Shown here: positions 1 through 64,000 of the stretch, piece by piece | Numbering within the stretch: the first letter of the stretch is position 1 | How the letters are laid out: each line of letters starts with the position of its first letter | Assembly: GCF_001654455.1 (NCBI RefSeq) | Contig: NZ_CP015772.1 | Coordinates: 2,604,001-2,668,000 of the forward strand | Direction: 5' to 3' | From: Niabella ginsenosidivorans | GTDB taxonomy: Bacteria > Bacteroidota > Bacteroidia > Chitinophagales > Chitinophagaceae | Length of the DNA stretch: 64,000 nucleotides | The notes under the pieces: generated by a model | Databases searched by the model: none | What the model was told of the DNA's origin: nothing | The model's input: only the letters and a program-made list of their open reading frames with translations | Translations under genes and position numbers: made by a program

Positions 1-873
1 GTTTACCAGCGTCATATAGTCCACGGCGCCCACAGATTTAGGAAAGCCTGTAGGCACCTGTATACCATAAGTGGCCGTATAGTTCAATTCTAAAGTGCCG
101 GGCTTTCCTTTTTTAGTAGTAATGAGGATAACGCCATTTGCAGCCCTTACACCATAAACAGCAGCGGAGGCATCTTTCAGTACCGAAATTGTTTCTACAT
201 CATTAGGATCAACACGGGCGATATCGGGCCGGGGAATTCCATCTATTACAATAAGTGGGTTGCCCATACCTCTTATATCATAGGAATTATTAAAAGCGCC
301 CGGTTCGCTGGTATTCTGTACAATGCGCAGTCCGGGGACCTTTCCGGTAAGGGTATTTAAAATATTTTCATTTTTTGTAGTGGTAATCTGCCCTGCATTC
401 AGGGTGGATACAGCGCTGGTTAAAGACAGCTTTTTCTGCGTTTGATAGCCTACTACAACAATATCATTTAAAGAGGTTGTGGCAGCAACGAGGTTTACGC
501 GTAAAAAGAAAAAGGATTTTATAACCAGCTCCCTTGTGGTAAAGCCAACCAGGCTAAAAACCAGTTTCTGACCTGTTCCTGCCCGGATATGAAATTGCCC
601 GGAACTGTCGGTGGTGGTTCCGGTTTGAGTGCCTGCTACAATAACCGACACTCCGGACAACGGAGTTCCGGACTCATCAATAACAATGCCCTGAACAACT
701 TCACTCGTCTGGCCCGCAGCTTTATTCGTAATAAACCCGGAAACGATCATTACAAAAAAGGTAAAAAACAAACAGCGCAAAATCGTAGCCCGGGGCTTTA
801 GCTGATGAAGTATTAAAGATCCATTAAGCAGTAAACAACTGTCTTTTGAGGACAGCCCGGTTCTTTTTTTCAT
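1..873 (-). CDS. SusC/RagA-type TonB-dependent outer-membrane receptor, N-terminal part (cut by window edge)
   Basis: The frame is open for 291 codons from the ATG at 873 to the window edge, so the beta-barrel lies outside. A signal peptide ends near AAGQTSE, followed by a carboxypeptidase-regulatory-like domain (VVQGIVIDESGTPLSGVSV) and the plug domain with the SusC landmarks DIVVVGY, DVETISVLKDASAAVYG and ANGVILITTKKG. SusC proteins import oligomers across the outer membrane with a SusD lipoprotein, powered by TonB. The gene is divergent from the GntR gene at 983 and shares an operator word with the sulfatase promoter, which suggests a sulfated glycan or glycoconjugate as substrate. The substrate itself cannot be read from the sequence. 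Confidence 0.93.
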   Translation of the reverse strand, partial: MKKRTGLSSKDSCLLLNGSLILHQLKPRATILRCLFFTFFVMIVSGFITNKAAGQTSEVVQGIVIDESGTPLSGVSVIVAGTQTGTTTDSSGQFHIRAGTGQKLVFSLVGFTTRELVIKSFFFLRVNLVAATTSLNDIVVVGYQTQKKLSLTSAVSTLNAGQITTTKNENILNTLTGKVPGLRIVQNTSEPGAFNNSYDIRGMGNPLIVIDGIPRPDIARVDPNDVETISVLKDASAAVYGVRAANGVILITTKKGKPGTLELNYTATYGIQVPTGFPKSVGAVDYMTLVN

Positions 874-922
874 AATGCAATCGTTTTTATTGACAAATTT
901 TAAGCATTTAATATTACATGTA

Positions 923-938
923 CAAATGTACATACATT
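923..938. promoter_or_regulatory. Putative GntR operator in the susC/gntR divergent region
   Basis: The word CAAATGTACATACATT occurs here and, identically, at 3264-3279 in front of the sulfatase. Its core TGTACATACA is a near-palindrome of the GT...AC type typical of GntR-family operators. It covers the -7 box of the leftward promoter, which is a position suited to repression, and lies 45-60 bp upstream of gntR. The assignment to the neighbouring GntR protein is inference. Confidence 0.65.
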
Positions 939-954
939 ACAACAAATAAACAAA
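923..954 (-). promoter_or_regulatory. Bacteroidota-type promoter of the leftward susC gene
   Basis: On the minus strand a TTTG (954-951) is followed after 20 bases by TACATTTG (930-923), matching the Bacteroidota primary sigma consensus TTTG-N19-TAnnTTTG. Transcription would start near 916, giving a leader of about 43 nt before the ATG at 873. The -7 element lies inside the putative GntR operator. Confidence 0.7.
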
Positions 955-982
955 AAGGTTTTTTTCTTAATTTTAATTTTTT

Positions 983-1714
983 ATGAAACTGTCACTTGAT
1001 CATACCAATCACATTCCACTCTATTTGCAGGCAGAACAGCTACTCCGCGACCTGATCAAAGATCCTGAGTATGTAAACGGAAAGTTGTTGCCGAATGAGG
1101 TGGATTTAGCCAGGCAACTGGCAATTTCCCGCACTACGTTACGTCAGGCGATCAATAAATTGGTTTATGATGGTTTGCTGATACGTAAAAAAGGAATCGG
1201 TACCCGGGTTGCAGGTATTACCGTAAGTTCAAAATCCAATAACTGGTTAAGCTTTTCGCAGGAAATGCATGCCCGGGGCATTCCTATTAAAAATTATGAG
1301 CTGCATATCAGTTGGGTGATCCCGGAAGATGCCATCGTAAACTTTTTCCAGATACCCCCCGGGAAAAAAGTGCTCAAATTAGAACGGCTGCGCGGCCGCC
1401 CTGAAAACCCGTTTGTTTATTTTGTTTCCTATTTCCACCCTCGTGTCGGGTTGACCGGGGAAGAAGATTTCAATAACCCGCTCTATGAAATACTTGAGAA
1501 AAAATACCATATTATTGCGAACCTGTCCAAAGAAGAGATCAGCGCAAAAGCTGCGTCAAAAATAATTGCCGATAAATTAGAGATCGCCGCGGGAGATCCC
1601 ATTCTCTTCAGGAAGCGGTTTGTTTATGACCAGGGAGACCGGCCCATTGAATATAACCTGGGATACTACCGGGCAGATTCATTTGTTTATACAGTGGAGA
1701 GCCGGAGGGAATAG
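983..1714 (+). CDS. GntR-family transcriptional regulator, HutC/UTRA type
   Basis: The 243-residue protein has an N-terminal winged-helix domain (about residues 8-75, with LARQLAISRTTLRQAINKL as recognition region and the wing RKKGIGTRVA) and a C-terminal UTRA ligand-binding domain (about 95-240, with RLRGRPENPFVYFVSYF and the end PIEYNLGYYRADSF). Proteins of this type are usually repressors released by a sugar phosphate or related small molecule. It is divergent from susC and tail-to-tail with the sulfatase, one base apart. The shared operator-like word in the susC and sulfatase promoters makes it the likely local regulator of both. The effector is unknown. Confidence 0.92.
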   Translation: MKLSLDHTNHIPLYLQAEQLLRDLIKDPEYVNGKLLPNEVDLARQLAISRTTLRQAINKLVYDGLLIRKKGIGTRVAGITVSSKSNNWLSFSQEMHARGIPIKNYELHISWVIPEDAIVNFFQIPPGKKVLKLERLRGRPENPFVYFVSYFHPRVGLTGEEDFNNPLYEILEKKYHIIANLSKEEISAKAASKIIADKLEIAAGDPILFRKRFVYDQGDRPIEYNLGYYRADSFVYTVESRRE

Positions 1715-1715
1715 G

Positions 1716-3248
1716 TCAGCGGTCCTCATCCCTGTACCGGGCCCTCAGCTGTTCCATGCTTTTCTTCAGCCCGGATATCCTTGCTGCGAAATGCCTGTTG
1801 TGGTACAGGTTCTTCATTTCATGGGGATCCTTCTTCAGATCATAGAGCTCCCAGGAATTGATCGGGCCGTAAAAATGCAGCAGTTTATAGCGTTTGGTGC
1901 GGATACCATAATGGGGCGTTAAGCCGAAGGACCGTTCGTAATAATGATAGTACATACTCTTTCGCCAGCCGGGATCCTTCCCGGTTTCCAGCAGTTTTTT
2001 CATAGACATGCCCTGCATATCTGCCGGAACAGGAATACCTGCCAGGTCCAGCAAGGTAGGCGCAATGTCCAGGTTCATTACAAATGAGCTGATCCGGCGC
2101 GGCTTTCGCAGTGCTGCAGGATAGCGGATGAGCATGGGTGTGCGGAACGATTCTTCATACATGAACCGTTTATCATACAACCCGTGCTCCCCCAGGTAAA
2201 AGCCCTGGTCCGACATATATATCACTATTGTATTACGATCGAGCTGCTGTTCTTTTAAATAATCCAGCACACGTCCTACATTATCATCCACAGACTTCAC
2301 ACAACTCAGATAATCTTCCATATACCGCTGGAACTGGAAGCGCACCACTTCGTCTCTGGTCTTTAATTTCCGGAAGGCCTCATACGCTTTCTGATAATGC
2401 GCATCCCATTGTTGCCGTTCTGCGGGAGTCAGGCGATCAATCTCCCGTTTATATTCTGCGGGCGCCCACTCATTCACTTTGGTAACCGGGCAGCTGTCGC
2501 AAGGAATCTTACTGTCATAACGGATGTCGAGGTCCCGGGCTACGGTGATCTGCTGCCGCTGCAACCCTTCCCGGTCCTTATAATCATCATAAAAATTAGC
2601 CGGCAACGGGAACTGCCGGTGCTCAAACCGGTCCAGGTATTTCAGCGGAGGCATACAGTTGCGGTGCGGCGCTTTATGAAACAATAATAAACAAAAGGGA
2701 TCTTTTTTATTTTTGCCGATCCAGTCAAGAGACAGGTCTGTGATCACATCCGTTACATAGCCGCTATAGGCAGTGTCCCTGCCCATTTTTACAAAGGGCG
2801 GATTATAATAATGTCCCTGTGCCGGAAGGATGTTCCAGTAATCAAACCCTGTAGGATCCGACCATAAATGCCATTTACCGATAATAGCGGTTTTATATCC
2901 ATATTGCTTCAGGATCTTTGGCAATGTTTGTTGTGCTCCGTTGAAAAAAGTGCCGTTATCCCGTAGCCCGTTGATGTGCGAATACTTGCCTGTCAATATC
3001 ACTGCCCTGCTGGCGCTGCAGACAGAATTGGTTACGTACGCATGATCCATCACTACGCCTTCCGCCCCGATCCTGTCAATGTTTGGCGTTTGGATCAGGT
3101 TTTTCTGATAGGCGCTGATGGCCTGATAAGCATGGTCATCAGATACGATCAGGATAATATTGGGTTTACCGGTATGCTCATTTTGCTGCGCCGAACCAAT
3201 AACCGAAGCCAGAATAAATATGATGAAGAATAAAAGCCTGGAATGCAT
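1716..3248 (-). CDS. Secreted S1-family sulfatase (iduronate-2-sulfatase-like)
   Basis: The 510-residue protein begins with a signal peptide (MHSRLLFFIIFILASVIGSA) and has the type I sulfatase core: metal-binding DD at residues 37-38 after NIILIVS, the formylglycine motif C77-S-A-S-R followed by AVILTGKY, GKWHL, and the late metal site SDQGFYLGEHG. It would hydrolyse sulfate esters on a glycan in the periplasm or outside. I chose the ATG at 3248 rather than 3293 because the signal peptide starts there and because a canonical promoter and operator word occupy 3264-3294; the upstream start would put these inside the gene. The motif has Ala where the aerobic maturase FGE expects Pro, so maturation by an anSME radical-SAM enzyme is likely. 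Substrate class is by overall similarity only. Confidence 0.92.
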   Translation of the reverse strand: MHSRLLFFIIFILASVIGSAQQNEHTGKPNIILIVSDDHAYQAISAYQKNLIQTPNIDRIGAEGVVMDHAYVTNSVCSASRAVILTGKYSHINGLRDNGTFFNGAQQTLPKILKQYGYKTAIIGKWHLWSDPTGFDYWNILPAQGHYYNPPFVKMGRDTAYSGYVTDVITDLSLDWIGKNKKDPFCLLLFHKAPHRNCMPPLKYLDRFEHRQFPLPANFYDDYKDREGLQRQQITVARDLDIRYDSKIPCDSCPVTKVNEWAPAEYKREIDRLTPAERQQWDAHYQKAYEAFRKLKTRDEVVRFQFQRYMEDYLSCVKSVDDNVGRVLDYLKEQQLDRNTIVIYMSDQGFYLGEHGLYDKRFMYEESFRTPMLIRYPAALRKPRRISSFVMNLDIAPTLLDLAGIPVPADMQGMSMKKLLETGKDPGWRKSMYYHYYERSFGLTPHYGIRTKRYKLLHFYGPINSWELYDLKKDPHEMKNLYHNRHFAARISGLKKSMEQLRARYRDEDR

Positions 3249-3263
3249 ATGACAATTTTGATT

Positions 3264-3294
3264 CAAATGTACATACATTTGAACATTTGTCAAA
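3264..3294 (-). promoter_or_regulatory. Bacteroidota-type promoter of the sulfatase with overlapping GntR-type operator
   Basis: On the minus strand TTTG (3294-3291), 19 bases, and TACATTTG (3271-3264) match the Bacteroidota consensus exactly. The word CAAATGTACATACATT (3264-3279), identical to that at 923-938, covers the -7 box. The start site would fall near 3257, only about 9 nt before the chosen ATG, so the transcript is nearly leaderless. Confidence 0.75.
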
Positions 3295-3299
3295 AAAAT

Positions 3300-3802
3300 C
3301 TATGCTATGGTTCCGGTAAGGGAAGCCGCAGTATTGCCCGTTCTTCCGTAAGAAGGAGCATCTTCAAAACTTCCCTGATACACGGAACAAAGACCGTTGC
3401 AGACACTGCCTCCTGATCTTTTTACCGGGTTCTTTTTTATACCGGGAGCATTAAAAGAATCCTCATCACCACTGTAAAAGGTACGTAACATTTTATAGAC
3501 GGGAACAGGTGCTGCGGCTGCTCCTCTGCTTAATGCCGGCGTTCCTGTTCACGGATAAGGCGGACGATCCCCTGTCTTTCTTCCAAACAGAACTCTTTAC
3601 AACATAGCGCTGTTTTTCTCTGGTCTTTTTCAGCTCCAAACGCTCTGCTCAATGCTTTACACAGCGCAGCATCTTATCATCCAAGGAATACATCGGCCAG
3701 CCGCTTACTCTTTGACCCGTTGTTGTCAATACCTGAAACAGGGCGCACTGCTTCATCTGTTCCTGCCGGTGCCGGCCGGAAAAAGAAATATTAAAAATAA
3801 TT
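3300..3802. other. Intergenic region with possible degraded coding remnant
   Basis: No convincing gene is present. A short minus-strand frame at 3300-3491 encodes 63 residues (with GGSVCNGLCSVYQGSFEDAP) and stays open upstream without a start to about 3550. Its codon choice looks coding-like but I recognise no family, and it lacks a plausible start or domain. It could be the tail of a decayed gene. The rest to 3802 shows nothing I can name. Confidence 0.35.
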
Positions 3803-3821
3803 GTCTACTAATTTGGTAGAC
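3803..3821. promoter_or_regulatory. 19-bp palindrome over the -33 box of the SusC1 promoter, candidate operator
   Basis: The sequence GTCTACTAATTTGGTAGAC is a near-perfect inverted repeat: six-base arms GTCTAC/GTAGAC and an inner AA/TT pair are exact. It overlaps the TTTG -33 element at 3812-3815. Size and symmetry resemble operators of dimeric winged-helix regulators of the Rrf2 class, some of which control sulfur genes. The identity of the regulator is inference; none is encoded nearby. Confidence 0.6.
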
Positions 3822-3842
3822 TTATATTAATTATTATTTTTG
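3812..3842 (+). promoter_or_regulatory. Canonical Bacteroidota promoter of the 4.1-24.9 kb block
   Basis: TTTG (3812-3815), exactly 19 bases, then TATTTTTG (3835-3842) fits TTTG-N19-TAnnTTTG. Transcription should begin near 3849, leaving a leader of about 250 nt before the susC start at 4102. Confidence 0.75.
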
Positions 3843-3848
3843 TGCTCC

Positions 3849-4101
3849 AAATAAATACCTGCCCTGTTAAGAACAGGTAATTCTCAAATGATCTAATTTT
3901 TATTCAACGCGTATGTCCTTATTCACAAGATCACCAAAAGGAACGTTCCGATGTTGCCCCGCATAATGACGACTTACTAAAAAGGCCGGAACTGCGGTAA
4001 CAGACTCCGGCCGTGACCAAATTCAAAGGCTTCAATGGACATTGAATGGCTTGTATTGCTACAAGCTGTGCACCTTATTATTTAATCATAACACAAATTT
4101 A
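3849..4101 (+). ncRNA. Structured 5' leader of SusC1 mRNA, candidate cis-regulatory RNA
   Basis: The leader between promoter and start codon contains several perfect short hairpins: CCTGTT-AAG-AACAGG at 3863-3877, a GGCCGGA/TCCGGCC stem around 3990-4012, and TTCAATG-GA-CATTGAA around 4030-4045. The last about 75 bases are repeated in diverged form in front of SusC2 (13761-13838), which suggests constraint or recent duplication. I could not match it to a riboswitch class. Confidence 0.4.
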
Positions 4102-7100
4102 ATGAAAAGAGTACTATGTTTCCTAGTAGTGCTAACCATTCTAACACCCTTTTACAGTAACGGACAGGAGAACCCCCACCCCACAATCAATTCAATACTA
4201 AAAGGCCAGGTCTCCGATTCTGTAAGCAAGCTTCCTTTAGCGAATGTATCTGTTCAGATAAAAGGCATCACTAATGGCACTACAAGCGATGCCCGGGGTG
4301 CATTTACGCTATATACAGCTCAAAAATTTCCGTTTACAATAGTGGTAACCAGCGTTGGCTACGAAGCAAAAGAAATAGTAGCCACAGGATCTCCTATTGA
4401 TGTATTCCTGAAGCCGGCTACCAGTCAGCTGGAAGATGTAGTGGTTGTAGGTTACGGCACACAGCGGAAGAAAGACCTGGTAGGCGCTATATCCAAGATC
4501 AGTGCTGCTGAGGTCAATAAAATACCTGTTGCCAGTTTTGATGCGCAGTTGCAGGGAAAGGCTGCGGGCTTACAGGTGGTTACCAATTCCGGTGTGCCGG
4601 GGGAAGGCATTTTTGTCCGGCTAAGAGGTACCACTTCTATTAATTCAAGCAGTGATCCATTGTATATCATAGACGGGGTCTTTGTAAACAATACAAGTTT
4701 GCAGACAACAAATTTAGGCGGCAGGACCTCTTCCCCGCTCGCCGATATTAACCCGGCCGATATAGAATCAATTGAACTATTGAAAGACGCATCGGCAACA
4801 GCTATTTATGGCTCCCGGGGTGCTAACGGCGTTGTAATTGTAACTACAAAACAGGGCGCTTATAAGTCCAAAGTAAAAATAGACCTGAACGTATCAAATG
4901 GCTGGGTTGAAGCCGACAAGTCGGTATTGCCCAATCTCCTTTCCGGTCCTAATGCAGCTACTCTGGTCAATGAATACTGGGTCAATTCAGGGCATCCGGA
5001 GCAAAGCCCGTTCAGGCCTGTGTCTGAAGGTGGTTTAGGTGCCCCGGAAGATCAAAAGACCTATGACAGGCTGGGCTTTTTGCTTAGAAAGGGCTACATC
5101 CAGGATTACAATATCGGCATACAGGGTGGAACCGATAAAACCCGGTATTATTTAGGCGCCGGATACACCAACCAGGATGCGTTCTTTAAAGTAATCGGGT
5201 TTAACCGCGCAAGCCTGAAATTCAACTTTGATAATCAGCTCACCTCGAAAATAAAAATCGGTTTAACCAACAGCCTTTCCAGAAGCTACAGGAACCAGGC
5301 CCGTTTAGGGGATGGGCCTCAGGGGCGGTTGTGGGGATCTGCTATTACAGGTGCAACATATAGTCCCACGCACGATGCATCGGGCGCCCTGATCGGGTTA
5401 GAAAACACTTACTCCCTGGTAGATAATTATGATGTGAATACAACCAGCTTACGATACATCGGCGGCGTTTTTGCAGAGGCCACTCTTGCAGATGGATTAA
5501 AATTCAAATCCAGTGTAAGTGCAGATTATAATTTATATGACGAATACCAATACTGGAATACCAATACATCCATCGGCTCTGCTGTTGGAGGAAAAGCAAT
5601 CTCTGCCATTACACAAAATACCGCATGGATCAATGAACAGGTATTATCCTACAATAAGCGGATCAGTGATCACAACTTTTCTGCCTTAATAGGAAATACG
5701 TTACAAAGTAATGAATTGAAATATACTTATGCCGAAGGGAACGGGTTTGCTAACAATAATTATAAACTCATATCCTCAGCAGCATCCACCCTATCTTCAG
5801 ATGACTGGACAAAAAATACAATCGTGTCCTATTTTGGAAGACTGGCTTATTCCTTTGCGGATAAATACTTTGGTGAGTTCAGTATCAGAGCGGATGGTTC
5901 CTCCAAATTCGGCGCCAACAACCGCTGGGGCACGTTCCCGGCATTTGGCCTGGGTTGGCGGATTAAAAATGAAGCATTTCTACGGGATGTAAAATGGGTG
6001 AATGATCTGAAGTTCAGGGCTTCTTATGGCATAACCGGCAACCAGTCCGGGATCAATGATTTTGCAGCAAGAGGACTATGGTCCGGTGGCAGCCCCTATG
6101 CTGATGTGGCCGGTACTCCCTTAGCAGGAATTGGCCCTCTGCAGTTGGGCAATGATGATCTGAAATGGGAAAAGACAGCACAGACAGATGTTGGCCTTGA
6201 CGCCGCTCTTTTTGATAACCGGCTGTCAATAACCTTCGATTATTATTATAAGTATACTTCTGATCTGCTGCTTCAAAAACCGGTGCCGGCAACTTCCGGC
6301 TTCTCTGAATACTGGGCTAATGTAGGCGAAGTCAGTAACAGGGGTTATGAGCTGAATATAAATTCTGTAAATATCCGGAAAAATCATTTCACATGGAATA
6401 CAAGCCTTAACATATCCGGGAATAAAAACAGGATCGAAAAGCTACCGACACAGATCACAAAATATACCCGTGACTGGGTGATCCTTAAAGAGGGCTATTC
6501 CCTGAATTCATTCTGGCTGTATGAACAGTTATACGTGGACCCCAACACGGGCAACCCTGTATTTGCGGGTCAGGATGCAAATGGCACTGTTACCGCAGAC
6601 GACAGGAAAATCCTGCACAATTTTTATCCAAAATTTTATGGGGGCATAACGAACAGCATCACATTTAGACAGTTCGACTTCAGCACGCTGTTCAGCTTTC
6701 AGTACGGCAACTACAACCTGAACCTGCAACGTTTTTTCTTAGAAAGGAACCCTGGCACAGGCGCAGATGCCACATTATTAAAAAGATGGCAAAAACCAGG
6801 AGATATTACGGATGTTCCGAAACTTACTTCCGCGGGTTATAATTATACACTGGATCAGAACAGCCGTTATCTGGAAGATGCTTCCTTCATAAGACTGAAA
6901 CAACTATCAATAGGATATACGTTACCAAAGGAAATTGTACAGCGGCTGAAATTATCCAACCTCAGGTTTTATTTTATAGGCGCCAACCTGTTTATTCTTA
7001 CAAAATATACCGGGGATCCTGAAACAAATGTGACTTCTGACCCCAATGCACAGGGGCTTGGCGGATTTGGAACTCCTCCACAGCCAAGAAGTTTCCAGTT

Positions 7101-7122
7101 TGGTTTTAACCTGACTTTCTAA
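4102..7122 (+). CDS. SusC/RagA-type TonB-linked outer-membrane receptor (SusC1)
   Basis: The 1006-residue protein has a signal peptide (MKRVLCFLVVLTILTPFYSNG), a carboxypeptidase-regulatory-like domain (about 33-110), a TonB box-like DVVVVGYGTQ, a plug with SIELLKDASATAIYGSRGANG, and a beta-barrel ending in FQFGFNLTF with terminal aromatic Phe. It should form the TonB-driven channel for the SusD lipoprotein encoded 27 bp downstream. The ATG at 4102 is preferred over 4042 because the signal peptide starts there and the start context matches that of SusC2. A 152-bp tract (4288-4439) is almost identical to SusC2. The sulfur-related neighbours suggest an organosulfur or sulfur-bearing substrate, which is inference. 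Confidence 0.95.
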   Translation: MKRVLCFLVVLTILTPFYSNGQENPHPTINSILKGQVSDSVSKLPLANVSVQIKGITNGTTSDARGAFTLYTAQKFPFTIVVTSVGYEAKEIVATGSPIDVFLKPATSQLEDVVVVGYGTQRKKDLVGAISKISAAEVNKIPVASFDAQLQGKAAGLQVVTNSGVPGEGIFVRLRGTTSINSSSDPLYIIDGVFVNNTSLQTTNLGGRTSSPLADINPADIESIELLKDASATAIYGSRGANGVVIVTTKQGAYKSKVKIDLNVSNGWVEADKSVLPNLLSGPNAATLVNEYWVNSGHPEQSPFRPVSEGGLGAPEDQKTYDRLGFLLRKGYIQDYNIGIQGGTDKTRYYLGAGYTNQDAFFKVIGFNRASLKFNFDNQLTSKIKIGLTNSLSRSYRNQARLGDGPQGRLWGSAITGATYSPTHDASGALIGLENTYSLVDNYDVNTTSLRYIGGVFAEATLADGLKFKSSVSADYNLYDEYQYWNTNTSIGSAVGGKAISAITQNTAWINEQVLSYNKRISDHNFSALIGNTLQSNELKYTYAEGNGFANNNYKLISSAASTLSSDDWTKNTIVSYFGRLAYSFADKYFGEFSIRADGSSKFGANNRWGTFPAFGLGWRIKNEAFLRDVKWVNDLKFRASYGITGNQSGINDFAARGLWSGGSPYADVAGTPLAGIGPLQLGNDDLKWEKTAQTDVGLDAALFDNRLSITFDYYYKYTSDLLLQKPVPATSGFSEYWANVGEVSNRGYELNINSVNIRKNHFTWNTSLNISGNKNRIEKLPTQITKYTRDWVILKEGYSLNSFWLYEQLYVDPNTGNPVFAGQDANGTVTADDRKILHNFYPKFYGGITNSITFRQFDFSTLFSFQYGNYNLNLQRFFLERNPGTGADATLLKRWQKPGDITDVPKLTSAGYNYTLDQNSRYLEDASFIRLKQLSIGYTLPKEIVQRLKLSNLRFYFIGANLFILTKYTGDPETNVTSDPNAQGLGGFGTPPQPRSFQFGFNLTF

Positions 7123-7149
7123 AATCAATTTTTTAAAAATAGTTAAGAT

Positions 7150-8523
7150 ATGAAAAGAATAAAAGGTGCCCGGTCCTATACGCTGTCAATGCTATTATTG
7201 CTGCTGGGGCTTTCTTCCTGCAAAAAGTTTTTAAATGTAGAACCAAGAATAGCAACATCTGACCTGGTAACGATCGTAGATGAAAATTCCGCAGCAACAG
7301 CAGTAAGGGGCATTTATAACGAATTACAATCTGATGATTACTATGGGTATAATTATCCTATGATCATTAATCTATCCGGTGATAATGTGCAGTATACAGG
7401 AAGCCAGGCCGTTAATAAAACACTGACGTCACATACGCAATTAGCAGATCTTGGTCCGTTAAATACGGTATGGGTAGCTATATACAATACCATTAACAGG
7501 GCTAATAATGTAATAGCAAAAGTGCCGGAAGTTCCCTTAACAACCACTTTTACTGAAACGATCCGGAACCAGTTAATCGGTGAGGCTTATTTCATCCGCG
7601 CATTGGCTTATTTTGATGTTGTAAGAACCTGGGGCGGCGCCCAGCTTGTATTGGAACCTACGTTATCTGCAAACAGCATAAAGGATATGCAAAGAAGCAG
7701 CATCCCGGAGACCTATGCACAGATCCTGAACGATCTGAAAGCGGCTGAGGCCTTACTGCCGGAAACAACCAACAGGATCAGGGCTACAAAAAAAACCGTT
7801 TGGGCGTTGAGAGCCAGGTACCATTTATATCAAAAGGAATGGGCTGATGCCATCGAATATGCATCCAAAATAATCAACGATCATCAGAATTACACGTTAG
7901 TGAGCCCTTATAATGCCTTTTTTGCCAATAATGCTTCCAACACCAGTGAATCTATATTTGAGCTATACTATAATACGAATGTTACCAATACCCAGGCATA
8001 TAACTGGCAGCCTTCCACAAATGGCGGAATCGGTTGGCAAAGGCCTACTGATGCAATAGCTGTAGTATTGACAAATGCACAAACCGGGGGTGACAGGAAA
8101 GCGCTTGTTACAAGCGTTTCCGTTAATGGCGCGCCCACCTGGTACGGCAATTTATATTACCGCACCAATGGAACGGATCCCGCTTATATTATAAGACTGT
8201 CCGAGATGTATCTGATCCGGGCTGAAGCTAAAGCGCATCTGGAAGACCTGGCAGGTTCCTTAGCAGACCTGAATACCGTCAGGAACCGCTCACACATTCC
8301 CGATGCCGGTGCCACTGATCAAACGGCGCTGCTCTTATTAATTGAAAATGAGAACAGGGTCGAGTTTGCGTTTGAAGCACACCGGTGGTTTGACCTGGTG
8401 CGTACCGGCAGGGCATTACAGGTATTAGGGTTTACTGATGCCACCAAGCAATTGCTGCCAGTTCCCTACGCCCAGATCTTAGTGGATAAGAGTCTTAGTC
8501 AAAACCCCGGTTATGAAGATTAG
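7150..8523 (+). CDS. RagB/SusD-family outer-membrane lipoprotein (SusD1)
   Basis: The 457-residue protein has a lipoprotein signal peptide with the lipidated Cys24 in LGLSSCKKFLNVEP, then the SusD fold: IYNTINRANNVIAKVP and GEAYFIRALAYFDVVRTWGG of the TPR-like part, and near the C terminus LSEMYLIRAEAKA, LNTVRNRS and ENRVEFAFEAHRWFDLVRTGRA. It would sit on the cell surface as the lid of SusC1. At 457 residues it is on the short side for SusD, as is its paralogue at 16961, so the ligand may be small. Confidence 0.95.
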   Translation: MKRIKGARSYTLSMLLLLLGLSSCKKFLNVEPRIATSDLVTIVDENSAATAVRGIYNELQSDDYYGYNYPMIINLSGDNVQYTGSQAVNKTLTSHTQLADLGPLNTVWVAIYNTINRANNVIAKVPEVPLTTTFTETIRNQLIGEAYFIRALAYFDVVRTWGGAQLVLEPTLSANSIKDMQRSSIPETYAQILNDLKAAEALLPETTNRIRATKKTVWALRARYHLYQKEWADAIEYASKIINDHQNYTLVSPYNAFFANNASNTSESIFELYYNTNVTNTQAYNWQPSTNGGIGWQRPTDAIAVVLTNAQTGGDRKALVTSVSVNGAPTWYGNLYYRTNGTDPAYIIRLSEMYLIRAEAKAHLEDLAGSLADLNTVRNRSHIPDAGATDQTALLLLIENENRVEFAFEAHRWFDLVRTGRALQVLGFTDATKQLLPVPYAQILVDKSLSQNPGYED

Positions 8524-8677
8524 TGTTCTTCATTCCAATCTATTTTATCAATGACAAATGTGCCACTATTTTGAAAATCGGCCTTTTTTTCGTCATGCCG
8601 GGCGGAGTGCAACGAAGCCCTTTCGGATGATTGTGCCCCCCTCCCGGAGGGCAGTCAACGCAAATAAAAAACTCAAT
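8524..8677. repeat. Intergenic spacer with remnant of a REP-like palindromic repeat
   Basis: The stretch from 8591 (CGTCATGCCGGGCGGAGTGC and following) resembles the left arm of the complete palindromic repeat at 28914-28988, which begins CGTCATCCCGGGCGCAGCCG. It is GC-rich compared with its flanks. Its presence argues against starting the next gene at the in-frame ATG at 8558. Confidence 0.5.
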
Positions 8678-10024
8678 ATGACAAAAATAAATACAACCGT
8701 TAGCTGGCGACCTGGCGAAATAAAATTATTTCGCTTTGCCTGCCTTTTTTTTATAGTGCTTTCGATCCCTTACGACCCCAATTTATACAAAAGCTTATCC
8801 AACCCGGGCTTTTCATTTGCGGATGTTCTTCAACTGGCTACTTATCGTACCAGCTTTATTCCGGAAAGCTTAAAAGTGGGAACACACCTGGAAGGGTTTT
8901 ATAACTGGGGCATTGCTGCAATCATTGCTTTATCCGGCACCTTTATCTGGAGCGCCCTGGTCAAAGAAAAGGAACGTATCAATTATGAGCAGCTCTATTA
9001 CTGGCTGCGTGTATTATTGCGGTTCAGGCTGGGCATTGCTTTAATCTCCATAGGGATACTAAAACTATTCCCCATCCTGTTGCCAAAGCCTACTTTAAGC
9101 GATTACAATACAGAATACGGCGACCTGTTGCTATGGAAGATCTATTACCTCAGCACTTCTGTTACCAAGGCAAACTATGTATTTTCTTTAGGGTTCTTAG
9201 AAATTATAGGCGGGGTATTGCTGCTCTTTAGAAGAACTGCAGCTATAGGCGCCGGGCTCCTGATCGCTGTTCTTGCCAACATTGTTATCGTAAACTATGT
9301 ATATGAAATCGGGGAACAGGTGTACAGCTCCTTCCTTTTATTAATCGGAGTTGTACTTTTTGTATACGATTTCCCCAGGTTTTTCAACCTGCTGTTCAGA
9401 CAAATAAAAAGTGAGCCTGATCCTTTTGTGCCCTATTATAACAGGTCTGTAGCCCGGTACAAACCGTTTTTAAAATCGGTGTTGATCATCGGTTTTCTTG
9501 TATACGGAATTGCTGCTTATTCCAACTGGAAAGCAACCAATTACCCCTACCCGGCAACAAAGGGCATCAATAATATCCGGGGATTGTATGATGTAAAGAG
9601 CTTTATAATTAATAATGATACCATTGACTATTCCCTGCTGGATCCCATAAGATGGCAAAATGTTGTCTTTGAGTCATGGAATACATTAAGCATCCGGAGC
9701 AACGAACCAGTAACCATTGACAGCACAAAACCAGGGATCGTATGGCAGTCAGACCTGAACCGCAACTTTGAAAAAACAGGAAATGCAGGGCGTCATTTTT
9801 ACAGGTATCTGTACAAAAAGGAAGCTGAAAACAGGTATGCTGTCCAGCTCTTTGAAGAAAGCAGCCATACAAAAAAATATGCTCTCAGGTTTAATATCCT
9901 GGACAGCATCATTCATGTAAGCGGAGTTAATATGCATGGAGATTCTGTTAAGGTGCAGTTAGCGCGCATTCCCAAAACCTATTTAATTGAAAAAGGCCGC
10001 AGGAAACCCATTAAAATTTATTAG
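8678..10024 (+). CDS. DoxX-like membrane protein with C-terminal extracytoplasmic domain (paralogue 1)
   Basis: The 448-residue protein has about seven membrane segments: FRFACLFFIVLSIP near the N terminus, GIAAIIALSGTFIWSALV, then a DoxX-like bundle starting YYWLRVLLRFRLGIALISIG, with FLEIIGGVLLLFRRTAAIGAG, and a last helix VLIIGFLVYGIAAYSNW. About 150 polar residues follow, probably outside the membrane, with RWQNVVFESWNTLSI. DoxX/DoxD proteins include the membrane subunit of thiosulfate:quinone oxidoreductase; whether this family shares the activity is unknown. I chose the ATG at 8678 because the 40 residues before it are encoded in a repeat-like spacer and are not conserved in the paralogues. 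It is followed after two bases by a second copy. Confidence 0.75.
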   Translation: MTKINTTVSWRPGEIKLFRFACLFFIVLSIPYDPNLYKSLSNPGFSFADVLQLATYRTSFIPESLKVGTHLEGFYNWGIAAIIALSGTFIWSALVKEKERINYEQLYYWLRVLLRFRLGIALISIGILKLFPILLPKPTLSDYNTEYGDLLLWKIYYLSTSVTKANYVFSLGFLEIIGGVLLLFRRTAAIGAGLLIAVLANIVIVNYVYEIGEQVYSSFLLLIGVVLFVYDFPRFFNLLFRQIKSEPDPFVPYYNRSVARYKPFLKSVLIIGFLVYGIAAYSNWKATNYPYPATKGINNIRGLYDVKSFIINNDTIDYSLLDPIRWQNVVFESWNTLSIRSNEPVTIDSTKPGIVWQSDLNRNFEKTGNAGRHFYRYLYKKEAENRYAVQLFEESSHTKKYALRFNILDSIIHVSGVNMHGDSVKVQLARIPKTYLIEKGRRKPIKIY

Positions 10025-10026
10025 CT

Positions 10027-11496
10027 ATGACTATCATAAGTACGCATAATACGATTCAGCCGCTTCATACCGGGAAGCCTGCATGGAGCAATAGCGAGAA
10101 ATTTTTCTTTAGGATTGCCTTCCTGTTCTTTATACTATTGATTGTGCCCTTAGAAAAAGAATGGTATGCCCGGCTGTTTTCAGATTTTTCATTTTATAAA
10201 TTATTGTCAGCACTGGCAGGCGCCCGGCCGGGATTGATAGATATTCATACAGAAAGCGGCAAATGGGGTCTTGCCTCCTATACCACCTGGGGTGCATTTT
10301 TGGCCGTCAGTATTATTGGGGCTATTATCTGGACCTTTGCAGCACAAAAGAAAGGCAGAAAAGAGTATAATGTATTGTACTATTGGTTACGGGTGTTTGT
10401 GCGGTACAGGGTTGCCATCGGGTCAATAGCTTTTGGTTTCATTAAATTTTTCCCGATGCAGATGCCCTTTCCTTCCATCAGCAACCTGCATACCAATTTT
10501 GGGGACTACGCTCCTTTTAAGCTTTACTGGCAGTCTGTAGGGCTTTCTCTCTGGTATGAAATATTCCTGGGCACTTTGGAAATTCTTATCGGGGTTCTGC
10601 TGTTTTTCAGATCTACTACTGCAATAGGCGCCATATTAACTGCCGGTATATTTTACAATATTGCCCACGCAAACCTCGGATATGATGGCGGCGTGCACGT
10701 TTACAGCTCGTTTTTTGTTATCCAGGCCCTGTTCCTGTTGGTGCAATATATACCTGATATATGGAAGCTCTTTATAAAAAGGCAAACAGTTGTACCCAAT
10801 CATTATTACCCGGAATACACTTCCCGCTCAAAGCGTTTTTCTTATATACTGACAAAATCTGTATTTATCATACTCTTTTTAGTTTTTACAGGGTATAACC
10901 GCTATGATTTACATTATAACCAGGGACGGCTTAAAGAGCCCATAGTTCCCGGTTTAAAGGGATTTGAGGGACATTACCTGGTAAAAACATTTTTAAAGAA
11001 CGGCAGTCCGCTTTCTTATTCTCCCCTGGATTCCGTAAGATGGCACGATGCCGTTTTTGAAAGATATTCTACATTTTCCTATAAAGTATACAAACCCTTT
11101 CAAATCAGCATTGGGAACGGAGTTCCGGATGGTTCGGATATTTTTAAGGAATATGAGTTTACCGGCAGGGCCGGAGGCCGTGTTTACCTGTACTATGAAA
11201 TTGACTCATTATACAATGACCTGTATTTAGTAGATAAAGGCCAGAACTTTAGTACCAGGATCAAAAAGAAATTAGCCAATAAGGATTTCCTCAATTTAAA
11301 ACAATTATATACCACTCCATTAAAAGACACTTTAGGCATCCTGCAATGGCATTATGTAAAAATTAATGAAAACGCAATAGAGCTTTCCGGTTTAGACCAG
11401 CACCAGGATCCTATAAATGTTGTACTGGAACGGATACCTGAGGTTTATACCACGGGAAAAAGCTGGTATTCTGAAAATAAGAAGTTCACCTATTAG
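10027..11496 (+). CDS. DoxX-like membrane protein with C-terminal extracytoplasmic domain (paralogue 2)
   Basis: The 489-residue protein shares the plan of its upstream neighbour. The DoxX-like core reads LYYWLRVFVRYRVAIGSIAF, GFIKFFPMQMPFPSISNLHT, GDYAPFKLYWQSVGLSLWYE and IFLGTLEILIGVLLFFRSTT. The C-terminal part (from about residue 295) carries the family signature SVRWHDAVFERYSTFSYKVYKP and ends with an IELSGL motif and basic tail. Only two bases separate it from paralogue 1, so they are translationally linked and may form a heteromeric complex. The function in the membrane is inferred to be redox or sulfur-compound related from family and context only. Confidence 0.75.
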   Translation: MTIISTHNTIQPLHTGKPAWSNSEKFFFRIAFLFFILLIVPLEKEWYARLFSDFSFYKLLSALAGARPGLIDIHTESGKWGLASYTTWGAFLAVSIIGAIIWTFAAQKKGRKEYNVLYYWLRVFVRYRVAIGSIAFGFIKFFPMQMPFPSISNLHTNFGDYAPFKLYWQSVGLSLWYEIFLGTLEILIGVLLFFRSTTAIGAILTAGIFYNIAHANLGYDGGVHVYSSFFVIQALFLLVQYIPDIWKLFIKRQTVVPNHYYPEYTSRSKRFSYILTKSVFIILFLVFTGYNRYDLHYNQGRLKEPIVPGLKGFEGHYLVKTFLKNGSPLSYSPLDSVRWHDAVFERYSTFSYKVYKPFQISIGNGVPDGSDIFKEYEFTGRAGGRVYLYYEIDSLYNDLYLVDKGQNFSTRIKKKLANKDFLNLKQLYTTPLKDTLGILQWHYVKINENAIELSGLDQHQDPINVVLERIPEVYTTGKSWYSENKKFTY

Positions 11497-11513
11497 TATA
11501 AAAACAATAAAAT

Positions 11514-12278
11514 ATGAAGCAATTTTTATTATTGTGGGGCCTTTTATATTTTTTAAGCGGAGCTCATGCCACTCCTACAAAGGTCACTATCCGGGTAAAG
11601 GCCAAAGATGCGAAATTTATCGGAACTGCCATTGGCGGGGCTGCGGTAGTAATAAGAGATAACCGGACAGGAGCCCTATTGGCAAGTGGTATTACTACGG
11701 GAACCTCCGGCGATACAAAATCCATATTACAGACGTCCTATCAACGCTATCAATCCATTACAGATGACAAGACTGCAGGGTTCGTTGCTAACATTGACAT
11801 TGATGCGCCCACATTTGTAGATATAGAGGTGGTTGCCCCGGTAAGCCGGAGAGGTTCAGCGATCAAAGGCAGTACCCAGATCTGGGTCATTCCAGGGAAA
11901 GATATCCTGGGCGATGGTATTATACTGGAACTGCCGGGACTGATCCTGGACATTCTGAACCCGACAACCCATCAGATCATCAGCTCTGATTCTATAAAAA
12001 ACAATTCACTTCCGGTTCGGATAAGCCTTACAATGCTTTGTGGCTGCCCCATCAGTAAAGGCGGGGTTTGGAATGCGAACGATTTTGAAGTAAAGGCAGT
12101 ATTAAAAAAAGAAGGGAGTCCGATCGGGACCTTTACGCTTCAAAAAGCAGTGCAGACAAATATATTTGAAGGGAACCTGCCTGTTAAAGAAAAAGGCAAC
12201 TATCAGGTAGTAGTATATGCTTTTCAGTCCAGGAGCAATAACAGCGGGGTGGACCTGCTCAATTTTGTCATCCAGTAA
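11514..12278 (+). CDS. Secreted beta-rich protein of unknown function with CGCP motif
   Basis: The 254-residue protein has a signal peptide (MKQFLLLWGLLYFLSGAHA). The first half is rich in short strands and Gly (KFIGTAIGGAAVVIRDNRTG), and includes PTFVDIEVVAPVSRRGSAIK. A second part begins with ISLTMLCGCPISKGGVWNAN and looks like an Ig-like or transthyretin-like beta domain ending GVDLLNFVIQ. The paired cysteines of LCGCP are the only strong motif; they could bind metal, form a disulfide or carry sulfane sulfur. I recognise no family. It lies between the DoxX-like pair and the MBL/rhodanese gene, so it is probably a periplasmic partner of that enzyme. Confidence 0.7.
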   Translation: MKQFLLLWGLLYFLSGAHATPTKVTIRVKAKDAKFIGTAIGGAAVVIRDNRTGALLASGITTGTSGDTKSILQTSYQRYQSITDDKTAGFVANIDIDAPTFVDIEVVAPVSRRGSAIKGSTQIWVIPGKDILGDGIILELPGLILDILNPTTHQIISSDSIKNNSLPVRISLTMLCGCPISKGGVWNANDFEVKAVLKKEGSPIGTFTLQKAVQTNIFEGNLPVKEKGNYQVVVYAFQSRSNNSGVDLLNFVIQ

Positions 12279-12288
12279 ATCATCTTCA

Positions 12289-13740
12289 ATGAACAGACGT
12301 CATTTTTTCAGGACGACCACTCCTGTTGTTGCCAGCGTTTTTTTTGCACGCAAGACGCTATCTGCAAGAGCAACAGGCGGCTGGCACATTGAGCAATTTT
12401 TTGATAAGGGCCTGGCCCAGTTCACCTATGCTATTTTGTTCAATAAAAAACTTATTCTTATAGACCCGGCCAGGGATGCCCGGCCGTTTTATGACTATGC
12501 AGCTGCACAAAAAGCTACCATCGTTGGGATCATAGAAACGCACCCCCATGCAGACTTTATCAGCAGCCATGCTGAAATTCAACGTAAGACGGGTGGCAAA
12601 ATATACGTTAGTGAAAAGCTCAATGCGCAATACCCGCATCAGCCGGTAAAGGAAGGTGATCGTATTCCTTTAACTGAAAAAGTGCAATTAAGGATTATAG
12701 AAACCCCGGGGCATTCGCCGGATAGCATCTCTGTTATCCTGCAGGAAAACGGAACCGACAGGGTTGTATTTACCGGAGATGCATTGTTATTTGGAGACGT
12801 AGGCCGCCCCGACCTGAGAGAATATGGCTCCAATGAAAATGAGCAGCGTACTTATTTGGCAAAGGCTTTATATCATACCCTAAATGAAAAATATGCACCC
12901 TTAAATAATGAGGTGATCGTCTACCCTACACATGGCGCGGGTTCCCTGTGCGGAACAGCCATCCGCAATGTAACTTCCAGTACCATCGGTTATGAAAAGC
13001 AAAATAATCATGCCTTCCACCATGCAACGGAAGCAGCTTTTGTATCCGCATTATTAAAGGAGCTGCCGTTTATACCCGGGTATTTTCCCTATGATGTGGA
13101 ATTGAACCGCTCAGGCGCTGCCGATCTGAAAGAAAACATAACAAAGGTCAGATCGTTTCCGGTAAATCACCCCGTTCCCCACAATGCCACCGTAGTGGAC
13201 ATCCGTTCCAGGGATGTATATCAACACTCCTATTATACAAATGCCCTTAATGTGCCTGATGGAGGCAAATTTGAGACATGGCTGGGCACGGTGATTCCTC
13301 CTTCTCAAAAGTTTTATGTAATTGGGCAGGATAACAGCGCATTAGATGTGGCCATAAAAAAACTGGCAAAAATCGGGTATGAAACAAATATTGAAGGGGT
13401 GTTTATATATGACCTTAAAAAAGAAATCCCCACTTTTTTAGATGGAAAGCCATTTAAGCTTAAGGATGCCGGTAAGTATACGATCATTGATGTGCGCAAT
13501 CCAAATGAATACAAAGCCGGCAAACTGATCGCATCTGCTGTCAACATCCCTTTACCCTACCTGGGTAAAAGGCTTTCAGCTGTTCCTACAGACAAACCGG
13601 TTGTGGTGCACTGTGCATCAGGGTACCGCTCAGCCATTGCTGCCAGCATTTTAAGAAAGCAATACCCCGGCTTACAGATATTAGATCTGGGAGAAGCCAT
13701 TTATCAAATTCAAAAGGAGGAGGCGCCTGATACAAAATAG
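12289..13740 (+). CDS. Tat-exported MBL-fold/dual-rhodanese protein, CstB-like persulfide dioxygenase-sulfurtransferase
   Basis: The 483-residue protein begins with a twin-arginine signal (MNRRHFFRTTTPVVASVFFA). The metallo-beta-lactamase domain (about 30-260) has THPHADF at 84-90, TPGH ending at H142, TGDALLFGDVGRPDL with D164, and VYPTHGAGSLCG. H85, H142 and D164 correspond to the mononuclear iron ligands of ETHE1-type persulfide dioxygenases; the usual His after HADx is Phe90. A rhodanese-like domain without active Cys (about 290-380) is followed by a catalytic rhodanese with HCASGYRS, C442. This order matches staphylococcal CstB, which turns persulfides into thiosulfate. Export by Tat is unusual for that enzyme. 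The ATG at 12289 starts the Tat signal; the longer frame overlaps the upstream gene. Confidence 0.88.
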   Translation: MNRRHFFRTTTPVVASVFFARKTLSARATGGWHIEQFFDKGLAQFTYAILFNKKLILIDPARDARPFYDYAAAQKATIVGIIETHPHADFISSHAEIQRKTGGKIYVSEKLNAQYPHQPVKEGDRIPLTEKVQLRIIETPGHSPDSISVILQENGTDRVVFTGDALLFGDVGRPDLREYGSNENEQRTYLAKALYHTLNEKYAPLNNEVIVYPTHGAGSLCGTAIRNVTSSTIGYEKQNNHAFHHATEAAFVSALLKELPFIPGYFPYDVELNRSGAADLKENITKVRSFPVNHPVPHNATVVDIRSRDVYQHSYYTNALNVPDGGKFETWLGTVIPPSQKFYVIGQDNSALDVAIKKLAKIGYETNIEGVFIYDLKKEIPTFLDGKPFKLKDAGKYTIIDVRNPNEYKAGKLIASAVNIPLPYLGKRLSAVPTDKPVVVHCASGYRSAIAASILRKQYPGLQILDLGEAIYQIQKEEAPDTK

Positions 13741-13838
13741 TGCTGTACATACAGCTAAAACAAAGGCATCAACGGGTATTGAGTGGCTTATAAAATACAT
13801 GTTACACGCCTTAATTATTTAATCATAATACAATATTA
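13741..13838. other. Spacer before SusC2, duplicated remnant of the SusC1 leader
   Basis: Bases 13761-13838 match 4025-4101 in diverged form (common words include AATTATTTAATCATAA and ATGAAAAGAGTACTATGTTTCC across the start). The promoter and palindrome seen before SusC1 are absent here and I see no TAnnTTTG box, so SusC2 is probably transcribed from upstream. A small inverted repeat GCTGT-ACAT-ACAGC lies at 13742-13755. Confidence 0.55.
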
Positions 13839-16800
13839 ATGAAAAGAGTACTATGTTTCCTGATAGTTCTAACCACTCTAACACCATTTTACAGCAAAGG
13901 GCAAAATGAGCCCCAACCCACCATTAATTCCGTATTAAAGGGCCAGGTCTCCGATTCTGCAAGCAAGCTGCCGTTGGCTAATGTGTCCATTCAAATAAAG
14001 GGCATCACCAATGGCACTACAAGTGATGCCCGGGGTGCATTTACGCTATATACGGCTCAAAAATTTCCGTTTACAATAGTGGTAACCAGCGTTGGCTACG
14101 AAGCAAAAGAAACAGTAGCCACAGGATCTCCTATTGATGTATTCCTGAAGCCGGCTACCAGTCAGCTGGAAGATGTGGTAGTAGTGGGTTATGGTACGCA
14201 GCGGAGAAAGGACGTAATAGGAGCTGTGTCAAAAGTAAATGCCCAGGAAGTAAAAACATTTCCCGCAGCCAGCTTTGATGCACAGTTACAGGGTAAAGCC
14301 GCCGGTGTGCAGATAAATACTTTTTCCGGAACCCCCGGGGCAGGCATTAAGGTACAGATAAGGGGAACGGCATCTATAAACGCGAGCAATGCACCACTCT
14401 ATGTAATTGATGGATTAATTGTTAACAACAACAGCCTGTCTTCAATAGACCTGGGTGGAGGAAAGGTCACCTCTCCTCTGGCAGATTTAAATCCGGCTGA
14501 CATTGAAAGCATCGAAATTTTAAAAGATGCAAGCGCCATTGCCATATATGGTTCCAGGGGCTCAAACGGAGTAATCCTCGTTACAACCAACAAGGGGGCC
14601 TATTCTCAAAACCGGGCACAAATCAACCTCTCCGCATCTCATGGGTATCAGTGGGCAGACAAGAGCAGATTGTGGAAATACACAACCGGGCCGGAACATG
14701 CCATGTTGGTGAATGAGCAGTGGATCAATTCAGGCATAGACAATCCTGCGCTAAATCAGACCTACGAAAACAGGCCTTTTCGCCCGGTTGATGAAGTAAT
14801 TAATGGCGTGCCGGGGCGCGGTAACCCGGAGGATCAGCAAACTTATGACCGGTTAGCCATAGGGTTGCGCACCGCTCAAAATAATGACTATCATTTGAGT
14901 ATTCAAAAAGGAAATGAAAGTACCCGTTATAACCTGGCCCTGGGCTATACGGATCAGGAAGGGATCATGAAACCCGTAAAATTTGACCGGTACAGCTTTA
15001 GATATAACCTCGAATCAAAACTAAACAAATTTATAACCATTGGTTCGCTCAACAACCTCTCCTACTCTTTCAGACAGCAGGCAAGGGAAGGCTCCGGTCA
15101 ACAGGCCAGTTATACGTTAGCCATAATGCATACCCCTACCTACCTGCCGCTTTATAATGATGATGGCACTTTGGCCAGGGGATCAATTTACGAGAATATT
15201 TATAATCTTATAGACCTGAATACCACCAACATTTCTACAAGAAGCATCAGGTATTCCGGAAATCAGTACCTCGAAGTTAAAATATTACCGGAATTAAATT
15301 TCAGAGCCACATTCGGGCTCGATTATGATTATTATAATGACCGGGAATTTTTTAGCGATAAGACCATTATTGGAGGCGCTCCCAATCCGCTGGGGTACAA
15401 ATATGAGGGCATTACAAATTATAGCCTGCTGCAAAGCGAACAGCTGTTTAATTACAATAAAAGTTTTGGAAGCGGGCATACAATAACCGCCCTGCTGGGA
15501 AGCAGCTTCCAACAAGAAGATTCAAAATTTACAAGCGCAACAGGACAGGGATTTCCCAACAATTCATTTCAGCAAATTTCAGCAGCTTCTGTCAGAACAG
15601 CCACGCAATCACAGTCACGCTCCACACTGGCTTCTTTCCTATCCCGTATCAATTATAATTTTGACAATACCTATTATGTTGAAGCGTCGTTACGGGCAGA
15701 TGGCTCATCCAAGTTTGGAGCTAACAACCGCTGGGGATATTTCCCCGCGGTTGGTTTCGGATGGCGCGTGAAAAATGCTGCCTTTCTTAAAAATACTGAC
15801 CGGATTTCAGAATTGAAACTGCGGCTAAGCGCCGGTAGTTCCGGCAATCAGAACGGCATTAACGATTATGCGTCCCGTGGCCTGTGGACAGGGAATGCCC
15901 AATATGCGGATGATTTAACCAGTGGATTTAAGGCAGGTATTGCACCATCACAATTGGCAAACCCGAATTTAAAATGGGAAAAAACAACTTCCTATAATCT
16001 TGGTTTAAATATTGGTTTTTTTGATAACCGCTTAAATTTTGATGTAGACTTCTATTACAGATATACAACCGACGCCTTATTACAGCTGCAGGTGCCGGGG
16101 GCTACCGGTTATAACAGTATGCTTGCAAATGCCGGGGAAATCAGCAACAGGGGTATTGAAGTTGCAGTATCATCACTCAATATTAAAAATGCAGCCTTTC
16201 AATGGAGAACAGATTTCAATATTGCATCCAACAGAAACAGGGCGGAAAAATTGCTCGCTCCCATTACGTTTGAAGCCAGGGAATACAGAAGAACAGAAGA
16301 AGGTTACCCTTTAGCCAGTTGGTGGCTATATGAACAATTGTACGTGGATCCTCAGACCGGGAATGCCGTATTTTATGATGCTGACCACAACGGAACCTTA
16401 ACAGCAACCGACCGCCGTATGTTAGGCAATTTAATTCCAAAATTCTTTGGGGGGCTTACCAATAATTTTTCATTCGGGAACTTTGATGCCAATATCCTGT
16501 TCACCTTCCAATATGGAAATCGCGTCTACAATTTCAACAGATATATAATGGAAGGCGGCGGAACAAGGGATGCTTCAAGGGCTATTTTAGCAAGCCAGCT
16601 AAAAAGATGGCAAAAGCCGGGCGATATTACAGATGTGCCAAGGGTAACCAGTGTAGGCTATAATTACACGATTGAGCAGAATAGCCGTTTCCTGGAGGAC
16701 GGTTCGTTTATAAGGCTGAAAGCCGTTTCACTGGGGTATAACTTATCCAATTCACTGACAAACCGGTTAGGATTGCGTGGAGTACGGGTATTTGCATCGG

Positions 16801-16943
16801 GTTCAAATCTTCTTATTTGGACCAAATATACGGGGGCAGATCCCGAATCTTCCAATGATGCAGGTCAAAACCTGGACGGGTTGGATACGGCAACCCTGCC
16901 CCAGCCTGTTGGTATTTCTTTTGGTATTAATGTAAAGTTCTAA
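13839..16943 (+). CDS. SusC/RagA-type TonB-linked outer-membrane receptor (SusC2)
   Basis: The 1034-residue protein has a signal peptide (MKRVLCFLIVLTTLTPFYSKG), carboxypeptidase-regulatory-like domain, TonB box-like DVVVVGYGTQ, plug with SIEILKDASAIAIYGSRGSNG, and a barrel ending in VGISFGINVKF. The first about 125 residues are nearly the same as SusC1, with a 152-bp DNA tract (14025-14176) differing at two bases by eye. The barrel is clearly diverged, so the two receptors probably take up different ligands while sharing the same N-terminal signalling or TonB-contact part. SusD2 follows after 17 bp. Confidence 0.95.
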   Translation: MKRVLCFLIVLTTLTPFYSKGQNEPQPTINSVLKGQVSDSASKLPLANVSIQIKGITNGTTSDARGAFTLYTAQKFPFTIVVTSVGYEAKETVATGSPIDVFLKPATSQLEDVVVVGYGTQRRKDVIGAVSKVNAQEVKTFPAASFDAQLQGKAAGVQINTFSGTPGAGIKVQIRGTASINASNAPLYVIDGLIVNNNSLSSIDLGGGKVTSPLADLNPADIESIEILKDASAIAIYGSRGSNGVILVTTNKGAYSQNRAQINLSASHGYQWADKSRLWKYTTGPEHAMLVNEQWINSGIDNPALNQTYENRPFRPVDEVINGVPGRGNPEDQQTYDRLAIGLRTAQNNDYHLSIQKGNESTRYNLALGYTDQEGIMKPVKFDRYSFRYNLESKLNKFITIGSLNNLSYSFRQQAREGSGQQASYTLAIMHTPTYLPLYNDDGTLARGSIYENIYNLIDLNTTNISTRSIRYSGNQYLEVKILPELNFRATFGLDYDYYNDREFFSDKTIIGGAPNPLGYKYEGITNYSLLQSEQLFNYNKSFGSGHTITALLGSSFQQEDSKFTSATGQGFPNNSFQQISAASVRTATQSQSRSTLASFLSRINYNFDNTYYVEASLRADGSSKFGANNRWGYFPAVGFGWRVKNAAFLKNTDRISELKLRLSAGSSGNQNGINDYASRGLWTGNAQYADDLTSGFKAGIAPSQLANPNLKWEKTTSYNLGLNIGFFDNRLNFDVDFYYRYTTDALLQLQVPGATGYNSMLANAGEISNRGIEVAVSSLNIKNAAFQWRTDFNIASNRNRAEKLLAPITFEAREYRRTEEGYPLASWWLYEQLYVDPQTGNAVFYDADHNGTLTATDRRMLGNLIPKFFGGLTNNFSFGNFDANILFTFQYGNRVYNFNRYIMEGGGTRDASRAILASQLKRWQKPGDITDVPRVTSVGYNYTIEQNSRFLEDGSFIRLKAVSLGYNLSNSLTNRLGLRGVRVFASGSNLLIWTKYTGADPESSNDAGQNLDGLDTATLPQPVGISFGINVKF

Positions 16944-16960
16944 TACAAAAAAATTTATTT

Positions 16961-18274
16961 ATGAAAAGGTGGTATTCAGTATTTCTTATCAGCGTGGTTC
17001 TTATCAGCTTTTTTGCTTCCTGCAAAAAATTCCTAGATGTTGAATCCTTTGATGCTATTTCTGATGAAAAAACGATTTTCGATAAAGCCTCAGCAGAAAC
17101 TGCTGTCAGAGGGGCGTACAGCGCTGTATCCCTATCCAGCTATGGAAGTTCTTTCCAGACTACCATTCTCCTGGCCGGAAGTGATATAAAATCATTGAAC
17201 AATGCGCAAACAGATCTGAATATAATCAATCACGATTTACGATCTGATATTGCTTTTTTAAGCACTTATTGGCTTAATTTTTATAACGCAATTAATATAT
17301 CGAATCATATTATTGAAAAAGTGCCTTTGGTGAACGATGTTGCACTGACAGATGAAATACGTGATCAATTTTTGGGAGAAGCCTATTTTATAAGAGCATT
17401 GTCCTATTTTGACCTGGCCAGGGTTTTCGGAAATGTGCCTATATACCTGACGCCTACATTAACTATTGAAGATAAGCTGGGCGTACCACAAAGCAACCAG
17501 GCAACAGTATATAACCAGGCAATTACGGATCTGAATCAGGCTATCGAATTATTGCCCGCTTCAGTAGTCAGGAACAGGGCCCGTAAATCCACAGCATACG
17601 CCCTCCGGGCCCGTGTAAATTTGTATCTCAAAAAATACCAGGAAGCAGAAAATGATGCCACAGAGGTCATTAACAATACAAGCTATCAATTAATAAAGCC
17701 TTTCAAATTAGCAGGCGGTACCGCAGAATCCATTTTAGAGCTCTCCTATAATGATAATAATACAAACCCTGCTTTTGGCTTATGGAATACCAGCAACAGG
17801 GCCTTGGAGCCCAAAAGCGAAATCCATTCATTACTGAACGACAAAAATATTGGCGGGGGAAGAAAAATATTATCGGTACAAAGCAGCCTGGGCATTGTTG
17901 GCGCCATATGTCCCACCAAAACATCTCCGGCATATCTTATAAGAACGGCAGAAGTTTATCTTATCAGAGCAGAAGCCCGTGCTTCCAGGCAAACTCCGGA
18001 TCTTACAGGTGCACTGGCCGATTTAAATGCGGTGAGAGAACGGTCTGAAGTACCATTAGCAACGGTGAAAGACAAGGAGGGGCTATTACTGGCTATTGAA
18101 AACGAAAGAAGAATTGAATTTGCCCTTGAGCCCCACAGGTGGTTTGACCTGACGCGGACGGGCAGAGCGGCAGCAGTTTTAGGGGCAACAAATCCTCAAA
18201 AATATATTTTTCCTATCCCGGAAAGTGAAATTCTGGCGGATCCTTCATTAGTTCAGAACCCAAGTTACAACTAA
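16961..18274 (+). CDS. RagB/SusD-family outer-membrane lipoprotein (SusD2)
   Basis: The 437-residue protein has a lipoprotein signal with Cys21 in SFFASCKKFLDVES, then NFYNAINISNHIIEKVPLV, GEAYFIRALSYFDLARVFGN, LIRTAEVYLIRAEARA, LNAVRERSEV and ENERRIEFALEPHRWFDLTR. It pairs with SusC2 as the surface ligand-binding lid. Like SusD1 it is short for the family. The motifs line up one-to-one with SusD1, so the whole susC-susD-DoxX-DoxX cassette has been duplicated. Confidence 0.95.
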   Translation: MKRWYSVFLISVVLISFFASCKKFLDVESFDAISDEKTIFDKASAETAVRGAYSAVSLSSYGSSFQTTILLAGSDIKSLNNAQTDLNIINHDLRSDIAFLSTYWLNFYNAINISNHIIEKVPLVNDVALTDEIRDQFLGEAYFIRALSYFDLARVFGNVPIYLTPTLTIEDKLGVPQSNQATVYNQAITDLNQAIELLPASVVRNRARKSTAYALRARVNLYLKKYQEAENDATEVINNTSYQLIKPFKLAGGTAESILELSYNDNNTNPAFGLWNTSNRALEPKSEIHSLLNDKNIGGGRKILSVQSSLGIVGAICPTKTSPAYLIRTAEVYLIRAEARASRQTPDLTGALADLNAVRERSEVPLATVKDKEGLLLAIENERRIEFALEPHRWFDLTRTGRAAAVLGATNPQKYIFPIPESEILADPSLVQNPSYN

Positions 18275-18299
18275 GATTCCTCACTCTAACTCCACAAAT

Positions 18300-19703
18300 A
18301 TGTCATCAACAAAAAATTTTCTTAACAGGTGGGCAAAACGGCTCAATTCCATAGCACTAGCCGGATCAGCAACAACTCCGTGGCGACCCTGGCAATTGAA
18401 TCTGTTCAGGTTCGCTTTTATTTTTTTACTCATCTTAATTATTCCTGTAGACTGGAAATTTTACAGTGACCTGTATCATACCAAATGGGCCAGTTTACAT
18501 GTTTATGAGCTATTAAAGCTTTCAAAATATATGCCCGATTTTTTCGCATTAAAGGATCACCAGCCGGAATGGGGGCTTAAAAGCTTCTCCTCCTGGGGCC
18601 TGGCAGCCCTTATTGCGATAGCAGGAGCATTCATTTGGCGTAAACAGCAGCCGGATAAAAAAGAATATGTTGTTCTTTATTATTGGCTGCGGGTGCTTGT
18701 TCGCTATCGCCTGGCCATTGCACTATTTGCATATGGGTTTATAAAACTATTCCCATTGCAGATGCCTTACCCATCGCTGAGCAATCTGCTCACAAATTAT
18801 GGCGATTTTTTTTCCTGGAAAATATATTTTCAAACTTTAGGCATAGAGCCCAAGTATGAATCGTTTCTAGGGTTCGTGGAAATTTTAGCAGCCGTGCTTC
18901 TTTTTAACCGGAAAACCACCGCATTTGGAGCCGGTCTGATAATCGGGTTCCTTGGAAATGTGGCGGCGGCCAATGGCTTTTATGATATCGGCGAGCATGT
19001 GTTTAGTACGTTCATTGTACTACTATCCGTTTTTTTGCTGGTATATGATGTGCCCAAGCTATATACCCTTTTAATTAAAGAAAAGAAAGGGATTGCCAGT
19101 AAATTCAAACCCGTTTTTTCGGAACCCGTATTAAAGCGGATCAGGTTTTTCGGAAAGTCTTTTACACTCCTTTTTGCCTTGCTATTTGGCAGCCTGGCCT
19201 TATATAGTTTCATTTACGATCCATATAAAGTTCCCAAAACCCCGGGCTTGACCGGGGCCTATGGTTTTTACAATGTAAAGGATTTTGTCATTAACGGCGA
19301 TACGATCCCCTACTCCAAAACCGATTCGACCCGGTGGCAGGATGTGGTCTTTGAGAAATGGTCAACAATTTCGGTTAATGTTAATAAGCCTTTAAAAATA
19401 GACCTGTCGTCAGGCGATGGTTATTTTGAAAATGACATAGACCGTAATTATGAAATAGCCGGGTTATCAGGCAGGCGTTATTTCTATTACAAAGCCGATA
19501 CGATTAATAAAAAATTATTGCTACAGAATAAAAACAAAAATTACAGATATGAGAAATTAAATCTTTCGTATACGATCCCAAGCGACTCTGTTATTATCCT
19601 GTCCGGCATCAATGAAAGAAACGATTCAATCCACGTTCGTTTAGAGAAGAACAATAAGAAAATTTTAATGAAGGAAGGCCGCCGCCGGCCGGTTAATATT
19701 TAA
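18300..19703 (+). CDS. DoxX-like membrane protein with C-terminal extracytoplasmic domain (paralogue 3)
   Basis: The 467-residue protein follows SusD2 as paralogue 1 follows SusD1. Its core reads YYWLRVLVRYRLAIALFAYG, FIKLFPLQMPYPSLSNLLTN and FLGFVEILAAVLLFNRKTTA. The C-terminal domain has GFYNVKDFVINGDTIPYSKT, RWQDVVFEKWSTISV and VIILSGINERNDSIHVRLE. Around seven membrane segments are expected. Membrane redox function is inferred from the DoxX resemblance only; no cofactor-binding motif is visible. Confidence 0.75.
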   Translation: MSSTKNFLNRWAKRLNSIALAGSATTPWRPWQLNLFRFAFIFLLILIIPVDWKFYSDLYHTKWASLHVYELLKLSKYMPDFFALKDHQPEWGLKSFSSWGLAALIAIAGAFIWRKQQPDKKEYVVLYYWLRVLVRYRLAIALFAYGFIKLFPLQMPYPSLSNLLTNYGDFFSWKIYFQTLGIEPKYESFLGFVEILAAVLLFNRKTTAFGAGLIIGFLGNVAAANGFYDIGEHVFSTFIVLLSVFLLVYDVPKLYTLLIKEKKGIASKFKPVFSEPVLKRIRFFGKSFTLLFALLFGSLALYSFIYDPYKVPKTPGLTGAYGFYNVKDFVINGDTIPYSKTDSTRWQDVVFEKWSTISVNVNKPLKIDLSSGDGYFENDIDRNYEIAGLSGRRYFYYKADTINKKLLLQNKNKNYRYEKLNLSYTIPSDSVIILSGINERNDSIHVRLEKNNKKILMKEGRRRPVNI

Positions 19704-19750
19704 GATTATTTTTTATTGGCAGCTTATCATAAACTATAAAAATTTAAATT

Positions 19751-21232
19751 ATGTCTGAATATAAATTTACTGCATCGCAGGAGTTAAGTAACGATCACCA
19801 AAGGCCCATCTGGACCAATTTCCAGAAAATAGCTTTTCGGATAGCGTTTATTTATTTTCTTTTATTATGCATTCCGACCTATTCCAATTTTTATAAAGAA
19901 TTATTTGGCCTTCACCTTTCTAAAATAACGTATAATGATGCCCAATCAATTGTTGCATTCTGGCCTCCGCAAATAGTTTTAATTGAATCGGAAGAAGGCG
20001 TATTTGGTCTGTTGAACTATATAAATTTAATACTGGTCTTTTTATTTTCCGTTATAGCCGCATTGATCTGGGGGATTTTTGATAAAAAAACAACAAACTA
20101 TAGCAAATTATATTATTGGATCCGTGTTTTAGTTCGATATCGGTTAGCCTATGGCATGATTGGGTGGGGATTAAAAAAAGCATTCCCGATGCAAATGGTG
20201 TTTCCAACAATCGGAATGCTTAACACTCCCTTTGGAGATATGGCGGAGAAAAAACTGTACTGGTCGCATGTAGGAGTTTCTTTCAATTATACAATTTTTC
20301 TGGGCTTTGCGGAAATCATTCCGGGGCTCCTGCTGCTGCACCGGAAAACAGCCGTACTTGGCGGTGCACTGGCGGCCGTAGTCTGTTTCAATATTGCGCT
20401 GGCGAACCATGCCTATGATGCAGGGGTTGCCGTTCCTGCAGCATACTTTTCAATATTGGGGATCTTTATTGCATGGTACGATTTACCAAAGATCTGGAGT
20501 CTTTTGGTAAAAGAACAGGATGTGGAAGCATATAAATATTATCCAAAGTTTACGTTAAAATGGCAAAGATATCTGCGAAAGGGGTTAAAGCTTTTCTTTA
20601 ATACATTATTCGTGCCGGTTACAGCTGCATTGTGGGCTTATGGCTTTTTTAACGGGAACAACTACAATATACCCAGCACACCCGGGCTTGCCGGTACAAA
20701 GGGCTATTACTCAGTTCCGGAATTCAAGCTAAACAATCGGTACATTGCCTATAATCCAAAAGATTCTATACGCTGGTCTGATGCCACTTTTGAAGCCTGG
20801 TCGTCTTTAAGTTATAAAACCAATCGTCCTGCCATTATTGACCGGATGATCGGCTATTCTCCATTAAGGGTAAAAGGCGATAAAAAAAATACACAATTAA
20901 ATCAGGTAAATACCCAGGACTCCGATGAACTATTAAAAGAAGGCAGGAACAGGGACCTAGGTGTTACACGCTGGGAAGTAGGGGGAATGTCCGGAGAAAG
21001 AAGATATTTCTTTTATCGGGCAGATACGGTCAACCATATTCTCAAATTGCAAAACAAAAACAAGGCATATAAACACGAAAAACAAACGCTTGCCTATAAT
21101 ATTGATGACAAAGGTAAAATAACGTTATGGGGAATTAATGAATTTAATGATTCTATTTTTGTAAGGCTGGAGCGTATTAATAAAAGGTATCCGCTCGTGG
21201 AAGGGCGCCAAAGCGCAAATCAGGTATATTGA
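19751..21232 (+). CDS. DoxX-like membrane protein with C-terminal extracytoplasmic domain (paralogue 4)
   Basis: The 493-residue protein is the fourth copy. The core reads YYWIRVLVRYRLAYGMIGWG, KKAFPMQMVFPTIGMLNTPF and FLGFAEIIPGLLLLHRKTAV. In the C-terminal domain the signature is SIRWSDATFEAWSSLSYKTN, followed by an insertion relative to the other copies (about residues 375-405) and then ITLWGINEFNDSIFVRLERI. It corresponds by position to paralogue 2, to which it is also closer in the FPMQM motif. The stop at 21230-21232 lies just upstream of the next gene. Confidence 0.75.
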   Translation: MSEYKFTASQELSNDHQRPIWTNFQKIAFRIAFIYFLLLCIPTYSNFYKELFGLHLSKITYNDAQSIVAFWPPQIVLIESEEGVFGLLNYINLILVFLFSVIAALIWGIFDKKTTNYSKLYYWIRVLVRYRLAYGMIGWGLKKAFPMQMVFPTIGMLNTPFGDMAEKKLYWSHVGVSFNYTIFLGFAEIIPGLLLLHRKTAVLGGALAAVVCFNIALANHAYDAGVAVPAAYFSILGIFIAWYDLPKIWSLLVKEQDVEAYKYYPKFTLKWQRYLRKGLKLFFNTLFVPVTAALWAYGFFNGNNYNIPSTPGLAGTKGYYSVPEFKLNNRYIAYNPKDSIRWSDATFEAWSSLSYKTNRPAIIDRMIGYSPLRVKGDKKNTQLNQVNTQDSDELLKEGRNRDLGVTRWEVGGMSGERRYFFYRADTVNHILKLQNKNKAYKHEKQTLAYNIDDKGKITLWGINEFNDSIFVRLERINKRYPLVEGRQSANQVY

Positions 21233-21252
21233 TTTTCAATCTGACAATAAAA

Positions 21253-22167
21253 ATGAAAGAAAAAATTATCATAGCAGGGGGAACCGGATTCCTGGGAAAA
21301 TCAATCATCAGAAGGTTCAATAACAGCACCACTCAAATAATCGTTTTAACAAGAGGCCCTGCTGCTGTTGAAGATAATGTGCGCTATGTAAATTGGGATG
21401 CCAAAACCTTAGATAACTGGGCCGGGGAATTAGAAGGAGCAAAAGCTATTATTAATCTGGCCGGCAAATCGGTAAATTGTCGTTATACACGAAAAAATAA
21501 AAATGAAATTATCCGTTCAAGAGTAAATGCAACGTATATCATCGGCAAAGCAATCGAATCATTAAAGATCCCTCCGAAGGTATGGATCAATGCAAGCTCT
21601 GCAGCTATGTTTGGAAACAGCGATACTGAAACAAAAAATGAAATATCTTCGCCCGGAAACAACTTTTCCGCAGAAGTGTGTAAAAAATGGGAGGCAGCCT
21701 TTGACAATAGTCAAACGCCATTGACAAGAAAAATTGTATTGAGGATTGGAGTCGTACTTCAAAAGCAAACTGGATTATTGCAGCCCTTTGAACGCTTGGT
21801 CAAACTTGGTTTTGGCGGGAAAATAGGGACCGGAAAGCAATATATATCCTGGATACATGAAGCCGATTTTTTAAATGTAATTGAAGGTAGTCTCAAAAAT
21901 GAAAAGTATAATGGTATCATAAATTGTTCCAGCCCGCAACCCGTTACTAATAGTGTATTCATGCAAGCTCTGCGGGATGTATTAAAACCTAAAATTGTGC
22001 TATCGAATATTGCCTGTTTTGTATATATAGGTGCCTTAATAATAGGAACAGAAGCTGAGCTTGTTCTCAAAGGCCGCAGAGTGGTATCAGAGAAATTAGA
22101 TAAATACAATTTTAGGTTCCGTTATATCGATATAAAAGAAGCATTTAAGAATTTATATAACCAATGA
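21253..22167 (+). CDS. TIGR01777/YfcH-type NAD(P)-dependent epimerase-like protein
   Basis: The 304-residue protein begins KEKIIIAGGTGFLGKSIIRR, a Rossmann GGTGFLG motif, and continues with the family landmarks AIINLAGKSVNCRYTRKNKN, SRVNATYIIGKAI, SSAAMFGNS, LRIGVVLQ and YISWIHEADF; the C-terminal DUF1731-like part includes VLKGRRVVSEKLDKYNFRFR. Members are extended short-chain dehydrogenase-like proteins of unknown physiological substrate. The ATG at 21253 is chosen over a TTG at 21229, since the Rossmann strand starts directly after it. It is followed after three bases by the oxidoreductase gene. Confidence 0.88.
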   Translation: MKEKIIIAGGTGFLGKSIIRRFNNSTTQIIVLTRGPAAVEDNVRYVNWDAKTLDNWAGELEGAKAIINLAGKSVNCRYTRKNKNEIIRSRVNATYIIGKAIESLKIPPKVWINASSAAMFGNSDTETKNEISSPGNNFSAEVCKKWEAAFDNSQTPLTRKIVLRIGVVLQKQTGLLQPFERLVKLGFGGKIGTGKQYISWIHEADFLNVIEGSLKNEKYNGIINCSSPQPVTNSVFMQALRDVLKPKIVLSNIACFVYIGALIIGTEAELVLKGRRVVSEKLDKYNFRFRYIDIKEAFKNLYNQ

Positions 22168-22170
22168 CCA

Positions 22171-23600
22171 ATGAGTGAGAATAGATTTGACGCCATTGTG
22201 GTAGGCTCAGGCCCCAATGGACTGGCGGCAGCCATTACGCTGCAGCAGGCGGGGCTCTCAGTGCTGCTGGTGGAAGGAAAAGATACCATCGGAGGCGGTA
22301 CAAGAACAGAAGAGCTAACCTTGCCGGGCTTTAAGCACGACGTTTGCTCTGCCATACATCCCATGGCGATCCATTCTCCATTTCTGGCCTCCCTGCCACT
22401 GGAGCAATATGGTTTGGAATACATTCATGCTCCGGTTGCTGCAGCCCACCCGTTTGATAACGGGCATGCAGCATTTGTAACCACATCCCTGACCGAAACC
22501 GCAGCCGCCCTCGGCATTGATAAAAACGCCTATTATAACCTCATACATCCCATAGTAGCACAATGGGATCAGATCATAGACGATATACTGGCTCCCCTTC
22601 GTTTCCCGGCGCATCCGTTGCAGATGGCAGCTTTTGGTATCCATGCCTTACAGCCGGCTTCCCGCATTGTAACAGGGTTTAAGACCAGGGAAGCCCGGGG
22701 ACTATGGGCCGGGATGGCGGCCCACTCCATTCAGCCTTTACAACGCATAATCACTTCAGCCATCGGGCTGGTGCTCATGGCCGCTGCCCACAGGAAGGGC
22801 TGGCCCTTGCCAAAGGGGGGTCTCAATCCATTACCAATGCCATGGCTGCTTATTTTTTATCACTGGGAGGTAAAATAGAAACCGGCCGGTGGGTCACCTC
22901 CATAGAAACATTACCTTCGGCAAAAGCCTATTTATTTGATGTAACCCCCAGGCAATTGCTTCAAATAGCCGGGCACCGGTTATCGGGTTTGTATAAATGG
23001 CAGTTAAAAAGATATCATTACGGCATGGGCGTATTTAAAATAGACTGGGCTTTAAATGGGCCGATACCGTTTACAGCAGCGGCCTGCAGAAAGGCCGCTA
23101 CCATACACATCGGCGCCTCTTACGAGGAAATTGCCTATGCAGAACGCCAGGCAGCTAAAGGAGCGGTTGCTTCAAAACCCTTTGTATTACTGGCCCAGCA
23201 AAGCCTGTTTGACAATACAAGGGCACCTGAAGGCAAACAAACCGCCTGGGCCTACTGTCATGTGCCCAACGGGTCACAAACCGATATGACCGCAGCGATC
23301 GAAAACCAGGTAGAACGTTTTGCTCCGGGCTTCAGGGATATCATTCTTGCGCGGCATACCATGAACACGGTGGCTATGGAAACATATAACCCTAATTATA
23401 TTGGCGGAGATATTAATGGCGGAACCATCGACATCAGCCAGCTTTATACGCGCCCGGCTTTACGGTTCCCCCCCTACAGCACTTCTGAAAAAAATATTTA
23501 TTGCTGTTCTTCCTCTACCCCACCGGGAGGCGGTGTACACGGTATGTGCGGTTATCATGCGGCCCGGGCAGCATTAAAAAGCGTCTTTCATCAAACTTAA
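22171..23600 (+). pseudogene. Phytoene-desaturase-like NAD(P)/FAD oxidoreductase, interrupted by a frameshift
   Basis: The first frame (22171-22878) has the FAD-binding DAIVVGSGPNGLAAAITLQQ and GGGTRTEELTLPGFKHD. After KGWPLPKGG it runs into nonsense, while the +1-shifted frame continues with SQSITNAMAAYFLSLGGKIE to the stop at 23600 and ends with the family-typical SSTPPGGGVHGMCGYHAARA. The switch falls at the G6 run 22815-22820; a seventh G would restore about 477 residues, a normal length. It may be a real inactivation, slippage-dependent expression, or a sequencing error in the homopolymer. Family members act on polyprenyl or unrelated substrates; the role here is unknown. Confidence 0.82.
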
Positions 23601-23606
23601 TTCCTT

Positions 23607-24866
23607 ATGTCATCAGTTAAACAAAAGATAGCACTTTCCGAAGACTGGACAATAGTAGTGCTGGGCTTTTTAATTATTTTTCTGGCCCTGTGGGGGGTAA
23701 TCATTGATGCGCCCTTGTTTACCTGGGATAGTTTTTCCGAATTATCACTCAATGTATTGAATAGGGCTAATCTTCTTAAAACAGGTATCCAGTTCCTGTT
23801 TGTTTATGCTATCGCAATAGCAGGTACAATGATCATGGGTAAATCCATACAGGGTATGCTAAAGTCCTTTCCTGTTATTTATGTGCTTACAATAGTGGCC
23901 TTCATCATCGGAGGCAACGGCAAAGTAAAGCTGCTGAACATGGAAACGGTGATCTTTTGCCTGGGGATCGGGTTGATCGTCCGTAATTTTTTTACCGTGC
24001 CTGCCTGGCTGCAGCAATCGCTGGCTTCCGAGTTCTTTGTAAAGATCGGCCTGGTGCTGCTGGGAACCAGCGTTATTTTTTCGGACATATTAAAAGCCGG
24101 GGCCTTAGGCCTCATACAGGCGCTGGCAGTAGTGCTTTCTGTATGGTACTTTTCTTTTTGGTTATGCAAAAAATTAAAAGTAGACAAAGAGTTGTCCTTA
24201 ATGTTATCAAGCGCCGTTTCTATTTGTGGTGTATCGGCTGCAATAGCAACCTCCGGCGCCATAAAGGGAGACGCTAAAAAACTCTCATTAGTCGTTTCCC
24301 TGGTATTAATAACAGCGGTGCCCATGATGATCGCTATGCCCTGGATCGCCGGATGGCTGGGGCTTTCGGAGGCCATAACCGGTGCGTGGCTGGGCGGCAC
24401 TATTGATACCACAGGAGCTGTGGCGGCTTCAGGATCTTTAGTGGGCGAAACGGCCTTAAAGATCAGCACCATTGTAAAATTTTCCCAGAACGTATTACTG
24501 GGTATTGCAGCTTTTGCAATATCGGTCTACTGGACATATACAAAGAGCACCTCCAAACAGGCGGCTGTTGAAAAACCTACTTTAAAGGTCATATGGGAGC
24601 GGTTCCCGAAATTTGTGGTAGGCTTTATACTGGCCTCGGTGATCTTTTCCTTCTTTTTAGATCCGGGTGTTTCCGGGCAGGTCAAAACGCCGTTAAAGAA
24701 CCTCCAGGGCCTGTGGTTTGCCCTGGCCTTTACCAGCATTGGGTTAGAAACCAATTTTAAAGATCTTGTCGGCATTCATAACCGCAAGCCGGTTATCGCA
24801 TTTCTGGGAGCACAGTTATTCAACATCTTTACCACATTAATTATTGCATACTTCCTGTTTGGATAA
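23607..24866 (+). CDS. YeiH-family putative sulfate/sulfur oxyanion exporter
   Basis: The 419-residue membrane protein has about ten hydrophobic helices and the YeiH signatures FFVKIGLVLLGTSVIFSDIL, SSAVSICGVSAAIATSGAIK, AWLGGTIDTTGAVAASGSL and VKFSQNVLLGIAAF. The family (putative sulfate exporter, PSE) is annotated by association with sulfur metabolism; its transport direction is poorly tested. As the last gene of the block it would export sulfite or sulfate made by upstream enzymes, comparable to the TauE-type exporter of the staphylococcal cst operon. The gap to the previous stop is six bases. Confidence 0.88.
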   Translation: MSSVKQKIALSEDWTIVVLGFLIIFLALWGVIIDAPLFTWDSFSELSLNVLNRANLLKTGIQFLFVYAIAIAGTMIMGKSIQGMLKSFPVIYVLTIVAFIIGGNGKVKLLNMETVIFCLGIGLIVRNFFTVPAWLQQSLASEFFVKIGLVLLGTSVIFSDILKAGALGLIQALAVVLSVWYFSFWLCKKLKVDKELSLMLSSAVSICGVSAAIATSGAIKGDAKKLSLVVSLVLITAVPMMIAMPWIAGWLGLSEAITGAWLGGTIDTTGAVAASGSLVGETALKISTIVKFSQNVLLGIAAFAISVYWTYTKSTSKQAAVEKPTLKVIWERFPKFVVGFILASVIFSFFLDPGVSGQVKTPLKNLQGLWFALAFTSIGLETNFKDLVGIHNRKPVIAFLGAQLFNIFTTLIIAYFLFG

Positions 24867-24965
24867 AGCACAGTTCTTTACATATTTACGACAACACTTT
24901 TAGAGACGATCAAAGCCTGCCGAATAAAATAAATGCATGCCTGACAGTCCGGGGGCCTTTCCGGT

Positions 24966-26435
24966 TTATGCCGGTATTACAAACCGGAATGTAGTGCCCC
25001 TGCCCTGCTCACTGATCACATCAATGGCAGTGTTATGCAATTCCAGTATCTTTTTCACGATCGCTAATCCGATGCCCATGCCCTTTTTAGGAGCTGCTTC
25101 TTTACTAAGCTGCTTATATCGCTCAAAGATATAACGCTGATCTTCCGGTGCAATCCCAACCCCCGTATCTGCAACCTGTACTTTTATCCCTTTTTCAGCA
25201 GGCGACAGAATGATCCGGATAGTGCCCCCATCAGGTGTAAATTTCAATGCATTGTCCAGCAGGTTTTGGAACACCCGCTCGGTAAGGGCAATATCTGCAA
25301 ATACCATGGGCAAATGCTGTGCAGTATCTAAATCAAGGCGGATAGAACGCTCTGTTGCTTTTAGCTGATAGGACATTAAAATATCTGAAGCCAGTTCTTC
25401 CAGCAAAAAAGATTCCTTCTCAGGGGTTATCAGGTTGGCTTCCAGCTTTGCATACTGGAAAAGCTGGTCTACAAGGCCCGACAGCTTTTGAGCACTTCCA
25501 TGAACAATGGCCAGATACCGGTCTTTATCCGTTCCGGCAAGGGTGTTTTTTTTAATCATAAGCGTTTCAATGTAGCCCTGCATAATGGAAAGCGGCGTAC
25601 GAAGATCATGCGACACATTAGCAATGAGTTCCTGCCTGAACTTATCGGTGGCAGTTATCTTATCGATGTTGCTTACAATAACATCTGCCATTTCATTGAA
25701 GGTAGCAGTAAGCAAGCCCAGGTCGCCCCTGGCATTTCCCTCAATGCGGGCCGAATAGTCGCCTTCTTTAAAACGCCGTACCACAGCTGCAATTTTCCTG
25801 ATGCTGTCTGTTATGAGAAAGAAGGTTACAATACCCACAATAAAAGCAACCGCCAGTGCTGCAAAGAAAATATATGCACCTAAGCGGATGTATATATGGT
25901 TATTCAAAGCCGCTAATACTGCCCGCTGCTTTTCACTGGCCAGCACAGCATATACATAACCATACAGGTGCCCGTTCTCGTATATAGGCGCTGCGGAAAA
26001 AATAGATGGTTCGCCCGGGAGTTTTGGATTGTCGCCCAGAGGGCGTTCCCCGTCCTTTACAGCCAGCCATCTTTTAACAGCAGCAATATTCACCCGGCGT
26101 ATCTGCACGGTAGTGTCCGGTACCACAAAATCTGTTATATTCCCGGCAGTATCCAGTAAATACACTTCTACACTGGGATTGGCTACCATGGTAGAGTGTA
26201 TGATATCGTGCGTTACTGCGGTATCCGGCTTCCCGTTTTTTATCGGCTGCGTAAATGTTACCAGATGTTGCGCAATATCGCCATATAATTGCTGGTGCGC
26301 AGCCGTATAATAAGAGCTGGAGAACCTGGAAGCGATCAGCACAAATACCAATCCCAATACCACTAATACGATCGTAAATACAGCAGCAATTTTCCAGAAC
26401 AGCAGATTGCCTTTTATGGATTTACTCTTTTCCAT
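24966..26435 (-). CDS. Sensor histidine kinase
   Basis: The 489-residue kinase has a membrane helix at about 12-34, an extracytoplasmic sensor region (about 40-180), a second helix at about 185-208, a HAMP linker, the dimerisation motif VSHDLRTPLSIMQGYIETL with phospho-acceptor His276, and the ATPase boxes NLLDNALKFTP, VADTGVGIAPED and KGMGIGLAIVKKILELH. It overlaps the stop of the response regulator by one base (the shared A of the start and stop), so the two are co-translated. The signal is unknown. Confidence 0.95.
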   Translation of the reverse strand: MEKSKSIKGNLLFWKIAAVFTIVLVVLGLVFVLIASRFSSSYYTAAHQQLYGDIAQHLVTFTQPIKNGKPDTAVTHDIIHSTMVANPSVEVYLLDTAGNITDFVVPDTTVQIRRVNIAAVKRWLAVKDGERPLGDNPKLPGEPSIFSAAPIYENGHLYGYVYAVLASEKQRAVLAALNNHIYIRLGAYIFFAALAVAFIVGIVTFFLITDSIRKIAAVVRRFKEGDYSARIEGNARGDLGLLTATFNEMADVIVSNIDKITATDKFRQELIANVSHDLRTPLSIMQGYIETLMIKKNTLAGTDKDRYLAIVHGSAQKLSGLVDQLFQYAKLEANLITPEKESFLLEELASDILMSYQLKATERSIRLDLDTAQHLPMVFADIALTERVFQNLLDNALKFTPDGGTIRIILSPAEKGIKVQVADTGVGIAPEDQRYIFERYKQLSKEAAPKKGMGIGLAIVKKILELHNTAIDVISEQGRGTTFRFVIPA

Positions 26436-27139
26436 TATAATTCTTCGTTAAACCTGTACCCGATGCCCCAGGTAGTTAAAATATATTTTGGTGCTGAAGC
26501 ATCGGCTTCAATTTTTCCCCGTAACCGGTTGATGTGGCTGTTGACGGTATGTTCGTAGCCCTCAAAATCATAACCCCATACCAGGTTCAGCAACCGTTTA
26601 CGGCTGTAGCTTTTTCCGGGATTGGATGCCAGCAAAACCAGCAGCTCAAATTCCCTGGGCGACAGCTCGACCCGAAGCTCATTTAATGTCACTTTCCGTT
26701 TGTCAAAATCAATCTCCAGTTCATCGTACCGGATAACAGAAGGCGTGCTCTTAATGCCCTCCTGCGATGCATTTTCCTCATTCCTTCTGAAAATAACTTT
26801 TACACGGGCTATAAATTCCCTTATACTAAACGGTTTTGTAAGATAATCATCTGCTCCTGTCTCCAATCCCATTACCTTGTCAATTTCCTCAGAACGGGCC
26901 GTCAGCATCAGAACAGGCGTATGACGATCGGTCTGCCTGATCTTCCTGCATACTTCCATACCGTTCAGTACCGGCAGCATGAGATCCAGGATGATGAGGT
27001 CAAAATGATTGCTCTTTGCTGCAAGCAAACCCTCCTGCCCGTTGCCGACAGTATATATTTCACAACCGAGGTCTTTTAAATGAACTTCGAGCAGCTCTAC
27101 AATTTCCCGGTCATCTTCAATGATTAGTACTTTTTGCAT
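26435..27139 (-). CDS. OmpR/PhoB-family response regulator
   Basis: The 234-residue protein has a receiver domain with the acidic pocket EDD at 8-10, phospho-acceptor Asp52 in LIILDLMLPVLNG, and Lys102 in TKPFS. The DNA-binding winged helix carries VELSPREFELLVLLASNPGK and YDFEGYEHTVNSHINRLRGK. It is the first gene of the two-component operon and is divergent from the spondin-domain lipoprotein gene, which is the most obvious nearby target. Confidence 0.95.
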   Translation of the reverse strand: MQKVLIIEDDREIVELLEVHLKDLGCEIYTVGNGQEGLLAAKSNHFDLIILDLMLPVLNGMEVCRKIRQTDRHTPVLMLTARSEEIDKVMGLETGADDYLTKPFSIREFIARVKVIFRRNEENASQEGIKSTPSVIRYDELEIDFDKRKVTLNELRVELSPREFELLVLLASNPGKSYSRKRLLNLVWGYDFEGYEHTVNSHINRLRGKIEADASAPKYILTTWGIGYRFNEEL

Positions 27140-27368
27140 TTGTTATACAGATGAATAGCACAAATTTCAGTAAAAAACAGGTCAAAAGGCCGCCGTGATA
27201 CTTTTGTTATAACTCTGTTACGTCTTTGGGAGATTAGGATTGTTCTTTTGTTTCAGAATAAAACAGCAGCCGTCATCAGTAAAAGCCTGCTCAAAAGTAT
27301 GATTACTGATGGCGGTACCGGCAGCAAGCGGTATACTGCGCATCATTAAAAACAATAAAAACAAGCAA

Positions 27369-28664
27369 ATGAAAAAGAGCATCCTGAAGTCGTTTATGGC
27401 TTTATCCATCGTAACCCTGCTGGCATCCTGCGATAAAGAGGATATGCCGCAGGCGCAATCAAAAACCATTACTGTTGAAAATGTACTTGACAGCAAGCCC
27501 CTGGTTGAGTCCGGAACCTTTAAGGGAAACGGCACGCCCCCGGTTATTCTGCCCGGGCAATCTGTATCCTTTTCATTTTACGCTGCCAAAGGACAACGTC
27601 TTACGTTTGCGACCATGTATGGCTGGAGCAATGACCTGTTCTTTGCGCCGGAAAATCCGGGTATTCAACTGTATAATGATGACGGCAGCCCGGTTACCGG
27701 CGATGTATCTGCACAAATAAAGCTTTGGGATAACGGAACCCGGGTGAACCAGGTACCCGGCGCCAGTGTCATGCATCCGGACACTGCAGAAACTACTCCA
27801 AAGAATATTAAGGAAGTGAACGGCACCGATGATTTCGGTCATAATTATCTGCCTGCATCACAACTGATGCATGTGTCGCTTAGCTATGGCGGCAATTCCG
27901 GATTTACCGTTACTATTAAAAATATTTCGGGCGGCACTACTAATGAAACGCCCTTCAGTCCGGGCGTATGGGCCATTTCCTATATTGCCGGTGGCAACCT
28001 GCTGTTGCCGGAACCGGTATATTCAGCCGGAAAGCCCACAGCTAACGGTCTTACGAACATTGCAGAAATGGGCGATATAACGATGCTCAGTGCCTATCTC
28101 ACCGGGCACACCGGTATCTTTACACCGTTATCTCCCGTTTTGGTTGTAGTATACAGCGGATCAGAAAATCCTTTTTATAAAACCGGAGAAAAAGATCGGG
28201 GGGAAGGCCTGAAGGAACTGGCACAAAAAGGAAATGCAGCAGTACTTGCAGCAGCGCTGAAAAGCAAGGCAGGTGTAAAAAATGTTTATGTGCTGCAGGA
28301 CCCGGCAAATACGGTGCTGCTACCCCAGGTAAACGGCGCCAGCGGAGGCAGGGTATCCCAGCAACTGTCGCTGCAGGAAGGCGATAAAATTGCCATAGCT
28401 ACCATGTATGGCTTTTCCAATGACTGGTTCTTTGCCACTACCGGAAACGATATCAGCAGCGATCAGAAAGGAGATGTTTCTGCAACCATAAGTTTGTTTG
28501 ATGACGGTACAGCCGTAAACCAATATCCCGGCGCAGGGGTTACCCAGGCCAATCTGGCCGGTACACCACTGGAAGAGAATAAACCGATTCAGATGGTTCC
28601 CAATCCTAACCCCTTCAACACATTGCCTGAAATAAAAGATATGATCAAAGTAACCCTGCAATAG
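27369..28664 (+). CDS. Lipoprotein with two spondin-like domains
   Basis: The 431-residue protein has a lipoprotein signal (FMALSIVTLLASCDKEDMP). Two related domains follow. Each has the motif pair ATMYGWSNDLFFAPEN / ATMYGFSNDWFFATTG, then GDVSAQIKLWDNGTRVNQVP / GDVSATISLFDDGTAVNQYP. Between them FTPLSPVLVVVYSGSENPFY and GEGLKELAQKGNAAVLAAAL match the typical end of bacterial spondin_N proteins. Such domains are thought to bind surfaces or carbohydrate, with no firm function. The ATG at 27369 starts the signal peptide; the in-frame start 20 codons upstream is not supported. Confidence 0.85.
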   Translation: MKKSILKSFMALSIVTLLASCDKEDMPQAQSKTITVENVLDSKPLVESGTFKGNGTPPVILPGQSVSFSFYAAKGQRLTFATMYGWSNDLFFAPENPGIQLYNDDGSPVTGDVSAQIKLWDNGTRVNQVPGASVMHPDTAETTPKNIKEVNGTDDFGHNYLPASQLMHVSLSYGGNSGFTVTIKNISGGTTNETPFSPGVWAISYIAGGNLLLPEPVYSAGKPTANGLTNIAEMGDITMLSAYLTGHTGIFTPLSPVLVVVYSGSENPFYKTGEKDRGEGLKELAQKGNAAVLAAALKSKAGVKNVYVLQDPANTVLLPQVNGASGGRVSQQLSLQEGDKIAIATMYGFSNDWFFATTGNDISSDQKGDVSATISLFDDGTAVNQYPGAGVTQANLAGTPLEENKPIQMVPNPNPFNTLPEIKDMIKVTLQ

Positions 28665-29348
28665 AACGGGAGTACGCTAAACGTTTTATGACCTGTGCTG
28701 GGCCTGCTGTTCAGCATGATCACTCAAAAACAGGATGCTGTACATCTCTGCGGAGCCCAGCCATTTTTTGGTTGGGTTTCATAAACCGGAGCACCAGTTT
28801 TTGAATGAAGAATGGATTGCCACAATGTTTACCGGCATTTTAGGGCACTTGTCATTAACAGGTACTCATAAAAGCGTTGCATTTATGCTTATTGGGATGA
28901 TAATTTTTTTAACCGTCATCCCGGGCGCAGCCGAGGGATCTCTAATATTATAGAGATTTCTCCACTCCGCTCCATTGTCAGAATGACGTTCCTTATGTAG
29001 ATTCATTTCCAACAACTTACAACACTTGTTATTAACAGGCATATAAACAGATCCAGGCCTGCGGCCGGGAGGTTCTTTAAAATGGTGAACCTTTTTCGCA
29101 TCCCGGTTTTCAATTTGTCCGCACCAAATTAATGCAGCATGACCAACCTTCTTACTGGCAAACGGAGAAACATTTTAAATATTTTTATTTAAGCGGCTTC
29201 ATTTCATTAAAATATTTTATGAAACATAAATCTTTATTAAAAAGATAAAGAAAAAAACGCTTAATTATTTTAGTATTCTAAGAGCTACGCTTATCTTTAA
29301 TGCTGACTCTGTTCCGGTTCACTCACGTTTTAAAGTCCATTCAACAAT
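28665..29348. other. Intergenic region, AT-rich, no gene seen
   Basis: Apart from the palindromic repeat at 28914-28988 I see no coding frame with a recognisable motif. The last 150 bases before the oxidoreductase gene are very AT-rich and may hold its promoter, but no box with both -33 and -7 elements at proper spacing is visible. Confidence 0.6.
28914..28988. repeat. REP-like palindromic intergenic repeat
   Basis: The element is bounded by CGTCAT (28914-28919) and ATGACG (28983-28988) and has a perfect central stem ATCTCTA (28938-28944) / TAGAGAT (28951-28957). The left arm CGTCATCCCGGGCGCAGCCG is related to 8591-8610. Such elements are dispersed in many Bacteroidota genomes between genes. 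It could fold in RNA and act as a transcript end signal for the lipoprotein gene. Confidence 0.65.
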
Positions 29349-30602
29349 ATGAATCGTAGAAAATTTATCAAAAACGGTGCTGCTTCCCTGGCTGCTTTTA
29401 CCATTGTGCCCTCATATGTTTTAGGCGGGCCAAAGCATATTGCGCCAAGCGATCAGCTGACAAGGGCCATTATTGGTGTTGGCTCTATGGGGCAAAACCA
29501 TATTGCTTATACGGATGCGCGCCTGGTGGCTATTTGCGATGTTGATCAGAAACACCTGGCGGCAGCGCTTGCCAAATGTCCCTCGGGAACAAAGACCTAT
29601 CACGATTACCGCGAACTGTTGCAGGATCCTGCCATCGACATTGTGCATATTGCCACTCCGCCGCACTGGCATGGAATCATGAGCGTAGACGCAGCAAACG
29701 CGGGCAAAGATGTATGGTGCGAAAAGCCGATGACCCGTACTATTGGTGAAGGTAAAAGAGTGCGTGAAGTTATCCAGCAAAATGCGCGCATATTCCGGCT
29801 GAACACCTGGTTCCGTTTTACGGATAATTTTTATGGGATGAACACTACTGTAAAGCCCATTAAAAAACTGGTAGAAAGCGGGTTGCTGGGATGGCCATTG
29901 AAAGTTACGGTAAACGCTGCAACCGGTTTTAACTGGAAATTTTTCTGGGTAGGTAAACATTCCCTGGAGCCGCAACCGGTGCCGCCGGAGCTGGATTATG
30001 ATTTCTGGCTGGGGCCGGCTCCTTATAAACCCTATAACCCGCACCGCGTGCACCAGACGTTCCGGGGATATTGGGATTATGATGGTGGCGGTCTGGGCGA
30101 TATGGGGCAGCATTACCTGGATCCCATTCAATATTTTCTAGGAAAAGATCATACCAGCCCTGTAAAAATTGACGTGGACGCCCCGGAACAGGATCCGGAT
30201 GCTGCCGGCACCTGGAAACGCATTGAACTGACTTATGAAGACGGTTGCAAAATTGTGCTTGATGGTGAAAACAGGGATGTAAACGCTGCTTATATAGAAG
30301 GCCCGAAAGGCAAGGTATATAACGGTTTCAAAACAACCATTCCGGACCTAGACCGTAAGCTGGCCGCGCTTCCTGATCCCGAACCGCAGTTGGGCGACTT
30401 TGCACAGGCAGTAAGAACCCGCCAGAAATTTGCGTTAAATGAAGATAACGGGTTCCGCTCTTCCACATTGGTCAACCTGGCCATTACCGCCGTTCGCCTG
30501 GGAAGATCTTTACAGTTCGATCCTGTGAAGCTGGCATTTGTTGATGATGCTGCCGCCAATGCGCTTATTCATCAGCCCATGCGTGGCCCCTGGTCCATTT
30601 AA
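29349..30602 (+). CDS. Gfo/Idh/MocA-family oxidoreductase with Tat signal
   Basis: The 417-residue protein begins with a twin-arginine signal MNRRKFIKNGAASLAAFTIV. The Rossmann domain has RAIIGVGSMGQNHIAYTDAR and LVAICDVDQ, then the family motif WCEKPMTRTIGEG, and a C-terminal domain with GGGLGDMGQHYLDPIQYFLG. Members use NAD(P) to oxidise or reduce sugar carbons. Exported members next to DUF1080 proteins take part in C3-oxidation and cleavage of glycosides (3-keto-glycoside route), known from Bacteroides. The next gene here encodes two such DUF1080 domains, which supports that role; it remains inference. Confidence 0.92.
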   Translation: MNRRKFIKNGAASLAAFTIVPSYVLGGPKHIAPSDQLTRAIIGVGSMGQNHIAYTDARLVAICDVDQKHLAAALAKCPSGTKTYHDYRELLQDPAIDIVHIATPPHWHGIMSVDAANAGKDVWCEKPMTRTIGEGKRVREVIQQNARIFRLNTWFRFTDNFYGMNTTVKPIKKLVESGLLGWPLKVTVNAATGFNWKFFWVGKHSLEPQPVPPELDYDFWLGPAPYKPYNPHRVHQTFRGYWDYDGGGLGDMGQHYLDPIQYFLGKDHTSPVKIDVDAPEQDPDAAGTWKRIELTYEDGCKIVLDGENRDVNAAYIEGPKGKVYNGFKTTIPDLDRKLAALPDPEPQLGDFAQAVRTRQKFALNEDNGFRSSTLVNLAITAVRLGRSLQFDPVKLAFVDDAAANALIHQPMRGPWSI

Positions 30603-30722
30603 TAATCGATCAACCATTCAATAACAAAATAGCTATTATAAAATTTTCATCCCGGCAGCTACCGGTATTATACCGGATAAATGCTTCCGATTGCGGAGCC
30701 AAAAACAAAAAATACGACACGA

Positions 30723-33700
30723 ATGAAAAAGTTTGCAATACTGCTTTCCCTGTTTTTACTGCTAACCGGTACCAGCAACGGCCAGTATAAAGGCGATGTA
30801 AGAACCACAGAAACCAAGGTGGCAGACCTTTTGATGAAGCTGCCTCCCCAAAGTTCCGGTGAGCTGGAAGCAGCCATGCAGGAGTTGGTGGCCATTGGTG
30901 CGCCGGGGTATAAAAATATCATTGCAAAGATTCAGCCGCCCGGCTCCGGTACAGATATTGCTGCACGCTATGCCATAAGCGGCTTAACAAAATATCTTGG
31001 AAAAGGAAGAGATAAGGCGCAACAAAAAACGGCAGCGCTGGCTCTCGCTGAGGGCATTAAAACAGCCAGGAATGATGAAGTACGCGATTTCCTGCTGCAG
31101 GAATTGCAATATGTTGCGGGTGATGAGATCGTACCTGTTGTAAAAGGATACCTGCTAAACAGGCGCCTGAGTGATCCGGCCGCCCGTGTGCTGGTAAGGG
31201 CAAACACCACTACATCAGCCAACGCGCTCCTGTATGCATTATCATCGGCAAAAGGGAATCAGCAAATGATCCTGATCAAAGCGCTGGGGGATCTGAAATA
31301 TGCGCCGGCCGCAAAAAAGATACAACAGCTCTATCCTTCTTTATCCGATGCAGGTGCTAAAAAAGCCGCCTTATATTCCCTGTCGGTCATTGGCGACCCC
31401 CAATCTGCACCGTTACTAAAAGCGGCCGCGCAGAAAACCGGATATAAAGGAGAAGCTACCAATGCAGTAAATGCCTATTTACGCTACCTGAACCTTCAGG
31501 TAAACAAAGGGCAACCATCGCAGGCTGCAGGAGCAGCTAAAGAACTGCTGGCCATGAACGGCCTACAGGAGCAGTTCAAAAGCGCCGCACTATCGCTCTT
31601 ATACAGTGCTTCCGGTAACAACGCGCAGCAGGAAATCATTTCAGCCTTAGCCTCACCGGATATCCAATACCGTGCAGCAGCGGTTAACCTGCTAAGCGAT
31701 CATTATACCCCACAAACGGCAGCAGCCGTTCAGGATGTGGTAAAGCAAACAACAGATCCCGGCCAGCAGGCAGAGCTGCTCTATATTTTTGGAGAGCATA
31801 AAGATAAAAACGCGGTTCCTTTTTTAACAGAGCTGCTGCGCTCCGATAATAAAAAGATACAACTGGCAGCTATTGCCGCTATTGCAAAAGCCGGGCAGGA
31901 ACAGGCGATTGCTCCTTTAATCGGAACGCTGAAGTCTGCAGACACCGAGGTGCTTGATGCCGCAAAAAATGCACTGCTCACCATTAAAGGACCGGAAGTT
32001 GCCCGGCAGGCTGCAGCAGCTCTTCCTCAGTCGTCCGGTGCTGCACGTACTATTCTACTGGAAATTGCTGCGCAGCGCGGGGGAGCAGAATATGCACCTG
32101 TTGTTTTTGCTGACGCAGCAAGTGCCGATCCAGCTACCTACCTGGCAGCTGTTCAGGCGCTTCCCTATGTTGTTTCCGGTGGGGATGAAAATAAAATTGC
32201 AGCGCTTTTAAATAAGGCGCAGGCAGCAGACGCGGTCAATGCCCTTCAACAGGCATTATACGCATCCATAAAAAATAAAAAAACAAAAGCAGACCAGGTG
32301 GGTATTATACAGGGGCTGATGCAGGAATCAGGCAGCAGCAAGACCCGTTATTATAATGTATTGGCAGCCATTGGCGGCAGGGAAGCCCTGGATGTGGTAA
32401 TGAATGAATTCAAAACCGGCGATCCGCAGCAAAAAGAAGCGGCCGTAACCGCATTGGCAAACTGGAGCGATTTTACCGCGCTGGATGCGCTTTACAACAT
32501 CAGCAAAGACCCTGCGAACAGTGCTATGAAAGAAAAAGCGCTCAACAGTTTTATTGCAGGCATTAATCAATCAGATAACCCGCTGGATCAGAAAGTGCTT
32601 CTGTTCCGTAATGCTATGGACCTCGCCACCAATACCGATCAGAAAAAACAGATCCTGTCCGGCATCGGGCACAACAGCTCTTTGCCGGCCCTGGTCTTTG
32701 TTTCAAAATACCTGGATGATGCGGCACTACAACAAACCGCAGTTCAGTCTGTAATGAATATAGTGCTGGACCACACCGACCTCTATGGTACCATTGTTGA
32801 AAACATTGTTAATAAGGCAATCGCGCTGAATAAGGATGGCGACGCTTCCTATCAAAAAGCAGCATGGGTAAAGCAGCAGGCCAACCTGCCCAAAGACCCG
32901 GGTTTCGTTGCCATGTTCAATGGCAAAGATCTCAGCGGATGGAAAGGCCTGGTAGGCAACCCTATTTCCCGTGCAAAAATGACCCCGGAGCAGCTGGCTG
33001 CCGAACAAAAAAAGGCAGATGAGCAAATGCGTAAAGACTGGAGGGTTGAAGATGGGAAACTGGTGTTCGACGGAAAAGGGTTCGACAACCTGTGCTCGCA
33101 AAAAATGTATCAGGATTTTGAGTTGTTTGTAGACTGGCGGATGGAGCCTAAGGGAGATGGAGGTGTTTACCTGAGAGGATCTCCGCAGGTGCAGACATGG
33201 GACTCCTCCCGCAGGGAAGTAGGCGCCCAGGTGGGTTCCGGCGGCCTTTACAATAACCAGAAACACCGGAGCACACCACTGGTATTTGCAGACAACCCGA
33301 TCAACGAATGGAATACGTTCCGTATAAGAATGGTGGGCGATAAAGTGACCGTTTACCTGAACGGCAAACTGGTGACTGACAATGTGCCACTGGAAAATTA
33401 CTGGGACCGGAACCTGCCGATATTTGATAAAGAGTCCATTGAATTGCAGGCGCATGGTACCCGTTTGGAGTTTCGCGATGTATATGTACGGGAACTGGCA
33501 CGTCCCAAACCTTATGTATTAAGTGATGCCGAAAAGAAGGAAGGCTTTGTGCCGATGTTTAACGGCACCAGCCTGGATGGCTGGACAGGAAACACTACAG
33601 GGTATTTTGCGCAGGATGGAATGATCGTATGTGATCCAAAAGTTGAAGTTCCTGAAGGCACTACAAAAAATATATACACAGAAAAGGAGTACAGCGATTT

Positions 33701-34142
33701 TATTATGCGTTTTGAGTTTCAGCTGACGCCTGGTGCTAACAACGGTCTTGGCATAAGGGCGCCCCTGCAGGGGGATGCCGCCTATGTAGGAATGGAGCTG
33801 CAGATCCTGGACAACGAGGCTCCTATTTATAAAGACCTGCACCCCTATCAATACCACGGGTCTGTTTACGGAATCATCCCTGCCAAAAGAGGTTACCTGA
33901 AGCCCGTTGGGGAATGGAACTATGAAGAAGTAAGAGCGGTTGGCAATCATATTACCGTGATCCTGAATGGTACGGTAATACTGGATGGCGATATTGCGCA
34001 GGCAAGCAAGAACAATACAGAACCGGCTGATCATAAACAGCATCCCGGCTTGTTGAATAAGACCGGGCACATCGGGTTCCTGGGTCACGGATCACCTGTA
34101 AAATTCAGAAACCTCCGGATCAAAGACCTCAGCAAACAATAA
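30723..34142 (+). CDS. Secreted HEAT-repeat protein with two DUF1080 (3-keto-disaccharide hydrolase-type) domains
   Basis: The 1139-residue protein has a signal peptide (MKKFAILLSLFLLLTGTSNG). Residues about 30-690 are Ala-rich alpha-helical repeats of HEAT type (for example NKKIQLAAIAAIAKAGQEQA and AAVTALANWSDFTALDALYN). Two concanavalin-like DUF1080 domains follow, starting at about 724 (DPGFVAMFNGKDLSGWKG) and 939 (EGFVPMFNGTSLDGWTG). Each has the strand pairs DFELFVDWRMEP...GGVYLRG and DFIMRFEFQLTP...NGLGIRA. DUF1080 enzymes cleave 3-keto-glycosides. The two domains differ, so they may act on different substrates or one may only bind. The ATG at 30723 starts the signal peptide. It follows the oxidoreductase by 120 bp on the same strand. 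Confidence 0.9.
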   Translation: MKKFAILLSLFLLLTGTSNGQYKGDVRTTETKVADLLMKLPPQSSGELEAAMQELVAIGAPGYKNIIAKIQPPGSGTDIAARYAISGLTKYLGKGRDKAQQKTAALALAEGIKTARNDEVRDFLLQELQYVAGDEIVPVVKGYLLNRRLSDPAARVLVRANTTTSANALLYALSSAKGNQQMILIKALGDLKYAPAAKKIQQLYPSLSDAGAKKAALYSLSVIGDPQSAPLLKAAAQKTGYKGEATNAVNAYLRYLNLQVNKGQPSQAAGAAKELLAMNGLQEQFKSAALSLLYSASGNNAQQEIISALASPDIQYRAAAVNLLSDHYTPQTAAAVQDVVKQTTDPGQQAELLYIFGEHKDKNAVPFLTELLRSDNKKIQLAAIAAIAKAGQEQAIAPLIGTLKSADTEVLDAAKNALLTIKGPEVARQAAAALPQSSGAARTILLEIAAQRGGAEYAPVVFADAASADPATYLAAVQALPYVVSGGDENKIAALLNKAQAADAVNALQQALYASIKNKKTKADQVGIIQGLMQESGSSKTRYYNVLAAIGGREALDVVMNEFKTGDPQQKEAAVTALANWSDFTALDALYNISKDPANSAMKEKALNSFIAGINQSDNPLDQKVLLFRNAMDLATNTDQKKQILSGIGHNSSLPALVFVSKYLDDAALQQTAVQSVMNIVLDHTDLYGTIVENIVNKAIALNKDGDASYQKAAWVKQQANLPKDPGFVAMFNGKDLSGWKGLVGNPISRAKMTPEQLAAEQKKADEQMRKDWRVEDGKLVFDGKGFDNLCSQKMYQDFELFVDWRMEPKGDGGVYLRGSPQVQTWDSSRREVGAQVGSGGLYNNQKHRSTPLVFADNPINEWNTFRIRMVGDKVTVYLNGKLVTDNVPLENYWDRNLPIFDKESIELQAHGTRLEFRDVYVRELARPKPYVLSDAEKKEGFVPMFNGTSLDGWTGNTTGYFAQDGMIVCDPKVEVPEGTTKNIYTEKEYSDFIMRFEFQLTPGANNGLGIRAPLQGDAAYVGMELQILDNEAPIYKDLHPYQYHGSVYGIIPAKRGYLKPVGEWNYEEVRAVGNHITVILNGTVILDGDIAQASKNNTEPADHKQHPGLLNKTGHIGFLGHGSPVKFRNLRIKDLSKQ

Positions 34143-34610
34143 AAAGCTGATACAGAAGTTCTTGATACAAGAGGCCAACCAAAAAGTCCCTTTTGTCACG
34201 CTGAATTCCCGCCCGGATGGCCCCGGTCTGACGGGCATTTCAGCATCTAAAATGGTGCCTGATTGTCAACAGATTCTGAAACAAGTTCAGAACAACACTC
34301 CACTACAGGCAGACCTTTTGGTCAGTCTCTTTTTATAGTGCTGATTTACATTTGATAAAAGGCATTATACGAAAACGATTTTTATTTCAAACCTAAATGT
34401 CGTGTCAAGCCTAAATTTTCTTCCGCAGACTACGCTGAATTACGCAGATAATCAAAATCATCCTGCGCTTTTCCGAGAACCTGCGGGAAATATTACCTTA
34501 CACATTATAATTGACATTACACTAGATATTCCCTTATCAGAGAATTAATATTCCGGTAAACTGCTTTTAATAATTTTGCAGATCAGTATCATTTATAAAA
34601 ATGAGGTCAT
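34143..34610. other. Intergenic region with an imperfect hairpin repeat
   Basis: A palindrome at 34200-34244 pairs GCTGAA (34200-34205) with TTCAGC (34239-34244) and GCCCG (34211-34215) with CGGGC (34232-34236). It has the style of dispersed repeats and may also end the upstream transcript. A TAATTTTG box at 34571-34578 could be a -7 element for the stress protein gene, but no TTTG is present at the right distance upstream. Nothing else is recognised. Confidence 0.5.
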
Positions 34611-35441
34611 ATGCAATCCATCCTTGTCCTTACCGATTTTTCTGATAACGCCTTTTTAGCAGCTGAATATGCCGGCATGCTTTCCAGGAAATGGAACAGT
34701 AAACGTATGGTGTTATACCACGCATACCACCCTCTGCCAGCAATAGCAAATGAACTGGTAACGGTAGTAGTCAACGAAGACCAGCGTCCTGAAATCCTCC
34801 ATAACATGGAAAAATGGCAGGAGTCTGTGCAACAGCTTGCCGGTCCGGGAACAACGGTCCGGTCATTACTGGATGATGCGGATCTGGAGGAAGGGATCCG
34901 ACGGATCGGGAACAATGAAAAAACAGATCTTGTTGTGATGGGTATTACCGGAAAAACCGGCTGGGAAAAATTGCTTGTAGGCAGCAATACCATACGCGTT
35001 ATGGAAACATGCCCCTATCCGCTATTAATTGTACCTCCCGAAACAAAGATCAGCCTCCCCGAAACAGTACTGCTGACCACTGATCTCAAAGACGTAAAAG
35101 AAAAAACAGCGCTCCCCCTGTTAGAAAAATTCCTGACAGGTATGCAGGGCCGGCTGCTGGTTCTGAATGTAGCAAAAAAGGAAAGCGATGCCATCGATCT
35201 GAGAAAAGAGATCAGTGCCCTCCATACCCTGCTGGATCAATATCACCCCGAGTATCATTATATTGATCATCCGGATGCGGCAGAAGGCATCAATAGTTTT
35301 GCTACAGACCACGCTGCAGGGCTGATGATTACTTTACACCGGCAGCAAAGCGCACTAACAGAGCTGCTCCAGAAAAGCATATCCAGAAAACTGGCCTGGC
35401 ATACCCGGATCCCTTTGCTGGTTTTCCCAGTACAGTTTTAA
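34611..35441 (+). CDS. Universal stress protein with two UspA domains
   Basis: The 276-residue protein starts with MQSILVLTDFSDNAFLAAEY, the typical first strand and helix of UspA. The first domain ends with the nucleotide-binding motif GITGKTGWEKLLVGSNT (pattern G-x2-G-x9-G-S) followed by RVMETCPYPLLIVPPETK. The second domain (from about residue 148) is degenerate: it has ITLHRQQSALTELLQKSISR in place of the ATP loop. Tandem Usp proteins of this size are common in Bacteroidota. It stands alone on its strand. Confidence 0.9.
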   Translation: MQSILVLTDFSDNAFLAAEYAGMLSRKWNSKRMVLYHAYHPLPAIANELVTVVVNEDQRPEILHNMEKWQESVQQLAGPGTTVRSLLDDADLEEGIRRIGNNEKTDLVVMGITGKTGWEKLLVGSNTIRVMETCPYPLLIVPPETKISLPETVLLTTDLKDVKEKTALPLLEKFLTGMQGRLLVLNVAKKESDAIDLRKEISALHTLLDQYHPEYHYIDHPDAAEGINSFATDHAAGLMITLHRQQSALTELLQKSISRKLAWHTRIPLLVFPVQF

Positions 35442-35510
35442 GAACAGGGCCGGCCGCAGCTGTGATCACTTTTGTACGCAGCTTTGTAAATTCATTTCTA
35501 ACAAACCCCA

Positions 35511-36458
35511 TTAAACTTCGCTGCTATATTTTTTGGGCTTTTTGCCGATGTGCTTTTCAAATACCCTTGAAAAATGACTCAGGTTTTCAAATCCCAATTG
35601 ATAACCGGCTTCTGATACGGACAGCTTTTCACTGCGTAAAAGTCTTGCGGCTTCCTTCATGCGCAGGTGCTGGTAGTAATCATAAATCCCCATACCAAAA
35701 ACCTGCATAAAAACTTTGCGCATTTTCAATTCATTCATCCCTGCAATTTGCTTTAATGCTGCAATAGAACTGGGTTTGTGCAATGATGAAACAAGCTTGT
35801 CACGTACTTTGTAAATAGATGCTATGTCCTTTTCGCTGAGTCTTCGGTGAGGAGATTTTTCCCGTTTGCCCAAACTTTGAAACAAATAAAAAAGCAGTTC
35901 CATTGCTTTCAGCCGGTAATGATAACTTCTGAGCGCGCCCGGTTCCTCTTTTTTCACAATGTCATTTACAGTGCGTGCAATGTCATCCGTCATGATTTCT
36001 TCTATTAAAAAGTCATGACGGGTCTCAAATAAAAACTGAAACTGTTCAGCATCATTTTTTAAAAAGCTTTTAAGATAGTCGGCACTGATCAGCACAGAAA
36101 CAATCTTTACATGGGAACCCTTTTTAAAAAGACTGGTATATGAGAACGTAGAAGGAAACACCCGTATGAATGGCTTTTCATCCTGCGTTGCTGACTTCCT
36201 TTTTGTAATTGCCGGGCCATTATTATTCAATACATCTCTGAAGAAAAAGCAAATACTGTTCTTGATATATTTTGGCGCAGTTGTCGGGCGTGTAAACGTT
36301 TTCTTTACCGTATAAGAAGCAAGGAACATAGCCATGTCCGGCGAAAAATCAAAGCTTTTCTGATAGTGTAGTTCCAGATACTGAACCGTCTCTCCTATAT
36401 GATAACCTATTTTATTTACGAATTGAAGGATATCCTGTTGATCATTCTTTGCCGGCAT
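35511..36458 (-). CDS. AraC-family transcriptional regulator
   Basis: The 315-residue protein has a C-terminal double helix-turn-helix: IAALKQIAGMNELKMRKVFM for the first and LSVSEAGYQLGFENLSHFSR for the second, followed by VFEKHIGKKPKKY. The N-terminal about 200 residues have no recognisable ligand domain, as in many Bacteroidota AraC proteins of the AdpA/PchR-like size. It is divergent from the flavin monooxygenase with 86 bp between the starts, so it probably controls that gene. Confidence 0.92.
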   Translation of the reverse strand: MPAKNDQQDILQFVNKIGYHIGETVQYLELHYQKSFDFSPDMAMFLASYTVKKTFTRPTTAPKYIKNSICFFFRDVLNNNGPAITKRKSATQDEKPFIRVFPSTFSYTSLFKKGSHVKIVSVLISADYLKSFLKNDAEQFQFLFETRHDFLIEEIMTDDIARTVNDIVKKEEPGALRSYHYRLKAMELLFYLFQSLGKREKSPHRRLSEKDIASIYKVRDKLVSSLHKPSSIAALKQIAGMNELKMRKVFMQVFGMGIYDYYQHLRMKEAARLLRSEKLSVSEAGYQLGFENLSHFSRVFEKHIGKKPKKYSSEV

Positions 36459-36544
36459 AATTTTTACGACTATTATTAGTAGTTAATGTGTTATTTTATT
36501 TACAAAGCTACATTCATTTTTGCAGGATAAAACAAAAGTCAGAA

Positions 36545-37648
36545 ATGAAAAAACAGGTTTTAATATCAGGAGCAAGTATTGCAGGATTAACATTAGCGTA
36601 CTGGCTGAACCGGCACGGCTATAAGGTCACCGTCATTGAAATTTCAAAGGGCCTAAGAAAAGGCGGCTCACCCATTGATGTAAGAGGCAAAGCCTTAGAT
36701 GCAGCAAAAGAAATGGGCATACTGGAAAAAATTAAAGCAAGGGAATTTGTACATACTGATGCAATGGTAAACGCCCAAAATGAGCCGCTTGTTACTTTTT
36801 CGTTAAATGCACAGGCCGAATACCGGGGGGATATTGAAATTCACCGCGACGATTTAGTGGATATACTTTATGGAAACATTCCGGCAAACACAGTCGAATT
36901 CCTTTTTGAAAACAGAATTGAAGAGCTTATTCAGCAAAAAGACCAGGTTACAGTAACATTTAAAAACGGGAAACGCAGCAATTTTGACTTCGTTTTTGGA
37001 GCAGACGGAACGCATTCTGCCGTAAGGAAACTTGTTTTTGGTAATGAAGCAGCATATTCAAGATTCTTTGGTGCTTATTTTGCCATAGCTGAAGCCTCTG
37101 GCATAAAAACCGGCAGGCCCCATTCCGGAGCCGTAATGTACCAGGAGCCGGGCAAGCTGGCTGCGCTTTATCCTTTTAAAAAAACGGTCAATGCCTTACT
37201 TGTTTTCAGGTCACCTAAACTAAATTATGATTACAGGGATATGGCACAGCACCGGCAAATTTTAAAGGATCATTTCCAAAACAGTTCCTGGAAAATACCC
37301 CGTATTTTAGACACCATGCTTCATTCAGACAATTTATATTTTGATGAAGTTTGTCAGATTCACATGCCTGCCTGGTCAAAAGGGCGTGTTGCTTTGGTTG
37401 GGGATGCCGCGCATACCGCAAGCTTCCCCACAGGGATGGGCACAAGCCTGGCAATGCAGGGGGCTACAATTTTAGCGCAGGAACTTCAGGCATCAAACGG
37501 GGATTATCAATCGGCATTTTCAAACTACTATGCATCCTATAAACCCTTTGTGGAAAGCATTCAGGCAAGAATTATCCGCGGGTTGGATTGGTCAGTTCCT
37601 GAAACGCAGCAAGGGATTGAGGCAGCGATTAACCGGTTTAAAGGATAA
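36545..37648 (+). CDS. FAD-dependent monooxygenase (PHBH/TetX-like)
   Basis: The 367-residue protein has the FAD Rossmann motif GASIAGLTLAYWLNRHGYKV (residues 9-28), the DG motif FDFVFGADGTHSAVRKLVF and the GD motif GRVALVGDAAHTASFPTGMG. The family hydroxylates aromatic compounds and includes tetracycline-inactivating TetX; length and motif style fit that branch, but drug specificity cannot be claimed. The ATG at 36545 is chosen as it begins directly before the FAD strand; an in-frame start 19 codons upstream adds residues of no known function. Confidence 0.9.
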   Translation: MKKQVLISGASIAGLTLAYWLNRHGYKVTVIEISKGLRKGGSPIDVRGKALDAAKEMGILEKIKAREFVHTDAMVNAQNEPLVTFSLNAQAEYRGDIEIHRDDLVDILYGNIPANTVEFLFENRIEELIQQKDQVTVTFKNGKRSNFDFVFGADGTHSAVRKLVFGNEAAYSRFFGAYFAIAEASGIKTGRPHSGAVMYQEPGKLAALYPFKKTVNALLVFRSPKLNYDYRDMAQHRQILKDHFQNSSWKIPRILDTMLHSDNLYFDEVCQIHMPAWSKGRVALVGDAAHTASFPTGMGTSLAMQGATILAQELQASNGDYQSAFSNYYASYKPFVESIQARIIRGLDWSVPETQQGIEAAINRFKG

Positions 37649-37953
37649 ACAACATTATTATATGGGAGTGATATTTTAATCCGTCCGAAAATTTTTCCAA
37701 AGACGTAACACTTTTTTGTTGGTCTATCATGAATTTCACTTTGTGTTATATCCCGCTGACAACGCAGACCTCCCGCCTTTGGCGGAAGCGCAGATGAATG
37801 GTTGCCAGCGCTGTTCCCTGCCTCGCCGGTTTACCTACCGATGGCAGGCAGAGCGGTTTCTGCGGGAACACTGAACGGCACGGGTTATTCTTTTAGTTCT
37901 TCAGGCTCCCCGCTGTTGCAGAATGCGCCGTTAATGCCAAGCCTCCTGAACAT
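37649..37953. other. Intergenic region, no gene seen
   Basis: The 305-bp stretch lies between two convergent genes. It holds a short inverted repeat around CCGCCTTTGGCGG (37773-37785), which could be part of a terminator, and a GC-rich patch of unknown origin. I see no coding signal. Confidence 0.6.
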
Positions 37954-38820
37954 CTACCTGTTTTTCAGATCATACAGTGGTTTATAGAGTTCTCCGGCAA
38001 ATTGAAGGATGTTTTTATGCAGGGCTTTTAATAACGCCACATTAGCATTTAGTGAATGCTTGGACAAGGATAATATCTTTTCAACCTGTTCTTTAAAATC
38101 ATCCGGTTTTAAAGAAAATCCATCCAATGTATTAAATGCCCTTTTATCCCCTAAGGGATAGCAATTGTTGATTGCGAATAACGCATTTACTATGTTCTTT
38201 ACCGCCCTGGTAATACAGCCTGCAACATTATAAAGATCTTCCTGTATTATGAACCCCTCTGCGATCCGAATGGTAAATTCGGCAGACCATAATGAGCGGT
38301 TAATGACATCAGTTCTCAACTTTTGCGGATAAGGAAAAATCTGTTTTTTAAATGCCTCAATAATCTGATGAGGGTCATAGAGCGGAACAGCTATTGCTAT
38401 TTCTGCCAAATAGGTTAAGGAGGAAAATCCATACGGAGGCTGTTGTTCAAAATGATGCTCCCAGACCCCCTCAATAGCTTTATGAATGGTTTGCCTTACC
38501 TGGACTGTATTCCTGTACAGAAAGTCCACCTTCCCTTGCGGGGTTCTTATCCAGGCGCCACCATTTACCCAGGGCCCCCATTCATAAAATCCTGTAACAA
38601 CCGGGGTATCGATCGCATACCGTTCCGCAACCGTCTTTATAGCCTCTATGGTAAACGGCCGGTCTTCATTATAATAAATTCCGATATCGATGTCAGAAGC
38701 AGGGGTTGCTGTCCCTTCTGCATAAGAACCGCCCAGCACAACAGCCTTAACACCATCGATTCCTTTTAAGTCATCAGCAATGGCAGTCATTAATTGCTTC
38801 TTTTGCGGGTGCATCTTCAT
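37954..38820 (-). CDS. Nucleotidyltransferase-domain protein
   Basis: The 288-residue protein has the polymerase-beta-like nucleotidyltransferase motif VVLGGSYAEGTATPASDIDI at about residues 26-45, where GS and the D-x-D pair bind the metal and nucleotide. A third acidic residue may be in GKVDFLYRN. The helical C-terminal half (about 130-288) resembles kanamycin nucleotidyltransferase-type proteins. Substrate is unknown. It is transcribed leftward on its own, 61 bp below the EamA gene. Confidence 0.82.
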   Translation of the reverse strand: MKMHPQKKQLMTAIADDLKGIDGVKAVVLGGSYAEGTATPASDIDIGIYYNEDRPFTIEAIKTVAERYAIDTPVVTGFYEWGPWVNGGAWIRTPQGKVDFLYRNTVQVRQTIHKAIEGVWEHHFEQQPPYGFSSLTYLAEIAIAVPLYDPHQIIEAFKKQIFPYPQKLRTDVINRSLWSAEFTIRIAEGFIIQEDLYNVAGCITRAVKNIVNALFAINNCYPLGDKRAFNTLDGFSLKPDDFKEQVEKILSLSKHSLNANVALLKALHKNILQFAGELYKPLYDLKNR

Positions 38821-38881
38821 TTTTACTTTTTAACCTACAAAAATAGGATTTATCACCAGGGTTAGGTGCCTGATTGATCAG

Positions 38882-39787
38882 TCATCTGCCAGGTGGAGCT
38901 TTCGTCTTATTACTATTAACAATAACAACAGCCGCTATAATAATGCCGATACCCAGCCATTGGCTGGCTACTACTTTTTCATGAAGCACCAGGAATGCAG
39001 AAGAAACAGAAACGGGAATCTCTACGCTTGCGATAATGCTTCCCAGGCCCAAACCGGTTTTAGGAATGCCCGCTGTAAAACATAAGGGCGGCAATATGGT
39101 GCCAAACACTCCTAAAGCAACACCCCACCCTATTCCTTCCATTGAAAAATGCCGGAAAGTAGTGATATTCCAAAAGAGCGCAATAACAATGAGCCCTCCT
39201 GAAACAAGGTATTTACTCCTGACAAAACCGGGCAGCCCGTTTGCTACATTGCTGGAGGCATACATCGTTATGGTATAAGACACAGCCGCCCCCAGCCCCA
39301 GTAACAATCCTCTCCAATCCACCGGGTTGTTTGCGCTAACCAGATCAGTAGCCAGAACAGTGCCGATCAGCACCGTAACAGCCCCTGCAATCTTTCTGGC
39401 CCCGATCCTTTTCCCCGTCAGCAGCCATTCCAGCACAATGCTCATCCAGATGGATTGCATCAGTAAGATAATGCCTGTTGAAACCGGTATATATTGTATA
39501 GCTAAATAATAACACAGCGTGGTAGTGCCTAAAGAAATTCCCCAAAACAGTAACCTGGTTTTATCGCCCCGGCCTGCTCTCCTGTCTGTGGCAGATACCG
39601 CCCGCGGATTATGTTCTTTGATAAAAGCATAAACGGTCAAAAACAGCAATCCTGTAAAAAATTGCGTAACTGTTAAGATGCTTGTGTGGATGCCCAGATG
39701 ATTGCTGTATTTAACAATTGTGGCCAAAATGCCATAGCTTGCTGCTCCCAAAAAAACACAGATCGCCCCCTTTAGTCCATCCTTCAT
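38882..39787 (-). CDS. EamA/DMT-superfamily transporter
   Basis: The 301-residue protein has about ten hydrophobic segments in two homologous halves. The first half contains LFLTVYAFIKEHN and YYLAIQYIPVSTGIILLMQS, and the second half LGLGAAVSYTITMYAS and AGIPKTGLGLGSIIASVEIP. The pattern AxxxIPVSxxxxLxxxxP near the middle of each half is typical of drug/metabolite transporters. The substrate cannot be inferred. Confidence 0.9.
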   Translation of the reverse strand: MKDGLKGAICVFLGAASYGILATIVKYSNHLGIHTSILTVTQFFTGLLFLTVYAFIKEHNPRAVSATDRRAGRGDKTRLLFWGISLGTTTLCYYLAIQYIPVSTGIILLMQSIWMSIVLEWLLTGKRIGARKIAGAVTVLIGTVLATDLVSANNPVDWRGLLLGLGAAVSYTITMYASSNVANGLPGFVRSKYLVSGGLIVIALFWNITTFRHFSMEGIGWGVALGVFGTILPPLCFTAGIPKTGLGLGSIIASVEIPVSVSSAFLVLHEKVVASQWLGIGIIIAAVVIVNSNKTKAPPGR

Positions 39788-40019
39788 AAAAACTCCTGTT
39801 AAGGCACAAATGTATTCTAACTATTTCACGTAAAAGAAAAAAAGACCAGGGAGCCCGAGCTTTTTACCTGTAAATGATGACGAAATAAGTTCCAGTATTT
39901 AATCGCAAAGCGCCCGCAGGATAAAATTTTTCTTCAAACAATGGAGTGGCACTAACAAAAAGAAAACAGACAGAATATTTAACGGAAGAACTTATGATGA
40001 TAGGCCTGTCAGGCAATAA

Positions 40020-40685
40020 CTATTCCCTTTTAAACCCTATCATCTCTCTATTTTTACCCGCTTGAAATTGAATTTTGCATTTGATGTCTTCTATGCTAAT
40101 CAAATCATCTGTATCGCCTAATACTTCATCAACCAAACCATATTCTTTTGCTTCAACAGCATTAAAAAAATGGTCACGGCGAAACATCTCTTCAATTTCA
40201 TCTTTGGTATGTCCTGAAAATTTGCCAATCAGATAAAATATTTGATTTTGTAATCGCTCTTGTTCTTTGTAAGCAATGCGAACATCTTCGGTATAACCTT
40301 TTGCACCGCCACCTGTAGGATGCATGTGCACAGTCGCATAAGGAAGCGCATAACGTTGTCCTTTGGCACCTGCTGTAAGTAAAACGGTTGCCATGCTTCC
40401 GCAAAAACCAACTGCAACAGTTGATACAGGTGATTTTAATTTTCGTATCGTATCATAAATAGCAAAACCTGAATACACAACGCCACCGGGACTATTGATA
40501 TAAAGCATAATTGGCTTGTGACTTTCACTATCGAGGTAAAGAAGTTGTGCCACTACAAGATTCGCAATATTTTCTTCAATGGCTGTGCCTAAAAAAACAA
40601 TTCTTTCTTTTAGCAAAAGACTATAAATATCGTAAGCACCTCTTGTGGTACTGTCTAATACTGTAGGGATAATCATATCAGGCAA
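40020..40685 (-). CDS. clpP: ClpP-family serine protease, in a sigma-factor operon
   Basis: The 221-residue protein is a full-length ClpP with the catalytic triad Ser97 (GFCGSMATVLLTAG), His122 (TVHMHPTGGG) and Asp171 (FRRDHFFNAVEAKEYGLVDEV). YINSPGGVVYSGFAIYDTIR is the conserved substrate-groove strand. It should form barrels that degrade proteins delivered by a Clp ATPase, but none is encoded next to it. The active-site and basic-loop regions are atypical (GFCGSM for the usual GQAASM), so it is probably a second, specialised ClpP. Its start overlaps the end of the preceding small gene by eight bases, and this links it to the sigma factor. The region is visibly more AT-rich than its surroundings. 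Confidence 0.9.
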   Translation of the reverse strand: MPDMIIPTVLDSTTRGAYDIYSLLLKERIVFLGTAIEENIANLVVAQLLYLDSESHKPIMLYINSPGGVVYSGFAIYDTIRKLKSPVSTVAVGFCGSMATVLLTAGAKGQRYALPYATVHMHPTGGGAKGYTEDVRIAYKEQERLQNQIFYLIGKFSGHTKDEIEEMFRRDHFFNAVEAKEYGLVDEVLGDTDDLISIEDIKCKIQFQAGKNREMIGFKRE

Positions 40686-40935
40686 AAATATTTTTTAGTT
40701 GTTGTACGAAAGAAGGTTCACGCAGCAGTTGCTGATAAATTAATTCCAGCTTATTTCTTTGTTGCCTACGTGAAAAGATCCGAATAAGTTTATGCACCTG
40801 TCTTTGTGCTGCTACTTTTTCAAATAGCGAACCATCAAGAAGCATGCGTGTTTCAAATTGTGATTTTTTTTCGCCGCTCATTTGATGCGATAAATACTTT
40901 TCTATCTGCTCTACCTCAATTAAATCGTTCCTCAT
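40678..40935 (-). CDS. Small protein between sigma factor and ClpP, candidate anti-sigma factor
   Basis: The 85-residue protein is mostly helical and charged. It starts EVEQIEKYLSHQMSGEKKSQ and contains LLDGSLFEKVAAQRQVHKLI. This N-terminal style (a short helix, then LS..MS..EKxxFExxLxxDxxL) is like that of Bacteroidota anti-sigma factors before their membrane segment, but here there is no membrane helix and no zinc motif. It overlaps the sigma gene by 20 bases and the clpP gene by 8, so all three are co-translated. A role as soluble anti-sigma and possible ClpP substrate is inference. Confidence 0.75.
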   Translation of the reverse strand: MRNDLIEVEQIEKYLSHQMSGEKKSQFETRMLLDGSLFEKVAAQRQVHKLIRIFSRRQQRNKLELIYQQLLREPSFVQQLKNIFA

Positions 40936-41422
40936 ATAAATTCATTTTTTTTAGCTCTATGCGAATTTTTTCAATACATTTATGTTTTTGTACTGTCGCC
41001 GAACGAACGCCATTGAACCCAAAAACTGCGGCGATTTGTTGAAGCGAAAGATTATCGTAATAAAATGCTTTGAGTATGTGCAAACATTTTTGTCCTGCCA
41101 ATAATAAATAATGAAAAACATTTTTATCTTCATCTGCAGCTGCATTTTCTTCATCAACAAATGCTTCCACATCTTCCGGCAATGAATCGAAATATTGATT
41201 TTTAGAATGAAGCCAAAGTATTTTAGCAGTGCCCAGCAAATATGCTTTTGCTGAAGTATGAATTTGCAATGTACCTTTTGCTTCTCTTTCAAGATATATC
41301 AATAGCGCATCATGAAAAGTATCATTCGCTTCTTCAAGATTTCCACCTAAACGCTTTATTAAACGCGCCGCTTCAGGAAAGGCTTCCCGATATAACTCAA
41401 CTAAACTTTCCTGCTCCATCAT
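40916..41422 (-). CDS. Sigma-70 family RNA polymerase sigma factor (ECF type)
   Basis: The 168-residue protein has region 2 (LYREAFPEAARLIKRLGGNL and EEANDTFHDALLIYLEREA, then TSAKAYLLGTAKILWLHSKN) and region 4 (CLHILKAFYYDNLSLQQIAA and FGFNGVRSATVQKHKCIEKI). These fit ECF-type sigma factors, though the sequence is divergent. It is the first gene of the three-gene operon with the small protein and ClpP. No promoter with clear boxes is seen upstream; autoregulation by the sigma factor itself is likely but not shown. Confidence 0.85.
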   Translation of the reverse strand: MMEQESLVELYREAFPEAARLIKRLGGNLEEANDTFHDALLIYLEREAKGTLQIHTSAKAYLLGTAKILWLHSKNQYFDSLPEDVEAFVDEENAAADEDKNVFHYLLLAGQKCLHILKAFYYDNLSLQQIAAVFGFNGVRSATVQKHKCIEKIRIELKKMNLYEERFN

Positions 41423-41755
41423 TCCATTTTATTATTAGTGTACAAAAAGATAGCATTATCACCTTAAATCATGAAATTCTTTTTTCATGTATGAAGTTGG
41501 TTCTAATTCTCACCATTTATACTTTATATTCACTTTTGCCGCCAACTCGCACAACAGGATATTGCCGTAAAATGGCACACAAACGTAAAATTTATGGTAT
41601 CACACGCTACTGCGCCAGACTCTTCAACATTGAAAGCCAATAAGTTATCATTATTTATCCGGTATTGTTATTAGAACAATCCACGCCAACCAATTTCACA
41701 CAGGTTCCTGATAGATCGGGACTATTAAGATTGATGACTGACAACTGAAACGCTG
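41423..41755. other. Intergenic region, no gene seen
   Basis: The 333-bp stretch upstream of the sigma operon is AT-rich. It should contain the sigma operon promoter on the minus strand, but I could not identify boxes. An opposite-strand frame reaching in from 41242 has no motif and is ignored. Confidence 0.55.
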
Positions 41756-42721
41756 TTATTTATTTTTTTCCAGGACTTTGAAGTCAATATAATAAATATC
41801 TCCCAGGCCATTGCCCGGCTGGCAAATACGATCCCGGAATCCCCGCAGATCCTGTGGTTGATCAGGCACTGGCGCCGGATCGCTCCGGGTGCTGCCAAAA
41901 TAAAAATAGCGGCCGTCACGGGTCACCTTTGGCGCCCATTCTGTTGCGGGTGAATTAACAGGTGCGCCAAGCTTCCGGGCTTTTGTCCAGTCCTTACCCG
42001 CCTTATAGCTCACATAGAAATCTGCATTCCCCAATCCGTTGGGGTAAGTGGCCATAAAAATCAGGTAGCTTTCATCAGGAGCTATAAAAGCCTCATACTC
42101 ATTATCAGTAGTATTGATGCTGTCTCCCATGTTCTCAACATTACTGTACCGGCCATTCACCAGTTCAGTCCTGTAAATATCAGCACCGCCTTTACCGCTT
42201 TTTCTTGAAGAACCAAAGACCAGGGTTCCGTTATCAGCCAGCGATGGATAATATTCATTGGCTTCGCTGTTAACAGGCGCCTCCAGATGAACCGGATCCT
42301 GCCAGCGCCCGTTCTTCAACTCCGTTTTCCAGATATCCCAACTGGAATTCAGCGTATCTTTTTTATGAACGGGCCGGTCTGAAACAAAGTACATGGTTGT
42401 TCCATCCTTTGTAACAAATGGGTCCACATCCAGGTATTTGCCTGAAAAAGGAACAACCACGGGCGGTGACCATACTTCCTTTTTTTTATAAGACACACAA
42501 ATGGCGCAGGCGGCCAGATCCGGCCTGCATTGTAAAAAATAAACCGTGTCCCCCGATGGAGTAAAACAGGCATGCGTTTCATAGCCGCCTGTACTAATAA
42601 TACCAGCCCCTAACAACCTGGGAAGTGTATCATGCAGTGCGCGCCCGGGCATATGGGCTGCTTCGGCAGGAGTGCTGCCCAAAAGCAAAAACAAGAAAAG
42701 GATCATACGGTTGTAGTTCAT
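41756..42721 (-). CDS. Secreted PD40/TolB-like beta-propeller protein
   Basis: The 321-residue protein has a signal peptide (MNYNRMILFLFLLLGSTPAE). Four to five PD40 blades are visible: HACFTPSGDTVYFLQ, DVDPFVTKDGTTMYFVSDRP, YYPSLADNGTLVFGSSRKSG, YEAFIAPDESYLIFMATYPN and WAPKVTRDGRYFYFGSTRSD. Such propellers are common in Bacteroidota periplasmic or surface proteins and bind peptides or sugars; no catalytic part is seen. The ATG at 42721 has an AGG nine bases upstream; the ATG at 42730 is also possible. Confidence 0.85.
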   Translation of the reverse strand: MNYNRMILFLFLLLGSTPAEAAHMPGRALHDTLPRLLGAGIISTGGYETHACFTPSGDTVYFLQCRPDLAACAICVSYKKKEVWSPPVVVPFSGKYLDVDPFVTKDGTTMYFVSDRPVHKKDTLNSSWDIWKTELKNGRWQDPVHLEAPVNSEANEYYPSLADNGTLVFGSSRKSGKGGADIYRTELVNGRYSNVENMGDSINTTDNEYEAFIAPDESYLIFMATYPNGLGNADFYVSYKAGKDWTKARKLGAPVNSPATEWAPKVTRDGRYFYFGSTRSDPAPVPDQPQDLRGFRDRICQPGNGLGDIYYIDFKVLEKNK

Positions 42722-42730
42722 ATCATGCAT

Positions 42731-43222
42731 CCTGTATTATAACAGTGCATTAAAGTTATTCCAAATCCGGTCAAAAAAAAGAAACTGTTATGAAAAAGCG
42801 TTGACGTATGATCTGTGGTGCAAATCAGCAACAAATACGTTAAAATAAAAACATCCCGATAAGAATTTATCCGCCGGCAACAGCATCCAACAGATCCGCA
42901 TACAAAAGAAAATTATAAATCCTTCATCCCAACCTGATGTAACAGGGCATTGTGGTGACGATTTCTATATATTTTCTATATATTTGTTGCAATACATACA
43001 TATTTTAAGTACCAATTGCCGTTATTCTTAACCAGGTATTTATCTTAACTATTGAATATGTATATAACAGTGGTACAGTTCTTTGTGCCGCTATCCGGTA
43101 ATAGAGAGGAATCATTGTTCCTTTATGCGCTTTAAAACGGCAATTTAGTTACCTGGTTATAAAAAATAGCATTGGGTAAGGACAAAGCGGTGTCTAACTA
43201 TTTTTTAACAAATCACTTTTAT
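42731..43222. other. Promoter region of the cysC operon, AT-rich with a direct repeat
   Basis: No gene is seen. TATATTTG at 42979-42986 fits the -7 consensus TAnnTTTG, but a TTTG at 19 bases upstream is missing. It lies at the end of two tandem copies of TTTCTATATAT (42962-42972 and 42973-42983), an 11-bp direct repeat. A start here would give a leader of about 230 nt. Confidence 0.45.
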
Positions 43223-43783
43223 ATGATCATCCAATTATGCGGAATGTCCGGGGCGGGGAAAACCACGATTTCAGACATCGTTCAACGCAAAGCGGCAAAG
43301 CTATACGGAATCAGGGTAGCGGTCATAGACGGCGATGTTTATAGAAGAACATTGAACAGGGATTTAGGATATTCCAAACAGGATCGTATTGAAAACATTA
43401 AACGATTGGGTAAGGTTGCCTATCAATTATCCAGGAAAGGGATCGTAGCCATTATCAGCGCCATCAATCCTTACAGGGATGCCCGGAACGAATTGAAAAG
43501 AAAATACCCTGCTGTTAAAGAAGTTTTTATAGACTGCCCTTTGGAGGTGCTTATTGAAAGAGATACAAAAGGATTATACAAAAAAGCTTCCTTACCGGAA
43601 GATCATCCGGATAAATTAAAAAATCTTAGCGGGCTTAATGACCCTTTTGAAAAGCCTGAAGACCCGGATCTGCATTTGCGCACAGACCGCATGGAAACTG
43701 ACAAATGCGCACAGCAATTAATAAAACTTATCGTGGAAGATACATCTGCGGATTTAATTTCCGGTTCCCCCAAAAGCACATGA
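43223..43783 (+). CDS. cysC: Adenylylsulfate kinase
   Basis: The 186-residue protein phosphorylates adenosine 5'-phosphosulfate (APS) to PAPS in the cytoplasm. Walker A is GMSGAGKTT at residues 7-15, and the family motifs DGDVYRRTLNRDLGYSKQDR, INPYRDARNELK and CPLEVLIERDTKGLYKKA follow. The ATG at 43223 begins the first strand; a longer frame from a TTG at 43172 adds no conserved residues. It shares ATGA with the sulfotransferase gene, so PAPS is probably made for that enzyme. No ATP sulfurylase (CysDN) is near. Confidence 0.93.
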   Translation: MIIQLCGMSGAGKTTISDIVQRKAAKLYGIRVAVIDGDVYRRTLNRDLGYSKQDRIENIKRLGKVAYQLSRKGIVAIISAINPYRDARNELKRKYPAVKEVFIDCPLEVLIERDTKGLYKKASLPEDHPDKLKNLSGLNDPFEKPEDPDLHLRTDRMETDKCAQQLIKLIVEDTSADLISGSPKST

Positions 43784-44610
43784 ACAACAAAGTAATTATT
43801 ATTTTAGGCATGCACCGTTCCGGCACCTCATTAACCGCAGGATGGTTGCACAGTTGCGGGCTGCACATTGGCGACAGATTGATGGGCGCAGGGATCGGTA
43901 ACGTTGAAGGGCATTATGAAGACAAAGATTTTTTTGAAGCCCACGAGCGCATACTCAGTGCGCATAACCTGCCGCCCGATGGATTAACTTATAAAGAATT
44001 ACCTCCCTTGCGGGGAAATGAAAAAGCGCAATTGCAGGCATTGATCAATAAAAAAAACGAACGTCATGCTACATGGGGGTGGAAAGAACCAAGAACCTGC
44101 CTGTTTACGGACTGTTACGGGGAACTGATCCCCGATGCCTTTTATGTCATTGTGTTCCGGGATTACAGAAGCGTGGTCAGTTCGCTCATCACCCGCCTCT
44201 ACAAGTCTATGGAGGAAGATATACTTTCAGAACAACACCTGGGTTTCTTTCGGAGATATTTTGAAAAACGAAAGCGCCTGAAAACGCTTTTACAGCAATA
44301 TGCAACGCATTATTTGAAGATATGGATACATTACAACCGGAAGATCCTGGAATTTGTTCAACAGTTACCCGTACACCGGTACCGGTTTGCAACCCAGCAT
44401 TCCTTGTTGCAATCCGGTTCTTCCTTTATTGAACGCGTCAAAAAACAGTGGCAGCTAAGCGAACTGGAATATATTCCGTTTGAGGAACGCTACAAAAGAA
44501 AACTGCAAAGTCGCGTTTTAAAGATAGCGCCTTATATACAGGAAAAAAAACTGCTGGCAGAAGCCCGGTATGTATTTTCACAGCTTACAAAAATGCTTGA
44601 ACTGCAGTAA
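43780..44610 (+). CDS. PAPS-dependent sulfotransferase
   Basis: The 276-residue protein has the PAPS 5'-phosphosulfate loop at residues 10-17 (GMHRSGTS, then LTAGWLHSCGLHIGD) and a 3'-phosphate site in YVIVFRDYRSVVSSLITRLY with the Arg-Ser pair. The WGWKEPRTCLF motif is also typical of bacterial members. It would transfer sulfate to a glycan, lipid or small molecule that is not identifiable. The start overlaps the stop of cysC; the start at 43780 places the P-loop at the normal position. Confidence 0.9.
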   Translation: MNNKVIIILGMHRSGTSLTAGWLHSCGLHIGDRLMGAGIGNVEGHYEDKDFFEAHERILSAHNLPPDGLTYKELPPLRGNEKAQLQALINKKNERHATWGWKEPRTCLFTDCYGELIPDAFYVIVFRDYRSVVSSLITRLYKSMEEDILSEQHLGFFRRYFEKRKRLKTLLQQYATHYLKIWIHYNRKILEFVQQLPVHRYRFATQHSLLQSGSSFIERVKKQWQLSELEYIPFEERYKRKLQSRVLKIAPYIQEKKLLAEARYVFSQLTKMLELQ

Positions 44611-44712
44611 ATCATTTTCAATTACTATACAATATGAAAAGATATTATCATCCGGGGCTGAATAACCGGAAGCCCGCCCCGCAAAAGTCAATGCAGCAGG
44701 GTATTTCATAAG

Positions 44713-44737
44713 AAAATCCGCTATGGTAGCGGATTTT
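44713..44737 (+). terminator. Rho-independent terminator after the cysC-sulfotransferase operon
   Basis: An 11-bp perfect stem AAAATCCGCTA / TAGCGGATTTT with a TGG loop is followed by ATGTTTTTT, a T-rich tail on the plus strand. It lies about 100 bp after the sulfotransferase stop and 13 bp from the 3' end of the minus-strand tRNA, so it may serve both. Confidence 0.8.
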
Positions 44738-44749
44738 ATGTTTTTTATC

Positions 44750-44823
44750 TGGAGGTCCCGAGCGGATTCAAACCGCTGTACAAGCTTTTGCAGAGCTCTG
44801 CCTAGTCACTCGGCCACGGGACC
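44750..44823 (-). tRNA. tRNA-Cys (anticodon GCA)
   Basis: On the minus strand the 7-bp acceptor stem GGTCCCG/CGGGACC encloses a normal cloverleaf with anticodon loop CTGCAAA (anticodon GCA), T-arm GCGGTTTGAATCCGC and discriminator U73. The terminal CCA is encoded (44752-44750). Total length 74 nt. Confidence 0.95.
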
Positions 44824-44892
44824 ATTTAACTTTGAAGGCTGGCAAAAATAGGATATTTTTGGTAAATATTCGCAAAGATTAAATGCCTTTTT

Positions 44893-45768
44893 ATGAGCCG
44901 AATCGCAGAATCGGAATTAATTATCAATAACCGGGGGGCTATTTACCACCTGGACCTCCGGCCGGAAGAACTGGCCGATACCGTAGTAACCGTGGGAGAT
45001 CCGGACCGGGTGCAGGAATTCAGCAAATATTTTGACAATATAGATGTAAAACGCCAGCACCGGGAGTTTGTAACCCATACCGGAACCATTGGCGGCAAGC
45101 GGCTTACGGTGCTTTCCTCGGGCATAGGGCCGGACAATATCGATATTGTGCTGAACGAGCTGGATGCATTGGTCAATATCAACTTTGAAACCCGGGAAAT
45201 AAACCCGGTATTCAGATCGCTTAATATTATCCGCGTTGGCACATCCGGCGCCCTGCAGGCAGATATTCCGGTAGATAGCTTTGTAGCTTCCACCCATGGG
45301 CTGGGACTTGATAATTTACTGAATTTTTACCGCCCGGAAGAAACGGATGAGGAAACACAGCTCCTTCAGTCCTTTGTTACGCATGTGCAGATGCAGGGCC
45401 TCAGCGCACCTTATATTACAGGTGCCGCCCCCTCCCTGCTGAAACATTTTGTAGAGGGCTTTCACCAGGGCATTACCGTTACCTGCCCGGGGTTCTATGG
45501 CCCGCAGGGACGCGTACTGCGGTTAGGGGTGCGGAACCCGCAACTCATCGATCGCCTAACGGATTTCCGTTTCGGCCAGCACCGCATCACCAATTTTGAA
45601 ATGGAAACCTCGGCCATCTTTGGGTTGGGACGGTTACTGGGCCATAATTGCCTGGCCCTAAACGCCATTGTGGCCAATCGCATTGTTAAGGAGTTCAGCA
45701 AGGATAACAAGGCGGCTGTTGAACAACTGATCATCAGATTTCTGGAAATTTTTAAAAATCATTTTTAA
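44893..45768 (+). CDS. Nucleoside phosphorylase (uridine phosphorylase-like)
   Basis: The 291-residue protein is a hexameric-type nucleoside phosphorylase: TVVTVGDPDRVQEFSKYF at the phosphate site, HTGTIGGKRLTVLSSGIGPD, NIIRVGTSGALQADIPVDSF with the RxGTSG phosphate/ribose motif, and NFEMETSAIFGLGRLLGHNC near the base site. It would cleave a nucleoside with phosphate to base and ribose-1-phosphate for salvage. Uridine is the best guess from the motif style. It stands 115 bp before dapF. Confidence 0.85.
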   Translation: MSRIAESELIINNRGAIYHLDLRPEELADTVVTVGDPDRVQEFSKYFDNIDVKRQHREFVTHTGTIGGKRLTVLSSGIGPDNIDIVLNELDALVNINFETREINPVFRSLNIIRVGTSGALQADIPVDSFVASTHGLGLDNLLNFYRPEETDEETQLLQSFVTHVQMQGLSAPYITGAAPSLLKHFVEGFHQGITVTCPGFYGPQGRVLRLGVRNPQLIDRLTDFRFGQHRITNFEMETSAIFGLGRLLGHNCLALNAIVANRIVKEFSKDNKAAVEQLIIRFLEIFKNHF

Positions 45769-45883
45769 ACCGGCGGCAAAACAGGTTGCAGCTTCCTTGC
45801 TACGCTCAGTTCATCGTTCCGCTATAATGGCATCAGCACGTTCCAATGAACCATGAACTATGAACTATTAACTATTATCAACA

Positions 45884-46675
45884 ATGGAAATAACATTTTA
45901 CAAATACCAGGGCACGGGAAACGATTTTGTGCTGGCAGATAACCGGCGGAACCATTGTTCCCGTCTCACAGAAGAACAGATAAAACACATCTGCGACCGG
46001 CGTTTTGGCATCGGTGCAGACGGGTTCATGTTATTAAATGAAAAAGAAGGCTATGATTTTGAAATGGTCTACTATAATGCAGACGGGTGGGAAGGAAGCA
46101 TGTGTGGTAATGGTGGGCGCTGTATTGTAAAATTTGCAAACGACCTGGGCATTAAAAAAAACAGGTATGTATTCCTGGCCACAGACGGGCCACATGAGGC
46201 CACTCTTGAGGGGGATGCGGTTTCCCTGAAAATGAAAGATGTGGAGGGCATCCGGAAATACAAAACAGATTCGGTGCTTAATACCGGGTCTCCGCATTAT
46301 GTGCAACTGGAGCCGGACGTCATGAGCCTGGATGTAGTTAAAGAAGGGCAAAGAATCCGTTACAGCAAAGAATATACAGATGAAGGCATTAATGTAAACT
46401 TTGTGCAGGTAAAAGAAGACGGCAGCCTGATCGTTCGTACCTATGAGCGCGGCGTGGAAAATGAAACCTACTCCTGTGGCACCGGTGTAACCGCTGCAGC
46501 GCTGGTATTTCATCATAACGACAACGGATTTAACTCGATAGATATTGAGACCATCGGAGGAAAGCTGAATGTCCGCTATCACCGGGAACTGGATGGTTCC
46601 TTTAACAACATCTGGCTGAAAGGCCCTGCCCTGCAGGTATTTAAGGGCACCATAAATATAACAGGACATGATTAA
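45884..46675 (+). CDS. dapF: Diaminopimelate epimerase
   Basis: The 263-residue protein converts LL-diaminopimelate to the meso form for lysine and peptidoglycan synthesis. The two catalytic cysteines sit in MCGNGGRC and SCGTGVTAAAL. Other motifs are KYQGTGNDFVLADNR, FGIGADGFMLL and NTGSPHYV. Length is normal. The stop overlaps the next gene start by eight bases. The 50 bases before the start contain degenerate ACTATGAACTATTAACTATT repeats. Confidence 0.96.
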   Translation: MEITFYKYQGTGNDFVLADNRRNHCSRLTEEQIKHICDRRFGIGADGFMLLNEKEGYDFEMVYYNADGWEGSMCGNGGRCIVKFANDLGIKKNRYVFLATDGPHEATLEGDAVSLKMKDVEGIRKYKTDSVLNTGSPHYVQLEPDVMSLDVVKEGQRIRYSKEYTDEGINVNFVQVKEDGSLIVRTYERGVENETYSCGTGVTAAALVFHHNDNGFNSIDIETIGGKLNVRYHRELDGSFNNIWLKGPALQVFKGTINITGHD

Positions 46676-47606
46676 GTATTTCAAAAATATCGACCATGAA
46701 ACGGTTGAGATCTCTGAGCCGGAAAATGACAGCTGGGTCAATGTGGTTCCCCCTCTAAAGCAGGAAGAGTTCTATGAGCTTTCTGAAAAGCTGGAGATCC
46801 CCATTGACTTTTTAACAGATTCGCTGGATATAGATGAACGCAGCCGCTTTGAGGAAGACGATAACGTAAAACTGCTTGTAATAAAAACCCCTACAGATAA
46901 TAATTCCTTTAACGAAAGCGATGCGGATTATATTACCATTCCCATCATCATTATCCTTACCCATAACCATATTGTAACCGTTAATTCCTTTGAGAACCCC
47001 GCCATTAAAAAATTCCTGACCACATTTCAAAACCGTCAGCCGGATAAAAAAAGCCTTATGGTGGTCAAGATCATTGAAAAGATCATCCAGAATTTTATGG
47101 AATACCTGAAGGAAATTAACCGGAAGCGGGGCATCATTGAACGGAATTTTTATACCGATCATAAAAATGAGCACCTGCAGGAACTGATGCGCTTACAAAA
47201 AAGCCTGGTGTATTTTGTAGCAGCGCTTCGTTCCAATGAGCTGCTGCTGGCCAAATTACAACGTACCGGATTCCTGAGCCTTACCGAAGAAGAGACTGAA
47301 TCACTCGAAGACCTGATGGTAGATAACTCACAGGCATTGGAAATGGCAAACATATATACCAATATTTTAAACAGCAGTATGACCACCTTTGGCCATGTTA
47401 TTGCCAACAACCAGAACCTGTATTTAAAAAAGCTGGTTATAGTCATTATACTTTTAAGCATACCGCTTTTAACCGCCTGTATTTTCAGCATGAACGTGTA
47501 CAACGGGCTTGAAGGGGCTGCCTACCCGTTCTATATTATTGCTTCTTTCTCATTCCTAGTTATACTTGTACTGGCCCTGCTGGCCTTCAGAAAAAAACTA
47601 TTCTAA
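46668..47606 (+). CDS. CorA-family divalent metal ion transporter with variant GMN motif
   Basis: The 312-residue protein has a long charged cytoplasmic domain and two C-terminal membrane helices: LVIVIILLSIPLLTACIFSM and FYIIASFSFLVILVLALLAF. The pore motif, normally GMN, reads FSMNVYNGLEG here, with Ser in place of Gly. Family members without Gly have been linked to altered ion selectivity or to other roles, so Mg2+ transport is not certain. It overlaps dapF by eight bases and shares a base with the NUDIX gene. Confidence 0.9.
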   Translation: MIKYFKNIDHETVEISEPENDSWVNVVPPLKQEEFYELSEKLEIPIDFLTDSLDIDERSRFEEDDNVKLLVIKTPTDNNSFNESDADYITIPIIIILTHNHIVTVNSFENPAIKKFLTTFQNRQPDKKSLMVVKIIEKIIQNFMEYLKEINRKRGIIERNFYTDHKNEHLQELMRLQKSLVYFVAALRSNELLLAKLQRTGFLSLTEEETESLEDLMVDNSQALEMANIYTNILNSSMTTFGHVIANNQNLYLKKLVIVIILLSIPLLTACIFSMNVYNGLEGAAYPFYIIASFSFLVILVLALLAFRKKLF

Positions 47607-48055
47607 TGGTGTTAATGGCTTTCAACATCCGGGTTTACGGGGTCCTGGTCAATGATAACAAACAGGTTCTGGTAAGTGATGAACGGATACTGAATAATGA
47701 TGAAGTAACCAAATTCCCCGGCGGCGGTCTTGAGCTGGGAGAAGGACCTGTAGACTGCCTGGTACGGGAATGCAGGGAGGAAATGAATGCGGAGGTAAAA
47801 GTGACCGGGCATTTATACACAACAGACTTCTTTCAGCAGTCTGCTTTTAATGAGCAGCACCAGCTTATTTCCATTTATTACCTGCTGGCACCCGTTACCC
47901 CGCTTATGTACCCGGTTAGCAACGGCGCTCCTGTTTTCCCGGATCATGTATCAGAAAATTTCCGTTTTATTGACTGGGATTATTTTTCACCGGGCACAAT
48001 GACATTGCCTGTTGATAAAATTGCCGCGCAGGTACTTAAAGAGAAATACGGTTGA
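47606..48055 (+). CDS. NUDIX hydrolase
   Basis: The 149-residue protein has the NUDIX box FPGGGLELGEGPVDCLVREC followed by REEMNAEVKV; the core GX5EX7REUXEE is intact with Asn at the usual Gly. It cleaves a nucleoside diphosphate linked to another moiety; the substrate is unknown. A start at the ATG three codons later (47615) is also plausible. It is the third gene of the dapF operon and converges with the TolC gene. Confidence 0.9.
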   Translation: MVLMAFNIRVYGVLVNDNKQVLVSDERILNNDEVTKFPGGGLELGEGPVDCLVRECREEMNAEVKVTGHLYTTDFFQQSAFNEQHQLISIYYLLAPVTPLMYPVSNGAPVFPDHVSENFRFIDWDYFSPGTMTLPVDKIAAQVLKEKYG

Positions 48056-48058
48056 GGA

Positions 48059-49378
48059 TCAATGCTTCATTTCCTCCGGGGAAATGCCCTGGTAATAATT
48101 GTAGATCTTCACACGCAGCAGGTATTCATACCTGCCCCCTATCAGGTCTATGTTTGCGCGGTCCAGGTTTGTTTTTACGGTTAAGTATTCAACAGAATTC
48201 CATACGCCCACATTAAACCGGGCCTCTGCGGCCTGGTAAGATTGCTGCAATGCAGTTACACGTTCCAGTAATTTTTTATACCGGTCATATGCGGCGGTCA
48301 TATTAATATATGCCGTTTGAATATTCTGCTGCAGCTCTGTTTTTGTTGCCTGATCGTTCTGCTGCGCATCCTTTAGAAATAATTTTGCTGTTTTTACATT
48401 GTTCCTTGCCTGTAAATTATTAAAAATGGGTATAGACAGGGTGAGCCCTATATTTTTGTTGCTGTTATTTTTGAGCTGGTCAGTAAGACGGCCTCCGGAT
48501 TGTGCATAATTACTTCCAAGCCCATAACCCATGCTCAGGGAAGGATATAATTGCGACCGGGCAGCCTTTAAACCGTATTCTGCGCTCTTAAGGGAAAACT
48601 CCGCCACTTTTACCTGGGAAAAGCGCTCCAGGGCGCTATGATAGGCCGTATTGGCATCTGTGGCCACTTTTTCAAACAGGTCAGGAACGGCGATCCGTTC
48701 AAATACGATGCTGCTGTCATAAGGAATATTCATATTCTGGCAAATGGCAATCTTGCTGTTTTCCACATCTCTTTTTGCGTTAATGATAGACGCCTCATCA
48801 TTTGCGTACTGCCCCTGCAGGTCAAACAGGTCTGAAGGTTTTATAGCCCCGCTGGAGTCCATTACTGTCAGCCGTTTTACCTGTTTTTCAGACAACGTTG
48901 CCTGACTAATGCTTTGTGTAAGCAGGTCCTGTGCATTCATAAACTGCAGGTATGCCAGTATGGTGTTAAGTGTGATATTATCTTTTTGTTGCTGCCAGCT
49001 CATCTTTGATGCCTGTGCATTCATTGATAACTGCCTGGCTGTGTTCTGCAGGTAGCCCCCCCGGAAAAGCGCTACATCCCCTCCTATATTATAACTACCG
49101 GAATAGAAGTTATTATCCACATAGCTGTTTGTGGTATTATCAATACTACGTCCAAAAAACCAGCCATGGTTTACGGAGGCATTCAGGTTGGGCAGCATAT
49201 TCAGCCGTGCCTGTTTCCTGCTGATCTCATCCCGTCCGGCCTGGTTCTCAGCCTGGCTAACCAGCAGGTTGTTTTTAAGGGCAATATCAATGCATTGTTC
49301 CAGTGTGTACGTTGTTTGCTGCGCCCTTATTCCCATACTAATGCCTATGCAGCCCAAAATGACAAAAAATCTTTTCAT
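48059..49378 (-). CDS. TolC-family outer-membrane efflux protein
   Basis: The 439-residue protein has a signal peptide (MKRFFVILGCIGISMGIRAQ) and two OEP repeats with long coiled-coil regions: TLEQCIDIALKNNLLVSQAE and DEISRKQARLNMLPNLNASV begin the first, and AEFSLKSAEYGLKAARSQLY with PSLSMGYGLGSNYAQSGG the second. TolC-type trimers form the outer-membrane duct of tripartite exporters. It follows the ABC ATPase by 11 bp, so both are one operon, and it probably serves the permeases upstream. No membrane-fusion protein (HlyD/MacA type) is seen in the window. Confidence 0.94.
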   Translation of the reverse strand: MKRFFVILGCIGISMGIRAQQTTYTLEQCIDIALKNNLLVSQAENQAGRDEISRKQARLNMLPNLNASVNHGWFFGRSIDNTTNSYVDNNFYSGSYNIGGDVALFRGGYLQNTARQLSMNAQASKMSWQQQKDNITLNTILAYLQFMNAQDLLTQSISQATLSEKQVKRLTVMDSSGAIKPSDLFDLQGQYANDEASIINAKRDVENSKIAICQNMNIPYDSSIVFERIAVPDLFEKVATDANTAYHSALERFSQVKVAEFSLKSAEYGLKAARSQLYPSLSMGYGLGSNYAQSGGRLTDQLKNNSNKNIGLTLSIPIFNNLQARNNVKTAKLFLKDAQQNDQATKTELQQNIQTAYINMTAAYDRYKKLLERVTALQQSYQAAEARFNVGVWNSVEYLTVKTNLDRANIDLIGGRYEYLLRVKIYNYYQGISPEEMKH

Positions 49379-49389
49379 AACGTCCCTCT

Positions 49390-50064
49390 TTATCTTGCAC
49401 TTTTATCAATATGCCCGTCTAATAAATGAATAATGCGCGCTCCGTATTCTGCATTTTTTTCTGAATGGGTTACCTGTATAATGGTTACCCCCTCCTGGTT
49501 CAGCTGTTTAAACAGCTCCATAATTTCTGCTCCCTGTTTTGAGTTCAGGTTACCGGTGGGCTCGTCTGCCAGTAATAATTTCGGGCTGCCGATCAGCGCT
49601 CTTGCAATACCCACCAATTGCTGCTGGCCACCGGATAACTGGGTGGGGAACAGGTCTTTTTTACCAACAATATTAAAACGGTCCAGCATATCGGCTACCA
49701 TGGCTTTGCGTTCTGATGTTTTAATTCCTTTATACAACAGCGGCGTTTCAATATTTTCATAAACAGTGAGCTCATCAATCAAATGATAGGCCTGGAACAC
49801 AAATCCGATATATTGTTTGTACAAAGCGGTACGCTGTTTTTCTTTAAGCGTCTGTACCGCTTCGCCCATAAAATGATATTCGCCTTCATCAAAATCATCC
49901 AGCATGCCAATTACATTCAGCAAGGTAGATTTACCGGAGCCGGAGGGCCCCATCACTGATACAAATTCCCCTTCATCAATATCCAGGTGAATATCCTTTA
50001 ATAAAAAAGTGCGATTGATTCCTGTATTCACCCACTTGTAAATTCCTTTTAATGATAATAACAT
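49390..50064 (-). CDS. ABC transporter ATP-binding protein (MacB/LolD type)
   Basis: The 224-residue ATPase has Walker A GPSGSGKSTLLN, signature LSGGQQQLVGIARAL (with the extra Q), Walker B LLLADEPTGNLNSKQG and the H-loop VTHSEKNAEYG. These are the features of MacB/LolD/FtsE-type ATPases which pair with FtsX-like permeases. It is the only ATPase in the window, so it probably drives all permeases encoded upstream. A sigma-54-like promoter lies 113 bp before its start. Confidence 0.95.
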   Translation of the reverse strand: MLLSLKGIYKWVNTGINRTFLLKDIHLDIDEGEFVSVMGPSGSGKSTLLNVIGMLDDFDEGEYHFMGEAVQTLKEKQRTALYKQYIGFVFQAYHLIDELTVYENIETPLLYKGIKTSERKAMVADMLDRFNIVGKKDLFPTQLSGGQQQLVGIARALIGSPKLLLADEPTGNLNSKQGAEIMELFKQLNQEGVTIIQVTHSEKNAEYGARIIHLLDGHIDKSAR

Positions 50065-50176
50065 GATATATAAGATTTGAGTTTTCAGTGATCAGTCCCG
50101 ATGGCTATCGGGATCAGCATTCGGCACCTCGCATAGCAACGGCCCACCAATTCCAGGCCCACCCCCCCTATAGGTC

Positions 50177-50192
50177 TTCAATCCGGGTGCCA
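50177..50192 (-). promoter_or_regulatory. Sigma-54-like -24/-12 promoter of the ATPase-TolC operon
   Basis: The minus strand reads TGGCACCCGGATTGAA, against the consensus TGGCAC-N5-TTGCW; the -24 GG, CAC and -12 TTG are exact and the C after TTG is A. Spacing between GG and the -12 G is right. The paired 17-bp boxes 54 bp upstream support it. Confidence 0.65.
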
Positions 50193-50245
50193 TTAACACA
50201 AAATATTATAAATCATAAAGTTAAGGTGATTTATTTTCAAAACAA

Positions 50246-50284
50246 TGTCCGTTATTAAAACAGGAGGTGTCCGGTTTTGATACA
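50246..50284. promoter_or_regulatory. Paired 17-bp boxes, putative enhancer-binding sites
   Basis: TGTCCGTTATTAAAACA (50246-50262) and TGTCCGGTTTTGATACA (50268-50284) follow the pattern TGTCCGKTWTTRAnACA. Their starts are 22 bp apart, about two DNA turns. The second box is identical to that at 58499-58515. The position upstream of a sigma-54-like promoter suits binding of an NtrC-class activator. Confidence 0.65.
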
Positions 50285-50512
50285 GTTAAGCGGATGTACG
50301 CCAGTAATCAGAATTGAGAGATAAGTTCCTGTAGCGCCGATATCGGAATCAGTTATCAGTTATCCTTCTGCCCTTACTTACTATTTACTATTCACATCAC
50401 CGCTCCATCCATTTTACATTTCAAATTCAACATTCTGTATTCTACATTTATCCTTTCCCTTTTCACATTTATTATTAGTTATTCCTTATTTCATATTTTA
50501 CATTTCCTCCGC

Positions 50513-52930
50513 TCACTCCGTTCGCAATGTTTCGACGGGGTTGGTATATGCCGCCTTTATTGCCTGTGCGCTTACTGTTATAATTGCAATACAGAGCGCA
50601 GTCATTCCAGCCACGGCAAATACCCACCAGGTAACAGGTACCCGGTAGGTAAAATGCTGCAGCCACTTGTTCAATACCCATAAGGCAATTGGCGTTGCTA
50701 TAATTATTGCTATAAAAACCGGCTGAATAAACTCCCTGCTTACTAACATAGCAATACTGCTTACGGAAGCGCCCAACATCTTGCGCACACCGATCTCCCG
50801 GGTACGCTGCCCCACTATGATAAAGGCCATTCCGAACAGCCCCATACAGGACAACACAACAGCTATAACAGCAGCTACCGTAAACATCCTGGACAACTGC
50901 TGCTCCGACCGGTACCAGCGGTCTACATTCTCACTTACAAAGGAGCCCCGGAACTCCGCGCCAGGCTCGGCTTCCTTATAGGCCTTTTTAATAAGGTCCA
51001 TAGTGGCAACGGGGTTTTTAGTGTTAATACGTATCAACAGGTAACTGTCAGATGCTTTATTGACGCCAATGGTTAACGGCGCTCTTTTATTATACATGGA
51101 GTACAACTGGAAATCCGGAATAACACCTACAATGACCCAGGGAGCTTGGGAACTGTCATATAAAACCTTCCGCCCGATCGGATCACCGATGCCCAATTGC
51201 TTTGCCATACTTTCGGTTACAATAACATTATTTGATGTGTCGGACGCATATTCCACTGAAAAATCTCTTCCTGACTTTAAAGGAATTCCAAGTGTCCTGA
51301 CAATATCAAAATCAGCAGACATAAAATTCGTGAAAACGGTGCGGCCGTTAAAATCGAATCCAAAGCCGGTGGTAGATGTACTGCCATCTTCTCCCAGGCC
51401 CAGGTTAACCGAGCTTGCCGAAATACTTTCAACAGAAGATTGTGCCGACAGCAGGGTGCGCATTTTTGTTACTACCGCATGTCCATTTTCCGTTCCTTTG
51501 ATGGGAACAGAAACAAGGGCATCTTTATTATAGCCCAGCGGCGCTTTACGTAAATGCTGGAATTGCCGGTATATAATAAGGGTAGCGCAAATCAATACCA
51601 CGGCAATCACAAACTGCACCACAATCAGTGCATTTCTGAGAAGCCCTTTTCTTTTAACACTTAATTTTCCTTTTAACACTTCCGTGGTTTTTAACCGCGC
51701 CATTAAAACAGATGGATACCCGGAAGCGATCAATGAAATAAGAAAGGTCAATAACAGTAACGAGAATAGTACTACAGGATTTAAAAATAAAGAAGCATCA
51801 ATATTTGCACCAAATAACTGGTTGAACTTATTCATCAACAGTAACGCAATTCCAGAACCCGATAGTACTGAAAGCAATATCATAAGAAAACTCTCACTCC
51901 AAACCTGGAGCCATACCTGCCTTTTTTGAGCTCCAAGGCATTTGCGTACCCCTATTTCTTTTGTGCGCGTTAAAGAAACACCTATGTTCAGATTTACAAA
52001 GTTAAAACAGGCAATTAACAGCATTACCGAGGCAATCAATATCAACACAAATAAAAAAGGTTTGCTCACGGCATTATTGGATCCCATTTCACTATTAAAA
52101 TGAAGCTCCTTCACTGGTAAAGCGCCCATGCCCACATAATTGCCATTCGCATCTTTAAAAAACCCCGATTTTCTTGCGTAGGCGGTATCGCTCATTCCGT
52201 TCCGCAGTGCTATATATTGCAGGCGTTTTTCAAAATCAGCTACATTAGCGCCGGGGGTGAGCTTTACATAAAGATCGGCGCTGGTCCAGTTCCACTTATT
52301 CTTAACTTCCGCATAATCCGGGTGCAATTGGTAAGATGCCAACAGGTCAAAATCCAAAGAGCTGTTTTTGGGCAGGTCTTTTACCACAGCAGAAACCGTG
52401 AGGGTCACCCATTTATCCCAGATATTGACCTCCATTTTTTTACCTACCGGGTCTTCTGTTCCAAAGATCCGTTTTGCAGCCGCTGCTGTCAGCACCAGGT
52501 CATTAGAAGAACCCAGGGGTGTTTGGCGGTTCCCCGCCACTACCGGCAATGAAAACAGGTTGATAAAGTCCGTACCCACCAATCGTACATTCTGGCTCAT
52601 CTCTTTTTTTTCATAACGGATGGCACGTCCGCCCCATATGAAAAGTGACGCCTGCTCCACTCCTATATTCTCTTTTTTAACGGCCGCTTCAATGGGATAA
52701 GGCATGGAAGCGGAGTATACTTTTCCTTCCGGTTGATTACTGAAACTGTAAACTTTATAAAGACGTCCCTGATCCGGATAAAAATTATCGAATGAAAACT
52801 CAAAACGAACCCGCAACAGTAGCAAAATGGCACAGGCAAACGCCACTGTAAGCCCAATGATATTAATGGCCGTTGCCAGCCGGTTCTTTTTAAATGTTCT
52901 GATTAAGGTTTTTAAATAATTCTGGAGCAT
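50513..52930 (-). CDS. FtsX/MacB-type ABC permease (permease 1)
   Basis: The 805-residue permease has a first membrane helix (ATAINIIGLTVAFACAILLL) after an N-terminal TFKKNRLATAIN, a MacB-type periplasmic domain (about 50-280), three helices beginning LFVLILIASVMLLIACFNFV with the loop ETGVRKCLGAQKRQ-like REIGVRKMLGAS in the second half, a second periplasmic domain (about 460-660) and a final FtsX bundle with MTALCIAIITVSAQAIKAAY. It ends NPVETLRTE, as its paralogues do. Such double-FtsX permeases in Bacteroidota are linked to resistance to antimicrobial peptides or export of lipid-like compounds; no substrate is evident. Confidence 0.93.
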   Translation of the reverse strand: MLQNYLKTLIRTFKKNRLATAINIIGLTVAFACAILLLLRVRFEFSFDNFYPDQGRLYKVYSFSNQPEGKVYSASMPYPIEAAVKKENIGVEQASLFIWGGRAIRYEKKEMSQNVRLVGTDFINLFSLPVVAGNRQTPLGSSNDLVLTAAAAKRIFGTEDPVGKKMEVNIWDKWVTLTVSAVVKDLPKNSSLDFDLLASYQLHPDYAEVKNKWNWTSADLYVKLTPGANVADFEKRLQYIALRNGMSDTAYARKSGFFKDANGNYVGMGALPVKELHFNSEMGSNNAVSKPFLFVLILIASVMLLIACFNFVNLNIGVSLTRTKEIGVRKCLGAQKRQVWLQVWSESFLMILLSVLSGSGIALLLMNKFNQLFGANIDASLFLNPVVLFSLLLLTFLISLIASGYPSVLMARLKTTEVLKGKLSVKRKGLLRNALIVVQFVIAVVLICATLIIYRQFQHLRKAPLGYNKDALVSVPIKGTENGHAVVTKMRTLLSAQSSVESISASSVNLGLGEDGSTSTTGFGFDFNGRTVFTNFMSADFDIVRTLGIPLKSGRDFSVEYASDTSNNVIVTESMAKQLGIGDPIGRKVLYDSSQAPWVIVGVIPDFQLYSMYNKRAPLTIGVNKASDSYLLIRINTKNPVATMDLIKKAYKEAEPGAEFRGSFVSENVDRWYRSEQQLSRMFTVAAVIAVVLSCMGLFGMAFIIVGQRTREIGVRKMLGASVSSIAMLVSREFIQPVFIAIIIATPIALWVLNKWLQHFTYRVPVTWWVFAVAGMTALCIAIITVSAQAIKAAYTNPVETLRTE

Positions 52931-53029
52931 TGAGATTTGAGTTTTCAGTTTTCAGTTATCAGACATTGTTCACTTTTCACCATTCACTATTCACTTCCTC
53001 ATTTATTATTTCCTATTCCTTATTTCATC

Positions 53030-55429
53030 TCACTCGTTCCTTAAACTCTTTACAGGATTTTCCAGCGCAGTTTTAAACGTTCTTCCGGCAACTAGTAAAC
53101 AGACCAATCCAAATATGATAAAAGCGACGCTGACATAGGCGCTAATACCTTGTTCTGTATAATAGGCATAACTTTTCAGCCACTGGGAAATAAAATAATA
53201 CGCCAGCGGCCAGGAAATCAGATTGGCAATTAAGATCAACCAGCTGTATTCTGTTATAAACAATGCAAAAATATGGGCAAGACCGGCGCCTAAAACTTTC
53301 CGCACTGCTATTTCCTTATCCCGCTTCATCAGCATTATGGAAACTACTCCAAAAACACCCAGGAACACGATTATAAGACTCAAAACCGTGGCTGTTGTCG
53401 CTGCCTTTTTTAACTGGAGTTCCGATTTATAAAGTGCTGCAAACTTATCATCCATAAAACTGTATTCAAATGGATTCCCCGGGGAAAGTTTTTGCCATTC
53501 CTGTTTTATCCTTGCCACAGCACCTGCCGTGGCGTACTTCAATTTCAACGTAAGGTAACGATAGCCCGGGGCATCTTTTACATGACAAATGGCAAGCGGC
53601 TTAATAGCTTCCCGCAGGGTAGCCGCATTGTAATCCTTTACAACTCCCGTAACAGTATATACAGCACCTTCCGGAGTTCTAAGCTGTTTACCAACAGCAC
53701 CATTATCCAGTCCCAGCAAACGGGCAGCGGTTTCATTGATCACTATTTGGCCGGGAACAAAATTCTTTTTGTGATTCAGGAAATTGCCTTCTTTCATGCG
53801 CAACCGGAATGTTTGCCCATAATCCTCATCACCTACAAAAGACGGAACCACGATTGGCCGGGCACTTTCGTTTACAGGCAGTAAATTCATAGCGCCCTGC
53901 GTTCTGTCCGGTAAGTCAAAACTAAGCGTAGCGCTGGTCACTTCCGGCAATTGCAATAAGCCCTGTTTGATGGCGTCCATTTTCTGCACCCCCACACTAT
54001 CCCATTGTTTTGGAAAAGCAGTCAGCACCATCAGCTGATCTTTATTATATCCTGTATCACGGTTGAAAATAAAATGCACCTGTTTGTTCACAATAGCGGC
54101 ACCAATAAAAACAAGAATGGCCATCGAAAATTGAACAATCAATACTATGCGCCGGAATAGCAGTCCTGAATTGGCTGTCTGGGGTTTGCCTTTAACCGAT
54201 ATAGCCGTACCGGATCTGGCAACAGAAAACGCAGGATAAGCCCCGGCTAAAAAACCAATAGCCGCTACCATTAAAACGAACCCTGCATATTGCTGCACTC
54301 TAAAATGCCATACGGATATCATCTCCGTTCCGAGCACGCCGGAAAACCAGGGCCGGGTGGTTTCATACAGGAAAAGGGCCAAAACACCACCGGCAAGAGC
54401 CAACAGCCATGCTTCCATAAGGAATTGAAGAGCAATCTGCACGCGTTTACTGCCAAAAACCTTTCGCAATCCTATTTCCCTGACCCGGTAAGTTGCCGCC
54501 GCAGTACTGATATTCACAAAATTAAAAATGGCCATCATCAGGATAAAAATGCTGATGATACTAAGGATGGTGATCATCCGTTCTACCGCATTGTCATTAT
54601 CATGCAGGTAAAAATCTTTTACCGCAGCATATTCCACCGTAAGGTTTTTTTGAAAGAAATCCGGTGTATATTTTGCAAGCAGCTGTTTCGATGGCCCTAT
54701 CAGATCTTTTGGCAAAACACCATCCTGTAATTCAACCATGGCAACACAGCTGTTATTGGTCCAGCCTGTAAGCGGATCTCCGAAACCATAATATTTGTTA
54801 CCAATCCCTGGCACAAATACTGTATACCCCTCAAAATATCCCTGGTTAAAAACAGAATTATAAGGCAGGTCTTTTATTACGGCAGAAATAGTATAATCCT
54901 GTTTTACATGCTCAACAACGGTTTGAACAGCAATTGTTTTTCCAATTGCATTTTCGGTGCCAAACATTTTTTTGGCAAACGAGGCGGTCACTACTGCTGC
55001 ATTCACATTATCAAAGGCTCTTTCAGGGTTGCCATACAAAACAGGCAGACCATACATCGAAACAAAATTGGTATCCCCGATAGCGATGTTCTCCCTGAAG
55101 GACTGGTCTCCTGCTGATACAACGTTTGTTACCGGGTTATACCGATAATAATTTTTAACAAGGTTGGGATACTCCTCCTTCAGCGCTTTGGAAAAGGGGG
55201 CCGGGTTGGTAATGGAAGTACCCATATCTTCGGGCTTCCGGTTGCTGCGGAGGATGTACTGATGCGCAATATTCCTGAATTGCTGGTTTATGCTTTTTTG
55301 TTGTGTAATATAAACACCAATGACCAGCGCAAAGCAAAAACCAATAGAAAGGCATAACAGGTTAATTACAGCCAGCGACTTGCGTTTTACTATATTCCGC
55401 CATGCGATCTTTATGTAGTTTTTTAGCAT
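53030..55429 (-). CDS. FtsX/MacB-type ABC permease (permease 2)
   Basis: The 799-residue protein starts MLKNYIKIAWRNIVKRKSLA, followed by a helix (NLLCLSIGFCFALVIGVYIT), a periplasmic domain, helices with MMAIFNFVNISTAAATYRVR and EIGLRKVFGSKRVQ, a second periplasmic domain, and FLGVFGVVSIMLMKRDKEIA with VRKVLGAGLAHIF, ending NPVKSLRNE. It lies 99 bp above permease 1 with only a degenerate-repeat spacer between, so both are on one transcript. The sequence is clearly diverged from permease 1 and 3 in the periplasmic parts. Confidence 0.93.
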   Translation of the reverse strand: MLKNYIKIAWRNIVKRKSLAVINLLCLSIGFCFALVIGVYITQQKSINQQFRNIAHQYILRSNRKPEDMGTSITNPAPFSKALKEEYPNLVKNYYRYNPVTNVVSAGDQSFRENIAIGDTNFVSMYGLPVLYGNPERAFDNVNAAVVTASFAKKMFGTENAIGKTIAVQTVVEHVKQDYTISAVIKDLPYNSVFNQGYFEGYTVFVPGIGNKYYGFGDPLTGWTNNSCVAMVELQDGVLPKDLIGPSKQLLAKYTPDFFQKNLTVEYAAVKDFYLHDNDNAVERMITILSIISIFILMMAIFNFVNISTAAATYRVREIGLRKVFGSKRVQIALQFLMEAWLLALAGGVLALFLYETTRPWFSGVLGTEMISVWHFRVQQYAGFVLMVAAIGFLAGAYPAFSVARSGTAISVKGKPQTANSGLLFRRIVLIVQFSMAILVFIGAAIVNKQVHFIFNRDTGYNKDQLMVLTAFPKQWDSVGVQKMDAIKQGLLQLPEVTSATLSFDLPDRTQGAMNLLPVNESARPIVVPSFVGDEDYGQTFRLRMKEGNFLNHKKNFVPGQIVINETAARLLGLDNGAVGKQLRTPEGAVYTVTGVVKDYNAATLREAIKPLAICHVKDAPGYRYLTLKLKYATAGAVARIKQEWQKLSPGNPFEYSFMDDKFAALYKSELQLKKAATTATVLSLIIVFLGVFGVVSIMLMKRDKEIAVRKVLGAGLAHIFALFITEYSWLILIANLISWPLAYYFISQWLKSYAYYTEQGISAYVSVAFIIFGLVCLLVAGRTFKTALENPVKSLRNE

Positions 55430-55899
55430 TGATATTTGAGATTTCAGTATTCAGATTTCAGTATTCAGATTTCAGATCAGATTTTCAGTCCCGATAACTA
55501 TAGGGATCAGTTATCAGTTTTCAGTTATCAGTGTCATCCGCTATTGACTTTTCACTAATTACTTTTCACTACCCCACCCATTTTACATTTCATATTTAAC
55601 ATTCTACATTTACCCTTCACCCCCTTTCACATTTATTATTCCTTATTTATTATTTTCACTCCACCCACAAAAGCTTCATCCCGCCTTGCTGAATCTCTGT
55701 ATTTTTCTATTCAGATATTAGATCGGTCCTGATAGCTACCGGGGTCGGGATCAGTTTCCAGCTATTTTTCTGCCTCTGCTTGCTACTTACCATTAACTAT
55801 TCCCATCCATTTTACATTTCATATTCAATATTCTATATTTTACATTTATCCTCCCCCATTCGTAACGCTTCATCCAGCCTTGCGGGATCTACGCATTGC
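55430..55899. repeat. Low-complexity spacer with degenerate TCAGT and TTCACTATT-type repeats
   Basis: The 470 bp contain no gene. They begin with repeats of TTTCAGTATTCAGA type (55442-55490), continue with sequences like CATTTTACATTTCATATT twice (around 55580 and 55808), and end next to the stop of permease 3. Similar spacers lie at 50410-50512, 52931-53029, 59409-59721 and 62131-62371. Confidence 0.7.
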
Positions 55900-58341
55900 T
55901 CACTCCGTTCGCAAAGCTTCGACAGGATTGGCCCTTGCAGCTCTGATGGTCTGATAGCTTACCGTAACCGCTGCAATGATAACCGCCATTACTCCCGCAA
56001 ATAAGAACATCCACCATTTAATATCAATCCGGAAAACAAAATCCTGCAACCATTTTGACATGAGCCACCACCCTACCGGAGCGGCTATCATTAATGAAAT
56101 AAGAACCAATACCAGGAAATCCTTCGATAACAGCCGCATGATCCCCAAAATAGAAGCGCCGAGCACTTTACGGATACCGATCTCTTTGGTACGCTGAAAA
56201 GCAGTAAGGGTGGCTAATCCAAAAAGTCCCAGGCAGCTGATCAAAATGGCCATGGCGGTTGCTGCCCGTACCAGTGTCTGTGTCCGCATTTCAGATTTAT
56301 AAAATGCGCCGATGGTCTCATCATAAAATGTATAGGTAAACGGCGCTTCAGGATAGATCCTTTTCCATTCTTTTTCAACCGAACGGATCGCTTTTTCCCA
56401 GTGCTGCGGCTGATCTGGTAATTTTATATTAAAGGTACGCAGCCGCTCCTTATCTGAAACGAACACGCCTGGTGAAATATCGGATCGCATACCGGACTGA
56501 TTAAAATCCTTTACCACTCCAACAATCGGATAGCTCCTGCCGTTGCCCGGAACCAGCAATTGTTTTCCTATTGCCTCCCGAGGCGAACCAAACCCGAAAG
56601 CGTGCACCGCCTTTTCATTAATGACCAAAGCGGTGGTGGTATCCGTTTGTTTAAAATTATTGCCCGCCAGTAATGTGATGCCGTAAAAATGCAGGAAAGC
56701 CGTGTCTACATCTTTCATTTGCAACTGAACGTTCACCTCTTCTTTTCCGTTAAAGTAAGTGTATATATTCCCTACATACATTTGTTCCATGGGTCGGTCG
56801 CCCAGTGATACGTTTTTGATCTCCGTGTTTTTAAGCAATTCGTTTTTCAATACAAACTGTTTATCCTTATATTCCTTTTTATTAGCAAGCCGGTATGGAA
56901 TGGAAAAGGTAATGACTGCCTCCTTATTAAATCCGGGATCTTTGTGCAGCATATATTGAAGCTGCTGACCAATGATAATGGCCCCGATGATAAATACCTG
57001 TGCGATCAGGAACTGGAATACGATCAGGCTTTTACGAAAGGTGATCTTATTACGCCCGATCACCTTTTCTGTTTTGCCTTTAAGTACTTCCACCGTATCT
57101 ACCCTTGAGGAAATCCATGCAGGGTACAGGCCCGACAACAGCGAAATCAACAATATCAGCAGCAGCATAAAACCGGCCATCGCCGGATAGTTCATATAAT
57201 CAAAAATCCCGTCAGGCAGGAAGTCCGCAAAAATTTTTACAGCAAAAAAAGTCAGCACAAACGAGAGCAGTGCTGCAAACGTTGTTACTATAAACGTTTC
57301 GGCGATGAACCGTACCATCAGGTTTTTGGCAGAACTGCCCAGTGTCTTCCGGATACCAATCTCTTTTGCACGTTTTGGCAATAACGCCGTACTTAGATTA
57401 ATATAATTGATACAGGCAAGGAGCAATAAAAAACCGCCAACGATCATCAGGTCGGATAATACTTTTTTATCAGCTGTTCTTGTCTGCGAGCCAAACTGCG
57501 CCGCAAAATGTTTTTCTTTTAAAGGCAATGCTTCGTACCAGTTTTTGTATTTGTATTTTTCAAAGCTCTCTTTATTATGCTGAAAATTAATTTTGTTCAG
57601 CTGTGCTAAAATATTTTTGGCATCAACCTGCTTAGCAGGCTTTATAAACAGCAGGTTACTTGAGTTTAACGACTCCCAGTCCTGATCCGTCAGATCCTCC
57701 CTGCTGACAGGCATAAACTCCGTGTTATCCCCGGAAAAGCTGTTGGGATACGGAAGATCGGCCACCACACCCGATACCGTTCGCCATAAGGTATCATTAT
57801 ATACAAGGGATTTGCCGACCATTGCCGCCGGCGACAGGTTGGGAAAATATTTCTTTGCCTTGTCTTCCGTCAGTACCACATTATCCGGGTGATTGAAGGC
57901 TGTTGTTTTATTACCGGCCAGCCATTTGTAATTAAGCATATCAAAATAAGCCGGCAGGGTAGTTACCTGGGTGATGTCCTCTTTCTCCTCTATTTTCCTG
58001 GTTCCGTTATTACCAGGTATAGTAACGGAGTTATATTGTTTATAAAACATCGGAACGACAAGGCCTGCACCGGAAACATCATTGAGTAAAGTATTCAGTA
58101 CCGGTTTTGATACCGCGGCGAACCCGCCGGTATTGCCATCTTCTCTTTTATTCCTGATTATAAGCTGATAGATATTTTGCGCATCCGGAACCTTTTTATC
58201 AAAGCTGTTCTCATAAATCACCATCCTGAAAATGATCCAGGCCACACAAATGCAAATGCTTAGTCCGCAAATGTTCAGCAAGGTAAACAACCGGTTCCTC
58301 CATAACTGACGCCCTAATGTTGCAAAAAAGGTTCTTATCAT
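55900..58341 (-). CDS. FtsX/MacB-type ABC permease (permease 3)
   Basis: The 813-residue protein has the same plan: first helix in LFTLLNICGLSICICVAWII, periplasmic domain with the typical NVVLTEDKAKKYF, middle helices MIVGGFLLLLACINYINLST with KEIGIRKTLGSSAKN, second periplasmic domain, and LISCLGLFGLATLTAFQRTK with EIGIRKVLGASILG, ending NPVEALRTE. It is the first gene downstream of the second sigma-54-like promoter (58409-58424) and so probably heads a three-permease transcript that continues to permease 1. Confidence 0.93.
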   Translation of the reverse strand: MIRTFFATLGRQLWRNRLFTLLNICGLSICICVAWIIFRMVIYENSFDKKVPDAQNIYQLIIRNKREDGNTGGFAAVSKPVLNTLLNDVSGAGLVVPMFYKQYNSVTIPGNNGTRKIEEKEDITQVTTLPAYFDMLNYKWLAGNKTTAFNHPDNVVLTEDKAKKYFPNLSPAAMVGKSLVYNDTLWRTVSGVVADLPYPNSFSGDNTEFMPVSREDLTDQDWESLNSSNLLFIKPAKQVDAKNILAQLNKINFQHNKESFEKYKYKNWYEALPLKEKHFAAQFGSQTRTADKKVLSDLMIVGGFLLLLACINYINLSTALLPKRAKEIGIRKTLGSSAKNLMVRFIAETFIVTTFAALLSFVLTFFAVKIFADFLPDGIFDYMNYPAMAGFMLLLILLISLLSGLYPAWISSRVDTVEVLKGKTEKVIGRNKITFRKSLIVFQFLIAQVFIIGAIIIGQQLQYMLHKDPGFNKEAVITFSIPYRLANKKEYKDKQFVLKNELLKNTEIKNVSLGDRPMEQMYVGNIYTYFNGKEEVNVQLQMKDVDTAFLHFYGITLLAGNNFKQTDTTTALVINEKAVHAFGFGSPREAIGKQLLVPGNGRSYPIVGVVKDFNQSGMRSDISPGVFVSDKERLRTFNIKLPDQPQHWEKAIRSVEKEWKRIYPEAPFTYTFYDETIGAFYKSEMRTQTLVRAATAMAILISCLGLFGLATLTAFQRTKEIGIRKVLGASILGIMRLLSKDFLVLVLISLMIAAPVGWWLMSKWLQDFVFRIDIKWWMFLFAGVMAVIIAAVTVSYQTIRAARANPVEALRTE

Positions 58342-58408
58342 ATTTTAGCCTTTCGTTTATTAAAGTAGTGTATTCTGATTGATATCTTCCCTTATATCTG
58401 TTTGGTGC

Positions 58409-58424
58409 TCCAACTAAGGTGCCA
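58409..58424 (-). promoter_or_regulatory. Sigma-54-like -24/-12 promoter of the permease 3-2-1 operon
   Basis: The minus strand reads TGGCACCTTAGTTGGA; TGGCAC and TTG are exact at the consensus spacing, with G in place of the -12 C. It lies about 68 bp before the permease 3 start. Paired 17-bp boxes begin 53 bp upstream, nearly the same geometry as at 50177-50284. Confidence 0.65.
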
Positions 58425-58476
58425 CTTAACTAAAAACTTAATAATCAATTTTTTGAATTAAATTTCTATAAATACG

Positions 58477-58515
58477 TGTCCGGTTTTAACACAAAAACTG
58501 TCCGGTTTTGATACA
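58477..58515. promoter_or_regulatory. Paired 17-bp boxes, putative enhancer-binding sites
   Basis: TGTCCGGTTTTAACACA (58477-58493) and TGTCCGGTTTTGATACA (58499-58515) have starts 22 bp apart, as in the pair at 50246-50284. They lie just after the stop of the alpha/beta hydrolase and upstream of the sigma-54-like promoter. Confidence 0.65.
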
Positions 58516-58547
58516 ATGCTGCAGGAGCAACAAAATTTAAACCTATC

Positions 58548-59381
58548 CTATTTTTTAAGAAAGGGCTCTAAAGAAGCCCATACAGCTGGAAAGTTGCAAT
58601 AGAAAACTACATGACCGCAGCCGGGTATAACGGATAGCTGCGCATTAGCAATGGATGTGGCGGCTGTTGCCAGTGCCTGTACTTTGATGTACTCATCCCT
58701 GTCGCCTCCCATTACCAGTACCGGGCATTTTATTTTTGAATAGGTCTCTGTGCTGATGATGCTATCATTATACAAATCATTCAGCATCGACAAACATTCG
58801 GGCCAGCGTTTAGGCTCCGGCATCAGGGCCAGGCGGTTTTTAAATAACTGCGGCGCCTGCTGCATCAGCTCTTTTTCATTATAATTAAATTTTTTACGGT
58901 TGTTACCAGCCGGCCGGTCGCCTGCACCAATAATGATCAGTTTTTTTACCAGCTCCGGGTGCAGGGAGGCGAGTTTGGCAGCGCTATAACCGCCATCACT
59001 AAAGCCCAGTACTGTTACGCTGTCTTTAGTAATGCTCCTGATCACTTTAAAAGCATCTTCCGCACGCTGCCGATATGTAAACGGCTGATGTCCTATTGCA
59101 GACTTTCCATGGCCCCGCGTTGCAATGCATATGACCCTATACGTGTCTTTCAGTTTATTTATAAAAGGTTCAAACTCGTCAATATATCCATATACACCAC
59201 CATGCAGCAATACAATGGGTTGCCCGCTGCCGTAAATTTCGTAATACAATTTAGCGTCCCCTACATCCAAATAGTGGCCGGCTGCGGGGTTATTGCCGTA
59301 ATAAGCCGTATCCGCGGAAGATTGTACCTGCGACAGGGTTGTGAAGCACAGAAAAGCAATTATGTATAAATAATATTTCAT
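58548..59381 (-). CDS. Secreted alpha/beta-fold hydrolase
   Basis: The 277-residue protein has a signal peptide (MKYYLYIIAFLCFTTLSQVQ) and the alpha/beta hydrolase core: oxyanion region PIVLLHGGVYGYIDEF, nucleophile Ser in VTVLGFSDGGYSAAKLASLH, acid in VLVMGGDRDEY and the catalytic His in IPGCGHVVFY. The substrate may be an ester or lactone. The ATG at 59381 is preferred since the signal peptide begins there; the in-frame start at 59408 adds nine polar residues. It sits inside the permease array, between permeases 3 and 4, which suggests it came in with the array or acts on the same compound. Confidence 0.9.
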   Translation of the reverse strand: MKYYLYIIAFLCFTTLSQVQSSADTAYYGNNPAAGHYLDVGDAKLYYEIYGSGQPIVLLHGGVYGYIDEFEPFINKLKDTYRVICIATRGHGKSAIGHQPFTYRQRAEDAFKVIRSITKDSVTVLGFSDGGYSAAKLASLHPELVKKLIIIGAGDRPAGNNRKKFNYNEKELMQQAPQLFKNRLALMPEPKRWPECLSMLNDLYNDSIISTETYSKIKCPVLVMGGDRDEYIKVQALATAATSIANAQLSVIPGCGHVVFYCNFPAVWASLEPFLKK

Positions 59382-59408
59382 TTTGTTTAAGTTGCTATTT
59401 GTTTTCAA

Positions 59409-59721
59409 AATTGAGACAGGAGATTTCAGATATGAGTAATCAGTGCTCAGTGCTCAGTTTTTAGTTTTCAGATAGCTATCGGGATCAGGATCAGCTATCA
59501 GTTACCAGGACAACCCGCTATTCACCATTTACGTTTTCACATTCCTTATTTAATATTCCTCCTACTTGCTACGGCCTACCTACCATTGACCATTCACTTC
59601 TCGCTATTTACTATTCACCCCATTTTACATTTCAAATTCAACATTCTGTATTTTACATTTATCCTTTCCCTTTTCACATTTATTATTAGTTATTCCTTAT
59701 TTCATATTTTACATTTCCCGC
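59409..59721. repeat. Low-complexity spacer, near-copy of the spacer at permease 1
   Basis: Bases 59621-59718 match 50410-50507 over 98 bp with one difference by eye. The upstream part has TCAGTGCTCAGTGCTCAG-like repeats and a GATAGCTATCGGGATCAG palindrome (around 59471-59488). No gene is present. Confidence 0.7.
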
Positions 59722-62130
59722 TCACTCCGTTCGCAACGCTTCGACAGGGTTCGCCAGCGCAGCACGCAGTGCATGATAACTTACAGCGCAGAAAGCCACC
59801 AACAAAGCCACCAGGCCTGCCACAACAAACAGCCATGCATGCAGTTGTGTACGATAAGCAAACCCTGCCAGCCAGCTGTTGCCCACCAACCAGGCCAATG
59901 GTGTTGCTATAAGAATGGCGACTATCACCAATAACAAAAACCGCCTGGTTATTAACAGGAGAATATTGCCTTCATTTGCACCCAGCACTTTTCGGATACC
60001 GATTTCTTTGGTGCGCTGTACGGTTACAAATGCCGCAAGCGCAAACAGGCCAAGGCAGCTCAATACAATAGCAATACCAGCAAACGTGGTAAAAAGCGTG
60101 GCCGTTCGCTGTTCCGTTACATACAGATCATTAAAATCGTCATCCAGGAACCGATAATCAAAGGAGCGGTACGGTACCCTTGACTTCCATATAGTGCTTA
60201 GGGCAGTAATGGTGCCGGCCATATTTTTGGACCGGATCTTGACAAACAGTTCCCTTACCATTGTTGTATCCAGAAAGATCACCAACGGTCCGATACGATC
60301 ATGCAGGGATTCAAAATGAAAATCTTTCACCACACCAACCACGGTGCCGGGCTCGCCCCGGGTGATCTTCCTGCCGATGGCATCCTGAGGCGTCCAGCCC
60401 AGATCCCGCACCGCCTTTTCATTAAGGATATAGGTTGACTGGTAATTTTTATACTCATTTGAAGTATCTTGCAAAGCAAAATCGGATCGCTGAAAATCCC
60501 TTCCTGCAGCTAGTTGTATCCCCATTGTTTTTAAATAATCAAGATCCACAGGTGTGGCACTTACCGAAAGCTCTTTGGGGCCGGATCCGTCATCAGCAGT
60601 AATAGCATCCCCCCAGCCGATTGATGCAGGTGCCTCGTAGGCCCCCGTAACGCTTACCACATCCGGGTTGGTACGGAATGCATCTTTCAGTTGTTCATAT
60701 ACAGCCGACATTTTGTAATCAACCGGGAGCACTACAACCTGTTCCCTGTCATAACCCAGATCTGTATGCTGTATATACTTTACCTGGCTGCTGATGATCA
60801 TTGTAACCGCAATAAGAAATACAGCCACCACAAATTGTACAATGATCAATGCTTTGCGCAAGCCTCCTCCCGATTGTGCAACGGTTGCTCCATTCTTTAA
60901 TATGGAGGTAAGCCTGGAGCGGGTAAGTAAAATTGCCGGGTAGATGGCTGAAACGAGTGCGATAATGACCGTAAGCAACAGGGCCGCCAGCAATACCGGC
61001 AGGTGAAAAAAGCCGGAAACAGCATAGTCTTTCCCGGTAATAGCATTAAATACCGGTAATAGCAGCATACATATGCCCAACGCCAGTAAAAGTGAAATAA
61101 AGGCCATTAAAAAGGACTCTCCAATAAACTGGCCGATCAGTTGTTTTTTTTCAGCGCCCAGTACTTTTCGCACGCCTATTTCTATGCTGCGTGAAGAAGA
61201 TTGTGCAGTAGCCAGATTGGTATAATTGACACAGGCAATCAAAAGGATCAGTAATGCAATACCCCCCAGGATGTATACATAAGTAATATTGCCTCGCGGC
61301 TCCAGCCCCGCATCGACTGTCGAATAAAGGTGCACTCTTTTTAACGGCTCAAGGTGGTAGGTCCAGTAGTCAGTGCTCCCGGGTACAATAGCCATTTCAT
61401 CTCTGTTTACTTTTTTCATATAAGCCGTAATTCCTGCTGAAAGGCTGTTGAACTGGTCAGCGTCTTTCATTAACAGATAGGTAACATAGTTGGCCGTATT
61501 CCAGTATTCGGTTTTTGATGCGGCCAGGCTTGAAAAAGAAACAATACAATCATACTGGATCTGCGAGTTCAGCGGTGCATCGCCTGCTATGCCGGTAACC
61601 TCATATTCATTTTCCCCGCCATTAAACCGGAGGCGTTTTCCAACAGGATTTTCATTGCCAAAATAGCGCTTAGCCATGGTCCGGGACAATACGATCTTTT
61701 GGGGACCATTTAAAACCGTTTCCGGGTTCCCTGTGAGCAGCGGAAATGAAAATATCCGGAAAAAACTTTTATCTGCATACAATATCTTTTTTTCGTCAAA
61801 AGCAGTAGCACCGGCAGCTATTGATGCAGCCGATTTCATTAACCGTACATAGTCCTCCACCTGGGGGAACGTTCTTTTAAACTGGGGTCCCACCTTTGTT
61901 CCGGTCAATGCTCCTTTCCATCCGGAGCCACCTGTGCTGTAATCCATCGTTACCCGCACAATACGGTCTGCCTTACTATTAAATACATCATAAGAGCATT
62001 CTGTCCATACATACATACCGATCAGCAGGCAGGATGCAATCCCCACCGAAAGGCCAAGCACATTAATGGCTGTATATAATTTATACTTTTTTAAATTCCG
62101 AAAAGCAATTTTTAAATAATTTTTGATCAT
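59722..62130 (-). CDS. FtsX/MacB-type ABC permease (permease 4)
   Basis: The 802-residue protein starts MIKNYLKIAFRNLKKYKLYT, with first helix INVLGLSVGIASCLLIGMYV, a periplasmic domain with KIVLSRTMAKRYFGNENPVG, middle helices GGIALLILLIACVNYTNLAT followed by IEIGVRKVLGAEKKQ, second periplasmic domain, and a final bundle with LSCLGLFALAAFVTVQRTKE and IGIRKVLGANEGN. It ends NPVEALRTE. It lies upstream of the hydrolase and of the second sigma-54-like promoter, and so belongs to a different transcript from permeases 1-3. Confidence 0.93.
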   Translation of the reverse strand: MIKNYLKIAFRNLKKYKLYTAINVLGLSVGIASCLLIGMYVWTECSYDVFNSKADRIVRVTMDYSTGGSGWKGALTGTKVGPQFKRTFPQVEDYVRLMKSAASIAAGATAFDEKKILYADKSFFRIFSFPLLTGNPETVLNGPQKIVLSRTMAKRYFGNENPVGKRLRFNGGENEYEVTGIAGDAPLNSQIQYDCIVSFSSLAASKTEYWNTANYVTYLLMKDADQFNSLSAGITAYMKKVNRDEMAIVPGSTDYWTYHLEPLKRVHLYSTVDAGLEPRGNITYVYILGGIALLILLIACVNYTNLATAQSSSRSIEIGVRKVLGAEKKQLIGQFIGESFLMAFISLLLALGICMLLLPVFNAITGKDYAVSGFFHLPVLLAALLLTVIIALVSAIYPAILLTRSRLTSILKNGATVAQSGGGLRKALIIVQFVVAVFLIAVTMIISSQVKYIQHTDLGYDREQVVVLPVDYKMSAVYEQLKDAFRTNPDVVSVTGAYEAPASIGWGDAITADDGSGPKELSVSATPVDLDYLKTMGIQLAAGRDFQRSDFALQDTSNEYKNYQSTYILNEKAVRDLGWTPQDAIGRKITRGEPGTVVGVVKDFHFESLHDRIGPLVIFLDTTMVRELFVKIRSKNMAGTITALSTIWKSRVPYRSFDYRFLDDDFNDLYVTEQRTATLFTTFAGIAIVLSCLGLFALAAFVTVQRTKEIGIRKVLGANEGNILLLITRRFLLLVIVAILIATPLAWLVGNSWLAGFAYRTQLHAWLFVVAGLVALLVAFCAVSYHALRAALANPVEALRTE

Positions 62131-62371
62131 AGATTTGAGAATTGAGATTTGAGATTTCAGTTATCAGTTGTCAGTTTCCAGGGCACCCGCTATTTTCACT
62201 ATTTCCCTTCAACATATTTCACATCCTTATTTCTTATTTATCATGACTTATTTAATATTTACACCCCTACCCGCTACTTCCTACATGCCATTGACCATTG
62301 ACTATTCACCTCATTTTTACATTCCATATTCAACATTTTATATTTTACATTTCTTATTAATTATTCCCGTC
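62131..62371. repeat. Low-complexity spacer of the permease array
   Basis: It begins with TTTGAGAATTGAGATTTGAG-type repeats and TTATCAGTTGTCAG, and ends with TTTACATT/CATATTCAACATTTTATATT words related to the other array spacers. It contains no TGTCC box, no sigma-54-like element and no gene. Confidence 0.6.
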
Positions 62372-64000
62372 TCATTCATTTTTTAACGCTTTAACCGGTT
62401 TAGCCATAGCCGCCTTAACAGCCTGAAAGCTTAAGGTAAAACCGGCTATAATAAGCGCCAGGGTACCTGAAACAGCAAACATCCACCAACTGATGTGGAT
62501 ACGGTAGGCAAAATCCTGCAGCCATATACGCATCACATACCACGCAACAGGAATGGCCATCAGCAAAGAGAAAAGAATTAGCTTTAACAGATCTGTGGAC
62601 AATAACCGCACCAGGCCAATAGTTGAGGCGCCCAGCACCTTGCGGATACCGATCTCTTTTACCCGCTGCCCGGTTGTAAACGTAATCAACCCGAACAACC
62701 CTAAACAGGCAATACCAATCGTAAGCAGGGTAAATACCAACAACACCTGTCCCTGCTTTTCTTCTGATTCGTATTGCTTCTTAAAATTCTTATCCAGAAA
62801 TTGATACTCCATTGGCGCTGCCGGATCAAACTTCTTAAAAATATTTTCTATAAACCGCACTGTTTGGCCAATATTTTGAGGGCCTACACGTACATATACG
62901 TTATCCTTATCCATTGGAGTTGAGGGCAACTGCATGACCATGGGCTCAATCTTATGTTGCAGCGAATAGATATGAAAGTCATTGGTAACCCCGATCACCG
63001 TTTTGATCAGCGCCTTCCCCATTGTATCCTGGCCTGTTTGTATCTTTTTCCCAATAGCATTTGCCCAGCCCATTTTTTTTGCAAAGGCATCATTGATCAG
63101 CACGGCACTGCTATCAGTTAAAAGTGATTCATTAAAATTACGCCCCTGTTGCATGTGGATACGCATTGCCGGAATATAGTGCGCATCTATAAGTAACCCG
63201 TAAGCCAGCGTTATATTCTGATCAATAGCGCCGTCAGGCCGTTCTACGTTAAAAGCGCCCATTCCAATATTATTATTACCGATGGGGTTGCCGGCAAAAG
63301 CCACTGCTTCTACCGCCGAATTTGTTAATAACGCGTTCCGCAACTCACTGCTTCGCATACGGGCCTGCTCATTATCCAGATGAAAGGTCAGCACCTGATT
63401 CTTATCAAAACCCAGATCCTTCTTTTCCATAAAATGAAGCTGGCAATAAATGACCAGTGTGGCTGCAATCATAATAACCGTTATCGTAAACTGGAACACC
63501 ACCAGGCATTTACGGAACAATTGCTGGACAGACTGCTTTCCCATCTGATTTTTTAATGCAGGAACGGTTTTAAACCCGGAGAGAAAAAGCGCCGGGTAAA
63601 GCCCCCCGATGATACCAAGCGTTAATGAAAATAACAAAATAGTTATTAGCTGAAGTGACCTGAAATAATACAGTATCTGTATATTTTTGCCGGTTAACTG
63701 GTTAAACACAGGCATAAAAACAGCCGCCAGTATAAGGCTCAGCAAAGCGGCGCCAATAGTAAAAAGAACCGTTTCTGCAAGGAAGAGATAAATAAGGTCT
63801 TTACGCCCGGAGCCAATAACCTTGCGGATGGCCACCTCCCGCAGCCGGACAGCGGCCCTCGCAGTGGTGAGATTAATATAGTTAATAAGGGCAATTGCCA
63901 GGATCAGGAAGCCTATTACAGAGAAGATGTAAATAAACTTCATATTCCTGTTTACGCCCAATTCATAGCTGACATTTGAATGAAGATGAATAGATGTCAG
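62372..64000 (-). CDS. FtsX/MacB-type ABC permease, C-terminal part (permease 5, cut by window edge)
   Basis: The frame is open through the window end, giving 542 residues of the C-terminal two thirds. It shows the middle helices (FIYIFSVIGFLILAIALINY followed by INLTTARAAVRLREVAIRKV), a second periplasmic domain with VLINDAFAKKMGWANAIGKK, and the last FtsX bundle with IGIACLGLFGLITFTTGQRV and KEIGIRKVLGAST, ending KPVKALKNE. The start lies beyond 64000. The internal Met and TTG codons near 63940-63961 are not starts, as LHSNVSYE-type sequence typical of the family continues upstream. Confidence 0.9.
   Translation of the reverse strand: MTSIHLHSNVSYELGVNRNMKFIYIFSVIGFLILAIALINYINLTTARAAVRLREVAIRKVIGSGRKDLIYLFLAETVLFTIGAALLSLILAAVFMPVFNQLTGKNIQILYYFRSLQLITILLFSLTLGIIGGLYPALFLSGFKTVPALKNQMGKQSVQQLFRKCLVVFQFTITVIMIAATLVIYCQLHFMEKKDLGFDKNQVLTFHLDNEQARMRSSELRNALLTNSAVEAVAFAGNPIGNNNIGMGAFNVERPDGAIDQNITLAYGLLIDAHYIPAMRIHMQQGRNFNESLLTDSSAVLINDAFAKKMGWANAIGKKIQTGQDTMGKALIKTVIGVTNDFHIYSLQHKIEPMVMQLPSTPMDKDNVYVRVGPQNIGQTVRFIENIFKKFDPAAPMEYQFLDKNFKKQYESEEKQGQVLLVFTLLTIGIACLGLFGLITFTTGQRVKEIGIRKVLGASTIGLVRLLSTDLLKLILFSLLMAIPVAWYVMRIWLQDFAYRIHISWWMFAVSGTLALIIAGFTLSFQAVKAAMAKPVKALKNE

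Follow-up and report, generated by a model that had tools for sequence, protein, structure and literature searches.

A thirteen-gene SusCD cluster, apparently a recurring and previously undescribed machine for sulfur-compound uptake and processing

Introduction

In SusCD loci, such as polysaccharide-utilisation loci (PULs), a paired TonB receptor and lipoprotein head an operon of periplasmic enzymes. The cst operon of Staphylococcus aureus encodes CstB, a persulfide dioxygenase-sulfurtransferase that detoxifies persulfides. DoxDA, a thiosulfate:quinone oxidoreductase, combines an integral membrane part with a soluble domain. Where Advenella and Variovorax use mercaptosuccinate or 3-mercaptopropionate, a thiol dioxygenase adjoins a rhodanese, and sulfite dehydrogenases and a putative sulfate exporter are present in the genome, according to the available part of that study (PMC5373536).

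Here we analyse a gene block within a 64,000-nucleotide stretch of Niabella ginsenosidivorans DNA (the window). Like a PUL, it is headed by a SusCD pair; unlike a PUL, it has no carbohydrate enzyme among its 13 genes (Pfam) but carries sulfur redox enzymes, an unnamed membrane-protein pair and a putative operator common to cys genes. One of its enzymes shares domain order and active-site motifs with the solved structures 3tp9 and 3r2u, the latter of which we take to be S. aureus CstB. In contrast to the cst enzyme, it has a twin-arginine-type signal and is linked to SusCD, to membrane proteins here labelled dox, and to YeiH. The dox proteins resemble DoxDA in joining a membrane part to a soluble domain, but match it neither in sequence nor in profile.

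Results

Layout of the block

ORF calls and Pfam bear out the thirteen-gene, same-strand block with short gaps described in the sequence-only reading, provided that the FAD gene, split here by an apparent frameshift but unsplit beside the module in relatives, is counted once (Table 1). With the likely starts, of which we picked those of susC1, the MBL/rhodanese gene and the SDR gene (ATG at 4102, 12289 and 21253), intergenic gaps are 2-98 bp. Two susC-susD-dox-dox cassettes flank the CstB-like gene and are followed by the SDR, FAD and YeiH genes. In both cassettes a Plug-containing TonB receptor adjoins a SusD/RagB protein, and all susC and susD products exceed their Pfam cut-offs; the cassette arrangement thus stands, but its last two members, earlier labelled DoxX-like, pass no model. 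Divergently from the block, 5' of it, lies an SGSH-type sulfatase gene (1716-3293, minus strand), and a GntR regulator is also encoded upstream (Pfam).

Table 1. Features of the block (window coordinates) and the evidence for each
Feature	Coordinates	Strand	Basis or remark
Putative operator, perfect dyad GTCTAC-N7-GTAGAC	3803..3821		overlaps -33 promoter box
Bacteroidota-type promoter TTTG-N19-TAnnTTTG	3812..3842	+	sequence, spacing statistics
susC1, TonB-dependent receptor	4102..7122	+	Pfam Plug, barrel, CarbopepD_reg_2
susD1 lipoprotein	7150..8523	+	Pfam SusD_RagB, SusD-like_3
dox1, polytopic membrane protein, C-terminal lipocalin-like domain	8558..10024	+	domain by homology to dox3; no curated family
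dox2, dox1 paralogue	10027..11496	+	alignment; relatives up to 74%
Secreted Ig-like protein, invariant CGC motif	11514..12278	+	14-row alignment; Ig-like model pLDDT 76.6
Putative CstB-like persulfide dioxygenase/rhodanese, twin-arginine-type	12289..13740	+	Pfam, 3tp9 and 3r2u, active-site motifs
susC2	13839..16943	+	Pfam
susD2	16961..18274	+	Pfam
dox3, predicted helical membrane domain and C-terminal beta domain	18300..19703	+	AlphaFold2 pLDDT 91.2, Foldseek
dox4	19751..21232	+	alignment with dox1-dox3
TIGR01777-family SDR (YfcH-like)	21253..22167	+	NCBIfam 261 bits, cut-off 207
FAD oxidoreductase, CrtO-like, frameshift-split	22171..23600	+	overlapping ORFs 22171-22878 and 22704-23600; Pfam, NCBIfam
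YeiH-family transporter	23607..24866	+	PF03601 165.4 bits, cut-off 24.5

The dox membrane proteins

The four dox proteins are paralogues with a mean column identity of 53%, and Pfam and NCBIfam searches placed none of them above a model cut-off. Their best score against DoxX (PF07681) is 7.5 bits (cut-off 23.6), and an hhalign comparison with the same family is weak (probability 9.9, P 0.003, 100 aligned columns). Profile searches with the DoxD and DoxA models gave no dox match, and hhalign against three DoxD-type proteins returned probabilities of 0.4-0.5. In the genome itself, the sole PF04173 match and three of the four PF07681 matches, among the matches listed, sit outside the block. The proposal that these genes encode a DoxX/DoxD thiosulfate:quinone oxidoreductase is therefore not supported. 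For HTTM (PF05090, the GGCX-type membrane domain), dox1 reaches 16.5 bits (cut-off 27.7), with hhalign probabilities of 0.1-0.3; Foldseek matches the dox3 model weakly to GGCX (E 0.005-0.02). The predicted dox fold is thus a membrane domain weakly like GGCX joined to a lipocalin-like domain.

The sulfur enzymes

The MBL/rhodanese protein encoded between the cassettes exceeds the cut-offs for both Pfam domains, has 3tp9 and 3r2u as its best solved relatives and carries RRHFF, a twin-arginine-type motif, which agrees with its earlier description as Tat-exported. It contains THPHADF, TGD...GDVGRPDL, GAGSLCG and VHCASGYRS, to which we assign, presumptively, the metal-site and catalytic-cysteine roles. 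An MBL domain with HxHxD and [ST]GD metal motifs, followed by a C-terminal rhodanese with a catalytic cysteine, suggests a CstB-type enzyme. Among 24 CstB-like sequences (the window's and those from the 23 of 25 named loci that have a long ORF), THxHADF occurs in all, GAGSxCG in 23 and the strict rhodanese motif in 19; [ST]GD...GRPDL occurs in 23/23 from the named loci.

The CGC motif of the secreted Ig-like protein is invariant across the alignment. This protein was considered as a SoxYZ-like sulfur carrier, a candidate we rejected when the fold search with its model gave generic Ig-like matches. A YeiH-family gene indeed closes the block, the product scoring well above the PF03601 cut-off and, on TIGR00698, 75.7 bits against a cut-off of 232.6. 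According to the available part of one study, Salmonella YeiH gives sulfite resistance (PMC12880088), and the block protein, by analogy, is probably better read as a sulfite-resistance protein than as the sulfate exporter first proposed.

The module in other genomes

That the dox and MBL/rhodanese homologues adjoin SusCD in other genomes had been set beforehand as a test, and such co-occurrence was found across several Bacteroidota families. Two or more dox genes are present at 78 of the 79 named loci, and at 72 a susC and a susD belong to the same run. The SusCD and dox pairs are constant, and the sulfur enzyme filling the downstream slot varies: it is CstB-like at 25 loci, a cytochrome c with the sulfite dehydrogenase SoxC at 36 (BLAST) and a lone rhodanese at 5. 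Among the remaining 13, two (L149 and L150) combine a thiol dioxygenase with a four-domain rhodanese. That pairing recalls the Advenella/Variovorax system, which differs in being proteobacterial, with ABC transporter neighbours and LysR control, and with no SusCD mentioned in the available part of the source (PMC5373536). Since the gene set recurs, chance assembly is very unlikely; recurrence with sulfur enzymes in the slot also supports the sulfur theme and its link to SusCD. A close dox pair was found in only 5/395 genomes of a phylum sample.

Two SoxC copies scanned with TIGR04555 scored 484.8 and 479.9 (cut-off 420). Across 22 dox-pair genomes, all 8 TIGR04555 matches over the cut-off lie inside the module, and 13 of 27 YeiH copies lie about 11 kb or less from it; the window genome has no TIGR04555 match. 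SoxC never occurs together with a CstB-like gene (0/79 loci; hypergeometric 2e-9, the loci being related). We do not take this exclusivity as proof, because a quick SusC tree (71 rows) needs just two changes of the SoxC/CstB-like labels and the loci are thus non-independent. No SoxAXBYZ accompanies SoxC in the clusters read, and a general rather than family-specific scan detected no SoxB, SoxA or SoxYZ among the neighbour clusters covered. In Spirosoma-type loci, neighbours of 590 and 290 aa that were candidates for SoxB and SoxA proved to be TPR and DUF1684 proteins.

Promoter and shared motif

Bacteroidota promoters follow a TTTG...TAnnTTTG-type consensus. The single promoter previously proposed for the block holds up, reading TTTG-N19-TAttTTTG. 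The perfect dyad overlapping it is expected 0 times by shuffling in the window, and promoter spacing of 19-21 is seen at 10/41 motif sites versus 0.5% in shuffles.

An extended form of the motif occurs at nine places in the genome (reversed control, 0), including a siroheme/TauE gene, the intergenic region separating a susC from an SsuD-like gene, and the cys cluster at its 3' end; two of the nine (582655 and 4148434) have no evident sulfur gene. A tenth, weaker site (4494351-4494367) lies 5' of the same cys cluster and is the best in 14 kb (18.3 versus 7.3 for the next). A putative operator is thus present at the block and at both ends of the cys cluster, and the block is apparently regulated jointly with the genes by which the cell assimilates sulfur. 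An Rrf2 gene (4493595-4494002; 122 bits) adjoins the cys cluster, so that, by gene adjacency, a repressor of the Rrf2/CymR kind is perhaps the candidate for binding the dyad.

In other genomes, 4/28 sites examined lie at a cysH, cysD, cysN or peroxiredoxin gene and 9/28 have no evident sulfur gene. A matrix trained partly on module sites, applied to related loci, found sites above shuffles upstream of 49/78 module susC genes and no convincing site in the other 29 (absent in 10/20 SoxC-type regions). The strict CTAC-N7-GTAG core occurs in only 8/71 named susC upstream regions.

Discussion

The 13-gene cluster appears to be a recurrent machine, not described before, that takes up a sulfur compound and processes its sulfur; no described SusCD-dox-sulfur system was found in the full-text literature, among the matches listed and with subscription papers mostly outside coverage. 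We consider it probable that the block is a sulfur-acquisition operon: an organosulfur compound would be imported, its sulfur would end up as sulfite or thiosulfate, and YeiH would deal with the sulfite. Under sulfur shortage a repressor, perhaps an Rrf2/CymR-type protein, would release the dyad, and the promoter would become active in step with the cys genes. The two SusCD pumps would carry the compound into the periplasm, where the exported CstB-like enzyme and the secreted CGC protein could produce sulfite or thiosulfate from the compound's persulfide or sulfane sulfur. The paired dox proteins, in the inner membrane, might act on the sulfane sulfur or on the organic part, by binding or by redox chemistry that possibly involves quinone. 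Sulfite would pass to CysJI, and any surplus would leave through YeiH.

The operator shared with cys genes argues for acquisition rather than energy-yielding oxidation, a change of direction from the sequence-only reading. Periplasmic oxidation of sulfane sulfur or thiosulfate for energy, with dox as the thiosulfate:quinone oxidoreductase, would suit SoxC and cytochrome c at 36/79 loci, and the weak GGCX-like match of dox hints at a quinone-type cofactor. Against it stand the missing DoxX, DoxD or DoxA match, the neighbour clusters in which no SoxB, SoxA or SoxYZ was seen, and the motif common to the block and assimilatory genes; we regard this possibility as unlikely. Reactive-sulfur defence, in which the operon clears persulfide and sulfite while the cargo of SusCD has no connection with this task (a cofactor, for example), appears similarly improbable. 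It draws on the role of CstB as a persulfide detoxifier. The sulfite resistance given by YeiH, as described in the available part of the source (PMC12880088), also favours it. Yet the constant core is SusCD and the dox pair, the sulfur enzyme being the variable part, and the motif is tied to sulfate reduction and an SsuD-like gene. The site 5' of the cys cluster shifts the balance slightly further towards acquisition and away from detoxification. Sulfite disposal by SoxC and YeiH would fit catabolism or detoxification as well.

A PUL that targets sulfated glycans, whose sulfate the nearby sulfatase would release, is very improbable. The SusCD pairs, the SGSH-type sulfatase and GntR regulator upstream, and sulfatase homologues near the module in two other loci (L046, 33%; L048, 46%) are what such a locus would show, but Pfam shows no carbohydrate enzyme in the block and a sulfatase match occurs in only 1/79 runs (same strand counted).

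Beyond sulfur acquisition by this block, we tentatively propose, as a possibility we hold with less than even confidence, an undescribed SusCD class, found again and again across several Bacteroidota families, serving organosulfur compounds instead of glycans. Its constant core would be the unnamed membrane pair, GGCX-like helical and lipocalin-like, working as an enzyme that desulfurises or carries sulfur and is coupled to quinone, and the downstream sulfur enzyme (CstB-like, SoxC-cytochrome c, rhodanese or thiol dioxygenase) would vary by lineage. The operator offers a direct, cheap test and a means to list sulfur-controlled genes in each genome, and the slot with its alternative enzymes is a natural comparison of periplasmic sulfur processing. 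If the proposal is true, SusCD pumps feed sulfur nutrition as well as sugar uptake; it would also suggest what class of ligand a set of orphan Bacteroidota receptors may bind, and assign an unnamed membrane family a role that can be tested.

The operon and its dox proteins

The window occupies positions 2604001-2668000 of a single 5.63-Mb contig. ORF calls combined with Pfam and NCBIfam models agree with the sequence-only reading that thirteen plus-strand genes (window 4102-24866) form one block with two susC-susD-dox-dox cassettes, the gene set that recurs elsewhere and is here called the module. The widest gap in the block, 98 bp, lies 5′ of susC2. The FAD oxidoreductase gene consists of two overlapping ORFs and is thus frameshifted, in life or in assembly; unsplit relatives adjoin related modules. 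In both named Niabella records (L134 and L161), the susC gene of the module is split into several ORF pieces, so frameshifts or assembly errors recur in that region.

Features of the window, own-genome motif sites and a minor module type (window positions unless a locus or genome is named)
Feature	Coordinates	Strand	Remark
GntR/UTRA regulator	983-1714	+	upstream of operon
SGSH-type sulfatase	1716-3293	-	upstream of operon; homologues near the module also in L046 and L048
Motif site: putative operator of window operon	3803-3821		overlies promoter -33 box
Genes 1-6: susC1, susD1, dox1, dox2, Ig-like secreted protein, MBL/rhodanese		+
Genes 7-13: susC2, susD2, dox3, dox4, TIGR01777 SDR, FAD oxidoreductase, YeiH		+	FAD oxidoreductase at 22171-23600
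Sensor kinase and response regulator	24966-27139	-	convergent with operon; in L058, close relatives (72%, 79%) lie some 7 kb away from a lone dox gene
451-aa protein	27309-28664	+	weak Spondin_N match, 19.3 bits, below cut-off
tRNA-Cys gene	44750-44823	-	sole RNA gene found in window
Motif site: 3′ end of cys cluster			upstream of 857-aa TonB receptor (L198:9040-11613), which adjoins the cluster
Motif sites, three			before second siroheme/TauE gene
Motif site			before PhyH gene
Motif site	genome 337358		between SsuD-like monooxygenase and susC; SsuD-like gene, susC and susD surround it (G000:C1:335691-347582)
Motif site			about 250 bp before multihaem cytochrome c gene (L196:7243-8409, -)
Motif site			between genes without evident sulfur role
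CDO_I thiol dioxygenase and four-domain rhodanese	L149:13596-15892; L150:14933-17166		within module

The four dox proteins had been called DoxX-like, but they belong to no curated family: none passes a Pfam or NCBIfam model. The dox3 model (70-sequence alignment, pLDDT 91.2) shows eight strands after a helical membrane domain, and nine alignment columns are invariant across the 70 sequences. The best Foldseek matches in the PDB were, for most of the chain, vitamin K-dependent gamma-carboxylase (E 0.005 to 0.02, with a TM-score of only 0.21-0.26) and, for the C-terminal part, lipocalin-type barrels (E of 0.02 or weaker); no PDB match had E < 0.001. These matches hint, without demonstrating it, that the membrane domain may be a quinone-binding fold.

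Recurrence of the module and its variable enzymes

Among same-family genomes, 51 of 195 contain dox3 relatives (E up to 1e-15) and 22, by our own reading, a close tandem dox pair (E under 1e-50); most of the remainder have one distant copy. A phylum sample of 395 genomes yielded dox profile matches at 1e-20 in 29 and a close pair in only 5, indicating that the module is scattered rather than universal. Judged by dox2, Niabella defluvii (74%) and N. hibiscisoli (68%) stand closest among named relatives, which makes Niabella or a near relation the probable host.

Scanning one genome per species confirmed 255 relatives, and the counts that follow cover the best 80 of these, closest to dox2, of which 79 had a readable dox ORF (same-strand runs, gaps <400 bp). 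At least two dox genes are present in 78/79 loci, and susC and susD both in 72/79, bearing out the expectation that these families co-occur in other Bacteroidota genomes. The FAD gene is found in 52 loci, cytochrome c with SoxC in 36, a CstB-like gene in 25, the Ig-like gene and YeiH in 16 each, and a small rhodanese without SoxC/cytochrome c or a CstB-like gene in 5. By our labels, 13 loci have no such sulfur enzyme, some of them on cut-short contigs and two being of the thiol-dioxygenase type. Carriers among the best 80 belong to Sphingobacteriaceae, Chitinophagaceae, several Cytophagales families and, once, Flavobacteriaceae. A peptidase S51 gene (L165:7228-8157 and relatives) occurs in 8/79 modules. 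Lone dox genes also adjoin an FAD gene (L068) or, truncated and apart from SusCD, a YeiH gene (G119, L076).

The loci vary at the position 3′ of the dox pair, the sulfur slot. In the window type an Ig-like protein and a CstB-like enzyme occupy it; near the N-terminus, an RRx[F/L] motif occurs in 23 of the 24 CstB-like sequences examined, counting the window's. The second large type has cytochrome c and SoxC, identified by BLAST, with both copies scanned (2/2) exceeding the equivalog cut-off. RR lies within the first 60 residues in 36/36 SoxC copies, ECSGN, which we take to be the Mo ligand motif, is present in 35/36, and CxxCH in 37/37 cytochromes. In Chitinophaga (L140-L148) the cytochrome c and SoxC genes lie upstream of susC; elsewhere they are mostly downstream of dox. 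A stand-alone rhodanese marks one of the minor types. In another, seen in Solitalea longa and bacterium A37T11, a four-rhodanese protein comes after a CDO_I thiol dioxygenase (23.2 and 30.4 bits; cut-off 23); the Solitalea module (L150) adds a gene of the sodium:sulfate symporter family. A thioredoxin-like protein, recognized by eye (CPWF; no Pfam match), adjoins the CstB-like gene in Sphingobacterium modules (L116:12925-13596 and relatives; 9/79).

SoxC and a CstB-like gene were found together in none of the 79 loci (best 80 of 255), and their labels follow the SusC tree with 2 changes, which argues for stable lineages rather than repeated exchange. TIGR04555 exceeded its cut-off 8 times in the 22 genomes that carry a dox pair (21 from the window's family; dox-pair surroundings read in all but G436), 8/8 inside the module. 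By coordinate comparison, 13 of 27 YeiH copies in these genomes (not counting two contig-edge fragments) are no more than about 11 kb from the module and 14 are not. Outside the module, one YeiH gene adjoins a SoxC-like gene that falls short of the TIGR04555 cut-off (G077:C157:71328-73960).

A putative shared operator

The operon promoter, TTTG-N19-TAttTTTG, is overlain at its -33 box by a perfect dyad, GTCTAC-N7-GTAGAC. The extended motif (<=3 mismatches) occurs at nine places in the genome versus 0 for the reversed control, and a shorter form at 8 versus 2. The SsuD-like monooxygenase at one site scores 250 bits with TIGR03565 (cut-off 518); the genome's second YeiH gene (346791-347582) is about 9 kb from that site. 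A near-perfect dyad (L195, near 8440) has a TIM-barrel gene on one side and, on the other, a 103-aa gene and then a sterol-desaturase-like gene; in L225, L227 and L229 the motif precedes membrane genes of a similar kind.

The cys cluster reads Rrf2-peroxiredoxin-cysH-cysD-cysN-cobA-cysJ-cysI-cysE-siroheme/TauE. Models confirm CysH, CysD, CysI, Rrf2 and the siroheme domain; CysJ is a best match below cut-off (563.9 of 668), and the names cysN, cobA, cysE and peroxiredoxin come from sequence reading. A pattern search found no motif at the 5′ end of the cluster; a matrix scan located one at 4494351-4494367, some 45 bp upstream of the probable start of the peroxiredoxin gene. Its score is 18.3, and the runner-up in 14 kb reaches 7.3. 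Across the 64-kb window, the operator alone scores >12.

The motif is present in 25/60 family genomes, ours included (66 matches versus 3 for the control). By our reading of 28 sites in other genomes, 5 lie directly before relatives of the same TonB receptor, 4 are at cysH, cysD, cysN or peroxiredoxin genes, 3 near PhyH, 3 at cysI-like genes (24-25%), 3 at susC, 1 at O-acetylhomoserine sulfhydrylase and 9 lack a clear connection to sulfur. TAnnTTTG stands 19-21 bp from the internal TTTG in 10/41 sites versus 0.5% in shuffles. A symmetric matrix, trained on sites including a few module sites and applied to related loci, found a site before 49/78 module susC genes (600 bp upstream; p<=0.033 versus 60 shuffles): 19/23 of CstB type, 10/20 of SoxC type, 1/1 Ig-only and 19/34 others. 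The strict core CTAC-N7-GTAG precedes only 8/71 named susC ORFs, its spacer always 7 bases (5-9 allowed). The simplest inference is that the motif may bind a repressor of sulfur genes, with Rrf2 a candidate by adjacency to the cys cluster only; the 857-aa TonB receptor may be a separate receptor for a sulfur compound.

Discussion

Taken as a whole, the operon is somewhat more probably a sulfur-acquisition system than not. SusCD would take up an organosulfur compound, the CstB-like enzyme would convert its sulfane sulfur in the periplasm, and the dox pair would carry out a processing step at the membrane; sulfite would pass to CysJI, and any surplus might leave by YeiH, a putative efflux protein. 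This role is proposed for YeiH because a Salmonella yeiH deletion is sulfite-sensitive, as PMC12880088 reports; the same paper notes some YeiH orthologues annotated as putative sulfate exporters. Energy-yielding oxidation and detoxification are both possible roles of the operon.

In line with the earlier suggestion that no system with this set had been described, neither the SusCD-sulfur gene combination nor the constant SusCD-dox core nor the operator link appeared among the papers listed by full-text literature searches. Each enzyme type of the module is already known; we regard the operon as a variant of SusCD uptake loci.
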